Part shown: positions 1-64,000 of the stretch, piece after piece
Numbering within the stretch: position 1 is the first letter of the stretch
Layout: the number at the start of each line of letters is the position of its first letter
Assembly (NCBI GenBank): GCA_030063045.1
Contig: JAQSEB010000203.1
Location: forward strand, 372,001 to 436,000
Source of the DNA: Pratylenchus scribneri
Taxonomy: Eukaryota > Nematoda > Chromadorea > Rhabditida > Pratylenchidae
Length of the DNA: 64,000 nt
Reading direction: 5' to 3'
The notes under the pieces: model-generated
Seen by the model: only the letters and a program-made list of their open reading frames with translations
What the model was told of the DNA's origin: nothing
Database searches by the model: none
Made by a program: the position numbers and the translations under genes

Positions 1-473
1 GCAATTAAATTTATTTAATTGGCCAAAAATATTAAATCTGACGAAATTTTGATATCATCATGCCTTTGGAAATTATTTTCTCCCAGTTATATTAATTCTT
101 CATTATGTCTATTTTTTCCTCAAATGAGTCAAATCAAAATCCTTGAAAATAAAAAAGTGTCAGTATTTACTCAATATTGTAATAAATTATACTTAAAAAT
201 TTAAAAACATTTTCATGATAAAACTTACTATCCTCATGAATAGAATAATATTTGGACTCCATGCAATTATCATATGATTCCTGGGCAACTCTTTTGAGTT
301 TCTGTTTAAAATTTTTATTTTAATAAAGAAATGTTACTTAATTTAAAATAATTCTTAAATTATTTTTTAATAAAGCAATCTTATCTATAATTTTAAATAA
401 TTTTAAAATAAAAGTTTGCACTTAATTTTCCACTCTAGCTTCACAAATTATATTGCTAAATTTTATATTCTTT

Positions 474-3400
474 TTAACCAACCAAAATTATGCACATTCC
501 CAGGAAATCGAGCACATGTTGTGGTTCCGTTTTAGAGAGTAATTGGTCTAATTTCAATAAATAGCTGAAATTTAAGACGCGAATTTCCTGATTTTTAGTA
601 ACATTTTTCAGGCCAAATCCCACAAGCAAGCTTGCCAAATCAATATATTTGAATTTACTGTTCAATTCTTCCAATTTCCAATAATGTCCTGCGTTTCGTC
701 GAGATTTCAACTTTTCCAATACTGAATTCATAATATGCTTTTTATATTTTTAAATGAATTAATATTTCAATATTTACCTGTATAATTATTTGCTTTACTA
801 TCATCAGCATCATTGAGTAACAATATATCTCGCAAAGACAAAGCAAAAAAAGACTATAAAAAATGATTGGAATTGGATAAATTTAAATTAGATAAATTTT
901 ATAATCAAAATTCATTCTCTCATCCCAATGGTATGGTATATGTTGGTATTATTAATAAAATTGGCCTAAATTGTTGACAAAATGGAGACCAAATTTATGT
1001 TTCGCATTCATAATCACCCGAGGTAAAAGCTTTTTCGTATAAAAATAAAAACATAAAATATCTTTACTGAAATTTTCCAATTTTGATGGATCTCTCCTTT
1101 AAACATTTTCTATTTTACTCTTCCTAATATCTCAACAACATCATATTTTTTATAAATTCACCGTTTCCTTTTCAAATGTGATTTTGTTTGTAAAGGACAA
1201 ATCCAAATTGAATTCATCTCGTACAGTTAATAGTTCCATTAGATAGTCAAAATATGTCGGAGAAGTTGGAATTGGCTAAATTATAAAAAATTTAATAATT
1301 CATATTAAAAATTTACCTTTTTTAAAATTATAACACGCCTTTTATTTAGTTGATTTATTTCACTCGAAAAAATTATCAAATCGGCTAGCATAAATTGCCG
1401 TAAAACAAGGCCAAATTTTTTCCAGAATGCAGCAATCCCAAAATCATTCCAATTCATTTTGGGAATCGTGTCAATAGAAACATTTCTCATGAACATTCCA
1501 AATTCACTATGATAAAATAGAGGATATTTAATTAAATTGAAATATTTATGATTAGCTCAATGATAAATAGATTCTTACAAATCCCTATGAGGGGTTTTAA
1601 ATAAATATATAAATTTATTATTTTTGGTATAAAATTAATGGTGAAAAAATAATTTTAAAATTTTATATATTTTTTTGACTTGCTTTCTTAGATGGGAAAG
1701 CACGCGGTCATTTGCCATTAAAAATGGTCCGCCCTTTTTCATTTTTTGCGTACAAAAGCCGTGTAATGTCGATTTTAGTGCACGGAAGATGTTTTTGGAC
1801 TAAATGAAAAAATTGTATTAAAAAAGGTCGAATGAAAAATCAGTTATATTTATCCCATTATTATTGATTAAATTGCCCCGGAATATTTTATTATATATAT
1901 TTCGAATATATACCTTTTTTTTCAATTTGTTCATTCAGTTTTTCGGTATCATTGCTCGACCTTTTATTCCGATTATTCGATTTGTAGTAATTAGAGCAAA
2001 CAAAATCGTTGAAATTACTAATTGGATTTCGGTTAAAATCCAAATTATTCAATAACAATTCTGCCAAATCCTGGAACGGGGTAAGATATTTTTCAATTTA
2101 ATAATTTTGTAGAAGGAAAAAAAACATACACATTCTGCTTTGCTAAATTTATTGCTCTCATTTGTGAAATCATATATGCAATCGTCAAGAATGTGCTAAA
2201 AAATATGAGAAAAAAATTGAAAATAGACCATAAAAAACATCTAATAAAATTATTTGTATTCATTATATTAGGGGTTGCTTTCGGTCGGTTACTGTTTCAG
2301 AAAATCGGTAAAACTTAAAACCGAAAATTGAACTTTTTTTCTTAAAAAAATAAAAACTGGATTTAGACCCGAAATTTTATCATGACATCCATGATTATTT
2401 TATAAGACCCAATTCTCAAATCATATTTAATCCCTTAATTGTCTTCGGAATATTAAGTAAATGGCGAAATTGATTATAAACTTTCACCATATGATAAGGG
2501 AAATATGAATACAAAAATAAATCATTTTCCCCATCAATGATGGTAAACAGAACCAAATCAATAAAATACATAAGCCCCATTTTTTTTGTTCATGTTCATC
2601 AAATAAATTTTTTGGATTTAAATTTTTTTGGTCCTTTTTGAGAGAAACAAATAAATCAAAATAAGCGACCCGTTTTAATTCAATAAATTCTCGGAATTCT
2701 CTGCATTTAATTCTTCCAGAATTTTCATTGATTTTTCCAAGCAAACAAGTTTACCCACCGGCTGTTTTCCACAACAATGTTCGTACCAATCAGCCATATT
2801 CTTTTCAATTTTAGGCCTGAATGAAAAAAAAATATTTTAGCAAGGAAATGGGAATGAAAAATGACTGCAAATGCTAATTTAAAAATTTGCTTAAAAATAC
2901 TTAATAAAAATTTTCAATTATTCAGGAAAATAAATGAAAAATAAAAAGCCAAATTTTTAGGAAATAACGTCAAATATATGCAAAAAAAATTTTTTGAAAA
3001 AGGAAAAAAATAAAATGTTTTCAAAAACAAAAATCATAAAATATTTGAATAACATAAAATGGTCTATTTTATTTTATTTCAATTTATGAAAATTTTAAAT
3101 TTACTTTTATGTAGCTTTATGGATTTGACTACATATTGCGCTATAAAATAATCTCATTCTTTTCTTATTTAAACAATTTTTTAACAAAATTTTTACATTT
3201 TTGTTAATGTGGCCAATGTGATATTATTTGTCGGGTTCGGCAATTCCTTTCTCACTCGAAGTAATTTTTTGTTGAACTCTTTAGCAGACTTTGACCATTC
3301 CGCATCTTAATTTATTTTAAATTGTGGACTATCTATTTTGAAAAAAATGTCGAAACATAAATTTTATTAATGTTTAATGTTAAACTCTATCGTAAAAATT

Positions 3401-3712
3401 TGATAGTGGGCAATTAGCCAAAAATGAAATTGATAATCAATTAATTTTTTCTAAAAAATTATTTTAGAAATTTCAATACTAAAAATATTTTTAACTTAAA
3501 AATATTATTTTTATGCACATACAATTAAAGAACAGGAAGACTCCGATGAATGTCAGCAGTGCCAATGCCAACAAAATAATCAAAGAAAGAAGAAGGCATT
3601 TCTTGTTGATGTTCGCAAATAAAATTTTTTTGTTGTTTTGTTCATATCCCTGTCTTGTTTCAATAAATTTGACGCGTTCTCCTTTATTGACAAAATTTGC
3701 GTTTTCCATCAA
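474..3712 (-). CDS. M13 (neprilysin-like) peptidase, N-terminal part, probably decaying
   Basis: Neprilysins are type II membrane zinc endopeptidases that cut peptides at the cell surface. The first exon (3712-3523) encodes a polar cytoplasmic tail and one membrane helix (LLLSLIILLALALLTFIGVF), ending at a GTATGT donor. The exon from 2070 to about 1905 matches the start of the M13 domain: NNLDFNRNP, then NFNDFVCSNY. The usual first Cys of the CDNFYDFVC-type motif is replaced (NPISNFNDF). Further coding-like exons lie at about 3295-3180, 1505-1318 and 1272-1150. The exon at 731-480 carries IRVLNFSYLLKLDQLLSKTE, like the M13 'v.Y.p.YL..L..LL' stretch. The HExxH catalytic half is not in the window and would lie to the left. 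Between 2812 and 2403 the open frame switches twice, once at an A8 run. The family assignment rests on the 2070 and 731 exons. Some exons may not belong to it. Confidence 0.5.
1680..1800. other. GC-richer island in an intron of the M13 gene
   Basis: A stretch of about 120 bases with clearly more G+C than its surroundings and no open frame. It lies between the exons ending near 1905 and starting near 1505 and could be an old repeat. No terminal repeats were found. Confidence 0.2.
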
Positions 3713-3725
3713 AGCAAGGGGATGA

Positions 3726-4809
3726 ATATATAAATAATCAATTTTATTTTGATTTAATTTAATCTATGAATTAATATAATAATCAATGATTTTAGTGATC
3801 AAAGATTTTTACTATTATTTATTATGTAATTTTTTAAATGTTAACAATTAACATAGTTAAGTAAAAGGAACATTTTAATCAAAAAAAAAAACATGAAATG
3901 CACTTGAATGGGCTTTTTTTATTATGCTTGCTGCTGGCAATTTTGTTTGTCAAATAAATAATTTCGTCTATCACAAATTTTCAGCAATTTGATAAAAACG
4001 AATGCGTGAAAAAGAAAATATATTCTCATTTGATAAATTCAATGCACCCAAATTTATGAGAAAATTTATGATATGATAATTGACAAACTAAAATTAATAT
4101 TTATTTTACAAATAAAGGAAAAAAATGATGCACTCATCAATATCACAATCAAATCAATGCCTCATTTGATATAAAAAAAATATAAATTGACAAAACTTTG
4201 ATTTATTTTAAAACAAATTCCTTCAATCCCAAAATACAAAAAAAATTTAATTTCATTCTATTTTTTTTAATTAATAGAAAGTATTATTATTTTTTTTAAA
4301 TGATTTAAAATCTTTTAAAATAAGAATGGAAAATTAATTAAAATATTTTTTTACATTATTAAACCATATACCATTATTAGATACAACTCGTTAAAGCACA
4401 TCAAAATGTTGAGAATTTCTTATTATTTTGTCAAAATGGAATGGTTATTAAACCGTTTAAACTGATTTTGTTTTTTTGTCCAAAATAGATATAAGCAATA
4501 TTTCAAAAACCCAATTCAAAATAATAATTACACATTGTGTTTAGGCGATATCTATTGATTTGTTATAATTTATGTGGCTAGGACCCGTTATTTTATAAAA
4601 TTCTAACTTATCGATATTTTATTCAACATTTTACAAAATAAATATTTTTTTATTTTAACAGAGATTAGTCTCTGTCTATTAAAAATCTTATAGATATAAA
4701 TTAATTTTATAAATATTTTTTAATTCTCATAATGAATAATGTTTGCTTTTTATTTTATAAAATTAAGAAAAATTTATAAATGAAAATTGACAAAACAATA
4801 TGCGATTCG
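3726..4809. other. AT-rich intergenic stretch, no gene seen
   Basis: About 1.1 kb between the divergent M13 and membrane-protein genes. It is very AT-rich, with short A/T runs and no open frame with coding character. Promoters for both genes should lie here, but no specific site can be named. Confidence 0.4.
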
Positions 4810-6074
4810 AATGGTTCCGCTCAAAATTCATCCCTCGACTATTTTCGACAATGAAAGCTTAATAGAAGAAGTTTACAGGGATACAACGATAATCAGGTGA
4901 ATTTTGGTTTCTTTTATATAAAATAAGTTTAAAAAATTGTTGAAAATCTTCAGGATTGATTCTCCAAAAATAGCAGAACAGCATTCTGGATGGATTTGGT
5001 GCATTTTTAAGCTGCTCCATATCGGTCTTTGGTTCATTGCGTTTTTGTCATTATTAGTTGGATTTGCTTCTGTCATTTCATGTATGTTTTGAAAATATAA
5101 TAAGCATTAAAGCTATTTTTTACTCATTCTACAAATTTTAGTATTTTTATTTTTTAATGAAATTTGAAATTTGTGTACAAAATCAAATTTTTCTATTGAA
5201 TATTAACTTTAGTTAAAATTTGTCAAAGTTGTTAATATTTATCTGCTGATTGGAAGAATTGATTTAAAAAAGTTATTGGATTTAATTGGAAATTGACAAA
5301 AGTATTTGACACCAAAAAATCGGCAAAATAAGATAAAATTTTATGGTTTTGTTTTTGCCCATTAACTTTTGGTTAATTATATTTGATATACATATAATTT
5401 TGATTTGTTCTCCACTCTGAAGGTTTTTAACAAATTGTATGAAAATATTATAAATTGCTTACTTCATATAGCTTTCTTAAATTCTTACTTTCTCCCAGAT
5501 CTTTTTGCTGATTTTAAAGAGGGATTTCCTAAACCGAAATTCCTTCCACTCTTCTCCAACAAATCAATGAATCTATCGGATATGAAAAATCAAAACTACA
5601 GTGATAATGGCAATTTATCGTAATTGGAATACAGGCGATGGCTGCTTTACCATGATGCAAAATGATGTTAATTAAAAATAGATAATTTTTTATAAATTTA
5701 CTAATAAATATTGAAATGCTTGTTTATTAAATTACTCTAGCAAAATATATTTGAATATTTGCCCAAAAGATTACATTCATAATTTTAAAAAAATAAAATA
5801 GATAATAGCAGTTTAAATTAATTTATATTAAATTAACTTTAACGAATTTATTGGAAATTGATGCATAATAATAAACAAATAAGATATATTGAAATTGGCC
5901 ATCTTAGAAATAACTTTATGCGAATGCAGATTGCAAAAACATTCATATTGATAATAATTGTAAAAATTAAATTATTTTAAAATTGCAAATCATTTTATAG
6001 ATTATTATGAAGAAGAACTAAAAATCGAAGTAGAAGAGGATGAAGAAGATGAAGACAATACTGAACACAAATAG
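4810..6074 (+). CDS. Unrecognised single-pass membrane protein with acidic tail
   Basis: Not a family I recognise. Exon 1 (4810-4896) starts MVPLKIHPSTIFDNESLIEE and ends at a GTGAAT donor. Exon 2 (from about 4954) follows a TCTTCAG acceptor and encodes SGWIWCIFKLLHIGLWFIAF then LSLLVGFASVIS, one strong membrane helix, ending at GTATGT near 5082. Exon 3 starts after CTCCCAG near 5502 and is open to a stop at 5621-5623. It also contains a possible donor (ACA|GTGATAAT) in the phase needed to join a last acidic exon (about 5999-6074, EEELKIEVEEDEEDEDNTEH). A polyadenylation signal AATAAA at 6140-6145 favours the longer form. The product would be about 100-115 residues: a soluble N-terminus, one helix and a polar tail. 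Confidence is good that it is a gene, low on the exact 3' end. Confidence 0.5.
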
Positions 6075-6349
6075 AAGCAGCACAAAATAATTGTAGGCTT
6101 CCAAATTCTGTTTTATTTTTTATGTAACTATTAATATTCAATAAATCCGATAAAGCCGATATCATTTCTTTTTTATTTTTAATTTCTTTTTATGCATACA
6201 ATTTTTATTTATATTGTTTTTTTTTTATTTCAAGATAAATTCCAAATTTAAATTATTAACATTTTACACCAATATTTGGCTTAAAATTTTTAACATAATT
6301 GACAAAAAAATTGTTCTCTTTTTAATTCGTAAATCCAGCTTTTAATTTC

Positions 6350-6545
6350 TCCGGGTCTTCTAATAGAAGAAATAGGTAGAGATTGGACGGTAAGAGATCC
6401 CGATCGGGATTTTTCGTGAATCCCGTACCGAGGTACCGAACGGAAAATTTTTTGATTTTTCGGTATTTTTCGATACTTTCGATACTGGGAAAAAGGTCAT
6501 TTTGGGGCATTTTTCGTTAAAATTTTTTCCCTGCGGGTCCATTTT
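6350..6545. repeat. Dispersed repeat-like segment with internal TTTTTCG tracts
   Basis: GC content rises sharply, and short motifs recur (cccgatcgggat, tttttcggtatttttcgat, a cgatac pair). Open frames on the minus strand here are low-complexity translations. It resembles the GC-rich element at 55240-55475 in style, but I could not find paired termini. Confidence 0.3.
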
Positions 6546-6599
6546 TGGTAAAAATTTTTTTTCATATCGGATTATTTTACTTAAAAAAAGTATGCCTAT

Positions 6600-7922
6600 G
6601 GCACAAAAAATGTAAACACTCTGAAATATATTTGTATAATTTTATTTTATGAGTAATATTTTGTTAAAAAATGAATGAATCACTTTGATTAAGTGGTTAA
6701 TGTTTGAGTTCATATATTTGTATCCCGGGACCATTCTTTGGCTATAGCTGAGCGAGGCAATGACCTGTCAGTCTGTCAGGGACAGGGATCCTTTATTATT
6801 AGGCTTTTTTTTAAAATTTTTTTTATCAAACTTTAAAATAAATTGCATGTCTTTGGATGAAATAGACTCGAATTTTTGTAAGAAATGTCGCTTTTTCTGC
6901 AAGTTATTTTAAAAATTAACTAAACTATTTTGTAAAAGAGTTTTAGAATTATAGAATAATATTAACATTAACAGATTGGTTATTATTACTCTGAACTATG
7001 ACCAAAAGGATGGTCCGGGTACTCAAAATTGAGGCACAAATATTACGGTCCGGGCTATATTGACCTATATTCAAAAATCTATGATTTTATAAAAGCATTC
7101 GATAATCTATTAAGTTTTTTGATTAACCTATAGATTGAACATTGGATATTACATATTATCATAAATTGTGCTAATCTGATTCTATTCAATTATTACTATT
7201 TACGAATTCTGCTCTATATTCTATTCTTCAATTTTAAAAATCATATTTCTTTTTTTTGATATTTTTAATCATGCGATTTATTCAAAATTCCATAATTTTT
7301 TTACTTTTTCCAAATTTTTTCTATACTTTTACTTTTATATTTGAAAATTTAAACCTTCACTATGATAAATATATTTTTTGATAAAATAATTTTGATTCAA
7401 CGTAAAGTTAAGCTCTAATAAATTCATTAATTCGAAAGAATGATATTTTATAAATGTATTATTGATTGCCCCCCCCCCCGTTGCTTTTTATATTTCTTCG
7501 TTTTTAATCATCCTAATCAGCAGCACAGTTGGTAGATATTTGGGACTCTGAACGTCAAAAAATAGAAAATTCGTTTGCCAAATCAAATTTGCAAACATTT
7601 ATCATAAATTATTTGACAAACAAAAATTTTAATGCTTACCTATTTTCCCGATTTTGATAAAATTCGTTTATCTTATTATTATCTCGCCCAATTTTACCCT
7701 ATTTAAGTTTTGATATTTCCTCAAATTATCTAATCATATTTAATTAATTAGGTATCAGTAAAATCAAAGCCATTTAAAATGGTTTGGAGAAATATTATGA
7801 TCCCAAAAATTATAATTTTTCTACACGAAGATTATGGTGTAAAATAATCCTTTTTTTCTTTATAATAATACTTAACTCCATTTTAGGCTCATTAAATATT
7901 CAAGGGGCTTCCTTCTATAACA
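6600..7922. other. Intergenic stretch, no gene supported
   Basis: AT-rich. It includes a C10 run at 7471-7480. A 70-codon frame at 7784-7996 overlaps the better-supported secreted-peptide gene in another frame and looks spurious. Confidence 0.35.
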
Positions 7923-8147
7923 ATGTCGAAGATAATTATCGTTTACCTAATCATTGCATTGGCACTTTGTCAATTAAACGAAGGAAAAAACAATGAAAAT
8001 GATAAGCAAGTTTACAAAAATTCACGCGGTCAATGCTATTACAATACATGCCGAAATTGTCGGGATGGCGGCTGCTGCGCTGTTATTGTGCCATGCTATG
8101 ATGATGCCGATGGCAATGACAATGACAATGACAATTACGATGATTGA
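7923..8147 (+). CDS. Small secreted Cys-rich peptide with acidic Asp/Asn tail
   Basis: A single-exon 74-residue protein. The first 17 residues (MSKIIIVYLIIALALCQ) form a clear signal peptide, with likely cleavage around residues 16-22. The mature part has six cysteines in a compact block, GQCYYNTCRNCRDGGCCAVI followed by VPCYDD, then a low-complexity tail of repeated Asp-Asn. Six cysteines would allow three disulfides. No named family is recognised. It sits at the left end of a cluster of small secreted proteins (7.9-14.4 kb), which suggests a gland, gut or body-wall secretion. A role as an antimicrobial peptide or host-directed effector is only an inference. The start codon is the first ATG before the signal peptide. 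Confidence 0.6.
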   Translation: MSKIIIVYLIIALALCQLNEGKNNENDKQVYKNSRGQCYYNTCRNCRDGGCCAVIVPCYDDADGNDNDNDNYDD

Positions 8148-9631
8148 AAATATTTTATAATGACGAAAGAAGAGGAAAAAAGATAGACAATGAAAGATAC
8201 TTTAGTTTACATGTTAATCAAACATTATATTACTCGAAATATTTTTCGATATATTAAACAATTTTAAAAAATATTTGTGAATAGCTATTAATAAAACTTA
8301 AATGATGTTTTTCGACAAAGAATTAGAGTTGTCCATTATATCCCTTTTACACACCAATCTCTTTAAAAATAATTTAAAATTAATACAAAGCCATTTTGTA
8401 ATTGGAAATTCATCTTTTCAAAATTACATATTCTTTTTCAAATTGGCTCGCCCCAATGCGCACCGATTTGAGCAAAAAAGAAAAAAAAATGCAAATGTAA
8501 TCTATTCTAGTTAAAATTTTAAATTCTTTTATAATTGGAAATAAAAATTTTATTTTTCAATTTCATTTTGCTGATTCTAATTCCAATTTTGAATGGATAA
8601 AATATAAGCAGGATATGTTTTAATTTATCTTTTAGAAATATCCTTTTTATCTAATATTAAAAAATTTAAATTAAAAAATCATAGCTAATCTTATCATTAT
8701 AATTTTCATATATTAATAAAATATTGCAATGCTCACTTCCTATTCTTATTGAATGCTCAGCAATTCATCGAAAAATGACTTTAAATTTTTCAATCGAAAT
8801 ATGTTTTTTTCCTAGTTTAACATTTGAGAAATCGGGTTTTGAAACTTTTTTAAAGGGTATTTCAATAAGCTGAATCCAATTTCATTATTGTTTTTTTTTG
8901 ATTAAATCCCAAACTAAAATAAAAAAAATACCGAAAACCGAGTTGGATAAAATGCTTTAAACGATTTCTTTCTTTGAATTGAACTTGAACCCTCTTATTT
9001 GAGAAATAAAAATAATATTAATTATTATTATCAAAATTGACCGATTTTTACTTCCTACTCTTATCTCTTATTTGACAAAGGAAAAAATATTCTTCAATAT
9101 TACCATTCTTATTTGAAGAATAAAAACTTCAATATGATAAGCACATTTTAGTTGTCAAGGAAAAGCTTATTTATAAACTAATCATCATTTTATTGTATTT
9201 ATTATTATAAAAATGTCGAGTGAAAATGAATTCCTATTTACTTTTCTTAGAACTAATTAATAATTTCAAAAGTTTAATTATTATTAAATATATGTATAGC
9301 AAATAAATAAAATCATACGATATAAAAGAATTTCATTTTATAATTAAAATATTTTCTTATTTAGCAAATTTGATTTATTGAGGATTTTTTTAGCAATATT
9401 AAATTATTCAAACTTTATTTTCAGTCAGTAGAAAAATAAAAGAAAAATGTGGTCTGAAAATACCAACTAAATAATTTTTAAAAATTTTAGAATTTAAATT
9501 ATTACTAATTAATTCCAGAAAATAATATTATTTTACATATATAATATTTACTCAATTTTCTAGGAAACTATAATTTATTTTTCAAAAAAGTGCTTTTTTT
9601 CATTTATAACCAAATTATAATTTTACATCCC
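8148..9631. other. AT-rich intergenic stretch, no gene supported
   Basis: About 1.5 kb with no convincing coding frame. The 70-codon frame at 8302-8514 has no family features and no splice context. Confidence 0.35.
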
Positions 9632-10534
9632 ATGCAATTGATTGACAATTTTGCAACATTTATTTTGCTTGTGATTATCAATCTATGGACATTGGCTGCA
9701 AATGCAAATCATGAAAATTATGATCACAAAAGAATTAGACAGTTCCGTTGTTTCTGTAAAACCATGTCCATCGGTGATGGTTGGTGGAATTTTGGTAGCA
9801 CTGTTGGCCATGTTGGTATACAAGTCAAAACAAGGGATGGAAATAGGTATGAGAACAAAAATATGACTCTTCTTTTTATTGTCGACGAAAAATAATAATA
9901 AATTGATGAAAAAATTATAAATTATTCAATAATTAAAAATTATAATCAAATTTAATTTTATAATATTTACCAACTAATTAATTTTTTCGATTAAACAGCA
10001 AGCAAATTATTTAAAAAATTTATGAAAGTCGATGCACAAATGAGAAATCCCATCAGCAGACCTCTCTGTTAATTAATCCAATCTTTCAGCTACACCATTC
10101 ACAATTTGGGACCATCTGGCGAGAGAACAACGGTCTCTACTCAAACAGATGGAAAGGATTATTACAGTCATTGGTTTGAAGCACCTAACGGTTATACAAT
10201 TGGACAACTTCGCAGAATTGCCGATGGCAGAAACAATGATGGCTATTCATTTTTATCAAACAATTGCTATCATCATAGGAATCGAATTTTGCATCAATTC
10301 GATTTCAATATTCAGAATTGTCCAAACCCCTATGAGGATACGACGATATTAATGTTGTCATGTTCGCCTAGTTGTGAGGATGTGAATGGTTATTGTGTTC
10401 AACAGTATAGCAAATCATTTTACAACTGTCTGAATAAGCCCGGAAAACAAATGAAAGTTCTACGCGGTTGCAACAACAACCAAAAGAAATATCATTATCT
10501 ATGCTGCTATGATGATCCTCGAACTAGAAAATAA
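9632..10534 (+). CDS. Secreted permuted papain-like (NlpC/LRAT-type) protein with Cys-rich tail
   Basis: Two exons, 9632-9846 and 10090-10534, join in phase (donor GTATGA, acceptor CTTTCAG) to give 219 residues. Residues 1-25 are a signal peptide (ATFILLVIINLWTLAANA). The core holds GHVGIQVKTRDGNR shortly before the junction. About 80 residues later comes FLSNNCYHHRNRIL. The order His (GHVGI) then Asn-Cys (NNC) is that of circularly permuted NlpC/P60 folds such as LRAT and YiiX-like enzymes, so a thiol hydrolase or transferase is possible. The last 65 residues carry eight cysteines, including SCSPSCEDVNGYC and a final CC, resembling a separate disulfide-rich module. The protein is exported and soluble; its substrate is unknown. 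The fold is inferred from motif spacing only. Confidence 0.65.
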
Positions 10535-11206
10535 ATGTACGATTGGCTATGCTATTGAAAAAAAATTAAAATATACTCAAAAAATTTGAAACATCCTTTT
10601 GATAATTGCTATTGTTTAATAAATAAATATTTCTATTTTCTGTTTGTTTGCTTGTCTTAAACCATTGCAATTTTTGTTATGAATGAATAATATAGTTCCT
10701 TCCTGCTGTTAGACTGCAAAATCTTTTTAAATTATGAACATTATTTGGCATTAGTTTAATAAATTCATCAAATCGAAAAATTATTACAGAGTTATTTGAT
10801 ATTAATACTTAAATAAATTAATTATTTCTATTATTATTCGATAATAGCAATTAATTATTAAATATTTTGACTAATTCTATCGATTTTCTAATTTCAATTT
10901 CGAATAAAATTTCATAGATTAAAAAGCTGGCTGTTTATGTATAAAATGCTACTAAAAAATGTTGACTATGAATAGACTTATTGTGTATGGAAATTAAGGA
11001 ATACGGACTCACTGAAGAATTTTAAGAAAAAAATTTTCGTTATTTTTTATTATTACATTCAGCCCACATTTTTACAAATTCATTCGATAAAAAATTGAAA
11101 ACATTTTAGTTCATTCACATAAATTCAAATGTCCAAATATATTAATTTTTTAATCGCCAACAAAAGAATAAAAAAGTAATTTTTGTTTTAGTTTCTCTTC
11201 CTGTTT
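10535..11206. other. Intergenic; contains a stretch duplicated near 12.6 kb
   Basis: The segment at about 10755-10860 (ttaataaattcat..., cagagttatttgatatt...) recurs with changes at about 12605-12700, just downstream of the Cys-rich peptide gene. This indicates local segmental duplication in the cluster. No coding frame is seen. Confidence 0.4.
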
Positions 11207-11329
11207 TTAATTCTTTTCACATTTCACAATTTCCATCCTCGCAATCAACAGCATGTGAAGGAAATTGTTTAATAGAAAGATGCCAACAAATAAGATGAAA
11301 AAGGTCGATAGGGCGATTAATCGGATCAT
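11207..11329 (-). pseudogene. Duplicated signal-peptide exon of the NlpC/P60 gene, body lost
   Basis: The frame starts [20 protein letters not shown], almost identical to the signal peptide of the NlpC/P60 gene at 14431, then diverges abruptly after the Asn-Asn codons and stops at 40 codons. The upstream 200 bases also resemble those upstream of 14431, so promoter and signal peptide were copied together. In a +1 frame after the breakpoint the sequence reads SHAVDCEDGNCEM and stop, which could be a small mature peptide reached by a one-base shift. I treat it as a broken copy. Confidence 0.5.
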
Positions 11330-12273
11330 AATTAATTTTTTTATTGAATTTTAAAAATATTCTCAATTATTGAATTTTAAAAATATTGTCAATCAGCTAA
11401 TTTTCAAACATAACTAATAAATAATTATAATTTATTTTAAATAAGCTAAGTTTTAATTGATAGATAAAAAAAATAATTAAGCTGGATTAAATAATTTATT
11501 AAAAATAGTGAAATTTATATAACAGCTGGAAAAAGCATTAGAATTGGTGAATGGTCATCAAAAAATCCGCAGTAATAGCAATATTTGATAAATATTATCA
11601 ATTCTACAAAATAATTTTTATGGAAATATTCTTGACAAAATATCATATAGTATTGAGAATTTCATTTTAGAATTATTTTTATCAATAATTTATTAATTAG
11701 TAAATAATAAAATAAAGATTATTTCGCATTTATTTGAAAGCATTTTGACAATTGTTTAATATGAAATTTTGACAATTGATTTAATATTTTTTTTAATTGT
11801 TTAAAAAGATAAAAAACAAAGGCCGATTCCTTTTTGACAAATTGTATTATTTATTTAATTTTGTAAAATACATATTTTGTTATGCAATAATTGCCAAAAA
11901 ATTTATCAAAAGATGGTCGACGAACAAATTATTATCAACCCTTCTTTTCTGTGAGAGAAATATAAATGATTTTAGTTTGTCAAATTATCTTTTTGCAAGA
12001 AACGTTTATCAAATGCATTTGACAAATAAAAATTATTAAAGAAATTGGAGCTATAAAAAGCCAAAAAAAATGCACTAATTTTCTCATTATTAAATAATAA
12101 ATAAAAAATTACTTTTAATTCAAAATTCAAACTTTCCATTTAATTTATCCCAATATAGCAATAAAATTATGAATTTTATTATCTAAATAAATTTTTCATT
12201 CAATCGGTTATTTATCAATTACTAAAAATATTTTTAAATTATCAGAAAAACATCACCCAAAAATTTCAAAACA

Positions 12274-12558
12274 ATGTCCCGATTTTTGCTCTCAATTTTA
12301 TTTTTGGCAATTCTCATTGCCATGGACAATGCTTCCCGAATTGACAATATGTTCGTGTATTAATTTTATGTATTTTTTTTTTCATTTCCATAAATTTCTA
12401 ATAGGGATTCAACTGCTGCTGATGATTATGTTGAACAACCAACTGCTCTGCTGACTTATGAAGGCCGCGGTCCTCGTATTCGCCGTTCGTGCGCTGCACT
12501 TTGCTGTGGGCATTGCTGTTCCCGCTATCCAACCATTACTAATTGCTGTGAATGCTGA
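12274..12558 (+). CDS. Secreted Cys-rich prepropeptide with dibasic processing site
   Basis: Two exons, 12274-12350 and 12405-12558, spliced in phase 2 (GTTCGT donor, CTAATAG acceptor). The product is about 76 residues. Residues 1-20 (MSRFLLSILFLAILIAMDNA) are a signal peptide, followed by an acidic pro-region. RIRR then precedes a mature 23-residue peptide, SCAALCCGHCCSRYP then TITNCCEC, ending at the stop. That peptide has eight cysteines in the pattern C-CC-CC-CC-C. Prepropeptides with a dibasic cut and a dense cysteine knot are typical of secreted defence peptides, neuropeptide-like peptides or effectors. No specific family is recognised, and no biological activity is implied. It lies between the two papain-fold genes, on the opposite strand to the NlpC/P60 one. 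Confidence 0.65.
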
Positions 12559-13792
12559 TGAAGCTATGAAAAAATGACGCACAATTATTCAAAGTGCTTT
12601 AGTTTAGTAAATTCATTAATCGAAAATCAATACACAGTTATTTGATATTGATAATTAAACAAATTAATATTTTTATTTAAATTATTCGATAAATTGTAGC
12701 AAAGTAATAATATGCGAAGTGTCGGTCGATAGAAAATGGATATAAGTGGACCGGACACCGGATTAAGCCCAAAAATAGATTGGAAATAGACCGGAGGGCA
12801 GTGAAACGTCGGGAAGTACCACATATTTTTCTTATTAAACTATTGTTTTGCATTATCCTTATTCTTTTAGCCCACAAAATTTTTAACAAATTAAGTTAAA
12901 ATTTTAGCTGACCAATGCGAACAATTTGTATAATTTTTCAATGAGCCTTCAGTAATAAAACAGAGACTCGAGTAATGAGCCTCATTGGTCTCGATCAGTT
13001 ACATAGGAAAATATTATTCAATCCAATCCAAACCCAGAAAATTGAATGGAAAATGCCAAAGACATGGGAAAATATTCTCATTGAAAAGGGTCATCATAAG
13101 TGAACATTAACAATAAAAAAATGATTTAAATTTAATGTTATCTATGTTTTTGAACTGAATTCGAATCCATCCCTCACAATCACAATGAGTTCTAACAATG
13201 GATTGAATTGTAAACGCAACTTTTCGTTAGTAGAAAAAAAGAATTAATTAAATTAATTATTAACTTTTTGATTTTGAAATCAGAAAATTATTAGCAATAT
13301 TGTGGAATTTAGATAGTTTTTAAGTCCTGTAAACTTCAAAAAAACTTTCATTTTCTTTTTGGCAATCAAATTAAAATTAGGAAGTTTTTCTCTATCAACT
13401 ATGAGAGTTAAATGAAATATAAAATATGTGAATTTTTTGGAAAAAAATAGTAAATAATAATTTTAATTTTTTCCCGAATTCAACTGTTTGAAATTATGGA
13501 GAATAAAGCTTAGGGTAAAATTGTTACGAGAAAAATAAATATTTTTTCTCATGGGCAATTTAGGGAATATCAAAAATAAAATTAATCCCTCTCTAAAATG
13601 TTATATTTGACTTTGATACGGATGAAAAAATATTCAGATCATTCATTAGGAAGAAATATCTGCTAATTTGAGAATTGGTTGGAAAATTTATTAAAAAAAT
13701 CATTTATCTATTTCTATAAAAATTCATGAAAATTGATCGAAATCGAAACGTTGCATAAATTGAAACATTGAAATTATTAAGAAGCCGCCAAA
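12559..13792. other. Intergenic, no gene supported
   Basis: It begins with the copy of the 10.75 kb segment. The overlapping minus-strand frames at 12627-12889 have no start context or family features. The rest is AT-rich. Confidence 0.35.
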
Positions 13793-14431
13793 TTAATATG
13801 GACGCACATAAACATTTTTATTGTCATAGCCGCCTTTAATGCAACGAACTCGTCCGCCGGCTCCATTCACATCCAAAAATTTGCAGGGACAACCGCCGGC
13901 AAAGCCAGCATAGATTGCCACATGGCCTAAAATAATTTTAATTATTCTTTTTCATTAAATTTCTAATCATAATAAAATCCATGGATGCCAAAATTTAATA
14001 TTTATAAATAAATTTATATATTAATTCCGAATTAAAGTCTATTTTCTGAAAAATTTTTTAACAAATAATTTGCCAAATAACAATATTTTTGCCAACCTTG
14101 AAATCCTACAATTGTGCCAGGTTGAACGTGTGAATATCGATTATTTGTGCCAATATATTGACCCCAGCGATAATTGCTTGTCTTAAAAAAATTTTGAAAT
14201 TAATTAATCATATTTATTTTTCAATTTTTTCAATTTTAAGTATACATGTTTCCAGGGCATTCCCAACATATCCGCAACGAATCCACTACATCCTCGACTA
14301 TAACGAACGTTTATTTTGTTACATGCTCTGTTTACACTGGCAAGAGAGGCATAAGCATTTTGGCAATTGTTTAATAGAAAGATGCCAAAAAATAAGATGG
14401 AAAAGGTCGATAGGGCGATTAGTCGGATCAT
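13793..14431 (-). CDS. Secreted NlpC/P60-family cysteine peptidase
   Basis: NlpC/P60 enzymes cut peptide cross-links of bacterial cell walls using a Cys-His pair. Three exons (14431-14246, 14181-14097, 13926-13793) join in phase to give 134 residues. Residues 1-28 are a signal peptide ([20 protein letters not shown], then NNCQNAYA). The catalytic Cys lies in [13 protein letters not shown], the classic CSGFV motif. PGTIVGFQ is followed across the last intron by GHVAIYAG, which holds the catalytic His. [10 protein letters not shown] and VYVRPY complete the barrel. At about 106 mature residues it is a minimal single domain with no wall-binding module. The family is mainly bacterial. Introns show the gene is nuclear, so ancient bacterial origin is plausible but unproven. 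A role against bacteria is inferred. Confidence 0.75.
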
Positions 14432-15203
14432 AATTAATTTTTTTTTATTAAATTTATCAATCAGCCAATTTTAAACTTTAAATTAATTTATTTTAAATTA
14501 GTAAAGTTTCAAATGATAAATAAAAAATTATTATGTGGAATTAAATAATTTTAATGAAATTTTATAGAATTTTCTGCTAGAAAAAGCATTTGAAAATGAT
14601 TATCAAAAAAATCTACAATTTTATCAACGCAGAAAATTGTCTTCCTTGAACATCGGCAAGGAAAGTTAGTTTAATGAAGGCAGAATTTTTCGGAGGCATT
14701 ACTGATATTTTTGATGATGGAACTACTTTAAGAACAAATTTGATCGAACCGATGACTTTTAATGTTTTTCATCCATTATCATTTAATGAGTTATTCAAAA
14801 AGTATTAAAATATACAGTTTGTCAAATAGCTCAAATAAATTGAAAATTTTGGCGTCAATAGATGACATCAAATTATCAAATCAAATCGAAACAAATTGAC
14901 AAATAATTTCATCACTAAAATGCTCATCAAATTTGATAAACAAGTCCAAAATCCATTTGTTAAAATAAAATGAAAATAATAAGGAAATAAAGTGAGGTGA
15001 GATGTTATGATCAAATTTGATGGAAAAAGATGTTTATTTGTTAGTAGTCTGCTGAACATAAATTTTAAATGATAAGCCATTTAATGAGAATAAAAAAAAT
15101 GTACTTTTATCGTTGAACGATATGTTCTCCTTTTCATTTTATTTTATTATTCTCTTAATTTAATATAAATTTTCGATTTTAATTTAAGTAAAAAGTTGCC
15201 AAA
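14432..15203. other. Intergenic between divergent NlpC/P60 and STAT genes
   Basis: The first 200 bases resemble the upstream region of the 11.3 kb fragment (for example the shared tagaaaaagcatt-like block), marking the duplicated promoter. No coding frame is supported in the rest. Confidence 0.4.
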
Positions 15204-18200
15204 ATGGCAGAAGAAAATAATTCAGATGACTTTCGATTGACTACACCCGATAACGATATGATGGATATTAATAATCCACTAGAAGAGATTGAAATTCAAC
15301 AAAATTTCCAACAATTCTCTGTAAATTCTCATCCATATTCTATTTTGATGTCCAATCAACCAATACAATATATTGGTGAGAACGGCGAAGCAAATGCCAG
15401 CAATATGATAATGAATCAGCATTTAGTTGGAATTGGAAATGTTCCAAGTGCAAATTATTTTCCAGTAGATTTTAGTATGTAATATGTGTTTCTAATTTGT
15501 GCCATAAAATATTTACTAATTATGAATTATTACATATATATTTAAATTTAAGCAATTAATATTGATCTATTACATATTTTATAATTTAAAATTTAGCAAG
15601 TCCAATTTCCTCAGAATCACGAAATGATCAACAACAGCAGGAATCAGGTAAAGAAATAAAGTTGTATAAAATATTTCAAAATATTTCGAGAAAGTTTTAC
15701 AGAACAAATAATTCTTAATTATTGAAAAATTCTCTTTAGTTTTGGCAGAACAAAGCCATTCTTGCTCTATTGGAATTGAAAATATGAATTTTAATTTCAA
15801 TGAATATCAACAACAACAAAGGTTTGTTATAAAGGGAAATGATGAATATTTGCAAACGATTTTAATATAATTAAAGATGGCTTCAAAAGTTGAAAAGAAA
15901 ACTGGACTTTTCAAAATATTTTAATCAAAAATTTAATAAAATTACAGAAAAAAACTCTTAAAATCGAAGACATTTTAGCATCTTGCAAAAAAATTAAATA
16001 TCATGAAACTAATTTTAATTTTCTACAAATATTAAAATCGTCAGCAAACACTATGTGCATGCTTTTTTACTATTTAATAAAACGAATAAAAATAATTATG
16101 ATTTTAGTGGCTCGAATCAGTATCAAAATTTTCAATTTGCTGGTACCCATCAGCAACCCTCAACAAATCAAAATTACAATGAATTTTTAAATATAGAAAT
16201 GCAGCAGCAACAGAAACAAATAATGTATAGGCTCTTTTTTAATAAATTAAATTTTTTTTATTATTCAGTTATTCCATTTCAAATGTGGACGCATCACCAT
16301 CAATCGAATCTTTAAAGGAATTTCAAATTTAAATTTATTACATTTTTCATAAATTAATTTAAATTTATATATTAATTGAATATGAAAAATGAAATGAAAA
16401 ATATATTTTTTTTATAATATTTAATTCTTCAGAATCATTGTGAAAGTGTCGTCAATGTCAATAGCCAATATTGGAAAGATATATTGCAAAGTGAATACAA
16501 ACAGCGGATTGAATTATTTGATCAATATTTAACTGTGCGCTATAACAACTATTTATATAGAAATAATTTAAATTTAAAAAAAAAAACTATATATATGAGT
16601 CCATAAACATCAGGGCTGGGGCCGGAATTCTGATTCCTAATGCCGGAATTTCGGTGTTTGAGTTCCGATTTTATGAAAAAAGCAAAGGTAGCTAGAGCTA
16701 CCTTTACTATGCGGTTCCGATTCCGAATGCCGGAATTCCGGCTTTTTTGAGTTCCGGCCCCAGCCCTGATAAACATAGATTATTATTATAATGGGTATAA
16801 AGAGTAAAGAATGATATATAGAATTAAATTATTTAGGTTATAATTTTGTAAAGTTTACCAATCTTGGTTTAGATTTCTCAATTTTAGTTTTGTTTTTCGA
16901 TTCTGTTCCATAAATATTGCCCAATCAAAAAATATTTAATCCTATCATGAGTATGGAATTAAATTCCTTTCCTCACAGGTTGTTGAAATGAAGAAAAATT
17001 TGATGGTGGAATTAAATAATTATTGTTTGGAAGAGTTGAACAGCGAAGGAAATTGTTGTCAACTCCAAATGAATGTAAATGTATTGCCTAAAACTGATGA
17101 TGTGAAAAATTTTCAAAAGCATTATGGTAATGCAAAGCAGGTAAAAAAAAATATTTAATGATAAAATATGATGAATATTTATATGGTTACTTGTGGCCAT
17201 TTTGATGAAAATTTGAATATGTTATTTTAAAATATAAAGACAATTCTATCAGTAAATATTTAATGACATCAATTAATCTAATACAATAATTGATATCTTA
17301 ATATTTTTATTTGTTAAAATCTAAAATTTTTAAGCATTATTTAGGAGAAATTAACTATAAATTTTAATATATTGTGGATTAATTTTTAATTAATATTATT
17401 TAAAAGTTTTATAATTATTCTTCCCAAAGGCGCTTGATCAGTGTCTCCTACATATTGATCAATTTGGAATTGGTATATTCGAATGCGACAGCCAATCGGC
17501 ATCGACCTCAGCAGCAGATATAAATGTTGCCGGCACTCTATTCGACCAATTAGGACAATGTCAAAAACAACTACAACAAATTCAGGCCGATATTAGGAAA
17601 TGCTTTCTATTGTTGCAACTGGCCGTAAATGACGGAAAGGAATTGCAACAAACACTAATAAGAACAGAAGAAAAAACAGTTGTGGACGCATATTTGGCAG
17701 CACTTAAGAAAAAATGGGACCTATTAATTGTTGCATTGGATAATGTGAGTTCACGAACTCGGAGGATAAATTTTATAAGGAATTTTTATAAAATATATTT
17801 AAGCTGTTTACCCTTTACATTTATTAAGAATTAGGCTCATAATTCTTAATTTTTGATTTCTATTCTATTTGCTTATTTCCCTGTTTTTGTGCAATCTAAC
17901 AATTGATAGATTTCTTATGCATGGATAAGTGCTAGGTTTTACAATATAAATTGGAAAGTGTTGGTTGAGGTATTGCCGAATTCTAACAAGAAATTCAAAA
18001 AGAGTTAATTTTTTTTAAAAAAATTGAAAAATATAGAAAATAATACAATATTAAAAATTAAATATTAAATATTATATAATAATATGAGTTATTATAGTAC
18101 CAGCCAATTTCTTCGTCTGATTTGATGTGTATATTTGAACAAAATGCGAATTGTTTGAAGGAATTTTTATATCAATGGATTAAAGGACAAAAGATGAAAA

Positions 18201-21200
18201 GTGTTGACACAATAATTATGCAAAAAATACACAACAACGAACTTGAAGAGCTGGATAAAAAGTGAATTATTAAGAGATTTATACTTATATTAAATCAAAT
18301 TCAAAGCAGATTCGGAGATTTTTATGGACGATTCGAAAAATCGTTTCATAATCTTCAATTTGGTCAAATTGAGAAGCAAAAAATTGAAATCAAATTAACT
18401 GAATTTATTTTATATTTTATTGAAGCATCGTCAATTTTTACACATCAACCACCGGCTTTCATAAAATGTGAAAAATTTGATGATGATAAAACGAAAGAGC
18501 CATCAGCAGAAAATCCAATTATAAATCAGGCAGAAGAAAAGGCAAAAAATTCCATGACAAAGCGAAAGGGCAGCAATATGTTCCAAATTGAGATTGGGTG
18601 ATTATAATTGTGTAAATTTATTTCTAATATATTATTCTTATATTTTTAAGTATATTGCCCCGAACATTGTTTGCAGAGAACTTTATTAAAGATAAGATTT
18701 CTTTTTATTTGGTTATTGAAGAAGGAACGGAAAAAAAGAATTCGTCGGGAAATAGGTAATTTCATGAAATAAATTTTTTAAAATGTTTAAAACATGTTGT
18801 TTGAGTATGAAATACATCGAAATTATGAAATAGTAGATTAAAATTATCAAAAAAATGGAAATTTTTTAATCCAAACCAAAATTGAAAAAAAAATGAAATT
18901 CGAAAATTTCTCGATCCAATTCCTTTCAAAAAAAAAACTATATTTTATTAATCTAAAAATATAATAAAATTTCTAAAATTTATTTTATATCATTTTTTTA
19001 GTTTTTCCGGCATTAGGCGTTGGAAGAAATCTTTAAATTTTTTACGGAAATTGGAAATAAAATTTAAAATTGTTTCAAAAATTTTTGAAATAATTTATTT
19101 TATTAAGAATTATGACATATGATGGAATAAGAATAAATGCTTATAATGAGGAACATAAGCAACTTTCGAATGTGAAATTCTTATGTGAATCTCTCCATTT
19201 CAAACTTGAATATGAACACATTGAACAATCAAAATATAATATTGTAAGTTCATATTCCAGAATAATTTTTAACCAATAGAATTTCAATATTTCTCTATAT
19301 TAACTAATTAATATATCATTATAAATAAAAAAAATTATGTAAGAATTAATTAGCTCCAAAAGATATAAAATCCCGTGAGTAATATTTTGATATAATATTT
19401 ATTGTTTATTTATTAATACACAAATTTTAGATCATTAAAAGATTAAATACAACTGAGCGTCGTCTTCCTCACCCGCGCTATTATATTATTTACACAATGA
19501 AATTAATTAATGTAAACAATTTTTTGATTTGGGAAAAAGGAAATATTATAAAATTATGCACAATTTCTTTTCCTTTTGGCATTCTTACTGCGATGCGAAA
19601 AGGAGGAAATCAAGATTTAGAAAAACAAAATAAAGAACCAGATGCCGACTTTCTTATTCTTCGATATTTTGGCTCGTTGGTATGTGATTTTTCGTATACT
19701 AATTGTAGAGATTATAAAAGGACAATATGATACTGTAATTGATAGTATGAGAATCTAGAGAGGAACTCCTCGGTTTCTTTAGACTAGTCGAAATCAGATG
19801 AAATTTTCTCGAAGAAATGAAAAATTTCACCCAAGATTATGGCACTTTATAGAGAATTATAGTGAATTTCAAAAAAACATTTTGAATTATAAATATAAAA
19901 TTCATTAATCATTATTATTAATTGATGTTCAAATTTTTTATTTTATTGTTTAATTTATTATTATTTTAGAAAAAACATTCGAACCAATTGCCTAATATAT
20001 GTAGATTATGCCATGAACAAGGGGCGACGAAAATGCATTTAAAAAAATGTCATCCAAATTTTGTAATTGATAATCGTAAAATGGAGTTATTGGCAGCATA
20101 CTCTTTTGAAAAATTATGTGTAAAAACTGTTTATTCCGAAAAAATAATCAACTTCTTAGAAGCCATTTTTTTGGTTTGTTGGACCTTATAAACTTGAGAT
20201 TTTTACATTTTATTTCAGAATTTTGTTGCCGATTCTGCCAAACATAATAATATATTAATTGGAAAAAAAGAAAGGCGATTTGGCCAAAAGGCAAAGAATT
20301 GTCTTCAGGCCAATTATTTTGATCTAAAAACGAGCCAAAAGATTCAAATAAAGAAAATAATAGAGGTAATTCTATAATTATAATAATATATATTTTTAGT
20401 AATATTAATCCAAATTTAATTTATTAAAAGGCAATAAATTTTAAAGCAAATAAAAATTTGTAAAAAAACCAAAATATATATTTTTACTATTAGATTAAAT
20501 TGAAAGAGGAAGCTTTTGTTTTGCTGAAGGCCGAGAGGAATCCGAAAATGGACTATTTATTTTATAAATTATATCGAGGACTTGCTACATGGGTGGGCAG
20601 AAAAGCTTATAAAATGTGGTCCGAAGGGTAAATAATATATTCATATTTCATAATTTTTAATTGTTCATATACATAGTGAAAACTGAAACGGGGAATTTAA
20701 AATTTTATTATACTCTGTAATATTAATATAATGAACAAATATATAAATGATTTATTATTATTTTCAGTTTTCTTTATGGTTTTTGTGGTAAATTTGATGC
20801 CGAACAGACTTTGCTTGAATATTATGAAAAGACAGGCAAATATTCAATGATGATTCGCTTTTCCGGCATGGCTCCAGGCATTTTAATTGCAAGTGCCAAT
20901 CCTGGAATCTATGTTACTGATAATAAAGGTAACCCTGATTCCAGAGAGATTACGCGCATTTTCTTTCACTGTAAAAAAATAGCCAGAACATTTTTCAAAA
21001 TCCTCTTGGCTTAGCATATGAATATATGAATTTTTTTTAAATAATGACATTTTTTCCACAGATGGGCGCCTAGTCATCAAAAATCATTTTGCTGAATCTC
21101 AATCCACATTGAGCGATGCAGAATTGGCAAAAATATTGAAATATTCAACTAATTTCACAAATGTCAACACTGTTTGCACTTATATGAGTGATGATGAAAA

Positions 21201-21333
21201 TGAAATGCTTACATTTGTTCCAAAAAGCACAATTTATGACCAAATTTTGAACGATCCAATGGAGATTGATCGCAATGAGTTCGGGAAATATAATTCTGAT
21301 TATTTCCAATTTCATCAATTCGGAATGGGCTAA
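15204..21333 (+). CDS. STAT-family transcription factor
   Basis: STAT proteins carry signals from tyrosine kinases to the nucleus through SH2-phosphotyrosine dimers. About 17 short exons are readable. Exons at 15204-16326 encode a Gln/Asn-rich, probably disordered N-terminus. Exons at 16433-16534, 16979-17140, 17430-17744 and 18098-18261 are rich in heptad-like Gln/Leu/Lys and fit the STAT coiled coil. The exon at 18310-18597 contains SSIFTHQPPAFIKCEKF, matching the start of the STAT DNA-binding domain. The SH2 domain is near 20767-20930: LLEYYEKTGKYSMMIRFSG has the phosphate-binding Arg in the FLLRFS position. The tail has TYMSDD and IYDQIL as candidate phosphotyrosine sites. One exon (19970-20175) has a CRLCHEQGATKMHLKKCH zinc-finger-like patch not usual in STATs. 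The joint between 16326 and 16433 lacks a GT donor. C. elegans STA-1/STA-2 are the nearest known relatives by role. Confidence 0.75.
16611..16768. mobile_element. hAT-type MITE (158 bp) in a STAT intron
   Basis: The ends are inverted repeats starting CAGGGCTGGGGCCGGAA on both sides. The flanks are a perfect 8-bp duplication, ATAAACAT, at 16603-16610 and 16769-16776. CAGGG-type ends plus 8-bp duplications are diagnostic of hAT transposons. The centre has a hairpin with 10-bp arms (AAAGGTAGCT). It is far too short to encode a transposase. The perfect duplication implies recent insertion. Confidence 0.9.
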
Positions 21334-21528
21334 TATGAAATAAAAAGCGGTTTTTATATACCAAATGGCATTCATAAAGATCAACAAATATAATTCTAAA
21401 GTTGATAATATGTTGATAAAATTATAATTTTTTTATTTAATTATATATTCAAAGTTTAATATTTAATTCCAAATTTATATATTTATATATATATTTTTTA
21501 CTATATTATTTTAAATTTTATAATATTT

Positions 21529-21547
21529 ATTTTCCAGGCATTGTGAT
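21529..21547 (+). promoter_or_regulatory. Probable spliced-leader trans-splice acceptor before the kinase gene
   Basis: TTTTCCAG ends at 21537, ten bases before the kinase ATG at 21548, with no upstream donor in this gene. A polyadenylation-type AATAAA lies just after the STAT stop (near 21340). Two same-strand genes 214 bp apart with such a site fit a nematode operon whose downstream message is trans-spliced. Confidence 0.5.
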
Positions 21548-24461
21548 ATGTTTACAGAAATTAAAATATTAATAATTATTTTTTCCATATTTGAGAAAGT
21601 CCATGCATCATGTCATCCTGATATGTGTGTAAAGGAGAGTTCATGTCTTGGTGGAAATTTTATTTTATCAAATTGTTCGAACACAGAAAAAGGGTAACAT
21701 TTTTTTATAATTCGATAAAAAGATTTATTATATAATATTAATAAAAATAAAAAAAAAATTTTTCAGTCGATATTTGAAATTTTTGACAAACATAGAATTT
21801 TTAAATTGTTAAATATGAAAGATGGGCATTTAATACCTTTTTATTGGTATTGTGCAAGTTTTAAAAATGCTTTTCTTTTTTACTTTATTAAAAATTAAAA
21901 GATTTTGAAATTCTAGTCTCAAAGGCTAACAATCTTCCTATATATTATAAAATAATTCAATATTTAAACTATTGGAAAGTAAAAAAATATTGGAAAATAA
22001 ATTTTAAAATAGGAAAAGTACATACTCATTTATTTATTGATATTATAATAATAATAATTTTTCAAAAAATCATTAGATTTTTATTTTAAAGCTGTTGCAT
22101 AACAAATAGCCATGAAGAGCAATGCATTCCCTACAATTATGAATTCTTATATAACTGTATCTGTGATAGAACTTATCGTGTAAACCATCCAATTACATGC
22201 AATCCATTGATTCAATGTAGCAACCGTTTCAAATTAAATGCACTGGAAAATGATTTCTGCTACTCATTGAACAATGAATCTTTTTATTGGTTGACCTCAA
22301 TATTTTTATTGATAAAATCAAATATTTTTAGGTGTTGTCTTTCAAAAAATGAAATTGCTGAACTTGAGAAGAAACCTAGTGTAATAATAGAAAATAATTG
22401 TATTTTTTGATTTTTTTTTTTATTAAATAATCAAATTTAGTATCCAATGGTCAAAAAATTATATTTGCTTTTTCTGTTGGATTTATTATTGCTCTAGCGA
22501 TTTTGTCAATTGGATTTTTAATATTTTACAAATTTTATTTTGTTAAGAAAATCACAAATATTGACCATCAAGGTATGTTATTTTTTGGTCAGTATTAATT
22601 AATATTAATAATAAATAACAATTATATATAATTATTTTAAATTTAAGCTGTGAACACTCATTTATTAAATGAGGAAAACGACAAAATTGAGGACAGTAAG
22701 AATGCCGAAAATTGGACTAGAGGGGCGCTAGTTAATTTGGTAAATTTGAAATTCATAATAAAATTGAATATAATAATATTTGAATAATATTTTGTATATT
22801 TTTAGTTGCCAAAGATTCCATCATCGGAAATTTCAATGGGAAAATACATTGCTAAGGTTTTTACAAATTTATATAAATCTTCTCTTTTAGGGTTCGGTTA
22901 AAAAAGAATGAAAATAAACCTTTTAAATTTTAATAATGTTCATTGATTAAGTATCTAATAGGGAATTTATTTAAAAAAATTTTTAATCAATTAGGAAAAA
23001 TATTAGTTATATTTTGAATTTAATCTTAAACTACATTTTATAATAAATTACAATATGAACAATAAAAAATATTCTTACTAATTGAATTTTTTTAAGGGTT
23101 ACTTTTGTGATATCCATCTGGCGGAATGGGAGAATCAAATCGTAATTTGTAAAATGTTAAAGGATTCAGTCAAAAATAAAATGGGCGAAATGTTGCTCAA
23201 TGAGGCTGCGATTCTATTGAAAATTCAACTCACAAAAAGCGATTATTTTTGCTCGTTCAAAGGAATTTTTTATACTGAAGATGGAAGAATGGGAATTTTG
23301 TTGGAATACATGAATTTGGGCAATTTGAACGAATTTTTAGTGAAAAACAAAAATAATGGTTCTGAGTTAAACTTCAGAGAATTGGTGGATTTGGCCATAC
23401 AGGTATTGTTGTATTGTAAAATTTTAGCGTGAGAAAAAAAATTGAAAAATTCAATTTTTTAAAATATTTTTTTATAAATTTTCAATGTTTTATAGAATTA
23501 AATTAGAAAATCTAGCAAATTAATAGTATTTGATCTTCTATAGCTAGAAAATATTATATTTGGTAATTTAAATATATAGATTTACCTTGATTCTCTTTTT
23601 AATGAAAATAAAAACAAATGTGGATAATTTTAATTTGCAGCAAAACTATTAAATTTACAAACCTTATTAAAATCTTTAATTTAAGGCTAGTAGAATTATT
23701 GAATTATGGAAATATAGCTTTTAAAATGGAGACAAATTTGAACAAATTTTACGGCTTCCGATTTTTCTATATGAAAAAATTTCTTATAAATTGTAATTTT
23801 TTTTCAAATTAAATGATTAATTTTTAAGTTGTCAAAAGGATTCCATTTTATTCAATCACAATATATTCTACATGGCGATATTGCTGCTCATAATTGCCTT
23901 CTTGCAAATGATCAAAATTTTCCAAAGAAAATGATTATCAAAATTTCGGATTTTGGACTATCAAAAATGTATATAAAAATTAATTTTTTAATGAATTTTG
24001 AGTTAAGGTTTGATGATAAGGATGGCATTCTAATGTATAATGGAAGTGAAATGGAAATGCCATTACCAATAAGATGGATGGCCCCAGAATGCTTTTTTAC
24101 AAGTGAAGAAGTAAAATTCAAATTCACATTAAATTCCGATAAATGGTTAAATTATTTTAAAATTGAAAAAAAAATTATAAAATTTAGGGCATTTGGAGCT
24201 TTATTATTTGAGCTTTTCACTCATGGTTCAATCCTTTACCAAGGCAAAACTAATCAAGAAGTGATGGAAATGCTGTGTAATCCACGCAACAATCCACTGA
24301 CAATTTGTCTGAAGGATCACCCCGAAATCATTAAATCCTTATTATCTACTAACAAATTATATAATGCTGTGTTCAAACTAATAATTTTGTGCTTCAAACC
24401 AAAACCTAAAGTGCGACCAGATGGCATGGAACTTGAACAATTATTTTTAAAACTATTATAG
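21548..24461 (+). CDS. Receptor tyrosine kinase with atypical catalytic motifs
   Basis: Ten or so exons join in phase. Residues 1-20 are a signal peptide (MFTEIKILIIIFSIFEKVHA). The ectodomain is short and Cys-rich (CHPDMCVKESSCLGG, NCICDRTY, WCCLSKNE). A membrane helix follows (FAFSVGFIIALAILSIGFLI, from about 22470). The kinase domain starts near 22850. The glycine loop is reduced to KGYFCDIHLAEW. The ATP-binding Lys is in VICKML (about 23150) and the alpha-C Glu is in LLNEAA. The catalytic loop reads HGDIAAHN, so Asp is kept but the Arg of HRD is lost. DFGLSK and PIRWMAPE are intact, and AFGALLFELFTHG follows. Retained Lys, Glu, Asp and DFG suggest it may still bind ATP. The weak glycine loop and HGD suggest low or regulated activity. 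Its place directly after a STAT gene suggests a shared pathway, which is an inference. Confidence 0.8.
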
Positions 24462-24897
24462 AAATTGACGGAAAAATAATTTTGTATTGTCTAGCAATAA
24501 ATGTGATTGGCTAAATCATTAACAATTCTCTCTTACTCAAGCCTACACATTTAATTCTAAACTTATTCAGACACTTAATTATATATTTTTTTGATCATTC
24601 AATAAAAAATAAAATTTTATCATGTGAATTTGTCAGCCAATAAAAAAATCAGAGAATAAACCCACAGGGTAACTAAAGTATACAATAATCCAAATATGGA
24701 TTTAACAGAAAAACCTGACTTTTTTTATAAATGTTATGTCTTTATTAATAAAATAAAAGGTAAGATTTTCAATTCTATGAATATATCATTAAGGTGTGAA
24801 AAATCAAAATTTATAAATATTTCAAAAATTTCCATCAATACAATGAAATAAGAAACAAAATAAATAAATTCATCAACAAGATTGTGTCTTCCGAATT
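24462..24897. other. Intergenic between converging kinase and copy A genes
   Basis: AT-rich 3' flanks with AATAAA near 24600. No gene seen. Confidence 0.4.
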
Positions 24898-26845
24898 TTA
24901 TTTTCTCTCTTCCTTCGCATCATTTTTATGGGTCATTGCTTCCTTTTTATTTATTGGAACAACTCGGAATATAGGTTTGCCATATTTTTTGCTAATATAT
25001 TGTGGGAGCTTCATTCCAATGGAAATTAACGGCCTTCGGATGAATTTTAGAAGACAAAATGTGCCAAAAATTACGACCAAAAAGTAGAACATTTTGCTGA
25101 AAAAATAAATAAATATTAAAAAATTAATTTTTTGATCCGGATTCCGGAATCAAGTGTACTTTTTGTTCCCTGGTTTTAAAAAATATTTTTCTGTTTAAAT
25201 CAAATAAGAGGGGTTATATGGACTTTTGAATATTTCATCCATTTTGAACTATGATTAATTTTTTTTTGATGCCCAACTTATCGCCGTTTATAACTCATTA
25301 GTCTCATTAAGGACTTGAATAAGCAGTTGTTGACTATCTAATAAAAATTAAATCTGCTTTAATTGATATCCTATTAGTGTATTTTCAATGGTAAGCTTTT
25401 TAGGGACAACTTCATCAATTCTTAACCAGAATAAAAATTAATATTCTTAAATAGCCCAAAAGTTTATTTTCTAATTAAATAACAAAATCATCAAAATTGA
25501 TTCAGTCTCCTTGGTCAAATTTTAGAGAAAATAAATTTTTCTCAGTCACAAGTTGAGGTCAAACTAATATGGATTTTAAAAGTGAGTTGTTTGTCAATGT
25601 TCAGAGATGATAAATTAACAAAAAAATTAGCAAGAACCGAAGTTGACTAACAGTCTCCCCCCTATCTCTTCATAATTTATATTATAAATTTTAAAAGGAG
25701 ATTTTTGCTTCCAATTTTTAAAATTTTCTTACTCTTTAAAATCAATGTGGTCAGTGACAATTGGAATGGAGTCTCGTAAACCAATTCGACGTTGCTCATT
25801 GTGAATTCGTTGGGTTAAAGCCATTGGCACAATGCGGAATGATTCATCCAATTGAACGTGAAAACCGGGCCCAGTGAACTGATTTTGAGAAGAAATTTAT
25901 GTATATATTTTTGTGTTTTTACCGGTTCTCCATTGATTACAGCGCCTGGACGGAAGAAGACGACAAGCATGTTCTGTTCCGTATAATGGAAAATATTGTC
26001 AACCTAGGTGAAAAATAAAATTAAAAAAATTATTTCCATCTATTCCATAACTCTACTTCATCTTATTAATTTTGTGAGCTCTTCCTTTTTTCGTTAATCC
26101 TTCCCCATTTATTTTTGTTATTATATCTCAAGAACTTCTTATTCGGAATGAATTTTTCCTTTTTCTCTTTTAATTTTTCTTCTTCAATTAATTATGAATA
26201 CATATATACTTTCCAAATTTTGTTACAATTTTCAGGACAATTATTATAATACGAATACGCATTCTTAACCTATATTAGGGTGACATAAGTTCTGATCCAA
26301 AAATATGGCGCAGGATATAAAAAAATATGGAAAAAATAAGTCAACATTTTTCAAAAATATGGCTTTTTTAAAAAGCTTAAAATTCCATATAAATTCATTT
26401 AAATATTTTTCCCTTTAAATTTTTCGATTGTTTTCACTTTCTTTAGTAATTTGTCATTACCAAAAATTGTCTCTTAGGGAAAAATTAGACAAAAATAGCC
26501 ATGCGGTGGAAAATTTTAGATAAACATGGTCTCACAGGAGAAAATATGCCCAATTTTCCAAAATTTCAAAAATATGGCAAAACATGGCGAGATAGTCAAA
26601 AATATGACAAATGCCATATAAATAGGGTAAAATGGTCACCCTGCCTATATTTTAAGAGGACAAACTTCTCCAGATGGCAAATAATCTTGCACGAATTGAC
26701 TGAATCTGATTGGTGGTTGTGCCACAATTTGTGCATGTTCAGGCCTCACACTGCTTTGTGGTCGAAATTTCCAGACCAAATAAAAATAAAGCAGAATTAA
26801 GCTGGCGGGAACAACAGTGATGATCAAATATAGAGCCATCTTCAT
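24898..26845 (-). CDS. Copy A, 3' half: FtsH extracellular-domain membrane protein
   Basis: The exons are 26845-26666, 26003-25923, 25878-25733 and 25096-24898, with consistent phases (201 residues from MKMALYL). They encode a membrane helix (LYLIITVVPASLILLYFYLV), a basic-Pro linker, QFVQDYLPSGE, VDNIFHYTEQNMLVVFFRPG, FTGPGFHVQLDESFRIVPM and a second helix. The pattern YL.(S/K)G.V....V......V...PG followed by ..FR......LG....... matches the FtsH extracellular domain of m-AAA proteases (AFG3L2/paraplegin). In those proteins it sits in the mitochondrial intermembrane space between two helices. The AAA+ and M41 parts are absent: the protein stops after the second helix with a Lys/Glu tail. The presequence exons are missing here. 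Their likely remains lie 6.5 kb upstream at 33407-34216, but the splice phases no longer agree. It may be an N-truncated gene or a decaying one. Confidence 0.6.
26277..26643. mobile_element. hAT-type MITE (367 bp) in an intron of copy A
   Basis: The ends read AGGGTGAC on the left and GGTCACCCTG on the right (inverted AGGGTGAC). The flanks are a perfect 8-bp duplication, CCTATATT, at 26269-26276 and 26644-26651. The left end lacks its first C. The interior is low-complexity with repeated AAAATATGG. No transposase. Confidence 0.85.
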
Positions 26846-27339
26846 TTTCCGAAATCCTGAAATAAAATAAAAGATCATATTATTATTGGAATAAATTTAA
26901 TTTACAAAAAATATGGCTGAATTTACATAAATTCTTTAGTGCCGAAAATATTATATTTTTTGAGGCCACTTGGCCATAACTAGGTAATTAGGGCTCAGGA
27001 TTAGGTTCAGGGTAGGATCGAATTAGGAGCTAGGGGTTAGGGATTCCTAAAGAAGTCTGATTAGGCCAAATTATATCGCCTCAAAAATATAATATTTTTC
27101 GACATAAAAAATTTTCGTCAAATTAATATTTTTTTGGAAAATTCCCAGAGTCACAATTTTTGGACCGAATTTTGAAAATCTTCTGAAAATTCACCGAATT
27201 TTCAAAAACAAAAACATTTGGGAAATGCACAATATTTTGGGAATTTTTTTAAAATGGCTTAAATTTCGAAAAGATATTTAAAATTCTTTTCATTTTCATT
27301 TTAAAAATCTAGTCAAAATCTATTGAATTTAAACATTTG

Positions 27340-27665
27340 TTTGAATTTTGAAAATAATTTAATAATTCTGAGCATTTTCAAAATCTTTTAGGACCATATT
27401 TTCAATATCATATTCAAAAAAGTCTGGAAAAATATTTTCAAAATGATAATCATTTTCAAAATCTTTTAGGACCATATTTTCAATATCTATTCAAAATGAG
27501 GAGGAAAATATTTTCAAAATTACAAATCATTTTCAGAATATTGCGAGACATTATTTTCAATATCTAGTCAAAATGGGGAGGAAAACTATTTTCAAAATTA
27601 CAAATCATTTTCAGAATATTGCGAGACATTATTTTAAATATCTAGTCAAAATGGGGAGGAAAAAT
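27340..27665. repeat. Degenerate tandem array, unit about 77-80 bp
   Basis: The block gaggaaaatattttcaaaa...ttttcagaatattgcgagac is present twice almost unchanged (about 27497-27575 and 27575-27655). It is preceded by two more diverged units containing cttttaggaccatattttca. It lies within the stretch that separates the two halves of copy A. Confidence 0.65.
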
Positions 27666-27857
27666 ATGTTAAGAATGAGGATTAATTTCAACAATATGTT
27701 GTTACCTATTTTTTAGTATATGATGAAAATGACCTCTATTATTAAAATATTCTTAATATACTACCTAAATTCATAATATTTTTACCTGTAATAATAAATT
27801 AAAATTTTTATTAAATACTTTATAAATAAATTAAAATTGCATTAAAAATATCATAAC

Positions 27858-30402
27858 TTAATCATGATCAAATGTGTTCATCGGAAAAACATAATTCTTC
27901 ATCTCACCATCATTGCCGTCGTATTGAACCATAAGACTTTTATAGTGACTCAATTGAATAAGATGAAGGTGAACTAAAAATTTGCATATGATTATTTCGA
28001 TAATTTTTCTATAAAATAAACCTGGCCATAATCCTCTTATCTACGAAAGAATTGTAATTTGCAATATAAAGCATTTTGCTGGTGTTCCATCCATTCAAGA
28101 TTTTGCTAGAATTTTGTCCGAGTAATTTATAAACACACAAATTGATTGCAATTGAGAATTCTAGAAGAATAAAATAGATTATTTATCTAATTTTTCAAAG
28201 CTCAATTTATTTTTCACCAAATTTATTGGAATTTTAATAAACTAATATATTAAATTTCATTTGCTCTTCTTAATTCTAGTCTTTATTAGATATTCAAAAT
28301 CTTCCTGTTTTGATTTATATTTTATTTTTCACAATTAAATCCATTTCAAATAAACATTCTCCTAAAAGCCAAATATTTTATCCATAAAACCTTTGTTTTT
28401 ATTATCCCAAAAAATTTTGTATACCCTCAAAATTTGTTACTCAATAACTAGCGTAACCAAAAAATCTTTAATATTTTTGGCCCAAAATTGAAAATACCTT
28501 GGATTTTCCGTAATGTTTAAAAACTTTAAGGTTCGAGTTATGTTAATTTTGATATTTGAAGAAATTAAAGGAAACCTGGACTTTTAATCCTGGTAGCAAA
28601 TCATCAGTGCAAATTTACAATTTTCCCATTTTGCAGCATTTTCAGCACCATTTCCAGTGAAGTGAACAAGATAAAATAATTTGAAAAATAAAAAATTTGT
28701 ATTATTTAAAAACTTACAATTACTTAAATCAATTAAGTTGAAGCCCATAATCTCGCTAAAATTTCTTATTGAAGGTCAATTGCAGCGAATTCTAAAATGG
28801 TTCTTCTTTCTTCCTTTTCACTTATCATTTGCTCATTAGGGAAGTTTGATCTTTTTAAATTATTGAAATTAATTATAATTTAGAATAAAATGACCTGATT
28901 AAATCTTGGTATCCTTGATCCACCATTTCCAATGAGAATTTAAAAACATCGCATAATATTGAGAATTTTTGATTGAGAATTTTTGCTTATATCACCAAAT
29001 TCTTGAAAATTTAGAGTTCTCATTCATTCTTCAATTTGTTTTAAAGCCGAAGGTGTATGTGTAATTTTTGCTCCAACAAAACTCTCAACTGAAGTTTAAA
29101 AATAAATAGTAAAAATAAATAAAAAAGTTACGAAAAAACAAGAATTAGAAATGGAAGAGCCATATTTTTTGCTGCAATTGACCAAATATAAATGCAGATG
29201 TGCTTTTTGGGTCCAATAGAATTCACTAAAAAATAATAGATTTTTATCAAATAATTGGAACATAAAAAACCTTAATTTCGCATTTTTGGAAAATATATGC
29301 CGGCATTCATAGAATTTCTGTGCTATGTTATCAGCAATAGCTTCAATGACCCGAACATAAAAATAAACAAAATTATTATAGTAATTAATATATTAAACCT
29401 TGAATTTTAGACTATGTATTTTGGGTCTTACTTCTCTTTTCGATAATTTCATGAATTTAGCCAAATTGGTCTAGAGTTCATCCCAGTCCGGATTAGTTTC
29501 ATCGGCACTAAATATTTAATAATTTTACTGTTTTTTTTAAAAAATCTTACTATACTTCTTATTAAATATCACCATCGAGCAAGAGTCCGATTCGAGTTCA
29601 TTGACTTCATCGATGTTCATAAAAATCAAAGAGCTGGTATCAGACATTCCATCTTCTTCTTTGATTTCATATATCATTTTGAATTTTTTATTTTTTAGTT
29701 TTAAAGATTCATTTTTTAAACCTTGAATTTCTCGTCCATCTCCATTGCAAATTTTCGATCCTGAAGATTTTCCAAATCTTTTATTGGGTTGGCGAGCATT
29801 CCATCCTTTAAATTTTTATAAGCTTTAGTGTTTAATTGAAATTACCTGAGAATTATTTTCGTTGCAGTCTTCTTTCTATGGTAGTTAGTGTCATAGAATT
29901 CCTTATCATCACTCGATTTGATGTTTTCGAAGACCATAAAATTTTTGTAAATATTTCTATTTTCTTAAACCTGCATATCCTCATATTCAGAGTTCCATTC
30001 GCAAGGCAATTTGTAAAGATTGTAGAAGATCAGACATGCCAGAAAAACATTGTTAAATTCAATTCTGGTTGTGCCTTCTTGGACAGCTGTGAAGACTTAT
30101 TGACTTAAAATCTTCGTTTAAAATATTTTTATATTACTAATTAAACCTGTTAATGTATTATGTTTGGACGCTTTCCTGTGACTCTCCTATGCTCTGAGAT
30201 TTTTGGACTATGGATGATTTGCAATCGCCATGAACGCTTCGAAATTTCCTGATCATCAGCAAGAATTGAGTAGCCACCAAATTTCGAACAGGAAGCATTC
30301 CTCCAAGATCAGGCAGAACATTCTCTGAATCATAAGCATTCTTTAATCTGTACTTACTACTTTTATTATGTTTAAAATTAAAAATACCTCAATTATATCC
30401 AT
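27858..30402 (-). CDS. Unrecognised multi-exon gene, partly degraded
   Basis: I do not recognise the family. Many short coding-like exons can be read on the minus strand. They begin near 30402 (MDIIE), then LKNAYDSENVLPDLGGML (30345 down), FNNVFLACLIFYNLYKLP (about 30070), DGMLANPIKDLENLQDRKFA (about 29800), KMIYEIKEEDGMSDTSSL (about 29680), VIEAIADNIAQKFYECRH (about 29345), VDQGYQDLIR, VHFTGNGAENAAKWENCKF (about 28665) and LNGWNTSKMLYIANYNSF. The last exon ends KNYVFPMNTFDHD at the stop 27858-27860. An in-frame TAG follows DETNPDWDEL near 29477, and the first two exons do not agree in phase, so it may be a pseudogene. Composition is ordinary for a soluble protein, with no signal peptide or clear membrane helix. 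It lies on the same strand as copy A, inside the gap that splits it. Confidence 0.4.
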
Positions 30403-30871
30403 GCTTAAATAAATTTTGACCAGAATTCTTTGATAGAATTAAAATTTGTCCGGAGAATTCAATTAATAGAATTTAATCTTTTATTTAGACTTCGAAAATT
30501 TTATTTCAATTATTTTTATTATTTGTTTTGTTTTTATCGATGTTGATATTTGTGAATTTCTTCCAATTCTCTGACTATGTTATCTCTCACTTTTCATGTA
30601 TGATTTATATAGTTATTATTTCTTATTAGCTCATAAATAAGATATTTTTGCAAAAATATCTACATAATAATTGCTTACTTGTTTTTTTGATACTTAAAAT
30701 TCTGAAATGTAAAATTATAATATTAAAGGTTATAAAACCTTTGTTTTTAATACATGATGAGAAAATTAATAAAATCGTATAAAATTTCTCAAATAAATAA
30801 TCTAAAATATTTTACAGTCTAGTTTAATTCTCTAAATATTTTGCAAATTCTAAAATGAAAAAAAGTGAAAA

Positions 30872-31556
30872 ATGTCAAAGACTGATAATGGAATTCTGAA
30901 CCAGCATCAAGACTCAGCTAGGTAAAAAATAAAATCAATATTTCAATATAAAATTATATTGTACAAACAGGTGAGAAAAATGATTTTGGCCAATAATCTG
31001 GAAGACTATGAAGAGGAAAATTCTGATGATGAAATGCAGGAAGAAGTACGCCAAGAATTCAAAAAGTTCGTTGCAACAAACTTCGCCGACCAATACGAAT
31101 TCATCATAGAAAGTCTTAAAGTAGGTAGAAAATATTGTAAAAATATTTCTCATTTTTAGAAGATCAGAGTGATTTGGTGCGCAAAATATTCGAGAAATAT
31201 CAAAAACGTACATTCAAAATTCTTCAAAGTTATGAGCAAAATGACCAATTCTATGATTTCGATCAACAATTCTCAGAAAGAAATTGCTGACGCGATCATA
31301 CTAATGGTGCAATATATGCCCTACATCATCAAAAACTTCAGAAGAAAGAAATGAAAATATGAGCCGCAAATCTACAAAAGAGGAAGTATAAATTTATATT
31401 TAAAATAACGATAAAAAAATAATGAAAATTTAGGAACTATTCAAAAAGAATTCCGTTATCGAGGTCAACAATGAAGAGCGCGCTTTGCAAGAATTTTATC
31501 GACAAGATGTGCAGCAAAAAAATTCATTAATTATCCTATGCAAAAAAAAATTATAA
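30872..31556 (+). CDS. Unrecognised small charged protein gene, frame uncertain
   Basis: Exons are at 30872-30922 (MSKTDNGILNQHQDSAR), 30970 to about 31122 (an acidic helix with DYEEENSDDEMQEEVRQEF), 31160 onward (DLVRKIFEKYQKRTFKILQ) and 31435-31556 (ELFKKNSVIEVNNEERALQ). The third exon is coding-like in the frame reached from the GTAGAA donor, but it meets a TGA near 31288. The alternative frame is open but less protein-like. Overall it is Glu/Lys/Gln-rich and probably helical. No family is recognised. It lies divergent to the 27.9-30.4 kb gene, within the 6.5 kb that splits copy A. Confidence 0.4.
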
Positions 31557-33406
31557 ACAAGAATTCTCAGGTTTTTTATTTAAAGAATAAAATATAAGAA
31601 TTTTTAAGAAATATTCGCAAAATTTATAGGAGTTTTGAACAATTATAACAATGCTCAAGGAAAAAGAAAAAAAGAATCTTTTTTCATGGCAAAAACTTTT
31701 TTGCAATGCAGGTTTCTTTTCATTTTCTTCCAATTTTATGGCAATAAAAATTTATAAATTTCAATTTGTTTAACTTTTTAAGAAATTAAAGGTTTCCACG
31801 AATTTAAAAAAAACTAAGAAAGATTTTATGGATAATTTTAGGTTTTTATAAAATATTTTTAGAAAAAGTTGGATATCAAAATTTTAAAAATTTAATGATT
31901 TGAACATAAAAATTTAATAAAGACTCAAGTAAACAAGAGTAAATGAAATGTAAAACTTTTTTCTAAATTCTCAATAAAATTAGTACTGTGAAAAAAAACC
32001 TTAGATTGAGCTTTGGAAAATTGCTTAAATAACCTTAATCTATATTATATGTCTAGATCTTTCAATAAACATTGTGGAAAAAGTCTAGCAAAATCTCTTG
32101 GATGTATTGAACGGCGTCAGATTCAATTTATTGACACATAATAAGTCTTAGCCAAATGATAAGAATATGGCCAGGTTTATTTGATAAATTATAAAAAAAT
32201 ATTCATATGTAAATTTTTAGCTCGCCTTCATCTTCGATGGTATTGTGGCCAAAGAATGATGTCTCAAATGGACTGGGAAGACGATATAAAGAAAAATGTG
32301 TTTTTTTCTGATCGATGAATAAATTTGATCATGTTTAGGTTTTTAATGAGAATTCTTTTATTAAATTATTAAAATTGTAATTTCATTCTAACAAATAGAA
32401 ATTTAAGTAACAAAATTTTGGAATAAAAATCTTTATTTAAAAAACACTTCATTTCAATTAAAAATATTGTCAATTCTCATCTATTTAAAATCTGATAAAC
32501 AAATTCTGGCTATAATTTCAATTTTACATTTTTTATTAATGATTTTAATTTCTCCTATTTAAAGGAGAAAAAAACAAATTTTGAAAATATTCTAAAAATT
32601 TATTAATTTTTGAAAAGATTTTTGGTAATTTTTTTTCAAAAAATTTTGAAAATTTTTTAGAAAATGATTGTGAATATTAAATAGTTTTTCAAAATATTTT
32701 TAAAATCGTATCCATTTTAAGGAGCATTTTGGGTCATATTTTCAAAAGATTCTGAAAAGGTATATGAAAATAGTTTTCAAAATTATTAAATTCTGAAAAT
32801 ATTCCTAAAATTTTGCTATTTTCAGAATATTCTAGAAATTTATATATTTTCATTTTATTTTGAAAATACGAATAATTGTGAGTAGATTTTTTCCTATTAT
32901 TTTCAAAATCTTTTGAATTTATTTTGACCTTGAATTTTCAGAATTTTACTCATTTTAAAAATATTTTGACAATTTATATCTTTTCAAAATATTTTGACAA
33001 TTTTCTCATTTTTACAATATTTTGAGAATTACATCAAATTTTCAACATATTTTTGCATCTATTTTTTTTGTGACTCCGGGTTAATATTATCTCTCAAATT
33101 TATATCATTAATAGCTAATAATAAAATAATCTGCTCTTTAATTCAATATAAAAATTATCAAAATTTGCTCAGTTCTAAATAAATTAGTATAACTGGCACC
33201 AAGTTGGGCCAATCTATATAGGTTTTAGGGACAAAATGTATTATGTCATATTTTTTATAATATTTTTAGACGCTAATTTTTAAATAAAATTCGGCAATGA
33301 CTTCAAAGAATTTTAAATAATTAGAAATCCTTTTAAAAATTAAGCATAAATTATTTTTAAATTACCGAATATTTTGATCATTCTCAATTCATCCTTATGC
33401 ACAAAC
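31557..33406. other. Low-complexity AT-rich stretch, no gene seen
   Basis: 32550-33060 is dominated by variants of ttttcaaaatattttgaaaat, similar in style to the array at 27.4 kb. No coding frame or RNA gene was found. Confidence 0.4.
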
Positions 33407-34216
33407 ATTTTCATTTTTATCATCGTTTTTTTCGTTTTCTTCTTCCGTCCAACCAAGGGTTTCGGTTTGTTCAATTTTATAGCCGCTTTTTGCATATTCA
33501 TTGTTGAAATTTTTTATGAGCTGTTTGAATAGGCGATCATCCATTTCTTTTTTGGCCTTTTTTTCCTTCCCCAAACATTCGACAAATTTCGCTTTGAATT
33601 TGGTTGCCAATTGTTGTGGATCCATTTTTTCCGCATCATCCTTTTCATTTGCCGAATATCGAAGCCCGCGGGAATCTAAAAATTTTTAATTGAAAAGACA
33701 ATTAAATTTCCGAAAAAAACTTGAATGAAAATGTTTAAAAAGGTTAACATTTTTCAGTACTTTGTCCTATGACCTATAAACATTATAATCAATTATAATT
33801 ATAAGCAGAGTCCTGCATGAAAAAAAAGTGCCAAAATAAAAATATGCAATTTTTCGGTTTTTATTGCATTTTTGAAGGACAATTTTTACCAAAAAAAAAA
33901 GGCGAAAATATGCGAAAAAAAAGTTAGCCCTAAAATGATATGTCATAAAAAATTCATTTATGTAATGTACCCAGAAACCCATTTAATGTTTAAAAAACGG
34001 ATAAATATATCAAATTAATGAACTTTTTTGAACTAATTATTAATTTGTTTATTAAATTTCTAATAAATTTAAAAATTTACGTATAAGAATGCATTTTTTA
34101 TTGGCCATATTATCCAAGAGAAGGCAGCATTTTGCATTGTTTGTTGTTTTCATTGAATGAAATGCTCGAAATGGATGGCAAAAAAACAGTAAATTGCAAT
34201 TTCGTTGGTAGAACAT
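33407..34216 (-). pseudogene. Copy A, 5' half: presequence and linker exons without a body
   Basis: The first exon (to 34081) keeps the family block MFYQRNCNLLFFCHPFRAF, with the same donor and phase as copies B, C, D and F. The 5' part holding the usual MYCLLK start is lost. Exon 2 (33675-33407) encodes HSRGLRYSANEKDDAEKMDP, then a charged helical region ending YAKSGYKIEQ, the family's conserved linker. After NDDKNEN it meets a stop within a few codons, and neither nearby donor joins copy A's membrane exon (26.86 kb) in frame. The two halves look like one gene broken by the intervening 6.5 kb. Confidence 0.5.
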
Positions 34217-34433
34217 TTGTTGCTTTGGTTGACAACTTCCTGAATTTTTGTATTATTTAGATCTTATTGAAAAATTAAAAAAAAATAAAAAGTGGAATTC
34301 CATTAAATAAACAAATAAATAAATAATCATTAATGTGTTAAAAAATAAAATAAATTTTATAAATAATGCAAAAATTTCTTAAATAAAAAATCAAAATAAA
34401 TTAATCCATCAACAAAGTTTTATTCTTCCATTT

Positions 34434-36188
34434 TTATTTTCTCTCTTCCTTCGCATCATTTTTACGGGTCATTGTTTCTTTTTGATTTATTGGAGCCACT
34501 CGGAATAAAGATTTGCCGTATTTGTAGCAAAGAAATCGGCAAGTCAAGAACACTATAAAATACAAAAGAAGAAATGTGCCGAAAATTGAGGCAAAAAAGT
34601 AGAACGCTTTTCTGGAAAAAAAATAATATAAAATTTGTTTTTCAATGAACTTTAATTAAGTCCTAGCTTCGTGAAGTTGCTTTTGGCTCGTATTTCCGCC
34701 ACTTGCGGACGAAACGGTTTGATGACGCTGACGGTAAAATTGATGCGGAATTGTTTATGCCATTTTATTTGCCATAAAATTAGCTGCAAAATGACATCAA
34801 AAGCTTTGACCATTATTGAGTATTCACCGAGTTATGGCCAAAAAAAACAATTTTAATTAAACTAACGATTTTTTGGCCATAACTCGGTGAATGCTCAATA
34901 TTGGTCAAAGCTTTTGATGTCATTTTATAGCTAATTTTATGCCTAATTAAATGATATAAATAATGCCACAGCAGTTTTACCACGATCGGCACCAAACCGT
35001 TTCATCCGCAAGTGGCAGGCGGCTAACCTTATGTATAGTAAAAGAACCTCCTAGAATGTCTATTTTTAATTAACTTACGTATTGAAATCAACTTGGTCAG
35101 TGATAATTTGAACAGAATCGCTTAAACCAATTCGACTTTCCTCATTTTGAATTCGTTCGATTAAGGCCATTGGCACAATGCGGAATGATTCATCCAATTG
35201 AACATGCAAACCGGGTCCATTAAACTGAATTTTGGTATAAAATTGTTAATTTATTTTGTATTTATATTAGTATTTATTTACTGGTTCATCCTTGTCATTT
35301 GCAGAATTGGGGGAGGATGAGTTTGTCGTGATTTCTTCTATCTCATTAGTCTCCTTGTTTATCCTGTACCGAAGTCCGCGAGAGTCTAAAAATTCATATT
35401 GAAACAATGAATTTAAAAAAAAAAATATTGAATAAAAATGTTAAAAAAAGGGGTTAAGTTTCATTAGTATTTTTAACCTAAACCAAAAAACCTTATACTT
35501 AAATAAACCAAAAAAAGGTTATATTTAATCGATTGATCTCATCAATACACATCATTTGATAATGATTTGGCATAGGTTTAATCAATCGGTTTAAATCGTT
35601 TAATACCTTATAATTTTTACCAAAACCATGACCAAATTATATGATATTCGATGCGTCTTAACGAACTCTCTCCATTGTCATATATATGGATTGTGAATTA
35701 GGAAAAATCTTGGTTTTTGTCAGGTCTACATCCGTGGTGTTAGGGGATATCTGAGGTGATTTTCACCCATCATATCCATTAACCTATCTTGAATGAAGAA
35801 TTACCTTAACTTAAACCTGATGAACTTATAGGGGGGAGGGGGGGGGGAAGACTCTTTACTTTCCAAAAAAGCGGATGTAAACTCGACAAGTAGCCAAATC
35901 TTCCTCAAACCATTACTTTATATACCTTTAAATGACAAAAAATTTACCAAAATTTGTTTAATTAATTTTCAGAATAAATTTACGTGTAAGAATGCATTTT
36001 TTATTGGCCACATTATTGAAGAGAAGGCAGCATTTTGCATTGTTGATTGTTTTCATTGAATAATGTGCTCGAAATGGATGGCATAAAAACAATAAATTGC
36101 GATGATTTCTATGGTAGAGCATTTGCTGTTGACTTTGGCTGGCACTTCTCAAAAAATTGGTTGAAGAAATTTTTAGAAGGCAATACAT
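34434..36188 (-). CDS. Copy B: family member with core exons deleted in frame
   Basis: The exons are 36188-35984, 35385-35282, 35224-35079 and 34611-34434, giving exactly 211 codons including the stop (210 residues). The first exon (205 bp) is the shared presequence-like region (MYCLLKISSTNFLRSASQSQ), rich in Ser, Arg, Asn and Leu and poor in acids, as expected for mitochondrial import. Exon 2 starts HSRGLRYRINKETNE and ends NDKDEP, a fusion of the linker start with the last residues of the usual core exon. The charged linker, first membrane helix and the YLPSGE/HYPEQ core are therefore gone. FNGPGLHVQLDESFRIVPM, the second half of the FtsH-like domain, follows, then a C-terminal helix and the ETMTRKNDAKEERK tail. 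Every phase agrees despite the deletion, so a protein could still be made. It may act as a short variant, or be functionless but intact. Confidence 0.65.
34698..35017. repeat. Foldback element (320 bp) in an intron of copy B
   Basis: Both ends read GCCACTTGCGG, and the arms of about 150 bases are imperfect reverse complements, sharing for example AAAATTAGC and ACATCAAAAGCTTTGACC. They meet near 34855. No target duplication is clear. It would form a long hairpin if transcribed. Confidence 0.8.
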
Positions 36189-36450
36189 TTTGGACCTCGG
36201 ATTTTGCAGAAAATACCTAAAATTTTAATGATTTTTTAAATAAACAAGTAAAAAAGTAATCAAATGAATTAAACAATGTGAAAAAATTAGAAAAAAGAAA
36301 TTTTAAATAATAAAATTTATACAATGGAAAAATTAATAGCAATTTTTTGTACTTCCAATTTAATTGATAAATATGATAAATGATATTTAATCCATCAAAC
36401 CAACAAAATTTGCGAACTAATAATAAATTTTGTTTCGCTTTTTTAGACAT

Positions 36451-39368
36451 TTATCCTTTTGAATTTATGGGCACGACACGGAACCTCCGCTTGATAAATC
36501 GTTTTTTTTCAAAACGCACCAAAGGCCTTTGCAGGAGCATCATGAGTAAAAATGCGCCAACGTAATAGATCATTTTGCTAAAAAACAATTAATTAATTAC
36601 TAATAATGGAATCTTATTTTTTTGTGCAGTAATGCGCTAATCTATCCTATAATTGGTAATTAGGCCAAGTTTCTAGATCAGAAAAAAAAACTACTTTATC
36701 CTTAAATTTTTTTGATTAATTTTACAAAAATCTAGGAGGCTTTGTGGCTGTCAAAAATCTGAGGACAAATAACTGATATGTACCCCTATAATTTTTTAGA
36801 GTGAAATACTTCGGTCTTCGAATTTGCAGAAAAAAAATGATTGAAACTGTAGAAAAGTTTATAGCGGTTTAGCATTTTGTCCTAGCCCCCAAAACCATAT
36901 ACTATACCCATTCGATAGATCTCTTCGAAACTCATCGATTGGATATATAACTTGCCATGTTTTAATTGGTTTTGAACCAAAACCCATAAAATGATTTATC
37001 ATTTATCAAAGAGATCTATCGAATGGATTTAGGGCAAATATTCTGCATTTTTAATATTCTTTTATGGAAAATAAATATTTCCCAAATAATTTTCTTATTA
37101 GACTAGATGTCTTATTCAGGATGCAGATAAAAAAACATCGACTCTTCCCGATTTTTTGAGATTTTGACAACTTAGCCAACGGCAATTCCGAATTGCTAAG
37201 TGACAACGGTAGAAAAATATACAGAATAAAAGTTTTAATTAAATTTTTATTGAATTTTAATTTTTTAGGTGCCAAATTTTGCCTTTTCAGATATTTTTGC
37301 TATAAGCTTGCCAAAGTCAGACTTATCGGCACCCTAGTCTTTCCTCAATTTTTGAATATAAAAATGTTCATACAATATTCCCTGCTTGTCAATTTGCTCA
37401 GTGACAATTGGAATGGAGTCTCGTAAACCAATTCGGTGTTCCTCATTGTGAATTCGTTCGATTAAAGCCATTGGTGGTATTTTGCGGAATGATTTATCCA
37501 GATGAACATGCAAACCAGGCGCATTGAACTATTTTTAGTAGAATTTTTATTAATTTTTTTTGTTTCTACCGATTCTCCATTGATTAGAGCGCCGGAACGC
37601 ATGGAAACAGCAAGCATATTCTGCTCCGGATAATAAAAAATGTTGTCAATCTGCGAGAAAAATATCAAAATTATTTATTAAAAAAATCGATTTGACAGGT
37701 TTGAAACTATAAGTTATGAAGAGAAAACTTAAATTTGAGCTTTAAACCGATTTAAGCCATTTCTAAAAGAATTAAATATAGCGTCCGAATTAACATTTCC
37801 CAACTATATCGAACTTGTCGAATCAAAATTAATCATAAATTAGTACTCTAGAAAGGAAAAGGATGTCCTGCCTTAAATTGAAATTTCCTAGACTAATTCG
37901 ACCATGCCGAGTCGAATTAGCCCACTTTCAAATCTGTAGGATGTCTAGAAACCGAGTTCCCGAAACAGGCTACCCTGAAAACTGGCCATCCCCAGGAATG
38001 GCTAATTTTCCCATTGGCCATTCCCGGGAATAGCCAATTTCCCAAAATCGCCTGAAACATATCCGTTTTAAATCCCTACGTCCATTTATTCATTTTAGGT
38101 AAGAAAAACACAAACCTCTCCAGATGGCAAATATTCATTCAAGAATTGTTCAAATGTAATTGGTGGTTGTGCCACAATTTGTGCATGCTCTGGCTTTACA
38201 TTGCCATTACTGGCTGGACGAAACTTCCAAATTAAATAGAGCAAAAGAATGGTCGGAATGAAAGGTACAAATAACATTGGAGCAATTATTCCAAGAACTC
38301 TTGATAAAACTGCAATGAAATGAAATTAGAGGTCATATATTATGTAATTGATTTTCGTTACCAATTTCAAATTCCTTCCGCTCTTTTTTATCAGGTATTA
38401 AAGTTGATTCGAGTTGTTCCTTCAGTTGAAATAGAACTTCAAAAGCATTATTGGCATATTCAATTTTGTAGCCACTTTTTGCATGATTTTTGTTGAATTT
38501 GGCCATGAACTCATTTAAAGTGCCAGGTAATTCGTTGAACACTGTTTTTCCGTTCCTCATATTGTTCCGAAATTTGCTTAGGAATTCGAACAAATCCAAT
38601 TGGAATTTGGAGAAAATTTGTTGGGAATCCATTTTGTCGGCGCCATTCTCATCATCGGTAGAATTAGAAGTATCTGGCGTCTTTTGCTCGTTAATTTTGG
38701 TCTCACTGCTGCCAACACTGTGTCGACGAAGTTCGCGTGATTCTGAAATTTTTTTAATGATCAAAAATATTACATATTTTTTTCTTTTTTGTTTTAAATT
38801 AGCTGCTTTTTATACATCAGAGATTAGCCTACATAGAAATTTCATGGACATTTTTTCATTGAATTAAAATTAAACCCAAAACATATTTATAAAACCTTTA
38901 GTAAAATAATTTTAAAAAAGTTGTCTAGACAGTTATGAACAAAATCAAAAATTCCTTAACATTTGCTATTTTTGTCATAATTTATTAGTTATTTTTCTAA
39001 TAATAAATTCATCCCAATTTATCAGGACTATACAAAATTGTAATGAATTTGATAAATTTTAAGGCTAATATTTTCTAGAAAAATTGAATTTATGTACAAA
39101 ATTCGGGTAAAAACCTCAACCATTTCAGTATATTAGCAGAAAATTTAATTTTCATAAATTTACGGATTAAAATGCATTTTTTATCGGCCACATTGTCCAA
39201 GAGAAGGCAGCTTTTTGCACCATTGTTTATTTTCATTGAATGATTTGCTCGAAATGGATGGCATAAAAACAGTAAATTTCGATGATTTCGATGGTAGAAC
39301 ATTTGCTGTTGACTTTGGCTGGCATTTCTCAAAAAATTGCGTGTAAACATTTTTAGAAGGCAATACAT
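36451..39368 (-). CDS. Copy C: complete AAA-less m-AAA-protease-like membrane protein
   Basis: The exons are 39368-39164, 38742-38362, 38309-38116, 37650-37570, 37528-37374 and 36577-36451. Together they make exactly 1143 bases, 380 residues. Residues 1-68 are presequence-like (MYCLLKMFTRNFLRNASQSQ). Residues 69-195 are a charged linker with the family signature NHAKSGYKIEY. Helix one (FVPFIPTILLLYLIWKFRP) follows. The FtsH extracellular-type domain runs TFEQFLNEYLPSGE, NIFYYPEQNMLAVSMRSGA, FNAPGLHVHLDKSFRKIPP, NEEHRIGLRDSIPIV. Helix two is MIYYVGAFLLMMLL, with a basic tail (RRFRVVPINSKG). In AFG3L2/paraplegin the ATPase would follow helix two. Here the gene ends, and no Walker motif or HExGH exists anywhere in the cluster. 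Predicted location is the mitochondrial inner membrane. It could assemble with, or compete with, real m-AAA subunits. That role is inferred. Confidence 0.75.
36840..37045. repeat. Palindromic repeat family, copy 1
   Basis: The left arm has cccattcgatagatctcttc and the right arm carries its complement (gagatctatcgaatggattt). It contains the family blocks ggttttgaaccaaaaccc and taatt. It lies in an intron of copy C. Confidence 0.6.
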
Positions 39369-39585
39369 TTTGGTCCTTTGATTTAGCAGAAAAAACTGAA
39401 ATTTGTATATAAAAATTTTGTGATATTTTGAAACAAGTAAAAGATGGATTTTCCATTCAATCCACATCAGTGATTAGATTAATCAATAATTTATATAAAT
39501 TTATATGAAAAAATGAAAACAACAAAATGATATTCCTAAAATTTTTCTCCTTTTATTCTTCTCTCTTTCCATTTCCAAATTAATT

Positions 39586-42500
39586 TTATGGCCATCTTGA
39601 ATTTAGAGGAACGGCCCGGAACATCCGCTTGCCAAATTGTTTCAGTGTAAAACGTCTCAATAGTTTGCTCGAGAATATCATCAGAAAAAATGCACCCAAA
39701 TAGTAGAGCAATTTGCTGAAAAAATAATTTTAAAATAGATGGTATTTAATTTGGCGGAAAAACATTGAAAATGGCGAAAAGATTATAACGGTTCAATGGT
39801 TTGTCTAGACCCCCAAGCCGTATACCCATTGGATAGATCTCGCCAAGTCGCATCGAATGGTATATATATTGTCGTGGTTTGATCAAAAATTAAGGGTTTT
39901 AAACCACTTAAAACGTTCTATGGGTTTTGGTTCATAGCCAATTAAACCATGACAATTTATATACCATTCGATGCGTCTTGACGAGCTCTATCCAATGGTA
40001 TATGATTTGTGAATTTTGGCCAAACCTCTGAGCTGGTATAAACTTTTCGCAATTTTCAATGTTTTTTTTCGACATTTTCAATGTTTTTTTCTACATTTTA
40101 AATATTTCCCTTCCCATTTAAAATATTCAAGACATTAATTTTCTTTTGAGAAAACTTTTTATCGTCAAACTTATAATGGTTTAGGAAGTGATTTTCACCT
40201 ATTAAACCATTTAAAATTTTTATAAGGCTTATTAAGGTGCATCAATTCATATATAATTTATCTCTTTTAGTTTAAACCTGAATGAGTTATACAACCATTT
40301 AAACCATTTCATATTTTTTGTTTAAAACTAGTTTAGTTTCAGCCAAACCAGACAAATTATGGAATTGATGCGCTTAATAAGCTCTATAAAAATGTTAAAT
40401 GGTTTGTCAGGTAAAAATCGCTTCTTTAAACCGTTATAAGTTTGGCCGACAAAAAGGACACACATTTTTGTTTATTTATTATTCAATTTGGAATTATAAA
40501 AAATTCCATTGGATCAGGTGCTAGCATCTTTTTAAATTTTTTTTTTTCATTTGGAAATTTATTGGTGGGTTTAAATATTGAATCAATTTTAAGTAATTAA
40601 TAAAAATTTACGTTTTTAAAACATTTTGGAGATGGACTTTTGGAACGGGGCCTCGTTCATCATCACCATTTCGATGCATCTCTTCTTGAATTCGTTGGGT
40701 CAATAATTTTACCATTTCGCGGACAGAATGTTCCAATTGAACATGCAAACCGGGTCCAGTGAACTATTTTTTGTGGATTTTTATATTAATTTTTTTATAT
40801 TTTTTTACCGGTTCTCCATTGATTACAGCACCTGGACGGATTAGGACGACAAACATGTTCTGTGCCGGGTAATGAAAAACATCAGTAACCTAAGCGAAAA
40901 AAAATAAGGAATTAATTAAAATTACTTTTTTGGGAAGAAATATTTCCATATTCTTATAATATTCCCATGAACAATTTTTCTTAGCCTCTTCCTCTTATTA
41001 ATTCCATGAATTCTTCTTCATTTTTTGTAAACATTTTCTCTTGTTAAACCCAAGAGATGTTTCTTTTCTCAATTCCACAAATTAATTCTTTCTACTCAAT
41101 CAGAAGAGGAAGAAAGCTCATAGGTTTTTGAAAAAGAATAGCTCAAATAATTAAGAAGAGTTCATCAATGCACTTTATATTCCAAAAGTACTGAAAATGG
41201 CGAAAATATTATAATGGTTCAATGGTTTGTCCTAGGCCCAAAGCCTGTAGCTAATTGGTAGCTCTTCGAGAAACGTCGATTTGATACATAATTTTCCATA
41301 GTTTATTAAAAATTTAAGTAAAGGTATTAAACCGTTTAAACCATCTTATGGTTTTTGGTTCAAAACTAAGTTAAAAATTGGTTAAATCCAAGTAAAATCA
41401 TTATCAAACAATGCATATAGAAGGGATCTATCGATTGGATTGATGGTTTTGTCGTCTAGAATATAAAACTGAACAATTACAAATCATTATTTAAATCCTT
41501 TCGCCATTTTCAATACTTTTTCGACTGTTTTTTTTTCTCAATTTTATTTTTTTTTATCAATAATATCTCACAAACCTCTCCAGACGGCAAATATTCATTC
41601 AAGAATTGGTTGTATGTGATTGGTGGTTGTGCCGCAATTTCGGCATGTTCCGGCTTTACATCGCCATTGCTGTGCGGACGAAATTTCCAGAAGAGCAAAT
41701 AAAAAAGTAATAGCATGCAAGTCGGTTCAAAATAGAAAATCAGCAAAAATGTAATCCAATATTCTATAAAAAAAATCGATATATAGATTTTTTATTGATT
41801 TTTCTACTTACCGGCATCCAATTTGACCCATTCAATTCTCCTTTGATTTGTTATTCCTTCGTAAATTTGTTCCAGGAATAATTTTATGGGAAGTGTAATT
41901 TTGTAGCCACTTTTTGCATTTTCTTTGTTGAATTTGTACAGAAACAGGTTGAATTCATCATAGAAATTGGTAAATTTTGTCATAAGGTTCATCTGTGTTC
42001 TGTTCTCTTTTCGAAATTTGCTTAGGAATTCGGCCAAATTCAGTTGGAATTTGGAGAGCAATAATTTTTGAGGATTGTCATTCCCATCAGTAACAGCAGT
42101 GGAGGACTTTTTTGTCTTGATTCCACCAGCTTTGTTTTGAAATCCATTTGATTCTGAAATTTTGTATTTATAAATATTATTAAATATATAAATATGATTA
42201 AATTTTGAGCGGTTACCCGACTTATGCACTTTTTCCATTATCTCATGGAATCTTTTACCACAATAGCCTTTTTAAAATAAAATGATCGGATCAAATTATA
42301 ATTGACCATAAAATTATAACCAAAAACAATAAAATAAGCCAAAATTGAGCTCTTTTTGGTCATAATTTTTGCAATTTCCATGAAATCTACTAATTCTTCC
42401 TCAAAAATAAATTCATCCCAATCAGTGGAATTTAAAATGGTACATAAATTTGTTTTAAATGATATTAGTAAAAATTCAAAACCTCATGAGTACAGCATAA

Positions 42501-42740
42501 TTCCAGTAAATTTACGAAATATAAAAATTATTTACGGATTAAAATGCATTTTTTGTTGGCCAAATTATCAAAGAGAAGGCAGCATTTTGCATTGTTGTTT
42601 ATTTTCATTGAATAATATGTTCGAAATGGATGGCATAAAAACGGCAAATTGCGATGATTTCGATGGTAGAGCATTTTGTGTTGGTTTTGGCTGGCACTTC
42701 TTAGAAAATTGCTTGTAAACATTTTTAAAAGGCAATACAT
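39586..42740 (-). CDS. Copy D: complete AAA-less m-AAA-protease-like membrane protein
   Basis: The exons are 42740-42536, 42153-41812, 41763-41576, 40889-40809, 40763-40612 and 39715-39586, summing to 1098 bases (365 residues) with all phases agreeing. It follows copy C domain by domain: a presequence-like start (MYCLLKMFTSNFLRSASQNQ), a linker with NKENAKSGYKITLP, helix one (CMLLLFYLLFWKFRP), TYNQFLNEYLPSGE, TDVFHYPAQNMFVVLIRPGA, and FTGPGLHVQLEHSVREMV. The second half of the FtsH-like domain is more diverged than in C (MHRNGDDERGPVPK replaces the RIGLRDS stretch). Helix two (KLLYYLGAFFLMIF) is followed by a basic tail. Intron positions match copy C exactly, proving duplication. No ATPase or protease domain is present. 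Palindromic repeats sit in its introns. Confidence 0.75.
39765..40051. repeat. Palindromic repeat family, copy 2
   Basis: Starts gaaaagattataacggttca and ends ggtataaacttttcgc, its near complement. The arms also share ccattggatagatctcg and tataccattcgatgcgtc. It lies between copies C and D. Confidence 0.7.
40165..40455. repeat. Palindromic repeat family, diverged copy 3
   Basis: Has cttataatggtttaggaag on the left and cgttataagtttggcc on the right, with internal matching blocks (aaaccatttaaaa, gcatcaattc). It lies in the last intron of copy D. Confidence 0.55.
41195..41510. repeat. Palindromic repeat family, copy 4
   Basis: Contains tattataatggttcaatgg and tttgtcctaggcccaaagcc on the left, with complementary blocks to about 41510 (gatctatcgattggattgat). 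It lies in an intron of copy D. Confidence 0.6.
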
Positions 42741-43007
42741 TTTGGTCTTCGAATAGTAGAAAAATAATAAAAATATAACAAATAAAAAAGGTATGCTTTT
42801 CAATTCAATGAATAAAATAGTTATTGTATGAAAAGAATTGAATTAAATTTTATAAATAACTTTCAAAATTTCAATCAATACAATTATAAATTTAAAAAAT
42901 CAATAAATTAATAAATCAATAAATTAATAAATCAACAAGATTAATTATACAATTTTTATTTTATTTCTTCTTTCAAATAATTTTTTGAGAATTTCTTTCT
43001 CGTAAAC

Positions 43008-44487
43008 CTAGTTTTGATATAACTCGCTGGACATTGCCTCTTTTTGATTTTGTGAGTCTCGTTTTCGTAAACCACTTCGACGTGCCTCATTCTGAATTCG
43101 TTGCATTATTTCCCATGGTGGCATATCATTGAATGATTCTGGCAATTGAACATGCAAACCGGGCGCAGTGAACTGATTTTTAGGGGAAATTTAAGTATTT
43201 ATTTACATTTTTGTGTTTTAACCGGTTTTCCATTGATTACAGCACCTTTACGGATAAGGACGGCAAGCAATTTCCGTTCTGGATAATGGAAAATGTGATC
43301 AATCTACGCAAAAAAAATAATAAATTTATTAAATTTTTGTGAAGAAATATTTTACTTATTTAATTTCCACTAATACTTCTCATCTTTAATACAATAAAAG
43401 CAATTTTTTCTTTATACCATCAGTTTAGAAGAGTTGTTTATTGGAAAAGATAAATAATTCAAGGATATTTAATACTTCCAAACTTTTAGTTTAGTTCCTG
43501 AATTGATATTGCTAAATCCATTATTTATTAATATACATTTTCATGATTAAAAAATCTCAAACCTCTCTAACAACGGACGGTAAATAGTCTTTCAAGAATT
43601 GGTCGTATGTAATTTCAACAGGCTTCTCCTTTTCTTTCACAACATTTTCGCGCTGGCGAGACTTGTTAAACTGCCAGAACAAATGTACAATCACAATTAT
43701 ACCGATGAAAAACACAATCTTCCCGAAAATTACTAGAACAACCAAATATTTTGCTAAATAAAGTGAAAATATTTTAACCTGCTTTCTCTTGGTTTGCATA
43801 AAAATCATATTCTGATTGACGAAAACTTAAAATAATTAAAATCAAAATGTTAATAATTTTACACAAACTTTTGTTCTGCCGGTCTGCTGCCGGGCCGGTT
43901 TTGCCGTTTGCCAAATTCGGTTTGATCAGTGTCCGATGTGGTCGCTTTTGGTGCTCGAGAATGATCATATTCCTTTCTTCTTTTCGAATCGCTGAGCACT
44001 TCATATGCTTCGTTGATTTCTTGACTTTTTTCGTTGGCCCCTTTCTCTTTGCTCACATCGGGAATCGGGATGATATTTTTTAATCCGCTTTAATTTATAG
44101 AAATTAAATATTTATAAATAACTAGAGATGGGACAGAACTTTCTAGTCGAAAAATCCCTCTTTAATTTATGCTTTTTTTCAAAAATATGGCATAAACCGG
44201 ATTTCGTAAGCTCAAAATTAATTTTTGGTTTTTTGGCTTGTTCGTTTTTTCAATGAAAACTTGCTCAAAAATTATATCAAAAACATGTAATAAATACTCA
44301 AAAGAATTATATTTTTATCATTAAATCTCAAAAAAAATCAAAACCTAAAAATCCGGTTAAAAATAATAACCTTATTGTGAGCTTTTTTGATTTCCTTCAA
44401 CTTTGCTGTCTTTGGAACACCCAAAATTTTATAATAATCCTTGAGCCGAATGATGGTGAAATGTAGAAATCGACGCGATATAAGCAT
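43008..44487 (-). pseudogene. Copy E: J-domain fused to FtsH extracellular-type domain, frameshifted
   Basis: J-domains stimulate Hsp70 through their HPD loop. The exons are 44487-44371, 44087-43869, 43825-43779, 43753-43563, 43303-43223 and 43172-43008. Exon 1 starts MLISRRFLHFTIIR, a typical mitochondrial presequence, then DYYKILGVPKTAKLKEIKKA. Exon 2 gives RIKKYHPD, then in another frame KSQEINEAYEVLSDSKRRKE. The frames are split by a tandem 7-bp repeat, TCCCGAT TCCCGAT, directly at HPD. Without one copy, all six exons agree in phase and would encode 270 residues. After the J-domain come a membrane helix (LVVLVIFGKIVFFIGIIVIV), YDQFLKDYLPS, HIFHYPERKLLAVLIRKGA and FTAPGLHVQLPESFNDMPP. There is no second helix. 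One proposed intron (43778-43754) is only 25 bp. The frameshift may be a real mutation, an allele or a sequencing error. Confidence 0.65.
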
Positions 44488-44723
44488 TGATTGGCAATTT
44501 TTCCTAAAATGAATTTTGTATTTTTAAGTATTAACAAATAAAAAAGGTAAGATTTTCAATTCAATGAATAAATCAATGTGTGAAAATAGAATTAAATTTT
44601 ATAAATACCTATTTGAAAAAATTTACGACGTTTTCAATACAATAAAATATAACAATAAATTAATTCACCAACAAAACAAAAATATTTTTTCTCGATTTTT
44701 ATTTTTCTTCTTCCAAATCATTT

Positions 44724-47367
44724 TTACCGGACATTTTCTTCTTTTTGATTTTTTGAGTCTCGTTTTTGTAAATAAATACGACGTTCCTCTTCTTGAATTC
44801 GTTGCATTATTTCCCTTTCTGACATATTGCGGAATGATTCCGGCAATTGAACATGCGAACCGGGTGCTGTGAACTGATTTTGAGAAATAAAATTGTTTCA
44901 TTGTGTTTTTACCAGTTTTCCGTTGATGATAGAGCCTTCATGGAGGAGGATAAGAAGCAAATTTTGTTCCTGATCCTGGTAATGAAAATAGTGGGCAATC
45001 TACATAAAAAATTGTTTTTATAAAGATATTTTCTTTATATTTACATTAATAATTCTTAAACCAATGACTTCTTTTCCTTCTTAAATTAATGAGTTCTTTT
45101 AATTCTATTTGATCAGATTTCAGAAGAGAAAGAGGATAGTTTGAATTTTGGGTGCTAATTTTGCCCCAAAGATTAGGCATTCTTTTGCCGAAAAATCACA
45201 TTCTTTTGTCGAGAGTTTAATAACTTGTTACTACTTGATCCTAGACCTCCAAACCTTATACCCATTTATAGAGCTCATCGAGACGCGTTGATTGATATAT
45301 AGTTTGTCGAGGTCTGGTTCAAAACTAAAAGAGTTATAAACCAAAACCCAAAACACGATTTAAACGGTTTAATACTTTGAATTTTGGGCAAACCGTGACA
45401 AATTATACCTAAATCGATACATGTTGGTGAGCGCTATAAAATGGGTATTAGGTTTTGGCTCTAGGATCAAGCATAACTAATTATTCAAGAAAAACCAATC
45501 TTTCGACAAAAGAATGTGATTTTCGAAAAGAAGTAATTCATTAGTCAAAAAAAAATTTACTCGTTGAATTTTATTTTAGATCCCGAAATGCTAATTACAT
45601 TTGCCATTCCAATTTCATTTTATATTTAATTATATCATTTTCATAATGATTATAAAGAGCTCAAACCTGTCCAGACGGTAAATAGTCTTGCAGGAATTGG
45701 TCGTATGTAATTTTAACAGGCTTCTCTTTGACTTTTACAATATTTTCATGCGGCGGGCGAGACTTCTAAAACTGCCAGAACAAATTAGAAAAGTATAATC
45801 ACATTCATCAAGCCCAAACCTGTCCAGGGAATAAATAATTCTGGACGCGCTGTTGAATACGCCAGTTTATGTACAAGCTAATTGGAAAAGATATTATAAT
45901 GAAAATTATGATGATGAAATATTCTTCTTTGGTGATTGGGTCAAAATTGCGGTCACGAAAACTTAAAATAATTATGTAATTAAATCGAAATATTAATTTT
46001 TCGCAAACATTTGTTCTGCCGATCTGCCCGGTCTGAACTGAAAGTCGGCTTCGGTCCCTGATGTGCAATGGCTAACTAAAATTAATCTGGTTAAGTTTTT
46101 TGTAAATTTTGTTAAAATATTTTTCGGTGCCTTTTATATTAAGTTTCCCTCTAAAAGTGCCGAAATTGGTAAAATAAGTCAAAAAATTATGTAAAAATAT
46201 TAGTACTACTATTGCAGTTTACGGGCTGTAAGGGAAAAAGGATGATGAAGATGAGGATGATCGTCTTCGTCATCATCTTCGTCATATTCCTCATTATCAT
46301 CCTCTTCATTATCTTCTTCTTCGTCATCCTTCCATCCCATAAACCGCAATAATACCAAAATATAAAAAAGAAATATTCAAAAACATTTATTTATCCACTC
46401 AAAATTTCACCAAAAACTAAAAATCTAGTCTCTAATTCTCAAAAATCAAACGAAATTCGTTAAGTTTTTTTTCGCTTACTTGCTTCAATTTTCCCGCCTC
46501 TCTCTATTCCGGGATGGAATTTTTCAAGAAATAACATTATGGGATGTTCAATTTTATAGCCGGTTTTTGCATTTTCTTTGTTGAATTTTTCGATGAATTT
46601 GTCTATTTCTTCATATAATTTGAAAGATGCAGTCATCGGGTTCATCTGCTTTCTAACGGCATCCTTTCGAAATTTTTCTATGAATTCGGTCACATTCAAT
46701 TGAAATTTGGACAACAATTTTCGTGGGTCCATTATTTGTTCGGTGCCATTCCCATCATCCGCATCCGAAACCGAAGTATCAGTAGAGGAAGTATCGGCCG
46801 ATTTTTCTGTCTTGCTTCTGCCACTAGCTCTGTGTCGAAGTCCGCGTGATTCTGAAATTTCGTATTGCTAAATATTTTATTCGACATAAATGATTTTTTA
46901 TCCAGTCAGAAACCGAAAACACTATCTTTTTTTTGGGTAATTTTTCTGCCTTTTGTAATAACTTTTTTGCGTAATTCTTTTTCCATTCGATTCATCCAAA
47001 TAAGAGAGCTATGGAATCGTATCAAATTTAATTTGTTTCGGTTTGCAAAATTCGTTTGTGTGGATTTTGATTTTAAATATCAATATTTTAAAAGAATTAA
47101 AAACCTCATTACTCCAGCATAATGGTAGAAAATTTTAAAATAAATTCAGTAAAATTATTTACGAATTTTGATGCATTTTTTATTGGCCAAATTGTCCAAG
47201 AGAAGGCAGCATTTTGTATTGTTGTTTGTTTTCATTGAATGATGTGCTCGAAATGGATGGCATAAAAACAATAAATTGCGATGATTTCTATGGTAGTACA
47301 TTTGATGTTGGCTTTGGCTGGCACTTTTCAAATAATTGATTGTTGACTTTTTTGGAAGGCCATACAT
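44724..47367 (-). CDS. Copy F: presequence, linker and FtsH-type domain with J-linker remnant
   Basis: Seven exons (47367-47163, 46851-46480, 46057-46009, 45961-45820, 45765-45667, 44999-44913, 44873-44724) sum to 1104 bases, 367 residues, all in phase. It starts MYGLPKKSTINYLKSASQSQ like copies B-D and has the linker signature NKENAKTGYKIEHP. It then carries a 49-bp exon (TEADFQFRPGRSAEQ) that corresponds to the stretch after the J-domain in copy E (QNRPGSRPAEQ). It is thus a hybrid of the presequence type and the J-domain type. A membrane helix (FIIIIFIIISFPISLYINW) follows, then YDQFLQDYLPSGQ, HYFHYQDQEQNLLLILLHEG and FTAPGSHVQLPESFRNMSE. It ends KNQKEENVR without a second helix. A TAG that would interrupt the ancestral reading before KSRPPHEN now serves as the splice acceptor. 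Confidence 0.7.
45178..45540. repeat. Palindromic repeat family, copy 5, nested in an outer palindrome
   Basis: The outer arms read attcttttgtcgagag and ctttcgacaaaagaatgtga. Inside are the family blocks (cctagacctccaaacc, attgatatatagtttgtcg). It lies in an intron of copy F. Confidence 0.65.
46237..46335. repeat. GAT/ATC simple repeat, partly palindromic
   Basis: A run of gatgaagatgaggatgat followed by cgtcttcgtcatcatcttcg and similar triplets, flanked by near-inverted ends (gggctgtaagggaaaaagg and ccttccatcccat). It lies in an intron of copy F. Confidence 0.6.
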
Positions 47368-47565
47368 TTTGCTTTGTAAATTGACAAAAACTAAATTAAA
47401 AAAAAATTTTTTTAATTTGAAAAATAAATATTTTGATTGGGGAACAAATTCTAAAGATTATGTAGTAAAAAACATAATTTTATCCATAAATTAATAGAAA
47501 ACAATTTCATCGATAAATAAAATAATGGAATTTTTTAAAAAAATATCTTGAATTTTGCCGCATTT

Positions 47566-49456
47566 TTAACTGCTAAAAATTTTCTTCCGCTTCTTATTTT
47601 TGCCGAGAGGATTTTTTCTTCCAACCATTTTGACAAATGCATTTTTTTGTAATGAAAGTTGTTGATCAGCATTGAGTCTAAATAAAATTTTTATTAAATT
47701 TTTAATCAAAATTGAAATTATTAACCTTTTAAAATCCAATTGAATTTTGTGATACAATTTAATCAAAATATGAGCATCCATGGCCGCATATTTTTTCTCT
47801 GAAAATTTGAATTTTTTAAGCGAACTATAAGGTTTGGGCCTCCAAAATCTAAGAAATTTGCACCAAATAAGGTAATTTCGGAATGCTAAACATTATACAT
47901 ATTTTTGTGGCCAATTTGGTAAAGAAGGAATCGCCCAATATTTGTCAAATGTGACCATGTGGTCAATTTTGATAGTGAACTCAACAAAAATTGGCTTAAA
48001 ATTGCATTAGAAAAAATTGACGGCCAATTATTTTGCTTAGCATTCCGAATTACCCAAAAGAAAATGTTTTTAATAATTGAAAATATACACGTTTTTTAAA
48101 ATTTCAAATTTGGTAAACTAAAATTATTAAAATTAACGTACGTTCAATTCTCAATGGTCGTGAATGCCAATTACTCATCCTTATTTTTTTCTTCAATTGA
48201 ATATTCAGGAAATGTTTGACGACGCTACTTAATCCCAATTTCTCCGGTGGATTTGCTTAATTTTATTTATTTTTTATAAAATTAAATGGTTTATTTAGTT
48301 TACGTCCAAATATAATTTCCGATGCATTTGGGATACGAGAAATCTACAGATTTAATCAAAAATAATATAAAAACTTTTTGAAAAAATAAACCTGCTGAAA
48401 TAAGCGGAATAAACACAAAATATTTGCGGATTTTTTAAAAATTTTAAGGGCACATGGAAAGGTTTTCTCCAGCATCCGTAAATCATTTTTGAAATCATAG
48501 CCTTAAATTTAAAAATTTTTTTAAAATTTAAAAATTCACAAAATAGAACCGATTTTTACTGTTTCATTGCAGAATAAAGTTTCGAAAAGATTAAGCCATT
48601 CTTTCTCGGCTATAACATTTTCTTCACTCAATCTTTGAATATCAACAATGTAAACTGCATCGGATGTTGCAATTTGAAGGATAGACATTCTTTAATATTA
48701 GTAATTTTAAATGGATTGTATTTAATTTGAAGAAGAGTATTGAAAATGCAGTAAAGATTATAACGGTTCAGTGGTTTGTCATAGACCCCAAAATCTTATA
48801 CCCAATCGATAGATCTCGTCAAGGCGCGTTGATTGGTATATATTTTTTTTGTCATGGTTTGATCAAGCATTAATGGTTTTAAACAACTTAAACCATCATA
48901 TGAGTTTTGGTTCAAAACCAATTAAATCATGATAAATTATATACCATTCGATGTGTCTTGATGAAATCTATCCAATGGTATATGGTTTGTAAATTTCGGA
49001 CAAACCACTAAACCGTTATAAAATTTTTCGTTATTTTAAATATTTCCCATTAAAAATTTAGGACATTTGACTAATTAAAAACCTTTCTTCTGATTTTGCT
49101 ACAAAATATGGTCCCCATTCCGAATCAATGCCAATAACTTCCTCTTTTGTGCATTTGTTAAGAACTTCAATCAATCCATTGAATGTCGTTTTATCATCAA
49201 CATTGAATATTGGTGTTCCATCATCCAATTTGCATTCGGCAACAATTTCCTCATTTATTTGTTTATTTTCATCTTTTCGAAAATTCGTTGTACATATTTT
49301 GGAAGTTTGTCGCAAAATTGGAGAAAAATTCGTCACTGATTTACTCAAATTGGATTTGGGTCGAATTGAAGATTTTTTCAACTGTTGTCGATTATTCAAA
49401 ATCAATTTAAATTGTTTAGAACGGCAGGAAGATGAATTTATAATGGTTCGGAACAT
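47566..49456 (-). CDS. DEDDy 3'-5' exonuclease, probably mitochondrial (paralogue 1)
   Basis: This is an RNase D/WRN-type exonuclease, which removes nucleotides from 3' ends using four acidic residues. The exons are 49456-49083, 48689-48550, 48501-48392, 48343-48304, 48255 to about 48143, about 47802 down, and a last one ending at 47566. The N-terminus MFRTIINSSSCRSKQFKLIL, basic and without acids for about 45 residues, looks like a mitochondrial presequence. Motif I is EVIGIDSEWGP (Asp and Glu present), followed by SILQIATSDAVYIVDIQR. Motif II is GYDFKNDLRML. A conserved SNWHSRPLRIER precedes motif III, YAAMDAHILIKLY (Tyr...Asp). All four catalytic acids are present. The tail is Lys-rich. 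It is closest in layout to EXD2/MUT-7-type single-domain nucleases, but the ortholog is not assigned. A palindromic repeat sits in its first intron. Confidence 0.8.
48741..49040. repeat. Palindromic repeat family, copy 6
   Basis: Starts aaagattataacggttcagtgg and ends ccactaaaccgttataaaat. The arms share ttatacccaatcgatagatctcg against its complement. It lies in intron 1 of the first exonuclease gene. Confidence 0.75.
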
Positions 49457-49891
49457 TCTGCTTAAATAAAAAAAACGCTTGAAAATTTTTGGGGAAGAAA
49501 TATTAGATCGGGTGCTGGTTTGTCGAGAGATCGGTTTTTTGTTTCCTAGTCATATTAATATTAGTGTAGGTCTTTTGTGTTGTAATAGGTCTCTGGGAGT
49601 AGATCTTTTGGAGTAGGTCTTTGGGTTGACATCAAAATATTGCTATGAAAATCTGGGGAATTTGCCAGTGGCAGCAGGTCTTTGGATTTAGCAGAAAAAA
49701 TTTGGAATTTTGATTACTTAGAAAACAAAATAATTAATTGTTCATTGGAGAACAAATCGGAAAGGCGATATGCAAAGAAAAACAATAATTTTATTCCATA
49801 TAAACAAACAAAAATCTCATCAATTCAATAAAATAAGGCAAGTTTTAAATTAAGATTTCTTTAATTTTAAAGCACATTAAAAATTAAACGG

Positions 49892-51751
49892 TTAAATCAT
49901 CCTCTTCTTCTTCTTATACACAAGTGCATATTTAAGTAATGAATGTTGTTGGTCGGCATTGAGTCTAAAAAATTTAAAAATTTTTACCAGATTTAAAATT
50001 TTACCTTTTAAAATCGGATTGAATTTTCTGATAAACTCTAATCAATGAATAAGCATCCATGGCCGCATAATTTTTCTCTGAAAATTTTTATTTATTAAAA
50101 GTAAATTAAATCAATTTAATGTCAACTAAAAATGAGTTTTTTTGGGTAAGGGGGCCAATGCCAACATTTATCAAATTTGTGACCTATCCCCCATTGGTAA
50201 ATGTTGGCATTGGTTTTACCAAAAAAATTGGCATAAATTGCATTGGACAAAATTTAGGCTAATATTCCTGATTAAGCAATCCAAATTATTCCAAAAAATT
50301 TTATTTCTTAAACAGAATTCCAACTTACGTTCGATTGACAATGGTCGTGCGCACCAATTTGTAATTCTTTGCTCTTTGGCCAATTGAATATTCAGGAAAT
50401 GTTCCACAACGTCAATTAATTTCAATGTTTTTGGTGGATTAGCTTAATTGAACTTTTTTTTATTAAAAATTTAAATGGCTAATTTTACCTCCAAATATAA
50501 TTTCTGATGCATTTGGGATACGAGAAATCTGCGGAATTAAACAAAAATAAATTTTCAAAAATTAGAAAAATTAACCTTTCGAAAAAAGCGGAATAAGCAC
50601 AAAATATTTTTGGATCTTTCTAGAATTTTTTGGACATATGGAAAGGTTTTCTTCAGCATCAGTAAATCATTTTTGAAAGCATAGCCTTAAATTAGAAATA
50701 TTTAATGCTTTAAAAATGTACAAATTTAAACCGATTTTCGTCGATTCATTGCAGAATAAAATTTGAAAGAAATTAATCCATTCCTCCTCGATGAGAACAT
50801 TTTCTTCATTCAACCTTTGAATATCAACAATGTAAACTGCGTTGGATGTTGCAATTTGAAGAATGGACATTCTTAAAATATAACGTATATTTATTATAAA
50901 TTGGTGATTTTTTATTAAGCTCTGATTTTAGATTTCAGAGAAAATTTTATAGTTTTTTTTTCGCAAAATTTTTAAAAAATTTCGATGATAGAGGTGGTTT
51001 TTGGCTTTTTATGCATTATCAATAGCAATATGGAATAGGGAGCGGATTTTTATTGACCTATTATGTATCAGATTTGATGGAAAAAAAAACAAAAATCGTG
51101 TTTTTGAGTATTTATTTTACGTTTTTGAGAGAAAATTTCATTTTAAAAATGCAATAAAGTCAAAAAAAACTTATTATGAGGTTTTTGAAATCTATTTTGG
51201 GCAAATTTTCCAAAAATAGGCACTTATTTTGCGATATAAAAATCCGCTCCCTAATCATTAGTAAGTAATCTTTAGTTTTTTTTTCCTTTTTTTTAATTTT
51301 AATTCCATTTTTCTAATATAATATTCCCTCAAAAATGTGCCAAAAAGGGTAAAAAGGTCTAGTAAAAATTATAAAATAATAAATCTCCTATAACCTTTCT
51401 TCTTTCTTGACTAAACCGATAAATCTTCATCAAATTAATCATTAAATTGGCTAAAAACCTTGCTATATTATAAATTTAAAAAAATTACTGCGCTGTTGAA
51501 TGCGGTCCCCATTCCGAATCAATGCCAATAACTTCCTCTTTTGTGCATTTGTTAAGAAGTTCAATTAAATCATTGAATGCCGTTTTATTATCAACATTGA
51601 ATATTGGTGTTCCATCGTCCAATTTACAAACATTTTCGGCATCGATTTCTTCAATTCCCTGTTTATTTTCATCTTCTTGACGAATGTTTGTTGAACATAT
51701 TTTGGAATTTTGTCGCAAAATTGGAGAAAAATTCATTGCTAATTTGCTCAA
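49892..51751 (-). CDS. DEDDy 3'-5' exonuclease, paralogue 2
   Basis: A tandem duplicate of the 47.6-49.5 kb gene with the same exon order. The first exon (51751 to about 51490) keeps KLDDGTPIFNVDNKTAFNDL and motif I EVIGIDSEWGP. Later exons give SILQIATSNAVYIVDIQR, motif II GYAFKNDLLML, NWCARPLSIER and motif III NYAAMDAYSLIRVYQKI, so the four catalytic acids are again present. The presequence-like start of paralogue 1 is not usable here: the matching upstream stretch near 51800-51840 reads into a stop (AATAATCGACAATAA). The protein therefore probably starts at MSKLAMNF and may no longer be targeted the same way. The C-terminus is short and Lys-rich. Paralogue 2 may be losing function or have moved to another compartment. 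Confidence 0.7.
51038..51251. mobile_element. TA-flanked MITE, 214 bp, GGGAGCGG ends
   Basis: Perfect 16-bp terminal inverted repeats GGGAGCGGATTTTTAT, flanked on both sides by TA (51036-51037 and 51252-51253), as expected for Tc1/mariner-type insertion. It lies just upstream of the second exonuclease's middle exons. A longer relative is at 54374-54807. Confidence 0.75.
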
Positions 51752-51939
51752 ATTTGATTATCTAAATAAAATAAGATTTTTTATTGTCGATTATTTAAAA
51801 TCCATTGAAATTGTTGGGAATGGCAGGTATTAGGAATTTACTATCGCTCGGCTTTTTGCTCGAATCAAAAATTATCAATCAATAAAAGCGCTTGGATATT
51901 TTGGGGAGGAAATAGGGCTAGACAAAATCATCGAAGAGA

Positions 51940-52098
51940 GTGAAAGGGAATGGAAGGCAGTGTGCTGTGAATATGGAGCATTTGACTGTTTATTTGGTTG
52001 AGAAGAGTGGGGAAATTGCGGCCTTTTTGTGCCCTTCCAACGCATCTGCAATTTGCCCCCATTCTACTACCAAATTCCCTCCTTTCCCTTTGATCTTT
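51940..52098 (+). promoter_or_regulatory. Conserved SL RNA gene promoter block
   Basis: This block is shared almost base for base with the regions before the SL RNA genes at 52714 (minus), 53125 and 61319. Landmarks are tggagcattt, tttatttggttg, gcctttttgtgcccttccaa and cgcatctgcaatttgcccc. It ends directly at the first G of the leader. It probably holds the proximal sequence element read by the snRNA polymerase II machinery. Confidence 0.7.
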
Positions 52099-52205
52099 GG
52101 TTTATAATCCAGTATTATAAGGTACTTGGCGTCCCTGACCAGGGAAACCTGTGTTAGGAAAAAAACTTAACTTTTTGGAATCTGCCTTCGGCGATATCCG
52201 GAGGC
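52099..52205 (+). ncRNA. Divergent SL RNA gene with SL2-like leader
   Basis: It sits at the same distance from the shared promoter block as the other copies. The leader (52099-52121) starts GGTTTATAATCC, continues AGTATTATAAG, and is followed by the donor GTACTTGG. It resembles nematode SL2-type leaders more than SL1. Stem-loop I can still form (CCAGTA with TACTTGG, one bulge). An Sm-type site CTTTTTGGAA follows near 52170. The 3' hairpin GCCTTCGG/CCGGAGGC is different in sequence from the SL1 copies but equally strong. The total length, 107 nt, equals that of the canonical copy at 61319. Function is inferred from structure. Confidence 0.6.
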
Positions 52206-52610
52206 TTAAAATGAGCGAAAAAGTGATCTGAAATGCAAAGTTTATTGGTATTATTAATTTGTCCAACCAATTTAGTTAATGAAAATGAAGGGAAAAGGGA
52301 AAAAATAACTTTTTTAACTAAATAATATAAAAGTATACAGGAATAAATGAAAAAGATTTATTATAAATAAATGGAGAAAAATACTAAAAGTGTGATTTTT
52401 GACCATTAATTATTTTATTAATTGAATCAATTAAAACAATAGAAATCAAACAACCTATTACTAAATAAATTAAAAATGTCTGATCTTATTCAATCACAAA
52501 AAATATTCTATGTAACTTCATTGATGTGAAAACAACAATTTATTTATCCTGTTTATTATTTTCGTATTACTATGGACACACAAATGATTTAAAAAAAAAA
52601 ACAATTTTAA

Positions 52611-52714
52611 GCACTACCCAACAATGTTGGGCAATGCAATTCCAAAATTTATTCCAAACCACTCAATGAAGAGGGTAAGAAACACCAAGTACCTTAAACT
52701 TGGGTAATTAAACC
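52611..52714 (-). ncRNA. SL1-type SL RNA gene, one leader mismatch
   Basis: On the minus strand the leader reads GGTTTAATTACCC then AAGTTTAAG, one base off canonical SL1 near its 3' end, followed by GTACTTGG. Stem-loop I pairs CCAAGT with ACTTGG, leaving the splice donor in the loop. The Sm site is AAATTTTGGAA. The 3' hairpin is built on CCCAAC/GTTGGG. It is head-to-head with the copy at 53125. Confidence 0.75.
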
Positions 52715-53124
52715 GAAGATGAAGGGGAAAAGAGGGAATTTGGTGGATGAATGGGGGCAAATTGCAGATGCGTTGGAATGGCACAAAAAGGCCCCCATTT
52801 CCCACTCTTTCCAACCAAATAAACACAAATGCTACACAAAATCCAGCACACTATCTTCCATTCCTTTTTTTTTCACTCCATTTTGTGAATTTGTCTAGCA
52901 ATATTTCACTCTTTGGATGAGTGAGAATAAACGAAAAATAGTTAAGGAAATTTTCCGTGAGTAGTATGCAAAGGGAAGGAAGGCACTGTGTTAAATGTGC
53001 AGAGCATTTTGCTGTTTATTTGGTTGAGAAAAGTGGGGAAATTGTGGCCTTTTTGTGCCCTTCCAACGCATCTGCAATTTGCCCCTATTCATTCATCAAA
53101 TTCCCTGTATTCCCCTTCATCTTC

Positions 53125-53227
53125 GGTTTAATTACCCAATTTGAGGTACTTGTTTTTTCTTACCCTCTTCATTGAGTGGTTAGGAATAAATTTTGGAATT
53201 TCATTGCCCAACATTGTTGAGTGGTGC
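53125..53227 (+). ncRNA. SL1-like SL RNA gene, 1-nt shorter leader
   Basis: The leader reads GGTTTAATTACCC then AATTTGAG, lacking one G compared with SL1, followed by GTACTTG. Stem-loop I is weakened by the missing G. The Sm site AAATTTTGGAA and the 3' stem (GCCCAAC/GTTGAGTGG) are kept. It may be a pseudogene or a minor variant leader. Together with the 52611-52714 copy it forms a 620-bp inverted repeat. Confidence 0.65.
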
Positions 53228-53548
53228 TTAAAATCTACGAAATTTGTTTAATTCTATTAATTTTTTATAATTGTCCATTGTTTTAAAAGAAATTTCAAAA
53301 TACGTTAAAAATCATAAATTACGAAGTTAAAATTTGCAAACAAATCTAATTGATTTCAATCTTTTTTTACTAAATTAAATTCTATAAAAAACAGTGCAAA
53401 AAATTAAATTTTATTCAATTGTTTTATCCATAATTAATATAATAGAGACAAAAGTCCGATAAAGCTGAGGCAAGAAAAAAATTCCTGCATTTTCAAAACC
53501 TTATTGGATAAATGTGAATATTTTGTTTTCATAGCCCTTTTTTAATTT

Positions 53549-56500
53549 TCATTCATCAGTACGCGAACTTCCACTTTCCATTTCGATTGTTGCCTCTTCT
53601 GCCATTGTTCCAGTGCAAATGGGAGCAAACAAATGGATGGATGGACGATCAACAAATTGAAATCCGTGAATAATCTTTATGAGAAAATATTTTAATGATC
53701 GATTTCTAAGTTCTATCCTAACTTTTTCCTTTTCCATATAATTCTCTTTATTATTATGGAGCGAATTTTTAGGAAAAATTGTTGGTTTTTTTTTTGAAAT
53801 TTTTCAAAACACAAAATTTTCGATTTTTTTTAATTTTACAATAAAATTTTCCAAAAATGCTAAAATTGGTTAAAAAATTATATCAAAAACTTAAAATTAA
53901 TATTCAGCCAAAAACACAATTTTTCTGCTTTTCTCATCAAAAAATGTAAACAAAAAATAGGTCAAAAAACTAAAAATAAGCCCCCTATATTTTTTAATAT
54001 TGTATTTTTTTAAATTCACCTTTTTGAAAATAATGTTAATTTCATTGAAATCGGGCGCGCCTTCGCAAATTGGTTGACGAATAATGCAATCCAACTCCGA
54101 CCCGAATTCAGTTAAATTATGCGGACAATAACGAAGACATTCTTGGGTACGTTGGTTTCGTGTTTCCTCAATCGTCGGCGGTGGCGGTATGACCCAAGGG
54201 AATTTATAATTGTTCCGATGTAATGTTCCAAAAATTACAATGAATTTTTGGGCAACTGCGGCGTTGATGAACTCCTGTGTGCGAAGGTGAATTTGTATAG
54301 TTTTGGTTTATTGTTAAGGAGAAAAAGATATTCAAATTACACCAATTTTGAACCAATTTAAATAAAATTAATTGGGAGCGGATTTATATTGACGATAAAT
54401 CCTGAAATATTGATGAAAAATCGCAAAATATTTGCAAATATTGAGAAAAAAAATTTAAAAAACGTTGTATTTAATCAGAAATTTCTAAAGAAATTTCCAT
54501 TACTTGTTATCATAAATTTTTATAAACATTTATCAGAAAATGTAAAATTCTTTTAAAAATATGATTTTTTATAAGCATTAAAAATTTTTTCAATACAAAA
54601 ATCATTTTTCATTATTCTTTTGCCAAAATCTTTTTAAACAAAATTTTTTAAAATTTTTTCTCTAAAAACAATAAAATTTGTAAAATTTTTCAAAAATTTT
54701 TAAAATATTGATGAAAATGGCCAAAAAATAAAAACATGTTTTTCGTTGTTTTCATGCTATCTTAAGTTTGAAAACAAAATATTTAAATCAATATAAATCC
54801 ACTCCGCAAAAAATTAATATTATTAGATAGCAAAGATGCTTTTTAATTGATACCATACTCATTAAAATAAGTTTAGTTCTGCTGGTCTAGAGCTATTTTA
54901 AAAGGCAACAATTCGGTTGACCATTAATTAATCCCTTTGAAAATAAATTTGCACCTACTTCAACAATACGATTCTTCATTTCTGATGAAATGATGCCACA
55001 TAATCCAAACACGTTGTGCCCCATCGGTGGTCGGTGTAAACAACCAGCGAATCATGAATGCTTCATCGAAAATGAAGCCTTGAATGCGAGGGATAGACAA
55101 AACAAATTCCTCATCCAACAAATTGCCGCCAATTGATTGACGCGGCTAAATTTTATACAAAATAATTTTAAAGGGTAGATACCAATTTTTATTCCAAAAT
55201 TATCCCAATTTCATAATTAATTAACATTATATTATTTACTAGAAACCGGCGCCGGACCGGATTCCGTGCCGAATTTGCGGGATTATCACGAGTGTGGAAT
55301 TTTTGTGGGATTATCCGACCGGATTCGGTCCCTCATGAAATTTAGGGAAATCCCGCGCGGGATTTTGCGTCCCGCGCCGGATTTTGCGGGATTATCCGGC
55401 CGGATCCGGTCCGCAAAAATTTTGAAAAAAAAATCCGGTCCGGAATCCCACAAAAAGACATTTTGCCGGTCTCTACTATATACTAAATTCTTACACCCAA
55501 AATCCCTATAAAGAAAAATTTAAAAGATAAAGTTTTAGGCTAATTCACGTTAGGCTAGATTTTATATTGTATCATTATCGGCACATAAGGAAAGTGAGAG
55601 AAGTCAAACAGCTTAAAATGTTAGTTGAGATGAGAATTCATTTAAGTTAAAACAAAAAATTTGATCTGCAAAAACGGAAAATTTTCGCCAATAAAGAATA
55701 AAAATAATTTCCAATAAATGAATAAATAAAAATTTGCCTTGGTGTCTGCAATATCTTCGCAGTCCAATTCAAAACAATGTCCAAGCAATGTTTGACGGGC
55801 GAACATTTTGAATTTAATAAAGTCAGCCGTATGGATCAGTTGTCGAAATGGAAATTCACCATTAAAATTCGTTATTGCTGAGAGATATACATTACCTTTT
55901 GAATTACGATGTGCATCGGCATCGAATTTTCGAAAGTTCACCTAAGAATTTAGGTACTTGTCTCGTTTAGGTCCCCTTTTTTGAGATGGGAAAAGGGGAA
56001 AGGCCCCCTATGGGTCAACAGGATTCGAGTTAGGGTCATTAGGGGTCTTTGTCATTTAGGGATAGCATGGGGTAATAATCATCTCATCTAACCCTAAACC
56101 CTATATGGATGGTATTTAATTTGGCAAATAAATTAATGAAAATGGCAAATAGAATTTAATTCGGCAAATAGGATTTTTGGCGTGAGTCCTGCTGAGTGGT
56201 TTAGGCTGTTTTGCTTCCGGCTTCACGAGAATCCTATGCTCCGAACCTCCTAACCATAATCCCTAGCCCCTAACTAGGCTTAATCCGGCTTAATCCGCCT
56301 ATCACGCGCGCCTCCTGCGCAATAATAATAATTTTATTGCTATTTGCCAAATTAAATACTCTATTTGCCATCTATTTGCCATTTTCAATAATTTATTTGC
56401 CAAATTAAATATTTCCCTTAAAAAATCAATTTAAAACTATCATACTCATTTTTCATTTAGAAAATATCCAAAAATAACAAAATTCCATTAGTCTTTTATT

Positions 56501-57056
56501 TAGCTCTGATTTTTTTAGGATAAACTGTTCTGGATGAATGAATATATTGGAAAATAAAGAAAATTAACCACAAGAAGAAAGCCCCGCCGAAACCATTGTC
56601 GGATTGCATTGAAAAATGAAAGCACTTGATCATCAAAATGGCTTAAAAATGTAAATAAATTGATATATTTTAAAAAGCAGTTTTAATCTTACTGGACAAA
56701 AACTCGATAGAATGGTCGGATATATTCGGGTGGAGGCACTTCGGCAATTGGAAACCAACGATATGCGGGTTTTTGGACCCTAATCAAAAAATTAGAGAAA
56801 CTTAATTATGGACAAAAAACCTTTCGCGATGATATGGAACTGTGCGGCCTAATTCGCATAATTTTGCGCTGCCACTTCCGCGGGAAAAACGCAAATCTGG
56901 TGTCTTTCGGTGGTGTTTTTCTTTCCCATATTTTTTGGCCAAATTTGTGTAAATGATATCATAAAACCAATAATTGACCAGCGAAATGTTTTGAATTTGT
57001 GCCGGTTGCTCAAGCCATTTGAAAATTTCCATCCAACATTCGGTGGGCAAATGCAT
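53549..57056 (-). CDS. F-box protein with nematode-type C-terminal region
   Basis: F-box proteins pick substrates for SCF ubiquitin ligases. Exon 1 (57056 to about 56822) starts with the F-box itself: MHLPTECWMEIFKWLEQPAQ, then NISLVNYWFYDII. Later exons encode KPAYRWFPIAEVPPPEYIRP (about 56775-56700), FDDQVLSFFNAIRQWFRRG (about 56640), GNVYLSAITNFNGEFPFRQL (about 55941-55735), LLDEEFVLSIPRIQGFIFDE (about 55120), KFIVIFGTLHRNNYKFPW (about 54260) and a last exon to 53549 ending in an acidic Ser-rich tail. The C-terminal region has Trp- and Phe-rich beta-like segments and is not a WD40 or leucine-rich repeat. I do not recognise it, but multi-exon F-box proteins with such tails are expanded in nematodes. 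Two transposon relics (55240 and 54374) lie in its introns. Splice sites are approximate. Confidence 0.65.
54374..54807. mobile_element. MITE relative with GGGAGCGG-type ends
   Basis: The left end GGGAGCGGATTTATATTGA is matched by the right end TCAATATAAATCCACTCCGC. This is the same terminal sequence as the element at 51038, with a longer, A/T-rich interior of tttaaaaattttt tracts. It lies in an F-box gene intron. Confidence 0.65.
55240..55475. mobile_element. Degraded hAT-like GC-rich element
   Basis: The ends are TAGAAACCGGC and, inverted, TAGAGACCGGC. The flanks TTATTTAC and CTATATAC agree at six of eight positions, compatible with an old 8-bp duplication. The interior repeats ccggccggat and gcgggattttgcg. 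It lies in an F-box gene intron. Confidence 0.55.
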
Positions 57057-58423
57057 TTGTCGTTGATTTATTATTTTTGGATTTTTTTGAAAAATTATTG
57101 AATTGATTTATTTGATAAATAATTGTTGAAAATTGTCGAAATTAAATTTATCTATAAAAGAGGGATAAAAATAATTAATTATGCATAAGAATAAGAAAGA
57201 AAAATTTGCTTTTAATATTTTAATAAATCTGCAAATACAAGCAACAAAATTGAAAAAAGCCAAGCCAAATGATGAAAAAAGGTTGAAAATGAAGACAAGT
57301 GAGGAATATATTTGCTGCCTTCAGTCTTCACTTCACCAACAAATCGGGTCATTGGTCAATTATTTATGAGAGAAAGGACGCCCAAAATGCTTCAATTTCC
57401 CATAGGCAAATTCTCCTCTGCTTACAGTATGCCTTTTCATCCCAATAAAAGATTTTGTTTTTTTTTGGTTGATTGGCGGCAGGGATCTCAGAATGTACCC
57501 CTACGGGGGGCATTTGCCCCCTTTTTGAGATTTTGCCCCCTTTTGTGCCCCCCAAGCCGAGTTGCCCCCCAAATGCCCCCTTTTCATTTTTTGTTAAAAT
57601 TTTCCCCAAATGGGTCATTTTTCTTTAAAATTTTTCGCTGCGCGGCCATTTTTAGTCTGATTTTTCGCTGCGCGGCCATTTTTAGTCTGATTTTTCGCTG
57701 CGCGGCCATTTTTAGTCTGATTTTTCGCTGCGCGGCCATTTTTGATCTAATTTTTCGTTGCGCGGCCATTATGGCAAAAATTTTCACATTTTTGGCACTT
57801 TTTAAAACTGCCCCCCAAAATGCCCCCCTTTTTAATGAAAATGCCCCCCAGATGCCCCCTTTTTTTCACCAAATGCCCCCCGAACCGAAAAACCATCTGA
57901 GATCCCTGATTGGCGGGGAAACTACGCAGAAAATTTTTGATTCATTGAGTCTTGTTTAAACAGTAGAGGATTTGAATTCTAAAAGGTAAAATGAATTGCT
58001 TTGGGCTAAATTTTTTCTCAATTCATTGGCGACTTTGGTTTGGTGCAATTCTTTATGCAGCAATCAAATTTACTTTTTTGATTTTTTAATTTGCTGATTT
58101 AAATACACCAATTTTGAGTAGATACGCATTTTTTTAACCAAGTGGCTTTATGACGAAGCTGAAATAACTTATCCAACACAAATAAAAAAAAATTAATTCA
58201 TTTTTTTATCAGAGTGATTTTGATTTTACATTACAAAATCTTGTAAAGAATAAAATGTAGGAAAATTAACATTTTTCGATCAATTAATTATGTATTTTTT
58301 TTATCATTTATCAATTAAAAAGCATTGGCTGAATTAATTTATGAATAAATACTTCATTTAGAGCCAAAAAATATTTTCAATTTATTTAGTGGATTTATCC
58401 ACATCCACATTCATCAATTCTTC
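57057..58423. other. Intergenic region holding a hAT-type insertion
   Basis: It lies between the F-box start and the Rpn12 stop. Apart from the element at 57480-57908 it is AT-rich. The long plus-strand frame at 57312-57959 is mostly translation of that element and not a gene. Confidence 0.5.
57480..57908. mobile_element. hAT-type non-autonomous element (429 bp) with internal 30-bp tandem array
   Basis: The terminal inverted repeats are CAGGGATCTCAGA. The flanks are a perfect 8-bp duplication, ATTGGCGG, at 57472-57479 and 57909-57916. The interior has subterminal G/C runs (tgccccc) and, at about 57630-57775, four to five tandem units of roughly 30 bp (tttttcgctgcgcggccatt plus tttagtctga). 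Subterminal repeats are typical transposase binding sites in hAT elements. Confidence 0.9.
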
Positions 58424-60844
58424 TCAAACAATGCGTTCTAATTGGCTCGCATAATGAAGACATTGTTTAATAATTCCTTCTGTGTCCAATGGCTAAATTT
58501 GAACAATTGTTTTTTTTATTAATTTGAATTACCTGAAGAATTCGTTCAGCCCCATTTGCCAATGCCAAAGTGGATTGTTCCTTATCATTCCCAGTAATTA
58601 GAAATTCTCCACCTTTGCGGATCCATCCACGCTAAATAAATGGGAAATATTTAAAATGTAAAAAAAATGTTGAAATATCGAAAAGATTATAACCAGTTCA
58701 ATGGTCTGTTTTAGACTACTAAACCCTAATAAAACCTGTACTCGATGGATAGATCTCGTCAAGCGCATCATTTGATTATGTTTTGGCTCGGATTTAATCA
58801 ATTTTAAAAGAGTTTGAATCAAAAACCAAAATCGGTTTAAACCGTTTAAAACCCTTTAATTTTGACTAAACCGTAAAAATTATACCATTTGATTTTGATG
58901 GGTCTTGGCTCTATCCAATTGGATATATGTTTGGGGGTCTAGAAAAAACCACTGAACCGTTACAATCTTTTCTGCATTTTAGTTATTTTTTAAAAAAATA
59001 TTTCCAATATTTTTTTTTCAATTTAATTACTATCAAAATATATATTCAAATATGTTAACCTTCCCTCCAAATGCTAATGCCTCGTTCTCATCCTTCAGGA
59101 ATAGCTGCTTCATGGCAATATTGACCGGAATAGTGCGGTAAGATCGCTCAAGACTGACAGCGATTTCATTTCTATAATTTGGATCTTTAAAATAATTGTC
59201 TAAAAATTGATCAAACTCACTGGACCGATTGTTTGAGCATCGTCATAAATGGTTTATAATAAGGAGAAGGCAAACTGGCATCAACCAATTTCTATTAAAT
59301 TTAATTTGACTGATGAGAAAATATAATTTATTAACCAATGAATTGTATGCGCCTTCCATCAGGAAATGTTCAAGTTTGATTGGAGTATCAAGAAATGGAT
59401 CCGTTTTACGCTTTTCGTGGTCAATTTTTTCGATGAACTAAAATTTTAACACCATTTTAAAGCTAATATTGGAAATTGGCTAATTCGCGAAATTAGCTTT
59501 ATCTTGGCTACCAGGATATAATAGGAGACTCGAGAATTGGTCTTAATAGATTTGAGTTGATTTTGCCTATGAAATTTCTTTCAAAATAGTATGAACTTAT
59601 TTTGAAAAGCTGAACCCGTTGTTTAAACACAAATCGGTTTTGGTTTACTAACTTTTGTCTAGGCATTATTTAGGGACCTAAATCAAAATTTCAGAGACTA
59701 AACACTAATAAATCGACCATGTTACGTGGATAATTCCCATGTCTAAGAATTTCCTAAAAGACTAAATTTCCAAAATCAGCTAGTTCAGCATCTAACTAAT
59801 TCCCGAATTAGCCCATTTTCAATATTAGCTTCAACAATCAACACATATATTCAAATTTTAATATATGTCAAACCATATGGAATTCTGCAATTTTATTCTT
59901 TGCCAACAAAAACATCAAATGCAAACCATACCTGGAAAATAAAATAATTTAATTGCCTTTAAAAAATAATAAAACTTGCATCAAATATTGTTGCTCAGAT
60001 TTTAATCCACTGTGGAGATTTTGTTGTGTATCATATAATGCGAGCACTTCCTTGATTGCCTGCTCAAATCTGTCCATTTGGCCCTCATTCACATAATATA
60101 GTGCACTAATCTCATTATAGTCCTCTGTGAATATGTTTAGATTAGATTGTATTAAATATTTTTGAAATATTTAAAAAGATGGAAAAAACATTTAAAAAAA
60201 TGGCGAAAAAGGTATTGAAAATACGAACAAATTTTAATATATACCGATTCAGTGTTTTATCTTAGACCCCTAAAGCCTAAACTTAAATAGCAATCGATAG
60301 ATCCCGTCGATTTCAGGCATCTTTTGGTAATGATTTGACTTAGGTTTAACATAATTTTAAATTAGTTTTGAACCAAAACTTTTGATCAAAGTAACTAATT
60401 ATATAACTAATTGATGCGCCTTAACGATATCTATCGAATATCTATTAGTTGGATTATAAATTTGGAGAGTCTAGAGACAAACCATTGAGCCATTATATCA
60501 TTATATTCTCTTCGCCATTTTGATTCTTCCATTTTCAATGGTTTTCCACATTTTAAATACAACCTTTTGCCTTACATTTTTCAATGGTTTTTCCACCAAA
60601 TTAAATATTACCCTAAATATTTCCAACTCACTCATGATTGTGAGGAAAGCATTTTGGTTCTTTGGTTGATAAGCTGGATCATACAATGCCTTCTTTAAAG
60701 AAAACAACAAAAATATCATGCAATGAATTAACATTTAATCAAAACCTGCAAATCGTCCAAATATTTTTTGACCTGTGCTTGATTGTGATTCCGCCATTCG
60801 GCTAGAAGCTTTTTATGAATAGGTTCAATTTCAACTTTAGCCAT
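58424..60844 (-). CDS. rpn-12: 26S proteasome regulatory subunit Rpn12 (PSMD8)
   Basis: Rpn12 is a PCI-type subunit of the 19S lid, needed for lid assembly onto the proteasome. Exons run from the ATG at 60844 (MAKVEIEPIHKKLLAEWRNH) through KALYDPAYQPKNQNAFLTIM, EDYNEISALYYVNEGQMDRF, YGLHLMFLLAKNKIAEFHM, HEKRKTDPFLDTPIKLEHFL then MEGAYN, LPSPYYKPFMTMLKQ, RNEIAVSLERSYRTIPVNIA, RGWIRKGGEFLI and PLDTEGIIKQCLHYASQLER. The order and spacing match the whole length of animal Rpn12: LLFLLAKN..AEFH and (L)E.(F/Y)LMEG.YN are its best-known stretches, then RDEIA..(I/L)E.(S/A)Y, KKRGW and the C-terminal YA.QLE.IV. Introns carry two palindromic repeats. It is a single-copy housekeeping gene, so dosage is probably conserved. 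Confidence 0.85.
58670..58990. repeat. Palindromic repeat family, copy 7
   Basis: Starts cgaaaagattataaccagtt and ends aaccactgaaccgttacaat. The arms share ctcgatggatagatctcgtc-type blocks. It lies in an Rpn12 intron. Confidence 0.7.
60200..60535. repeat. Palindromic repeat family, copy 8
   Basis: The left arm carries cgattcagtgttttatctta, the right arm acaaaccattgagccattat. The middle has catcttttggtaatgatttg. It lies in an Rpn12 intron. Confidence 0.6.
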
Positions 60845-61159
60845 TTTAAATTTCTTAATTTGAAAATTTTTAGGAATAAAAATGCTTACAAATTCAAAGT
60901 ATAAGTTAATATGCTTAAAAAAAGCCAAAAGCAAGCCAACTCCAACTTTTTAGCGGATAAGCTCATTATGCCTGCCTAGCAATGTTTCATCAATCTTTAT
61001 TCTCTATCCTTCTTGTATCCATATCCAACCACCATGAAAGGAAAGTTTGCCTATCTATGCCTTCAAAAGGTGCACTATATGCTTTCTTCTATTTTTCTAG
61101 TTGACAGAGAATTTGATGGGGCGAAAAGCGAAATATTGCTAGCGAAATTCAATAGAAAG

Positions 61160-61318
61160 AAGTAAAAAAGATCAAAGACAGTGCTTGGGAATGTGGAGCA
61201 TTTTGCCGTTTATTTGGTTGGGAAAAGTGAGGAAATTGAGGCCTTTTTGTGCCCTTCCAACGCATCTGCAATTTGCCCCAATTCATCCATCAAATTCCCT
61301 CTTTTCCCCTCCTTCTTC
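61160..61318 (+). promoter_or_regulatory. SL1 RNA gene promoter block
   Basis: Shares with the 52-53 kb copies the blocks tggagcattttgc, gtttatttggttg, gcctttttgtgcccttccaa and cgcatctgcaatttgcccc, then a pyrimidine-rich stretch ending at the leader's first G. Conservation of this block between copies whose transcribed parts differ argues for selection on it. Confidence 0.75.
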
Positions 61319-61425
61319 GGTTTAATTACCCAAGTTTGAGGTACTTGGTGTTTCCTACTCTCTTCACTGAGTGGTATTGGAATAAATTTTGGAATTGCAT
61401 TGCCCAACATGTTGTTGGGTGGTGC
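61319..61425 (+). ncRNA. sl1: SL1 RNA gene (canonical 22-nt spliced leader)
   Basis: The SL RNA donates its 5' 22 nt to many nematode mRNAs by trans-splicing. Bases 61319-61340 match the canonical SL1 leader at every position (GGTTTAATTACC, then CAAGTTTGAG) and are followed by the GT donor (GTACTTGG). Stem-loop I pairs CCAAGT with ACTTGG around the donor. An Sm-binding site, AAATTTTGGAA, lies at about 61384-61394. The 3' hairpin is GCCCAAC/GTTGGGTGG. Its 107-nt length suits SL RNAs. It stands alone on the plus strand, without 5S rRNA nearby, about 8-9 kb from the other copies. Confidence 0.9.
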
Positions 61426-61629
61426 TTAAAATCTATGGAAATAAAATTAAAAAATTTTTTTAATTAAAAAATATTTTTGGTGCGAAATAATTTTAACTAG
61501 TTAAATGATTTACGAACAGCAAAATTCCTTTTTTTTCGCATTTGTTGTTTTTTCTGCTCTCATCATTCTTGGGAAATTTTTTTAGCTACTGACCGTTTTC
61601 GCTACTTGGACAGTTTCTCATCGACCAAT

Positions 61630-62270
61630 TCAGATGACATGCTATTTTTTTTCCGCCAAAAAAATCTTTTTTACCGCCAAGACTTTTTTCCTCCAAAAAT
61701 CACTTTTTTACCGCCAATGACCCACAAAATTGAAATTTTTGATTTTTTTTCTAAAAATCATAAAGTAAATCGAATGAAGCTCTCTCAACCAAATAAGAAA
61801 TAATCTTAGCTTTGAAAAATCTTTATTTTAGCCCTGATCCTAATCTTACGATATCCTTATTCTGTTCTTAGCCCCCTCCGACCCTTAGCCCCTAACTCTT
61901 AGTACCCATACTCCCAACCTAACCTACCCTAACCATAGCCCTTAGCCCCTAGGACCCATGCTCCGACCCTAACCTACCCTAACCCTAGCCCATAGTCCCT
62001 AGATCCGATGCTCCAATCCGTGTCCAAGTCCTAAATAGTTGCCCTAAAACATATTTTGAACAAAAAATTTTAGATTTTTTTGAGCATTGAACGTTTCAAA
62101 TGGCTTGGATTAAATATAATGATTTTTTAGAAAAAAAAAATCAAAAATTTCATTTTTGGGGTCATTGGCGGTAAAAAAGTTATTTTTGGAGGAAAAAGAG
62201 GTATTGGCGGTAAAAAAATTGATTTTTGGAGGAAAAAAAGTTTTTTTTTGGAGGAAAAAAAGGTTATCAC
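61630..62270. repeat. Foldback element with telomere-like centre
   Basis: The left arm (cttttttaccgccaatgaccc, ttttttcctccaaaaatcac) is mirrored at 62150-62270 (gggtcattggcggtaaaaaa, atttttggaggaaaaa). Between the arms, about 61855-62035, are degenerate repeats of the type taaccctaaccctagccc and gcccttagcccctag. No coding capacity. Confidence 0.7.
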
Positions 62271-62435
62271 ATTCTGATGGGAATCTTTTTAAAAGCCGAT
62301 TAAACTACTCTAGGGGTTCGGCTTTCGGGGATGGAATTGCTTTTTTGATATTCTTTTTCGGTTTATGGTATCAAAATTTTCTTCAATTTTAAATTTTTCA
62401 AAATCTTTTTGGCTTTTGGGTATTTTTACGGCTAG

Positions 62436-63197
62436 ACTAGCGCTGTTCTGGTCATGATTTTTTTGTTTGTATGAACGTATCAAGGCTAGTAATGTATTGT
62501 AAAATGTATAAAAGTGTCCAAAAGTGTCTAACAAGAAAGTTATGGCATCATGAAAATCGAAAAAGTGCTTGGTCCCCCCTATTGGTCGTGAGCCGGAAAA
62601 ATTTTTGAAAATTTTTTTCGGTCAAATTATACCCCAATCGACGCGTCTCGACGAGAGAAGTTCAAATTTACCATCGGTTTCGTATAAAATTCAAAACTGA
62701 GAAAGTTATGGCCATTTTAATCTCGCTGGAATGTGTTGGAACTGCGGAGGAATGTAAGAGTGGACTCTGGAGTGTGCGTAGCCGAAGCGCGGGAACTGGA
62801 CGGGCTTGTGGCGAGCGCAGCGAGCCACAAGCTCGTCTGGTCGCGCGGAGGCGGAGCACACGGAGGAGTCCACTCTGAAATGCCCACCGGAGCAGTTCCA
62901 ATCCGTATTTCCTTTGCGCGACTGTAACTTTCTTAGTTTTGAGTTTTGTGCAAAATCAATAGTATTTTCGTTTTCCGCTTGTCGAGACGCGTCGATTGGG
63001 GTATAATTTGACCGAAAAAATTTTCAAAAATTTTTCCGGCTCACGACCAATAGGGGGGACCAAGCACTTTTTCGATTTACATGATGCCATAACTTTCTTG
63101 TTAGACACTTTTGGACACTTTTATACATTTTACAATACATTTCAAGTACTGACACGTTCATATCATGAAAAAAAATCATGACCAGAACAGCGCTAGT
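62436..63197. repeat. Large foldback element (762 bp), near-perfect palindrome
   Basis: Both ends read ACTAGCGCTGTTCTGGTCAT. The arms stay complementary inward for more than 300 bases: agaaagttatggcatcat, ccggaaaaatttttgaaaat, accccaatcgacgcgtctcg. The centre is GC-rich (gagtggactc and gagtccactc, cttgtggcgagcgcagcgag). The open frames inside are by-products. It would fold into one long hairpin. Confidence 0.85.
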
Positions 63198-63417
63198 GTT
63201 ACCATTTTTACTTTATTTTATTGGAAAAAAAAACATTTTGAGCAACAACATATTTATCGAATTTAAAAAAAAAGGCAGAGTGGATGAATGATGAATGTAT
63301 TTGTTCGATGAAAGATCGGCTGGGTGATTGGAAATAATCCAAGACAATATTGGGTCATTTGAATGGGTGAAATCCTTCCGCTTTCCGATTTTTAATCTCG
63401 CTCTCGAGTCTCAACAA

Positions 63418-63717
63418 TCAACTGCTGGGGCATTCGCGTGCCCAGTGGCCTGAAATTGTATTTTACATTAATTTTTTTTTATTATTTTTTGATAATTAAC
63501 CTCGTCCACCACAATTATAGCATTTGCTGTTCTTTTTCGTCTCTTCAATGACTGTTCTCATTTCCTTTGTTTTTTCCATCAACCGTTTATCCAATTCATT
63601 GCCAGTTTGTTCATTTAAATGTGCTCGGATGGCAGCATCTCGGCCAAAATCTTCGCCAATATCAAATGGAGTGATTGTGCGCAATACGTGTTCCTTCGGG
63701 GATTTTGGGCATTTATA
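63418..63717 (-). CDS. CCHC zinc-knuckle protein, C-terminal part
   Basis: Exon 1 (to 63501) encodes FDIGEDFGRDAAIRAHLNEQ, then a charged helix ending KKNSKCYNCGGRG. The next exon (63449-63418) adds HWARECPSS and the stop, completing one C-x2-C-x4-H-x4-C zinc knuckle across the splice site. Such knuckles bind single-stranded nucleic acid, as in RNA-processing factors and retroelement Gag proteins. The upstream residues (PKSPKEHVLRTITPF) continue open to about 63717 without a clear ATG, so the start is probably in an exon further right. No Gag-like capsid region is visible, and the presence of an intron favours a host gene. Confidence 0.5.
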
Positions 63718-63719
63718 TT

Positions 63720-64000
63720 AATATTTGGTTATGTCACAGCTAATATTGAAAATTTCGGCTTCTAGGAGACTCAGAAACATGAATAGGCTAATTTTACTTG
63801 GCATGGTAGATCTGGTCTAGTCTAAGAAATTTCAATTTCAAACTAGTATTAATACTTTAGGAAAAATTTAATAAACCGAAACCGGTTTTAGGAAATGGTT
63901 CAGCTTTTCAAGAAAATTTGTACCGTTCTGAAATTGAAATTTCGTAGCCTAAATCGATCATGCTTGGTCGAGTGAATTTATTCTCTAGTCTGTGCGAAGC
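63720..64000. other. End of window, nothing supported
   Basis: No open frame, repeat end or RNA gene seen. Earlier exons of the zinc-knuckle gene could lie here or beyond. Confidence 0.3.

What the first reader, a model, noticed from the sequence alone, without database searches (positions are those of the whole stretch)
24898..47367. Tandem family of m-AAA-protease-like proteins that lack the ATPase and protease
At least six minus-strand copies share a presequence-like first exon (205 bp in copies B, C, D and F), a linker with A(K)(S/T)GYKI, a membrane helix and a split FtsH extracellular-type domain (YLPSGE, then HYPEQNML.V...PGA, then F..PGLHVQL..SFR). C and D end after a second helix, exactly where AFG3L2/paraplegin would enter the AAA+ domain. 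Exon lengths and phases show that B, C, D and F are intact frames, so this is an expanded gene family rather than debris. It could be a set of inner-membrane adaptors or dominant regulators of the true m-AAA complex.
Basis: partly seen in the sequence, partly recalled or inferred. Interest (0 to 1): 0.9.

Follow-up and report, generated by a model that had tools for sequence, protein, structure and literature searches.

The report
Tandem genes for headless mitochondrial proteases
A nematode genome carries a gene family, at least partly under purifying selection, that keeps the membrane anchor and intermembrane-space domain of a mitochondrial quality-control protease (paraplegin type) but ends before its motor and protease, so the products are probably non-catalytic partners of that machine.

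Summary
Window 24898-47367 (minus) carries six tandem copies. Two (42740-39586, 365 aa; 39368-36451, 380 aa) are complete six-exon genes: basic presequence-like exon, linker, TM1, small domain, weakly hydrophobic TM2, basic tail, stop. Four of six have a 205-bp exon 1; the other four copies are partial, interrupted or lack the usual TM2 exon. The small domain is the m-AAA intermembrane-space domain: a profile of three window copies has human paraplegin's domain as top PDB hit (E 8.1e-6; 13 rows 2.1e-6; reversed control none). Three introns match this genome's modelled paraplegin in place and phase (0, 0, 2); the one before TM1 does not. Single sequences miss Pfam FtsH_ext, as does that paraplegin. 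One query gives 59 exon matches in 38 places genome-wide. The 42.7-kb gene is conserved on three other contigs, dN/dS 0.21-0.40. No AAA+/M41 match was found in the window. So: a truncated paraplegin-type family under purifying selection in a nematode. Action on m-AAA or prohibitin is inference. Expression, localisation and other species were not testable.

The parts
47163..47367 (-). copy A47, exon 1 (205 bp, presequence-like)
44728..46851 (-). copy A47, exons 2 to second domain exon (46851-46480, 45926-45847, 45765-45667, 44999-44913, 44873-44728); open frame; no TM2 exon of the family type found
44371..44503 (-). DnaJ-type exon between copies A47 and Dj44; joins A47's phase-2 end and the next exon from 44087 with GT/AG junctions in one open frame up to HPD, stop soon after
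   Evidence: Pfam PF00226 E 9.1e-11 for the two-exon piece
43071..43781 (-). copy Dj44: TM1 exon 43781-43572, domain exons 43303-43223 and 43172-43071 onward; no family exon 1
42536..42740 (-). copy C41, exon 1 (205 bp)
41812..42153 (-). copy C41, exon 2 (linker with KFNKENAKSGYKI)
41576..41763 (-). copy C41, exon 3 (TM1 and start of intermembrane-space domain, ends ..YLPSGE, phase 0)
40809..40889 (-). copy C41, exon 4 (domain, ends ..INGEP, phase 0)
40612..40763 (-). copy C41, exon 5 (domain, ends phase 2)
39586..39715 (-). copy C41, exon 6 (TM2, basic tail, stop)
   Evidence: stop shared by four contigs
36451..39368 (-). copy D38, complete, 380 aa: exons 39368-39164, 38742-38362, 38309-38116, 37650-37570, 37528-37374, 36577-36451
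34434..36188 (-). copy E36, 210 aa: exons 36188-35984, 35385-35282, 35224-35079, 34611-34434; open but without TM1 and first domain exon
33395..34249 (-). copy F, 5' part (exon 1 remnant without the usual ATG, exon 2)
24898..26856 (-). copy F, 3' part: TM1 exon 26856-26666, 26003-25923, 25878-25733, TM2 exon 25096-24898

Best explanation
The genes encode truncated paraplegin-type m-AAA paralogues: an N-terminal presequence and linker, TM1, an intermembrane-space domain of the FtsH/m-AAA kind, TM2 and a short basic tail, with no AAA+ or M41 domain. SHOWN: domain homology, intron correspondence, truncation, copy number, purifying selection on the genes tested. INFERRED: that they arose by partial duplication of a paraplegin-type gene up to and including its TM2 exon; that they sit in the mitochondrial inner membrane; and that they act non-catalytically through the partners this module contacts in m-AAA, namely neighbouring m-AAA subunits and the prohibitin scaffold, thereby changing subunit composition, substrate entry or prohibitin caging of the true protease. 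I put about 0.9 on the identity and about 0.35 on this mechanism.
For: Profile of three window copies against the PDB: paraplegin IMS domain 9rk6_B top, E 8.1e-6, profile positions 1-85 of 94; 13-row profile 2.1e-6, with AFG3L2 2lna second at 0.34; reversed profile 0 hits. AFG3L2 (recalled letters) and two paraplegin sequences of this genome outscore all 2000 shuffled decoys. Paraplegin introns after SGE (phase 0), after the NGTL/NGIL site (phase 0) and before TM2 (phase 2), as modelled, coincide with those of C41. C41 on four contigs: six exons and their GT/AG sites kept, dN/dS 0.21-0.40, bootstrap upper bounds 0.36-0.69. Relative on C59/C23: dN/dS 0.24, interval 0.09-0.56. First 50 residues of C41: 7 K/R, 0 D/E. 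Review passages: m-AAA N-terminal and TM domains are dispensable for assembly and proteolysis but essential for membrane substrates in vivo, and the IMS domains are predicted to bind prohibitins (PMC12994072, passages; also PMC5438985, passages).
Against: No expression, localisation or interaction data. Single sequences give no Pfam FtsH_ext hit. The intron before TM1 differs: phase 1 in the family, phase 0 in paraplegin. This genome's own paraplegin is only weakly similar to the family (11 bits; E 0.13, under the inclusion threshold), so descent rests on introns plus similarity to human paraplegin; AFG3L2 may share the introns, but its 5' half was not found here. TM2 is weak: a 19-residue scan at 1.6 finds only TM1 in C41 and in the C59 relative, and over 16 residues TM2 means are 1.24-2.44. 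The C22 copy of C41 has a one-base exon deletion. One pair of dispersed copies has dN/dS 0.81 with an interval past 1. In purified prohibitin samples m-AAA was only substoichiometric and did not copurify stably (PMC12624060, passages). If the N-terminal parts are dispensable for assembly, the module alone may not enter the hexamer.
Confidence: 0.6

Rival explanations
1. Neofunctionalised inner-membrane proteins of m-AAA descent that no longer touch m-AAA or prohibitin and do something else, for example a lineage-specific membrane scaffold or a stress or development factor.
For: I saw no counterpart in paraplegin of linker exon 2 (114 and 127 codons in the two complete copies, with a KFNK..AKSGYKI-like motif; by eye only), yet it has the lowest dN/dS point estimates in the six C41 pairs (0.13-0.27, against 0.15-0.44 for TM1 to TM2; intervals overlap). 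Divergence between groups is large.
Against: The domain keeps enough paraplegin-like sequence to be found at E 8.1e-6.
Confidence: 0.25
2. Decaying partial duplicates of an m-AAA gene (pseudogenes).
For: In the window one copy is interrupted by about 6.5 kb, one lacks TM1, one lacks exon 1; the C22 copy of C41 carries a one-base deletion; of six pairs of dispersed copies two have intervals reaching past 1 (0.62 and 0.81).
Against: C41 and D38 are fully open with GT/AG junctions; exon identity exceeds intron identity in all six C41 pairs and dN/dS intervals lie below 1; dN/dS intervals also lie below 1 for the C59/C23 gene (there exon identity 96.2% and intron identity 206 of 216 are alike) and for four of six dispersed pairs.
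Confidence: 0.07
3. Full-length m-AAA genes whose AAA+ and protease exons were missed or lie far downstream.
For: Exon-by-exon searches can miss short exons.
Against: The stop after TM2 is shared by four contigs; further copies follow in tandem; no AAA+/M41 match in the window at E up to 10, with 10 and 6 rows in positive controls; no match on C203, C22, C16 or C135 among the 14 M41 or the 55 AFG3L2-N-half matches.
Confidence: 0.02
4. An unrelated two-helix membrane family resembling the domain by chance.
For: No Pfam or NCBIfam match of single members above threshold.
Against: Profile E values, reversed control, and three coincident introns with a paraplegin gene.
Confidence: 0.04

Closest known systems
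Paraplegin (SPG7), m-AAA protease subunit
   Same: TM1, IMS domain (9rk6_B, E 8.1e-6), TM2; three intron positions and phases of this genome's modelled gene
   Different: No AAA+ domain, no M41 protease; a linker exon with no counterpart seen; intron before TM1 in another phase; tandem and dispersed multi-copy
AFG3L2 (m-AAA)
   Same: Same architecture up to TM2; second PDB hit for the 13-row profile (2lna, E 0.34) and above decoys
   Different: Weaker similarity than paraplegin, not hit by the 3-row profile; no catalytic part
YME1L / i-AAA and bacterial FtsH
   Same: FtsH superfamily; the AFG3L2 IMS domain has a fold strikingly similar to the FtsH periplasmic domain (PMC5438985 passages)
   Different: i-AAA has one TM (same passages); no FtsH or YME1L entry appeared in my PDB profile searches
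Inactive FtsHi proteins of plants and other pseudoproteases (recalled, not searched)
   Same: Non-catalytic relatives of a protease
   Different: FtsHi keep the AAA+ part (recalled); here both AAA+ and protease are absent

Membership tests
m-AAA protease subunit (paraplegin/AFG3L2) | IMS domain of m-AAA type | tested here: met
   Profile to 9rk6_B E 8.1e-6 (3 rows) and 2.1e-6 (13 rows), reversed control empty
m-AAA protease subunit (paraplegin/AFG3L2) | Two TM helices | tested here: inconclusive
   TM1 clear (2.02 in C41); TM2 not found by the 19-residue scan, 1.24-2.44 over 16 residues in six family sequences, paraplegin 1.89
m-AAA protease subunit (paraplegin/AFG3L2) | AAA+ ATPase | tested here: not met
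   0 tblastn matches in window, controls positive; stop after TM2 in four C41 copies
m-AAA protease subunit (paraplegin/AFG3L2) | M41 metalloprotease | tested here: not met
   14 M41 matches in genome, none on C203, C22, C16, C135; 0 in window
Pfam FtsH_ext (PF06480) | Score above gathering threshold | tested here: not met
   0 of 13 members; full-length C41 none, C59 relative 13.5 bits versus 25.5; this genome's modelled paraplegin part also fails
Mitochondrial inner-membrane protein | Imported to mitochondria | not testable with these tools
   Only composition: 7 K/R and 0 D/E in first 50 aa of C41
Paraplegin descent | Shared intron positions and phases | tested here: met
   Three of three introns from the domain to TM2 in C41, two of two in the C59 relative; the intron before TM1 differs in phase. 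Models only, no transcripts; whether AFG3L2 shares them is unknown

The most novel reading that the evidence does not exclude
The nematode has evolved a multigene set of catalytically empty paraplegin-like subunits or caps that plug into the m-AAA/prohibitin assembly from the membrane and intermembrane-space side, giving many alternative regulatory faces to one protease.
Probability: 0.3. Interest if true: 0.8.

Novelty: new variant of a known kind. Interest (0 to 1): 0.6.

Why it matters
m-AAA proteases are known as two or three conserved catalytic subunits. A conserved, expanded set of subunit-like proteins that keep only the membrane and intermembrane-space module would be natural separation-of-function versions of that module, whose job (substrate entry, prohibitin contact) is still debated. 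It also gives a candidate mitochondrial innovation in a nematode; how widely it occurs is untested.

Tried and rejected
Pfam and NCBIfam on single sequences: nothing above threshold. PF06480 on the whole genome by six-frame search: 0 matches, uninformative because the true m-AAA genes are split by introns too. Two searches of the large protein collection (C59 relative and C41): no hit at E up to 10; that the collection holds few nematode proteins is my guess, so distribution in other species stays open. phmmer of the C59 relative against PDB: top hits OxyR at 0.074 (chance), paraplegin sixth at 0.81. A1 profile against ORFs of the M41 loci: paraplegin first but only E 0.13, next matches 0.52-0.77.

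Structure prediction was not attempted: the tool states that it takes only proteins read letter for letter from the DNA, and these need splicing. Species naming: SL1 shows a nematode; a polyploid root-knot nematode is my guess from genome size, low G+C and contig sets. I looked for a telomere-repeat sequence in PMC10844300 to test that; the passages shown did not give it.

Papers: searches for paraplegin+Meloidogyne (0 papers), FtsH_ext+nematode (0), AFG3+Meloidogyne (1, a fungal genome paper), m-AAA paralogue lacking nematode (6), truncated FtsH family expansion (5), paraplegin/IMS domain/prohibitin (15 of 80 listed), prohibitin/SPFH/AFG3L2 (3), polyploid Meloidogyne (10 of 59 listed). Of these I saw listings with abstract starts, and passages of PMC12994072, PMC5438985, PMC12624060, PMC10630426 and PMC10844300. 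I saw no report of such a family; that is limited to these searches.
Full report
WHERE IT IS. The window is contig C203:372001-436000 of a 227-Mb assembly in 276 contigs. The SL1 spliced-leader sequence (recalled letters) occurs 227 times and its reversed control never, so it is a nematode. Polyploidy, and a root-knot nematode, are my inference from sets of similar contigs and the composition.

THE COPIES. Reading the minus strand and spliced modelling give six copies. C41 (42740-39586; exons 205, 342, 188, 81, 152, 130 bp; 365 aa) and D38 (39368-36451; 205, 381, 194, 81, 155, 127 bp; 380 aa) are complete with GT/AG junctions. A47 is open through the domain but its TM1 exon needs an extra 81-nt intron in the model and no TM2 exon of the family type was found. 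E36 (210 aa) is open but lacks TM1 and the first domain exon. Dj44 lacks exon 1. Copy F is split by about 6.5 kb, and by eye I could not join its exon 2 in frame; its 3' part is open.

WHAT THE PROTEIN IS. Alignment A1 holds 13 domain sequences: three window copies (C41, D38, F), nine of the 16 loci modelled (L029, L030, L032, L033, L034, L038, L039, L040, L046) and the relative L043. The seven other loci, and A47, Dj44 and E36, were left out as partial, near-duplicate or irregular. Its profile finds paraplegin 9rk6_B in the PDB at 2.1e-6, positions 1-84 of 91, then AFG3L2 2lna at 0.34; five weaker rows are unrelated molecules. The three window copies alone give 8.1e-6, no AFG3L2 hit, and a next row of 0.098. 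A reversed profile of 7 rows gives no hit at E up to 10. With shuffled decoys, AFG3L2 scores 14.7 and this genome's paraplegins 11.5 and 11.1 bits; the best of 2000 decoys scores 8.0.

INTRONS. In this genome's paraplegin as I modelled it (L020 joined by hand, L019 aligned to that model, L021 aligned only from TM2 onward) introns fall after SGE (phase 0), after the NGTL/NGIL site (phase 0) and before TM2 (phase 2). C41 has introns after SGE (0), after NGEP (0) and before TM2 (2). The relative on C59 (L043, 306 aa, five exons) has the first and third. The intron before TM1 does not match: phase 1 in the family, phase 0 in paraplegin. The match over the domain supports descent from an m-AAA gene truncated just after its TM2 exon. 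AFG3L2 could share these introns; I could not check, since the only AFG3L2-type locus found (C10, L015) begins at the Walker B region. A search with the human AFG3L2 N-half gave 55 matches, none near that locus and none above 64% identity; apart from the YME1- and paraplegin-type loci I did not identify them.

NO CATALYTIC PART. The 14 M41 matches in the genome fall on C10, C8, C59, C31, C98, C55 and C109. None is on C203, C22, C16 or C135, where the clusters lie. In the window the AFG3L2 catalytic half has 0 tblastn matches at E up to 10; control loci L020 and L015 give 10 and 6 rows.

FAMILY SIZE. One domain query gives 59 exon matches at E up to 1, which group into 38 places on 15 contigs: seven on C203 (six in the window), six on C22, seven on C16, five on C135 and 13 elsewhere, the C59 and C23 relative included. 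The weakest may be chance, and the tool calls its counts lower bounds. A small tree of 20 sequences chosen from these groups the four C41 sequences (support 0.995) and four D38-type sequences (0.999) across contigs, so duplication preceded separation of the similar contigs; several other nodes are weak.

SELECTION. C41 on C203, C22, C16, C135: exons 92.0-94.1% identical, introns 74.9-89.4%, exons higher in all six pairs. dN/dS 0.21, 0.22, 0.26, 0.30, 0.39, 0.40; bootstrap upper bounds 0.36-0.69. Exon 1 alone 0.37-0.73 with wide intervals that pass 1, as a loosely held presequence would show. One exon in the C22 copy has a one-base deletion. The relative on C59/C23: 0.24 (0.09-0.56); there exon identity 96.2% and intron identity 206 of 216 are alike. 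Among four dispersed copies (TM1 to TM2 only), six pairs give 0.15-0.81; the three pairs with L038 are the highest (0.45, 0.62, 0.81), two of them with intervals past 1. D38, A47, E36 and F were not tested for selection.

HOW IT MAY WORK. From review passages (PMC12994072; PMC5438985): m-AAA N-terminal and TM domains are dispensable for assembly and proteolysis but essential for membrane substrates in vivo, and the IMS domains can contact prohibitins, which restrain the protease. Passages of PMC12624060 add that m-AAA did not stably copurify with prohibitins, so the contact may be transient. A free membrane/IMS module could therefore compete for prohibitin, sit beside the hexamer or replace a subunit's membrane part. 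This is inference; neofunctionalisation away from m-AAA is the main rival.

VERDICT. A real truncated paraplegin-type family with selected members; new variant of a known kind; function inferred.

Noticed in passing
44503-43990 (minus): A DnaJ-type exon lies between two family copies. It continues copy A47's open frame at the same phase-2 junction where other copies take their TM2 exon, all junctions GT/AG; the J domain matches Pfam DnaJ up to HPD (9.1e-11), then a short tail and stop. A possible fusion of the module with a partial J domain.
   Followed up: partly
L015 (G000:C10:3088500-3098000), about 6280 onward: The only AFG3L2-like locus found starts at the Walker B region; an unrelated same-strand frame ends about 400 bp upstream, and no 5' half of AFG3L2 stood out among 55 matches. 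Assembly fault, pseudogene or real split is open.
   Followed up: partly
L020 1538-3291 (paraplegin): This genome's paraplegin has a strongly diverged intermembrane-space domain: the truncated family's profile scores it 11 bits but human paraplegin's domain 30.9.
   Followed up: partly
27000-33300 (minus): About 6.5 kb separating the two parts of copy F, with several open frames of unknown kind.
   Followed up: no
49058-51757 (minus): Two frames with the string EEVIGIDSEWGP, looking like a 3'-5' exonuclease motif (recalled, not searched).
   Followed up: no
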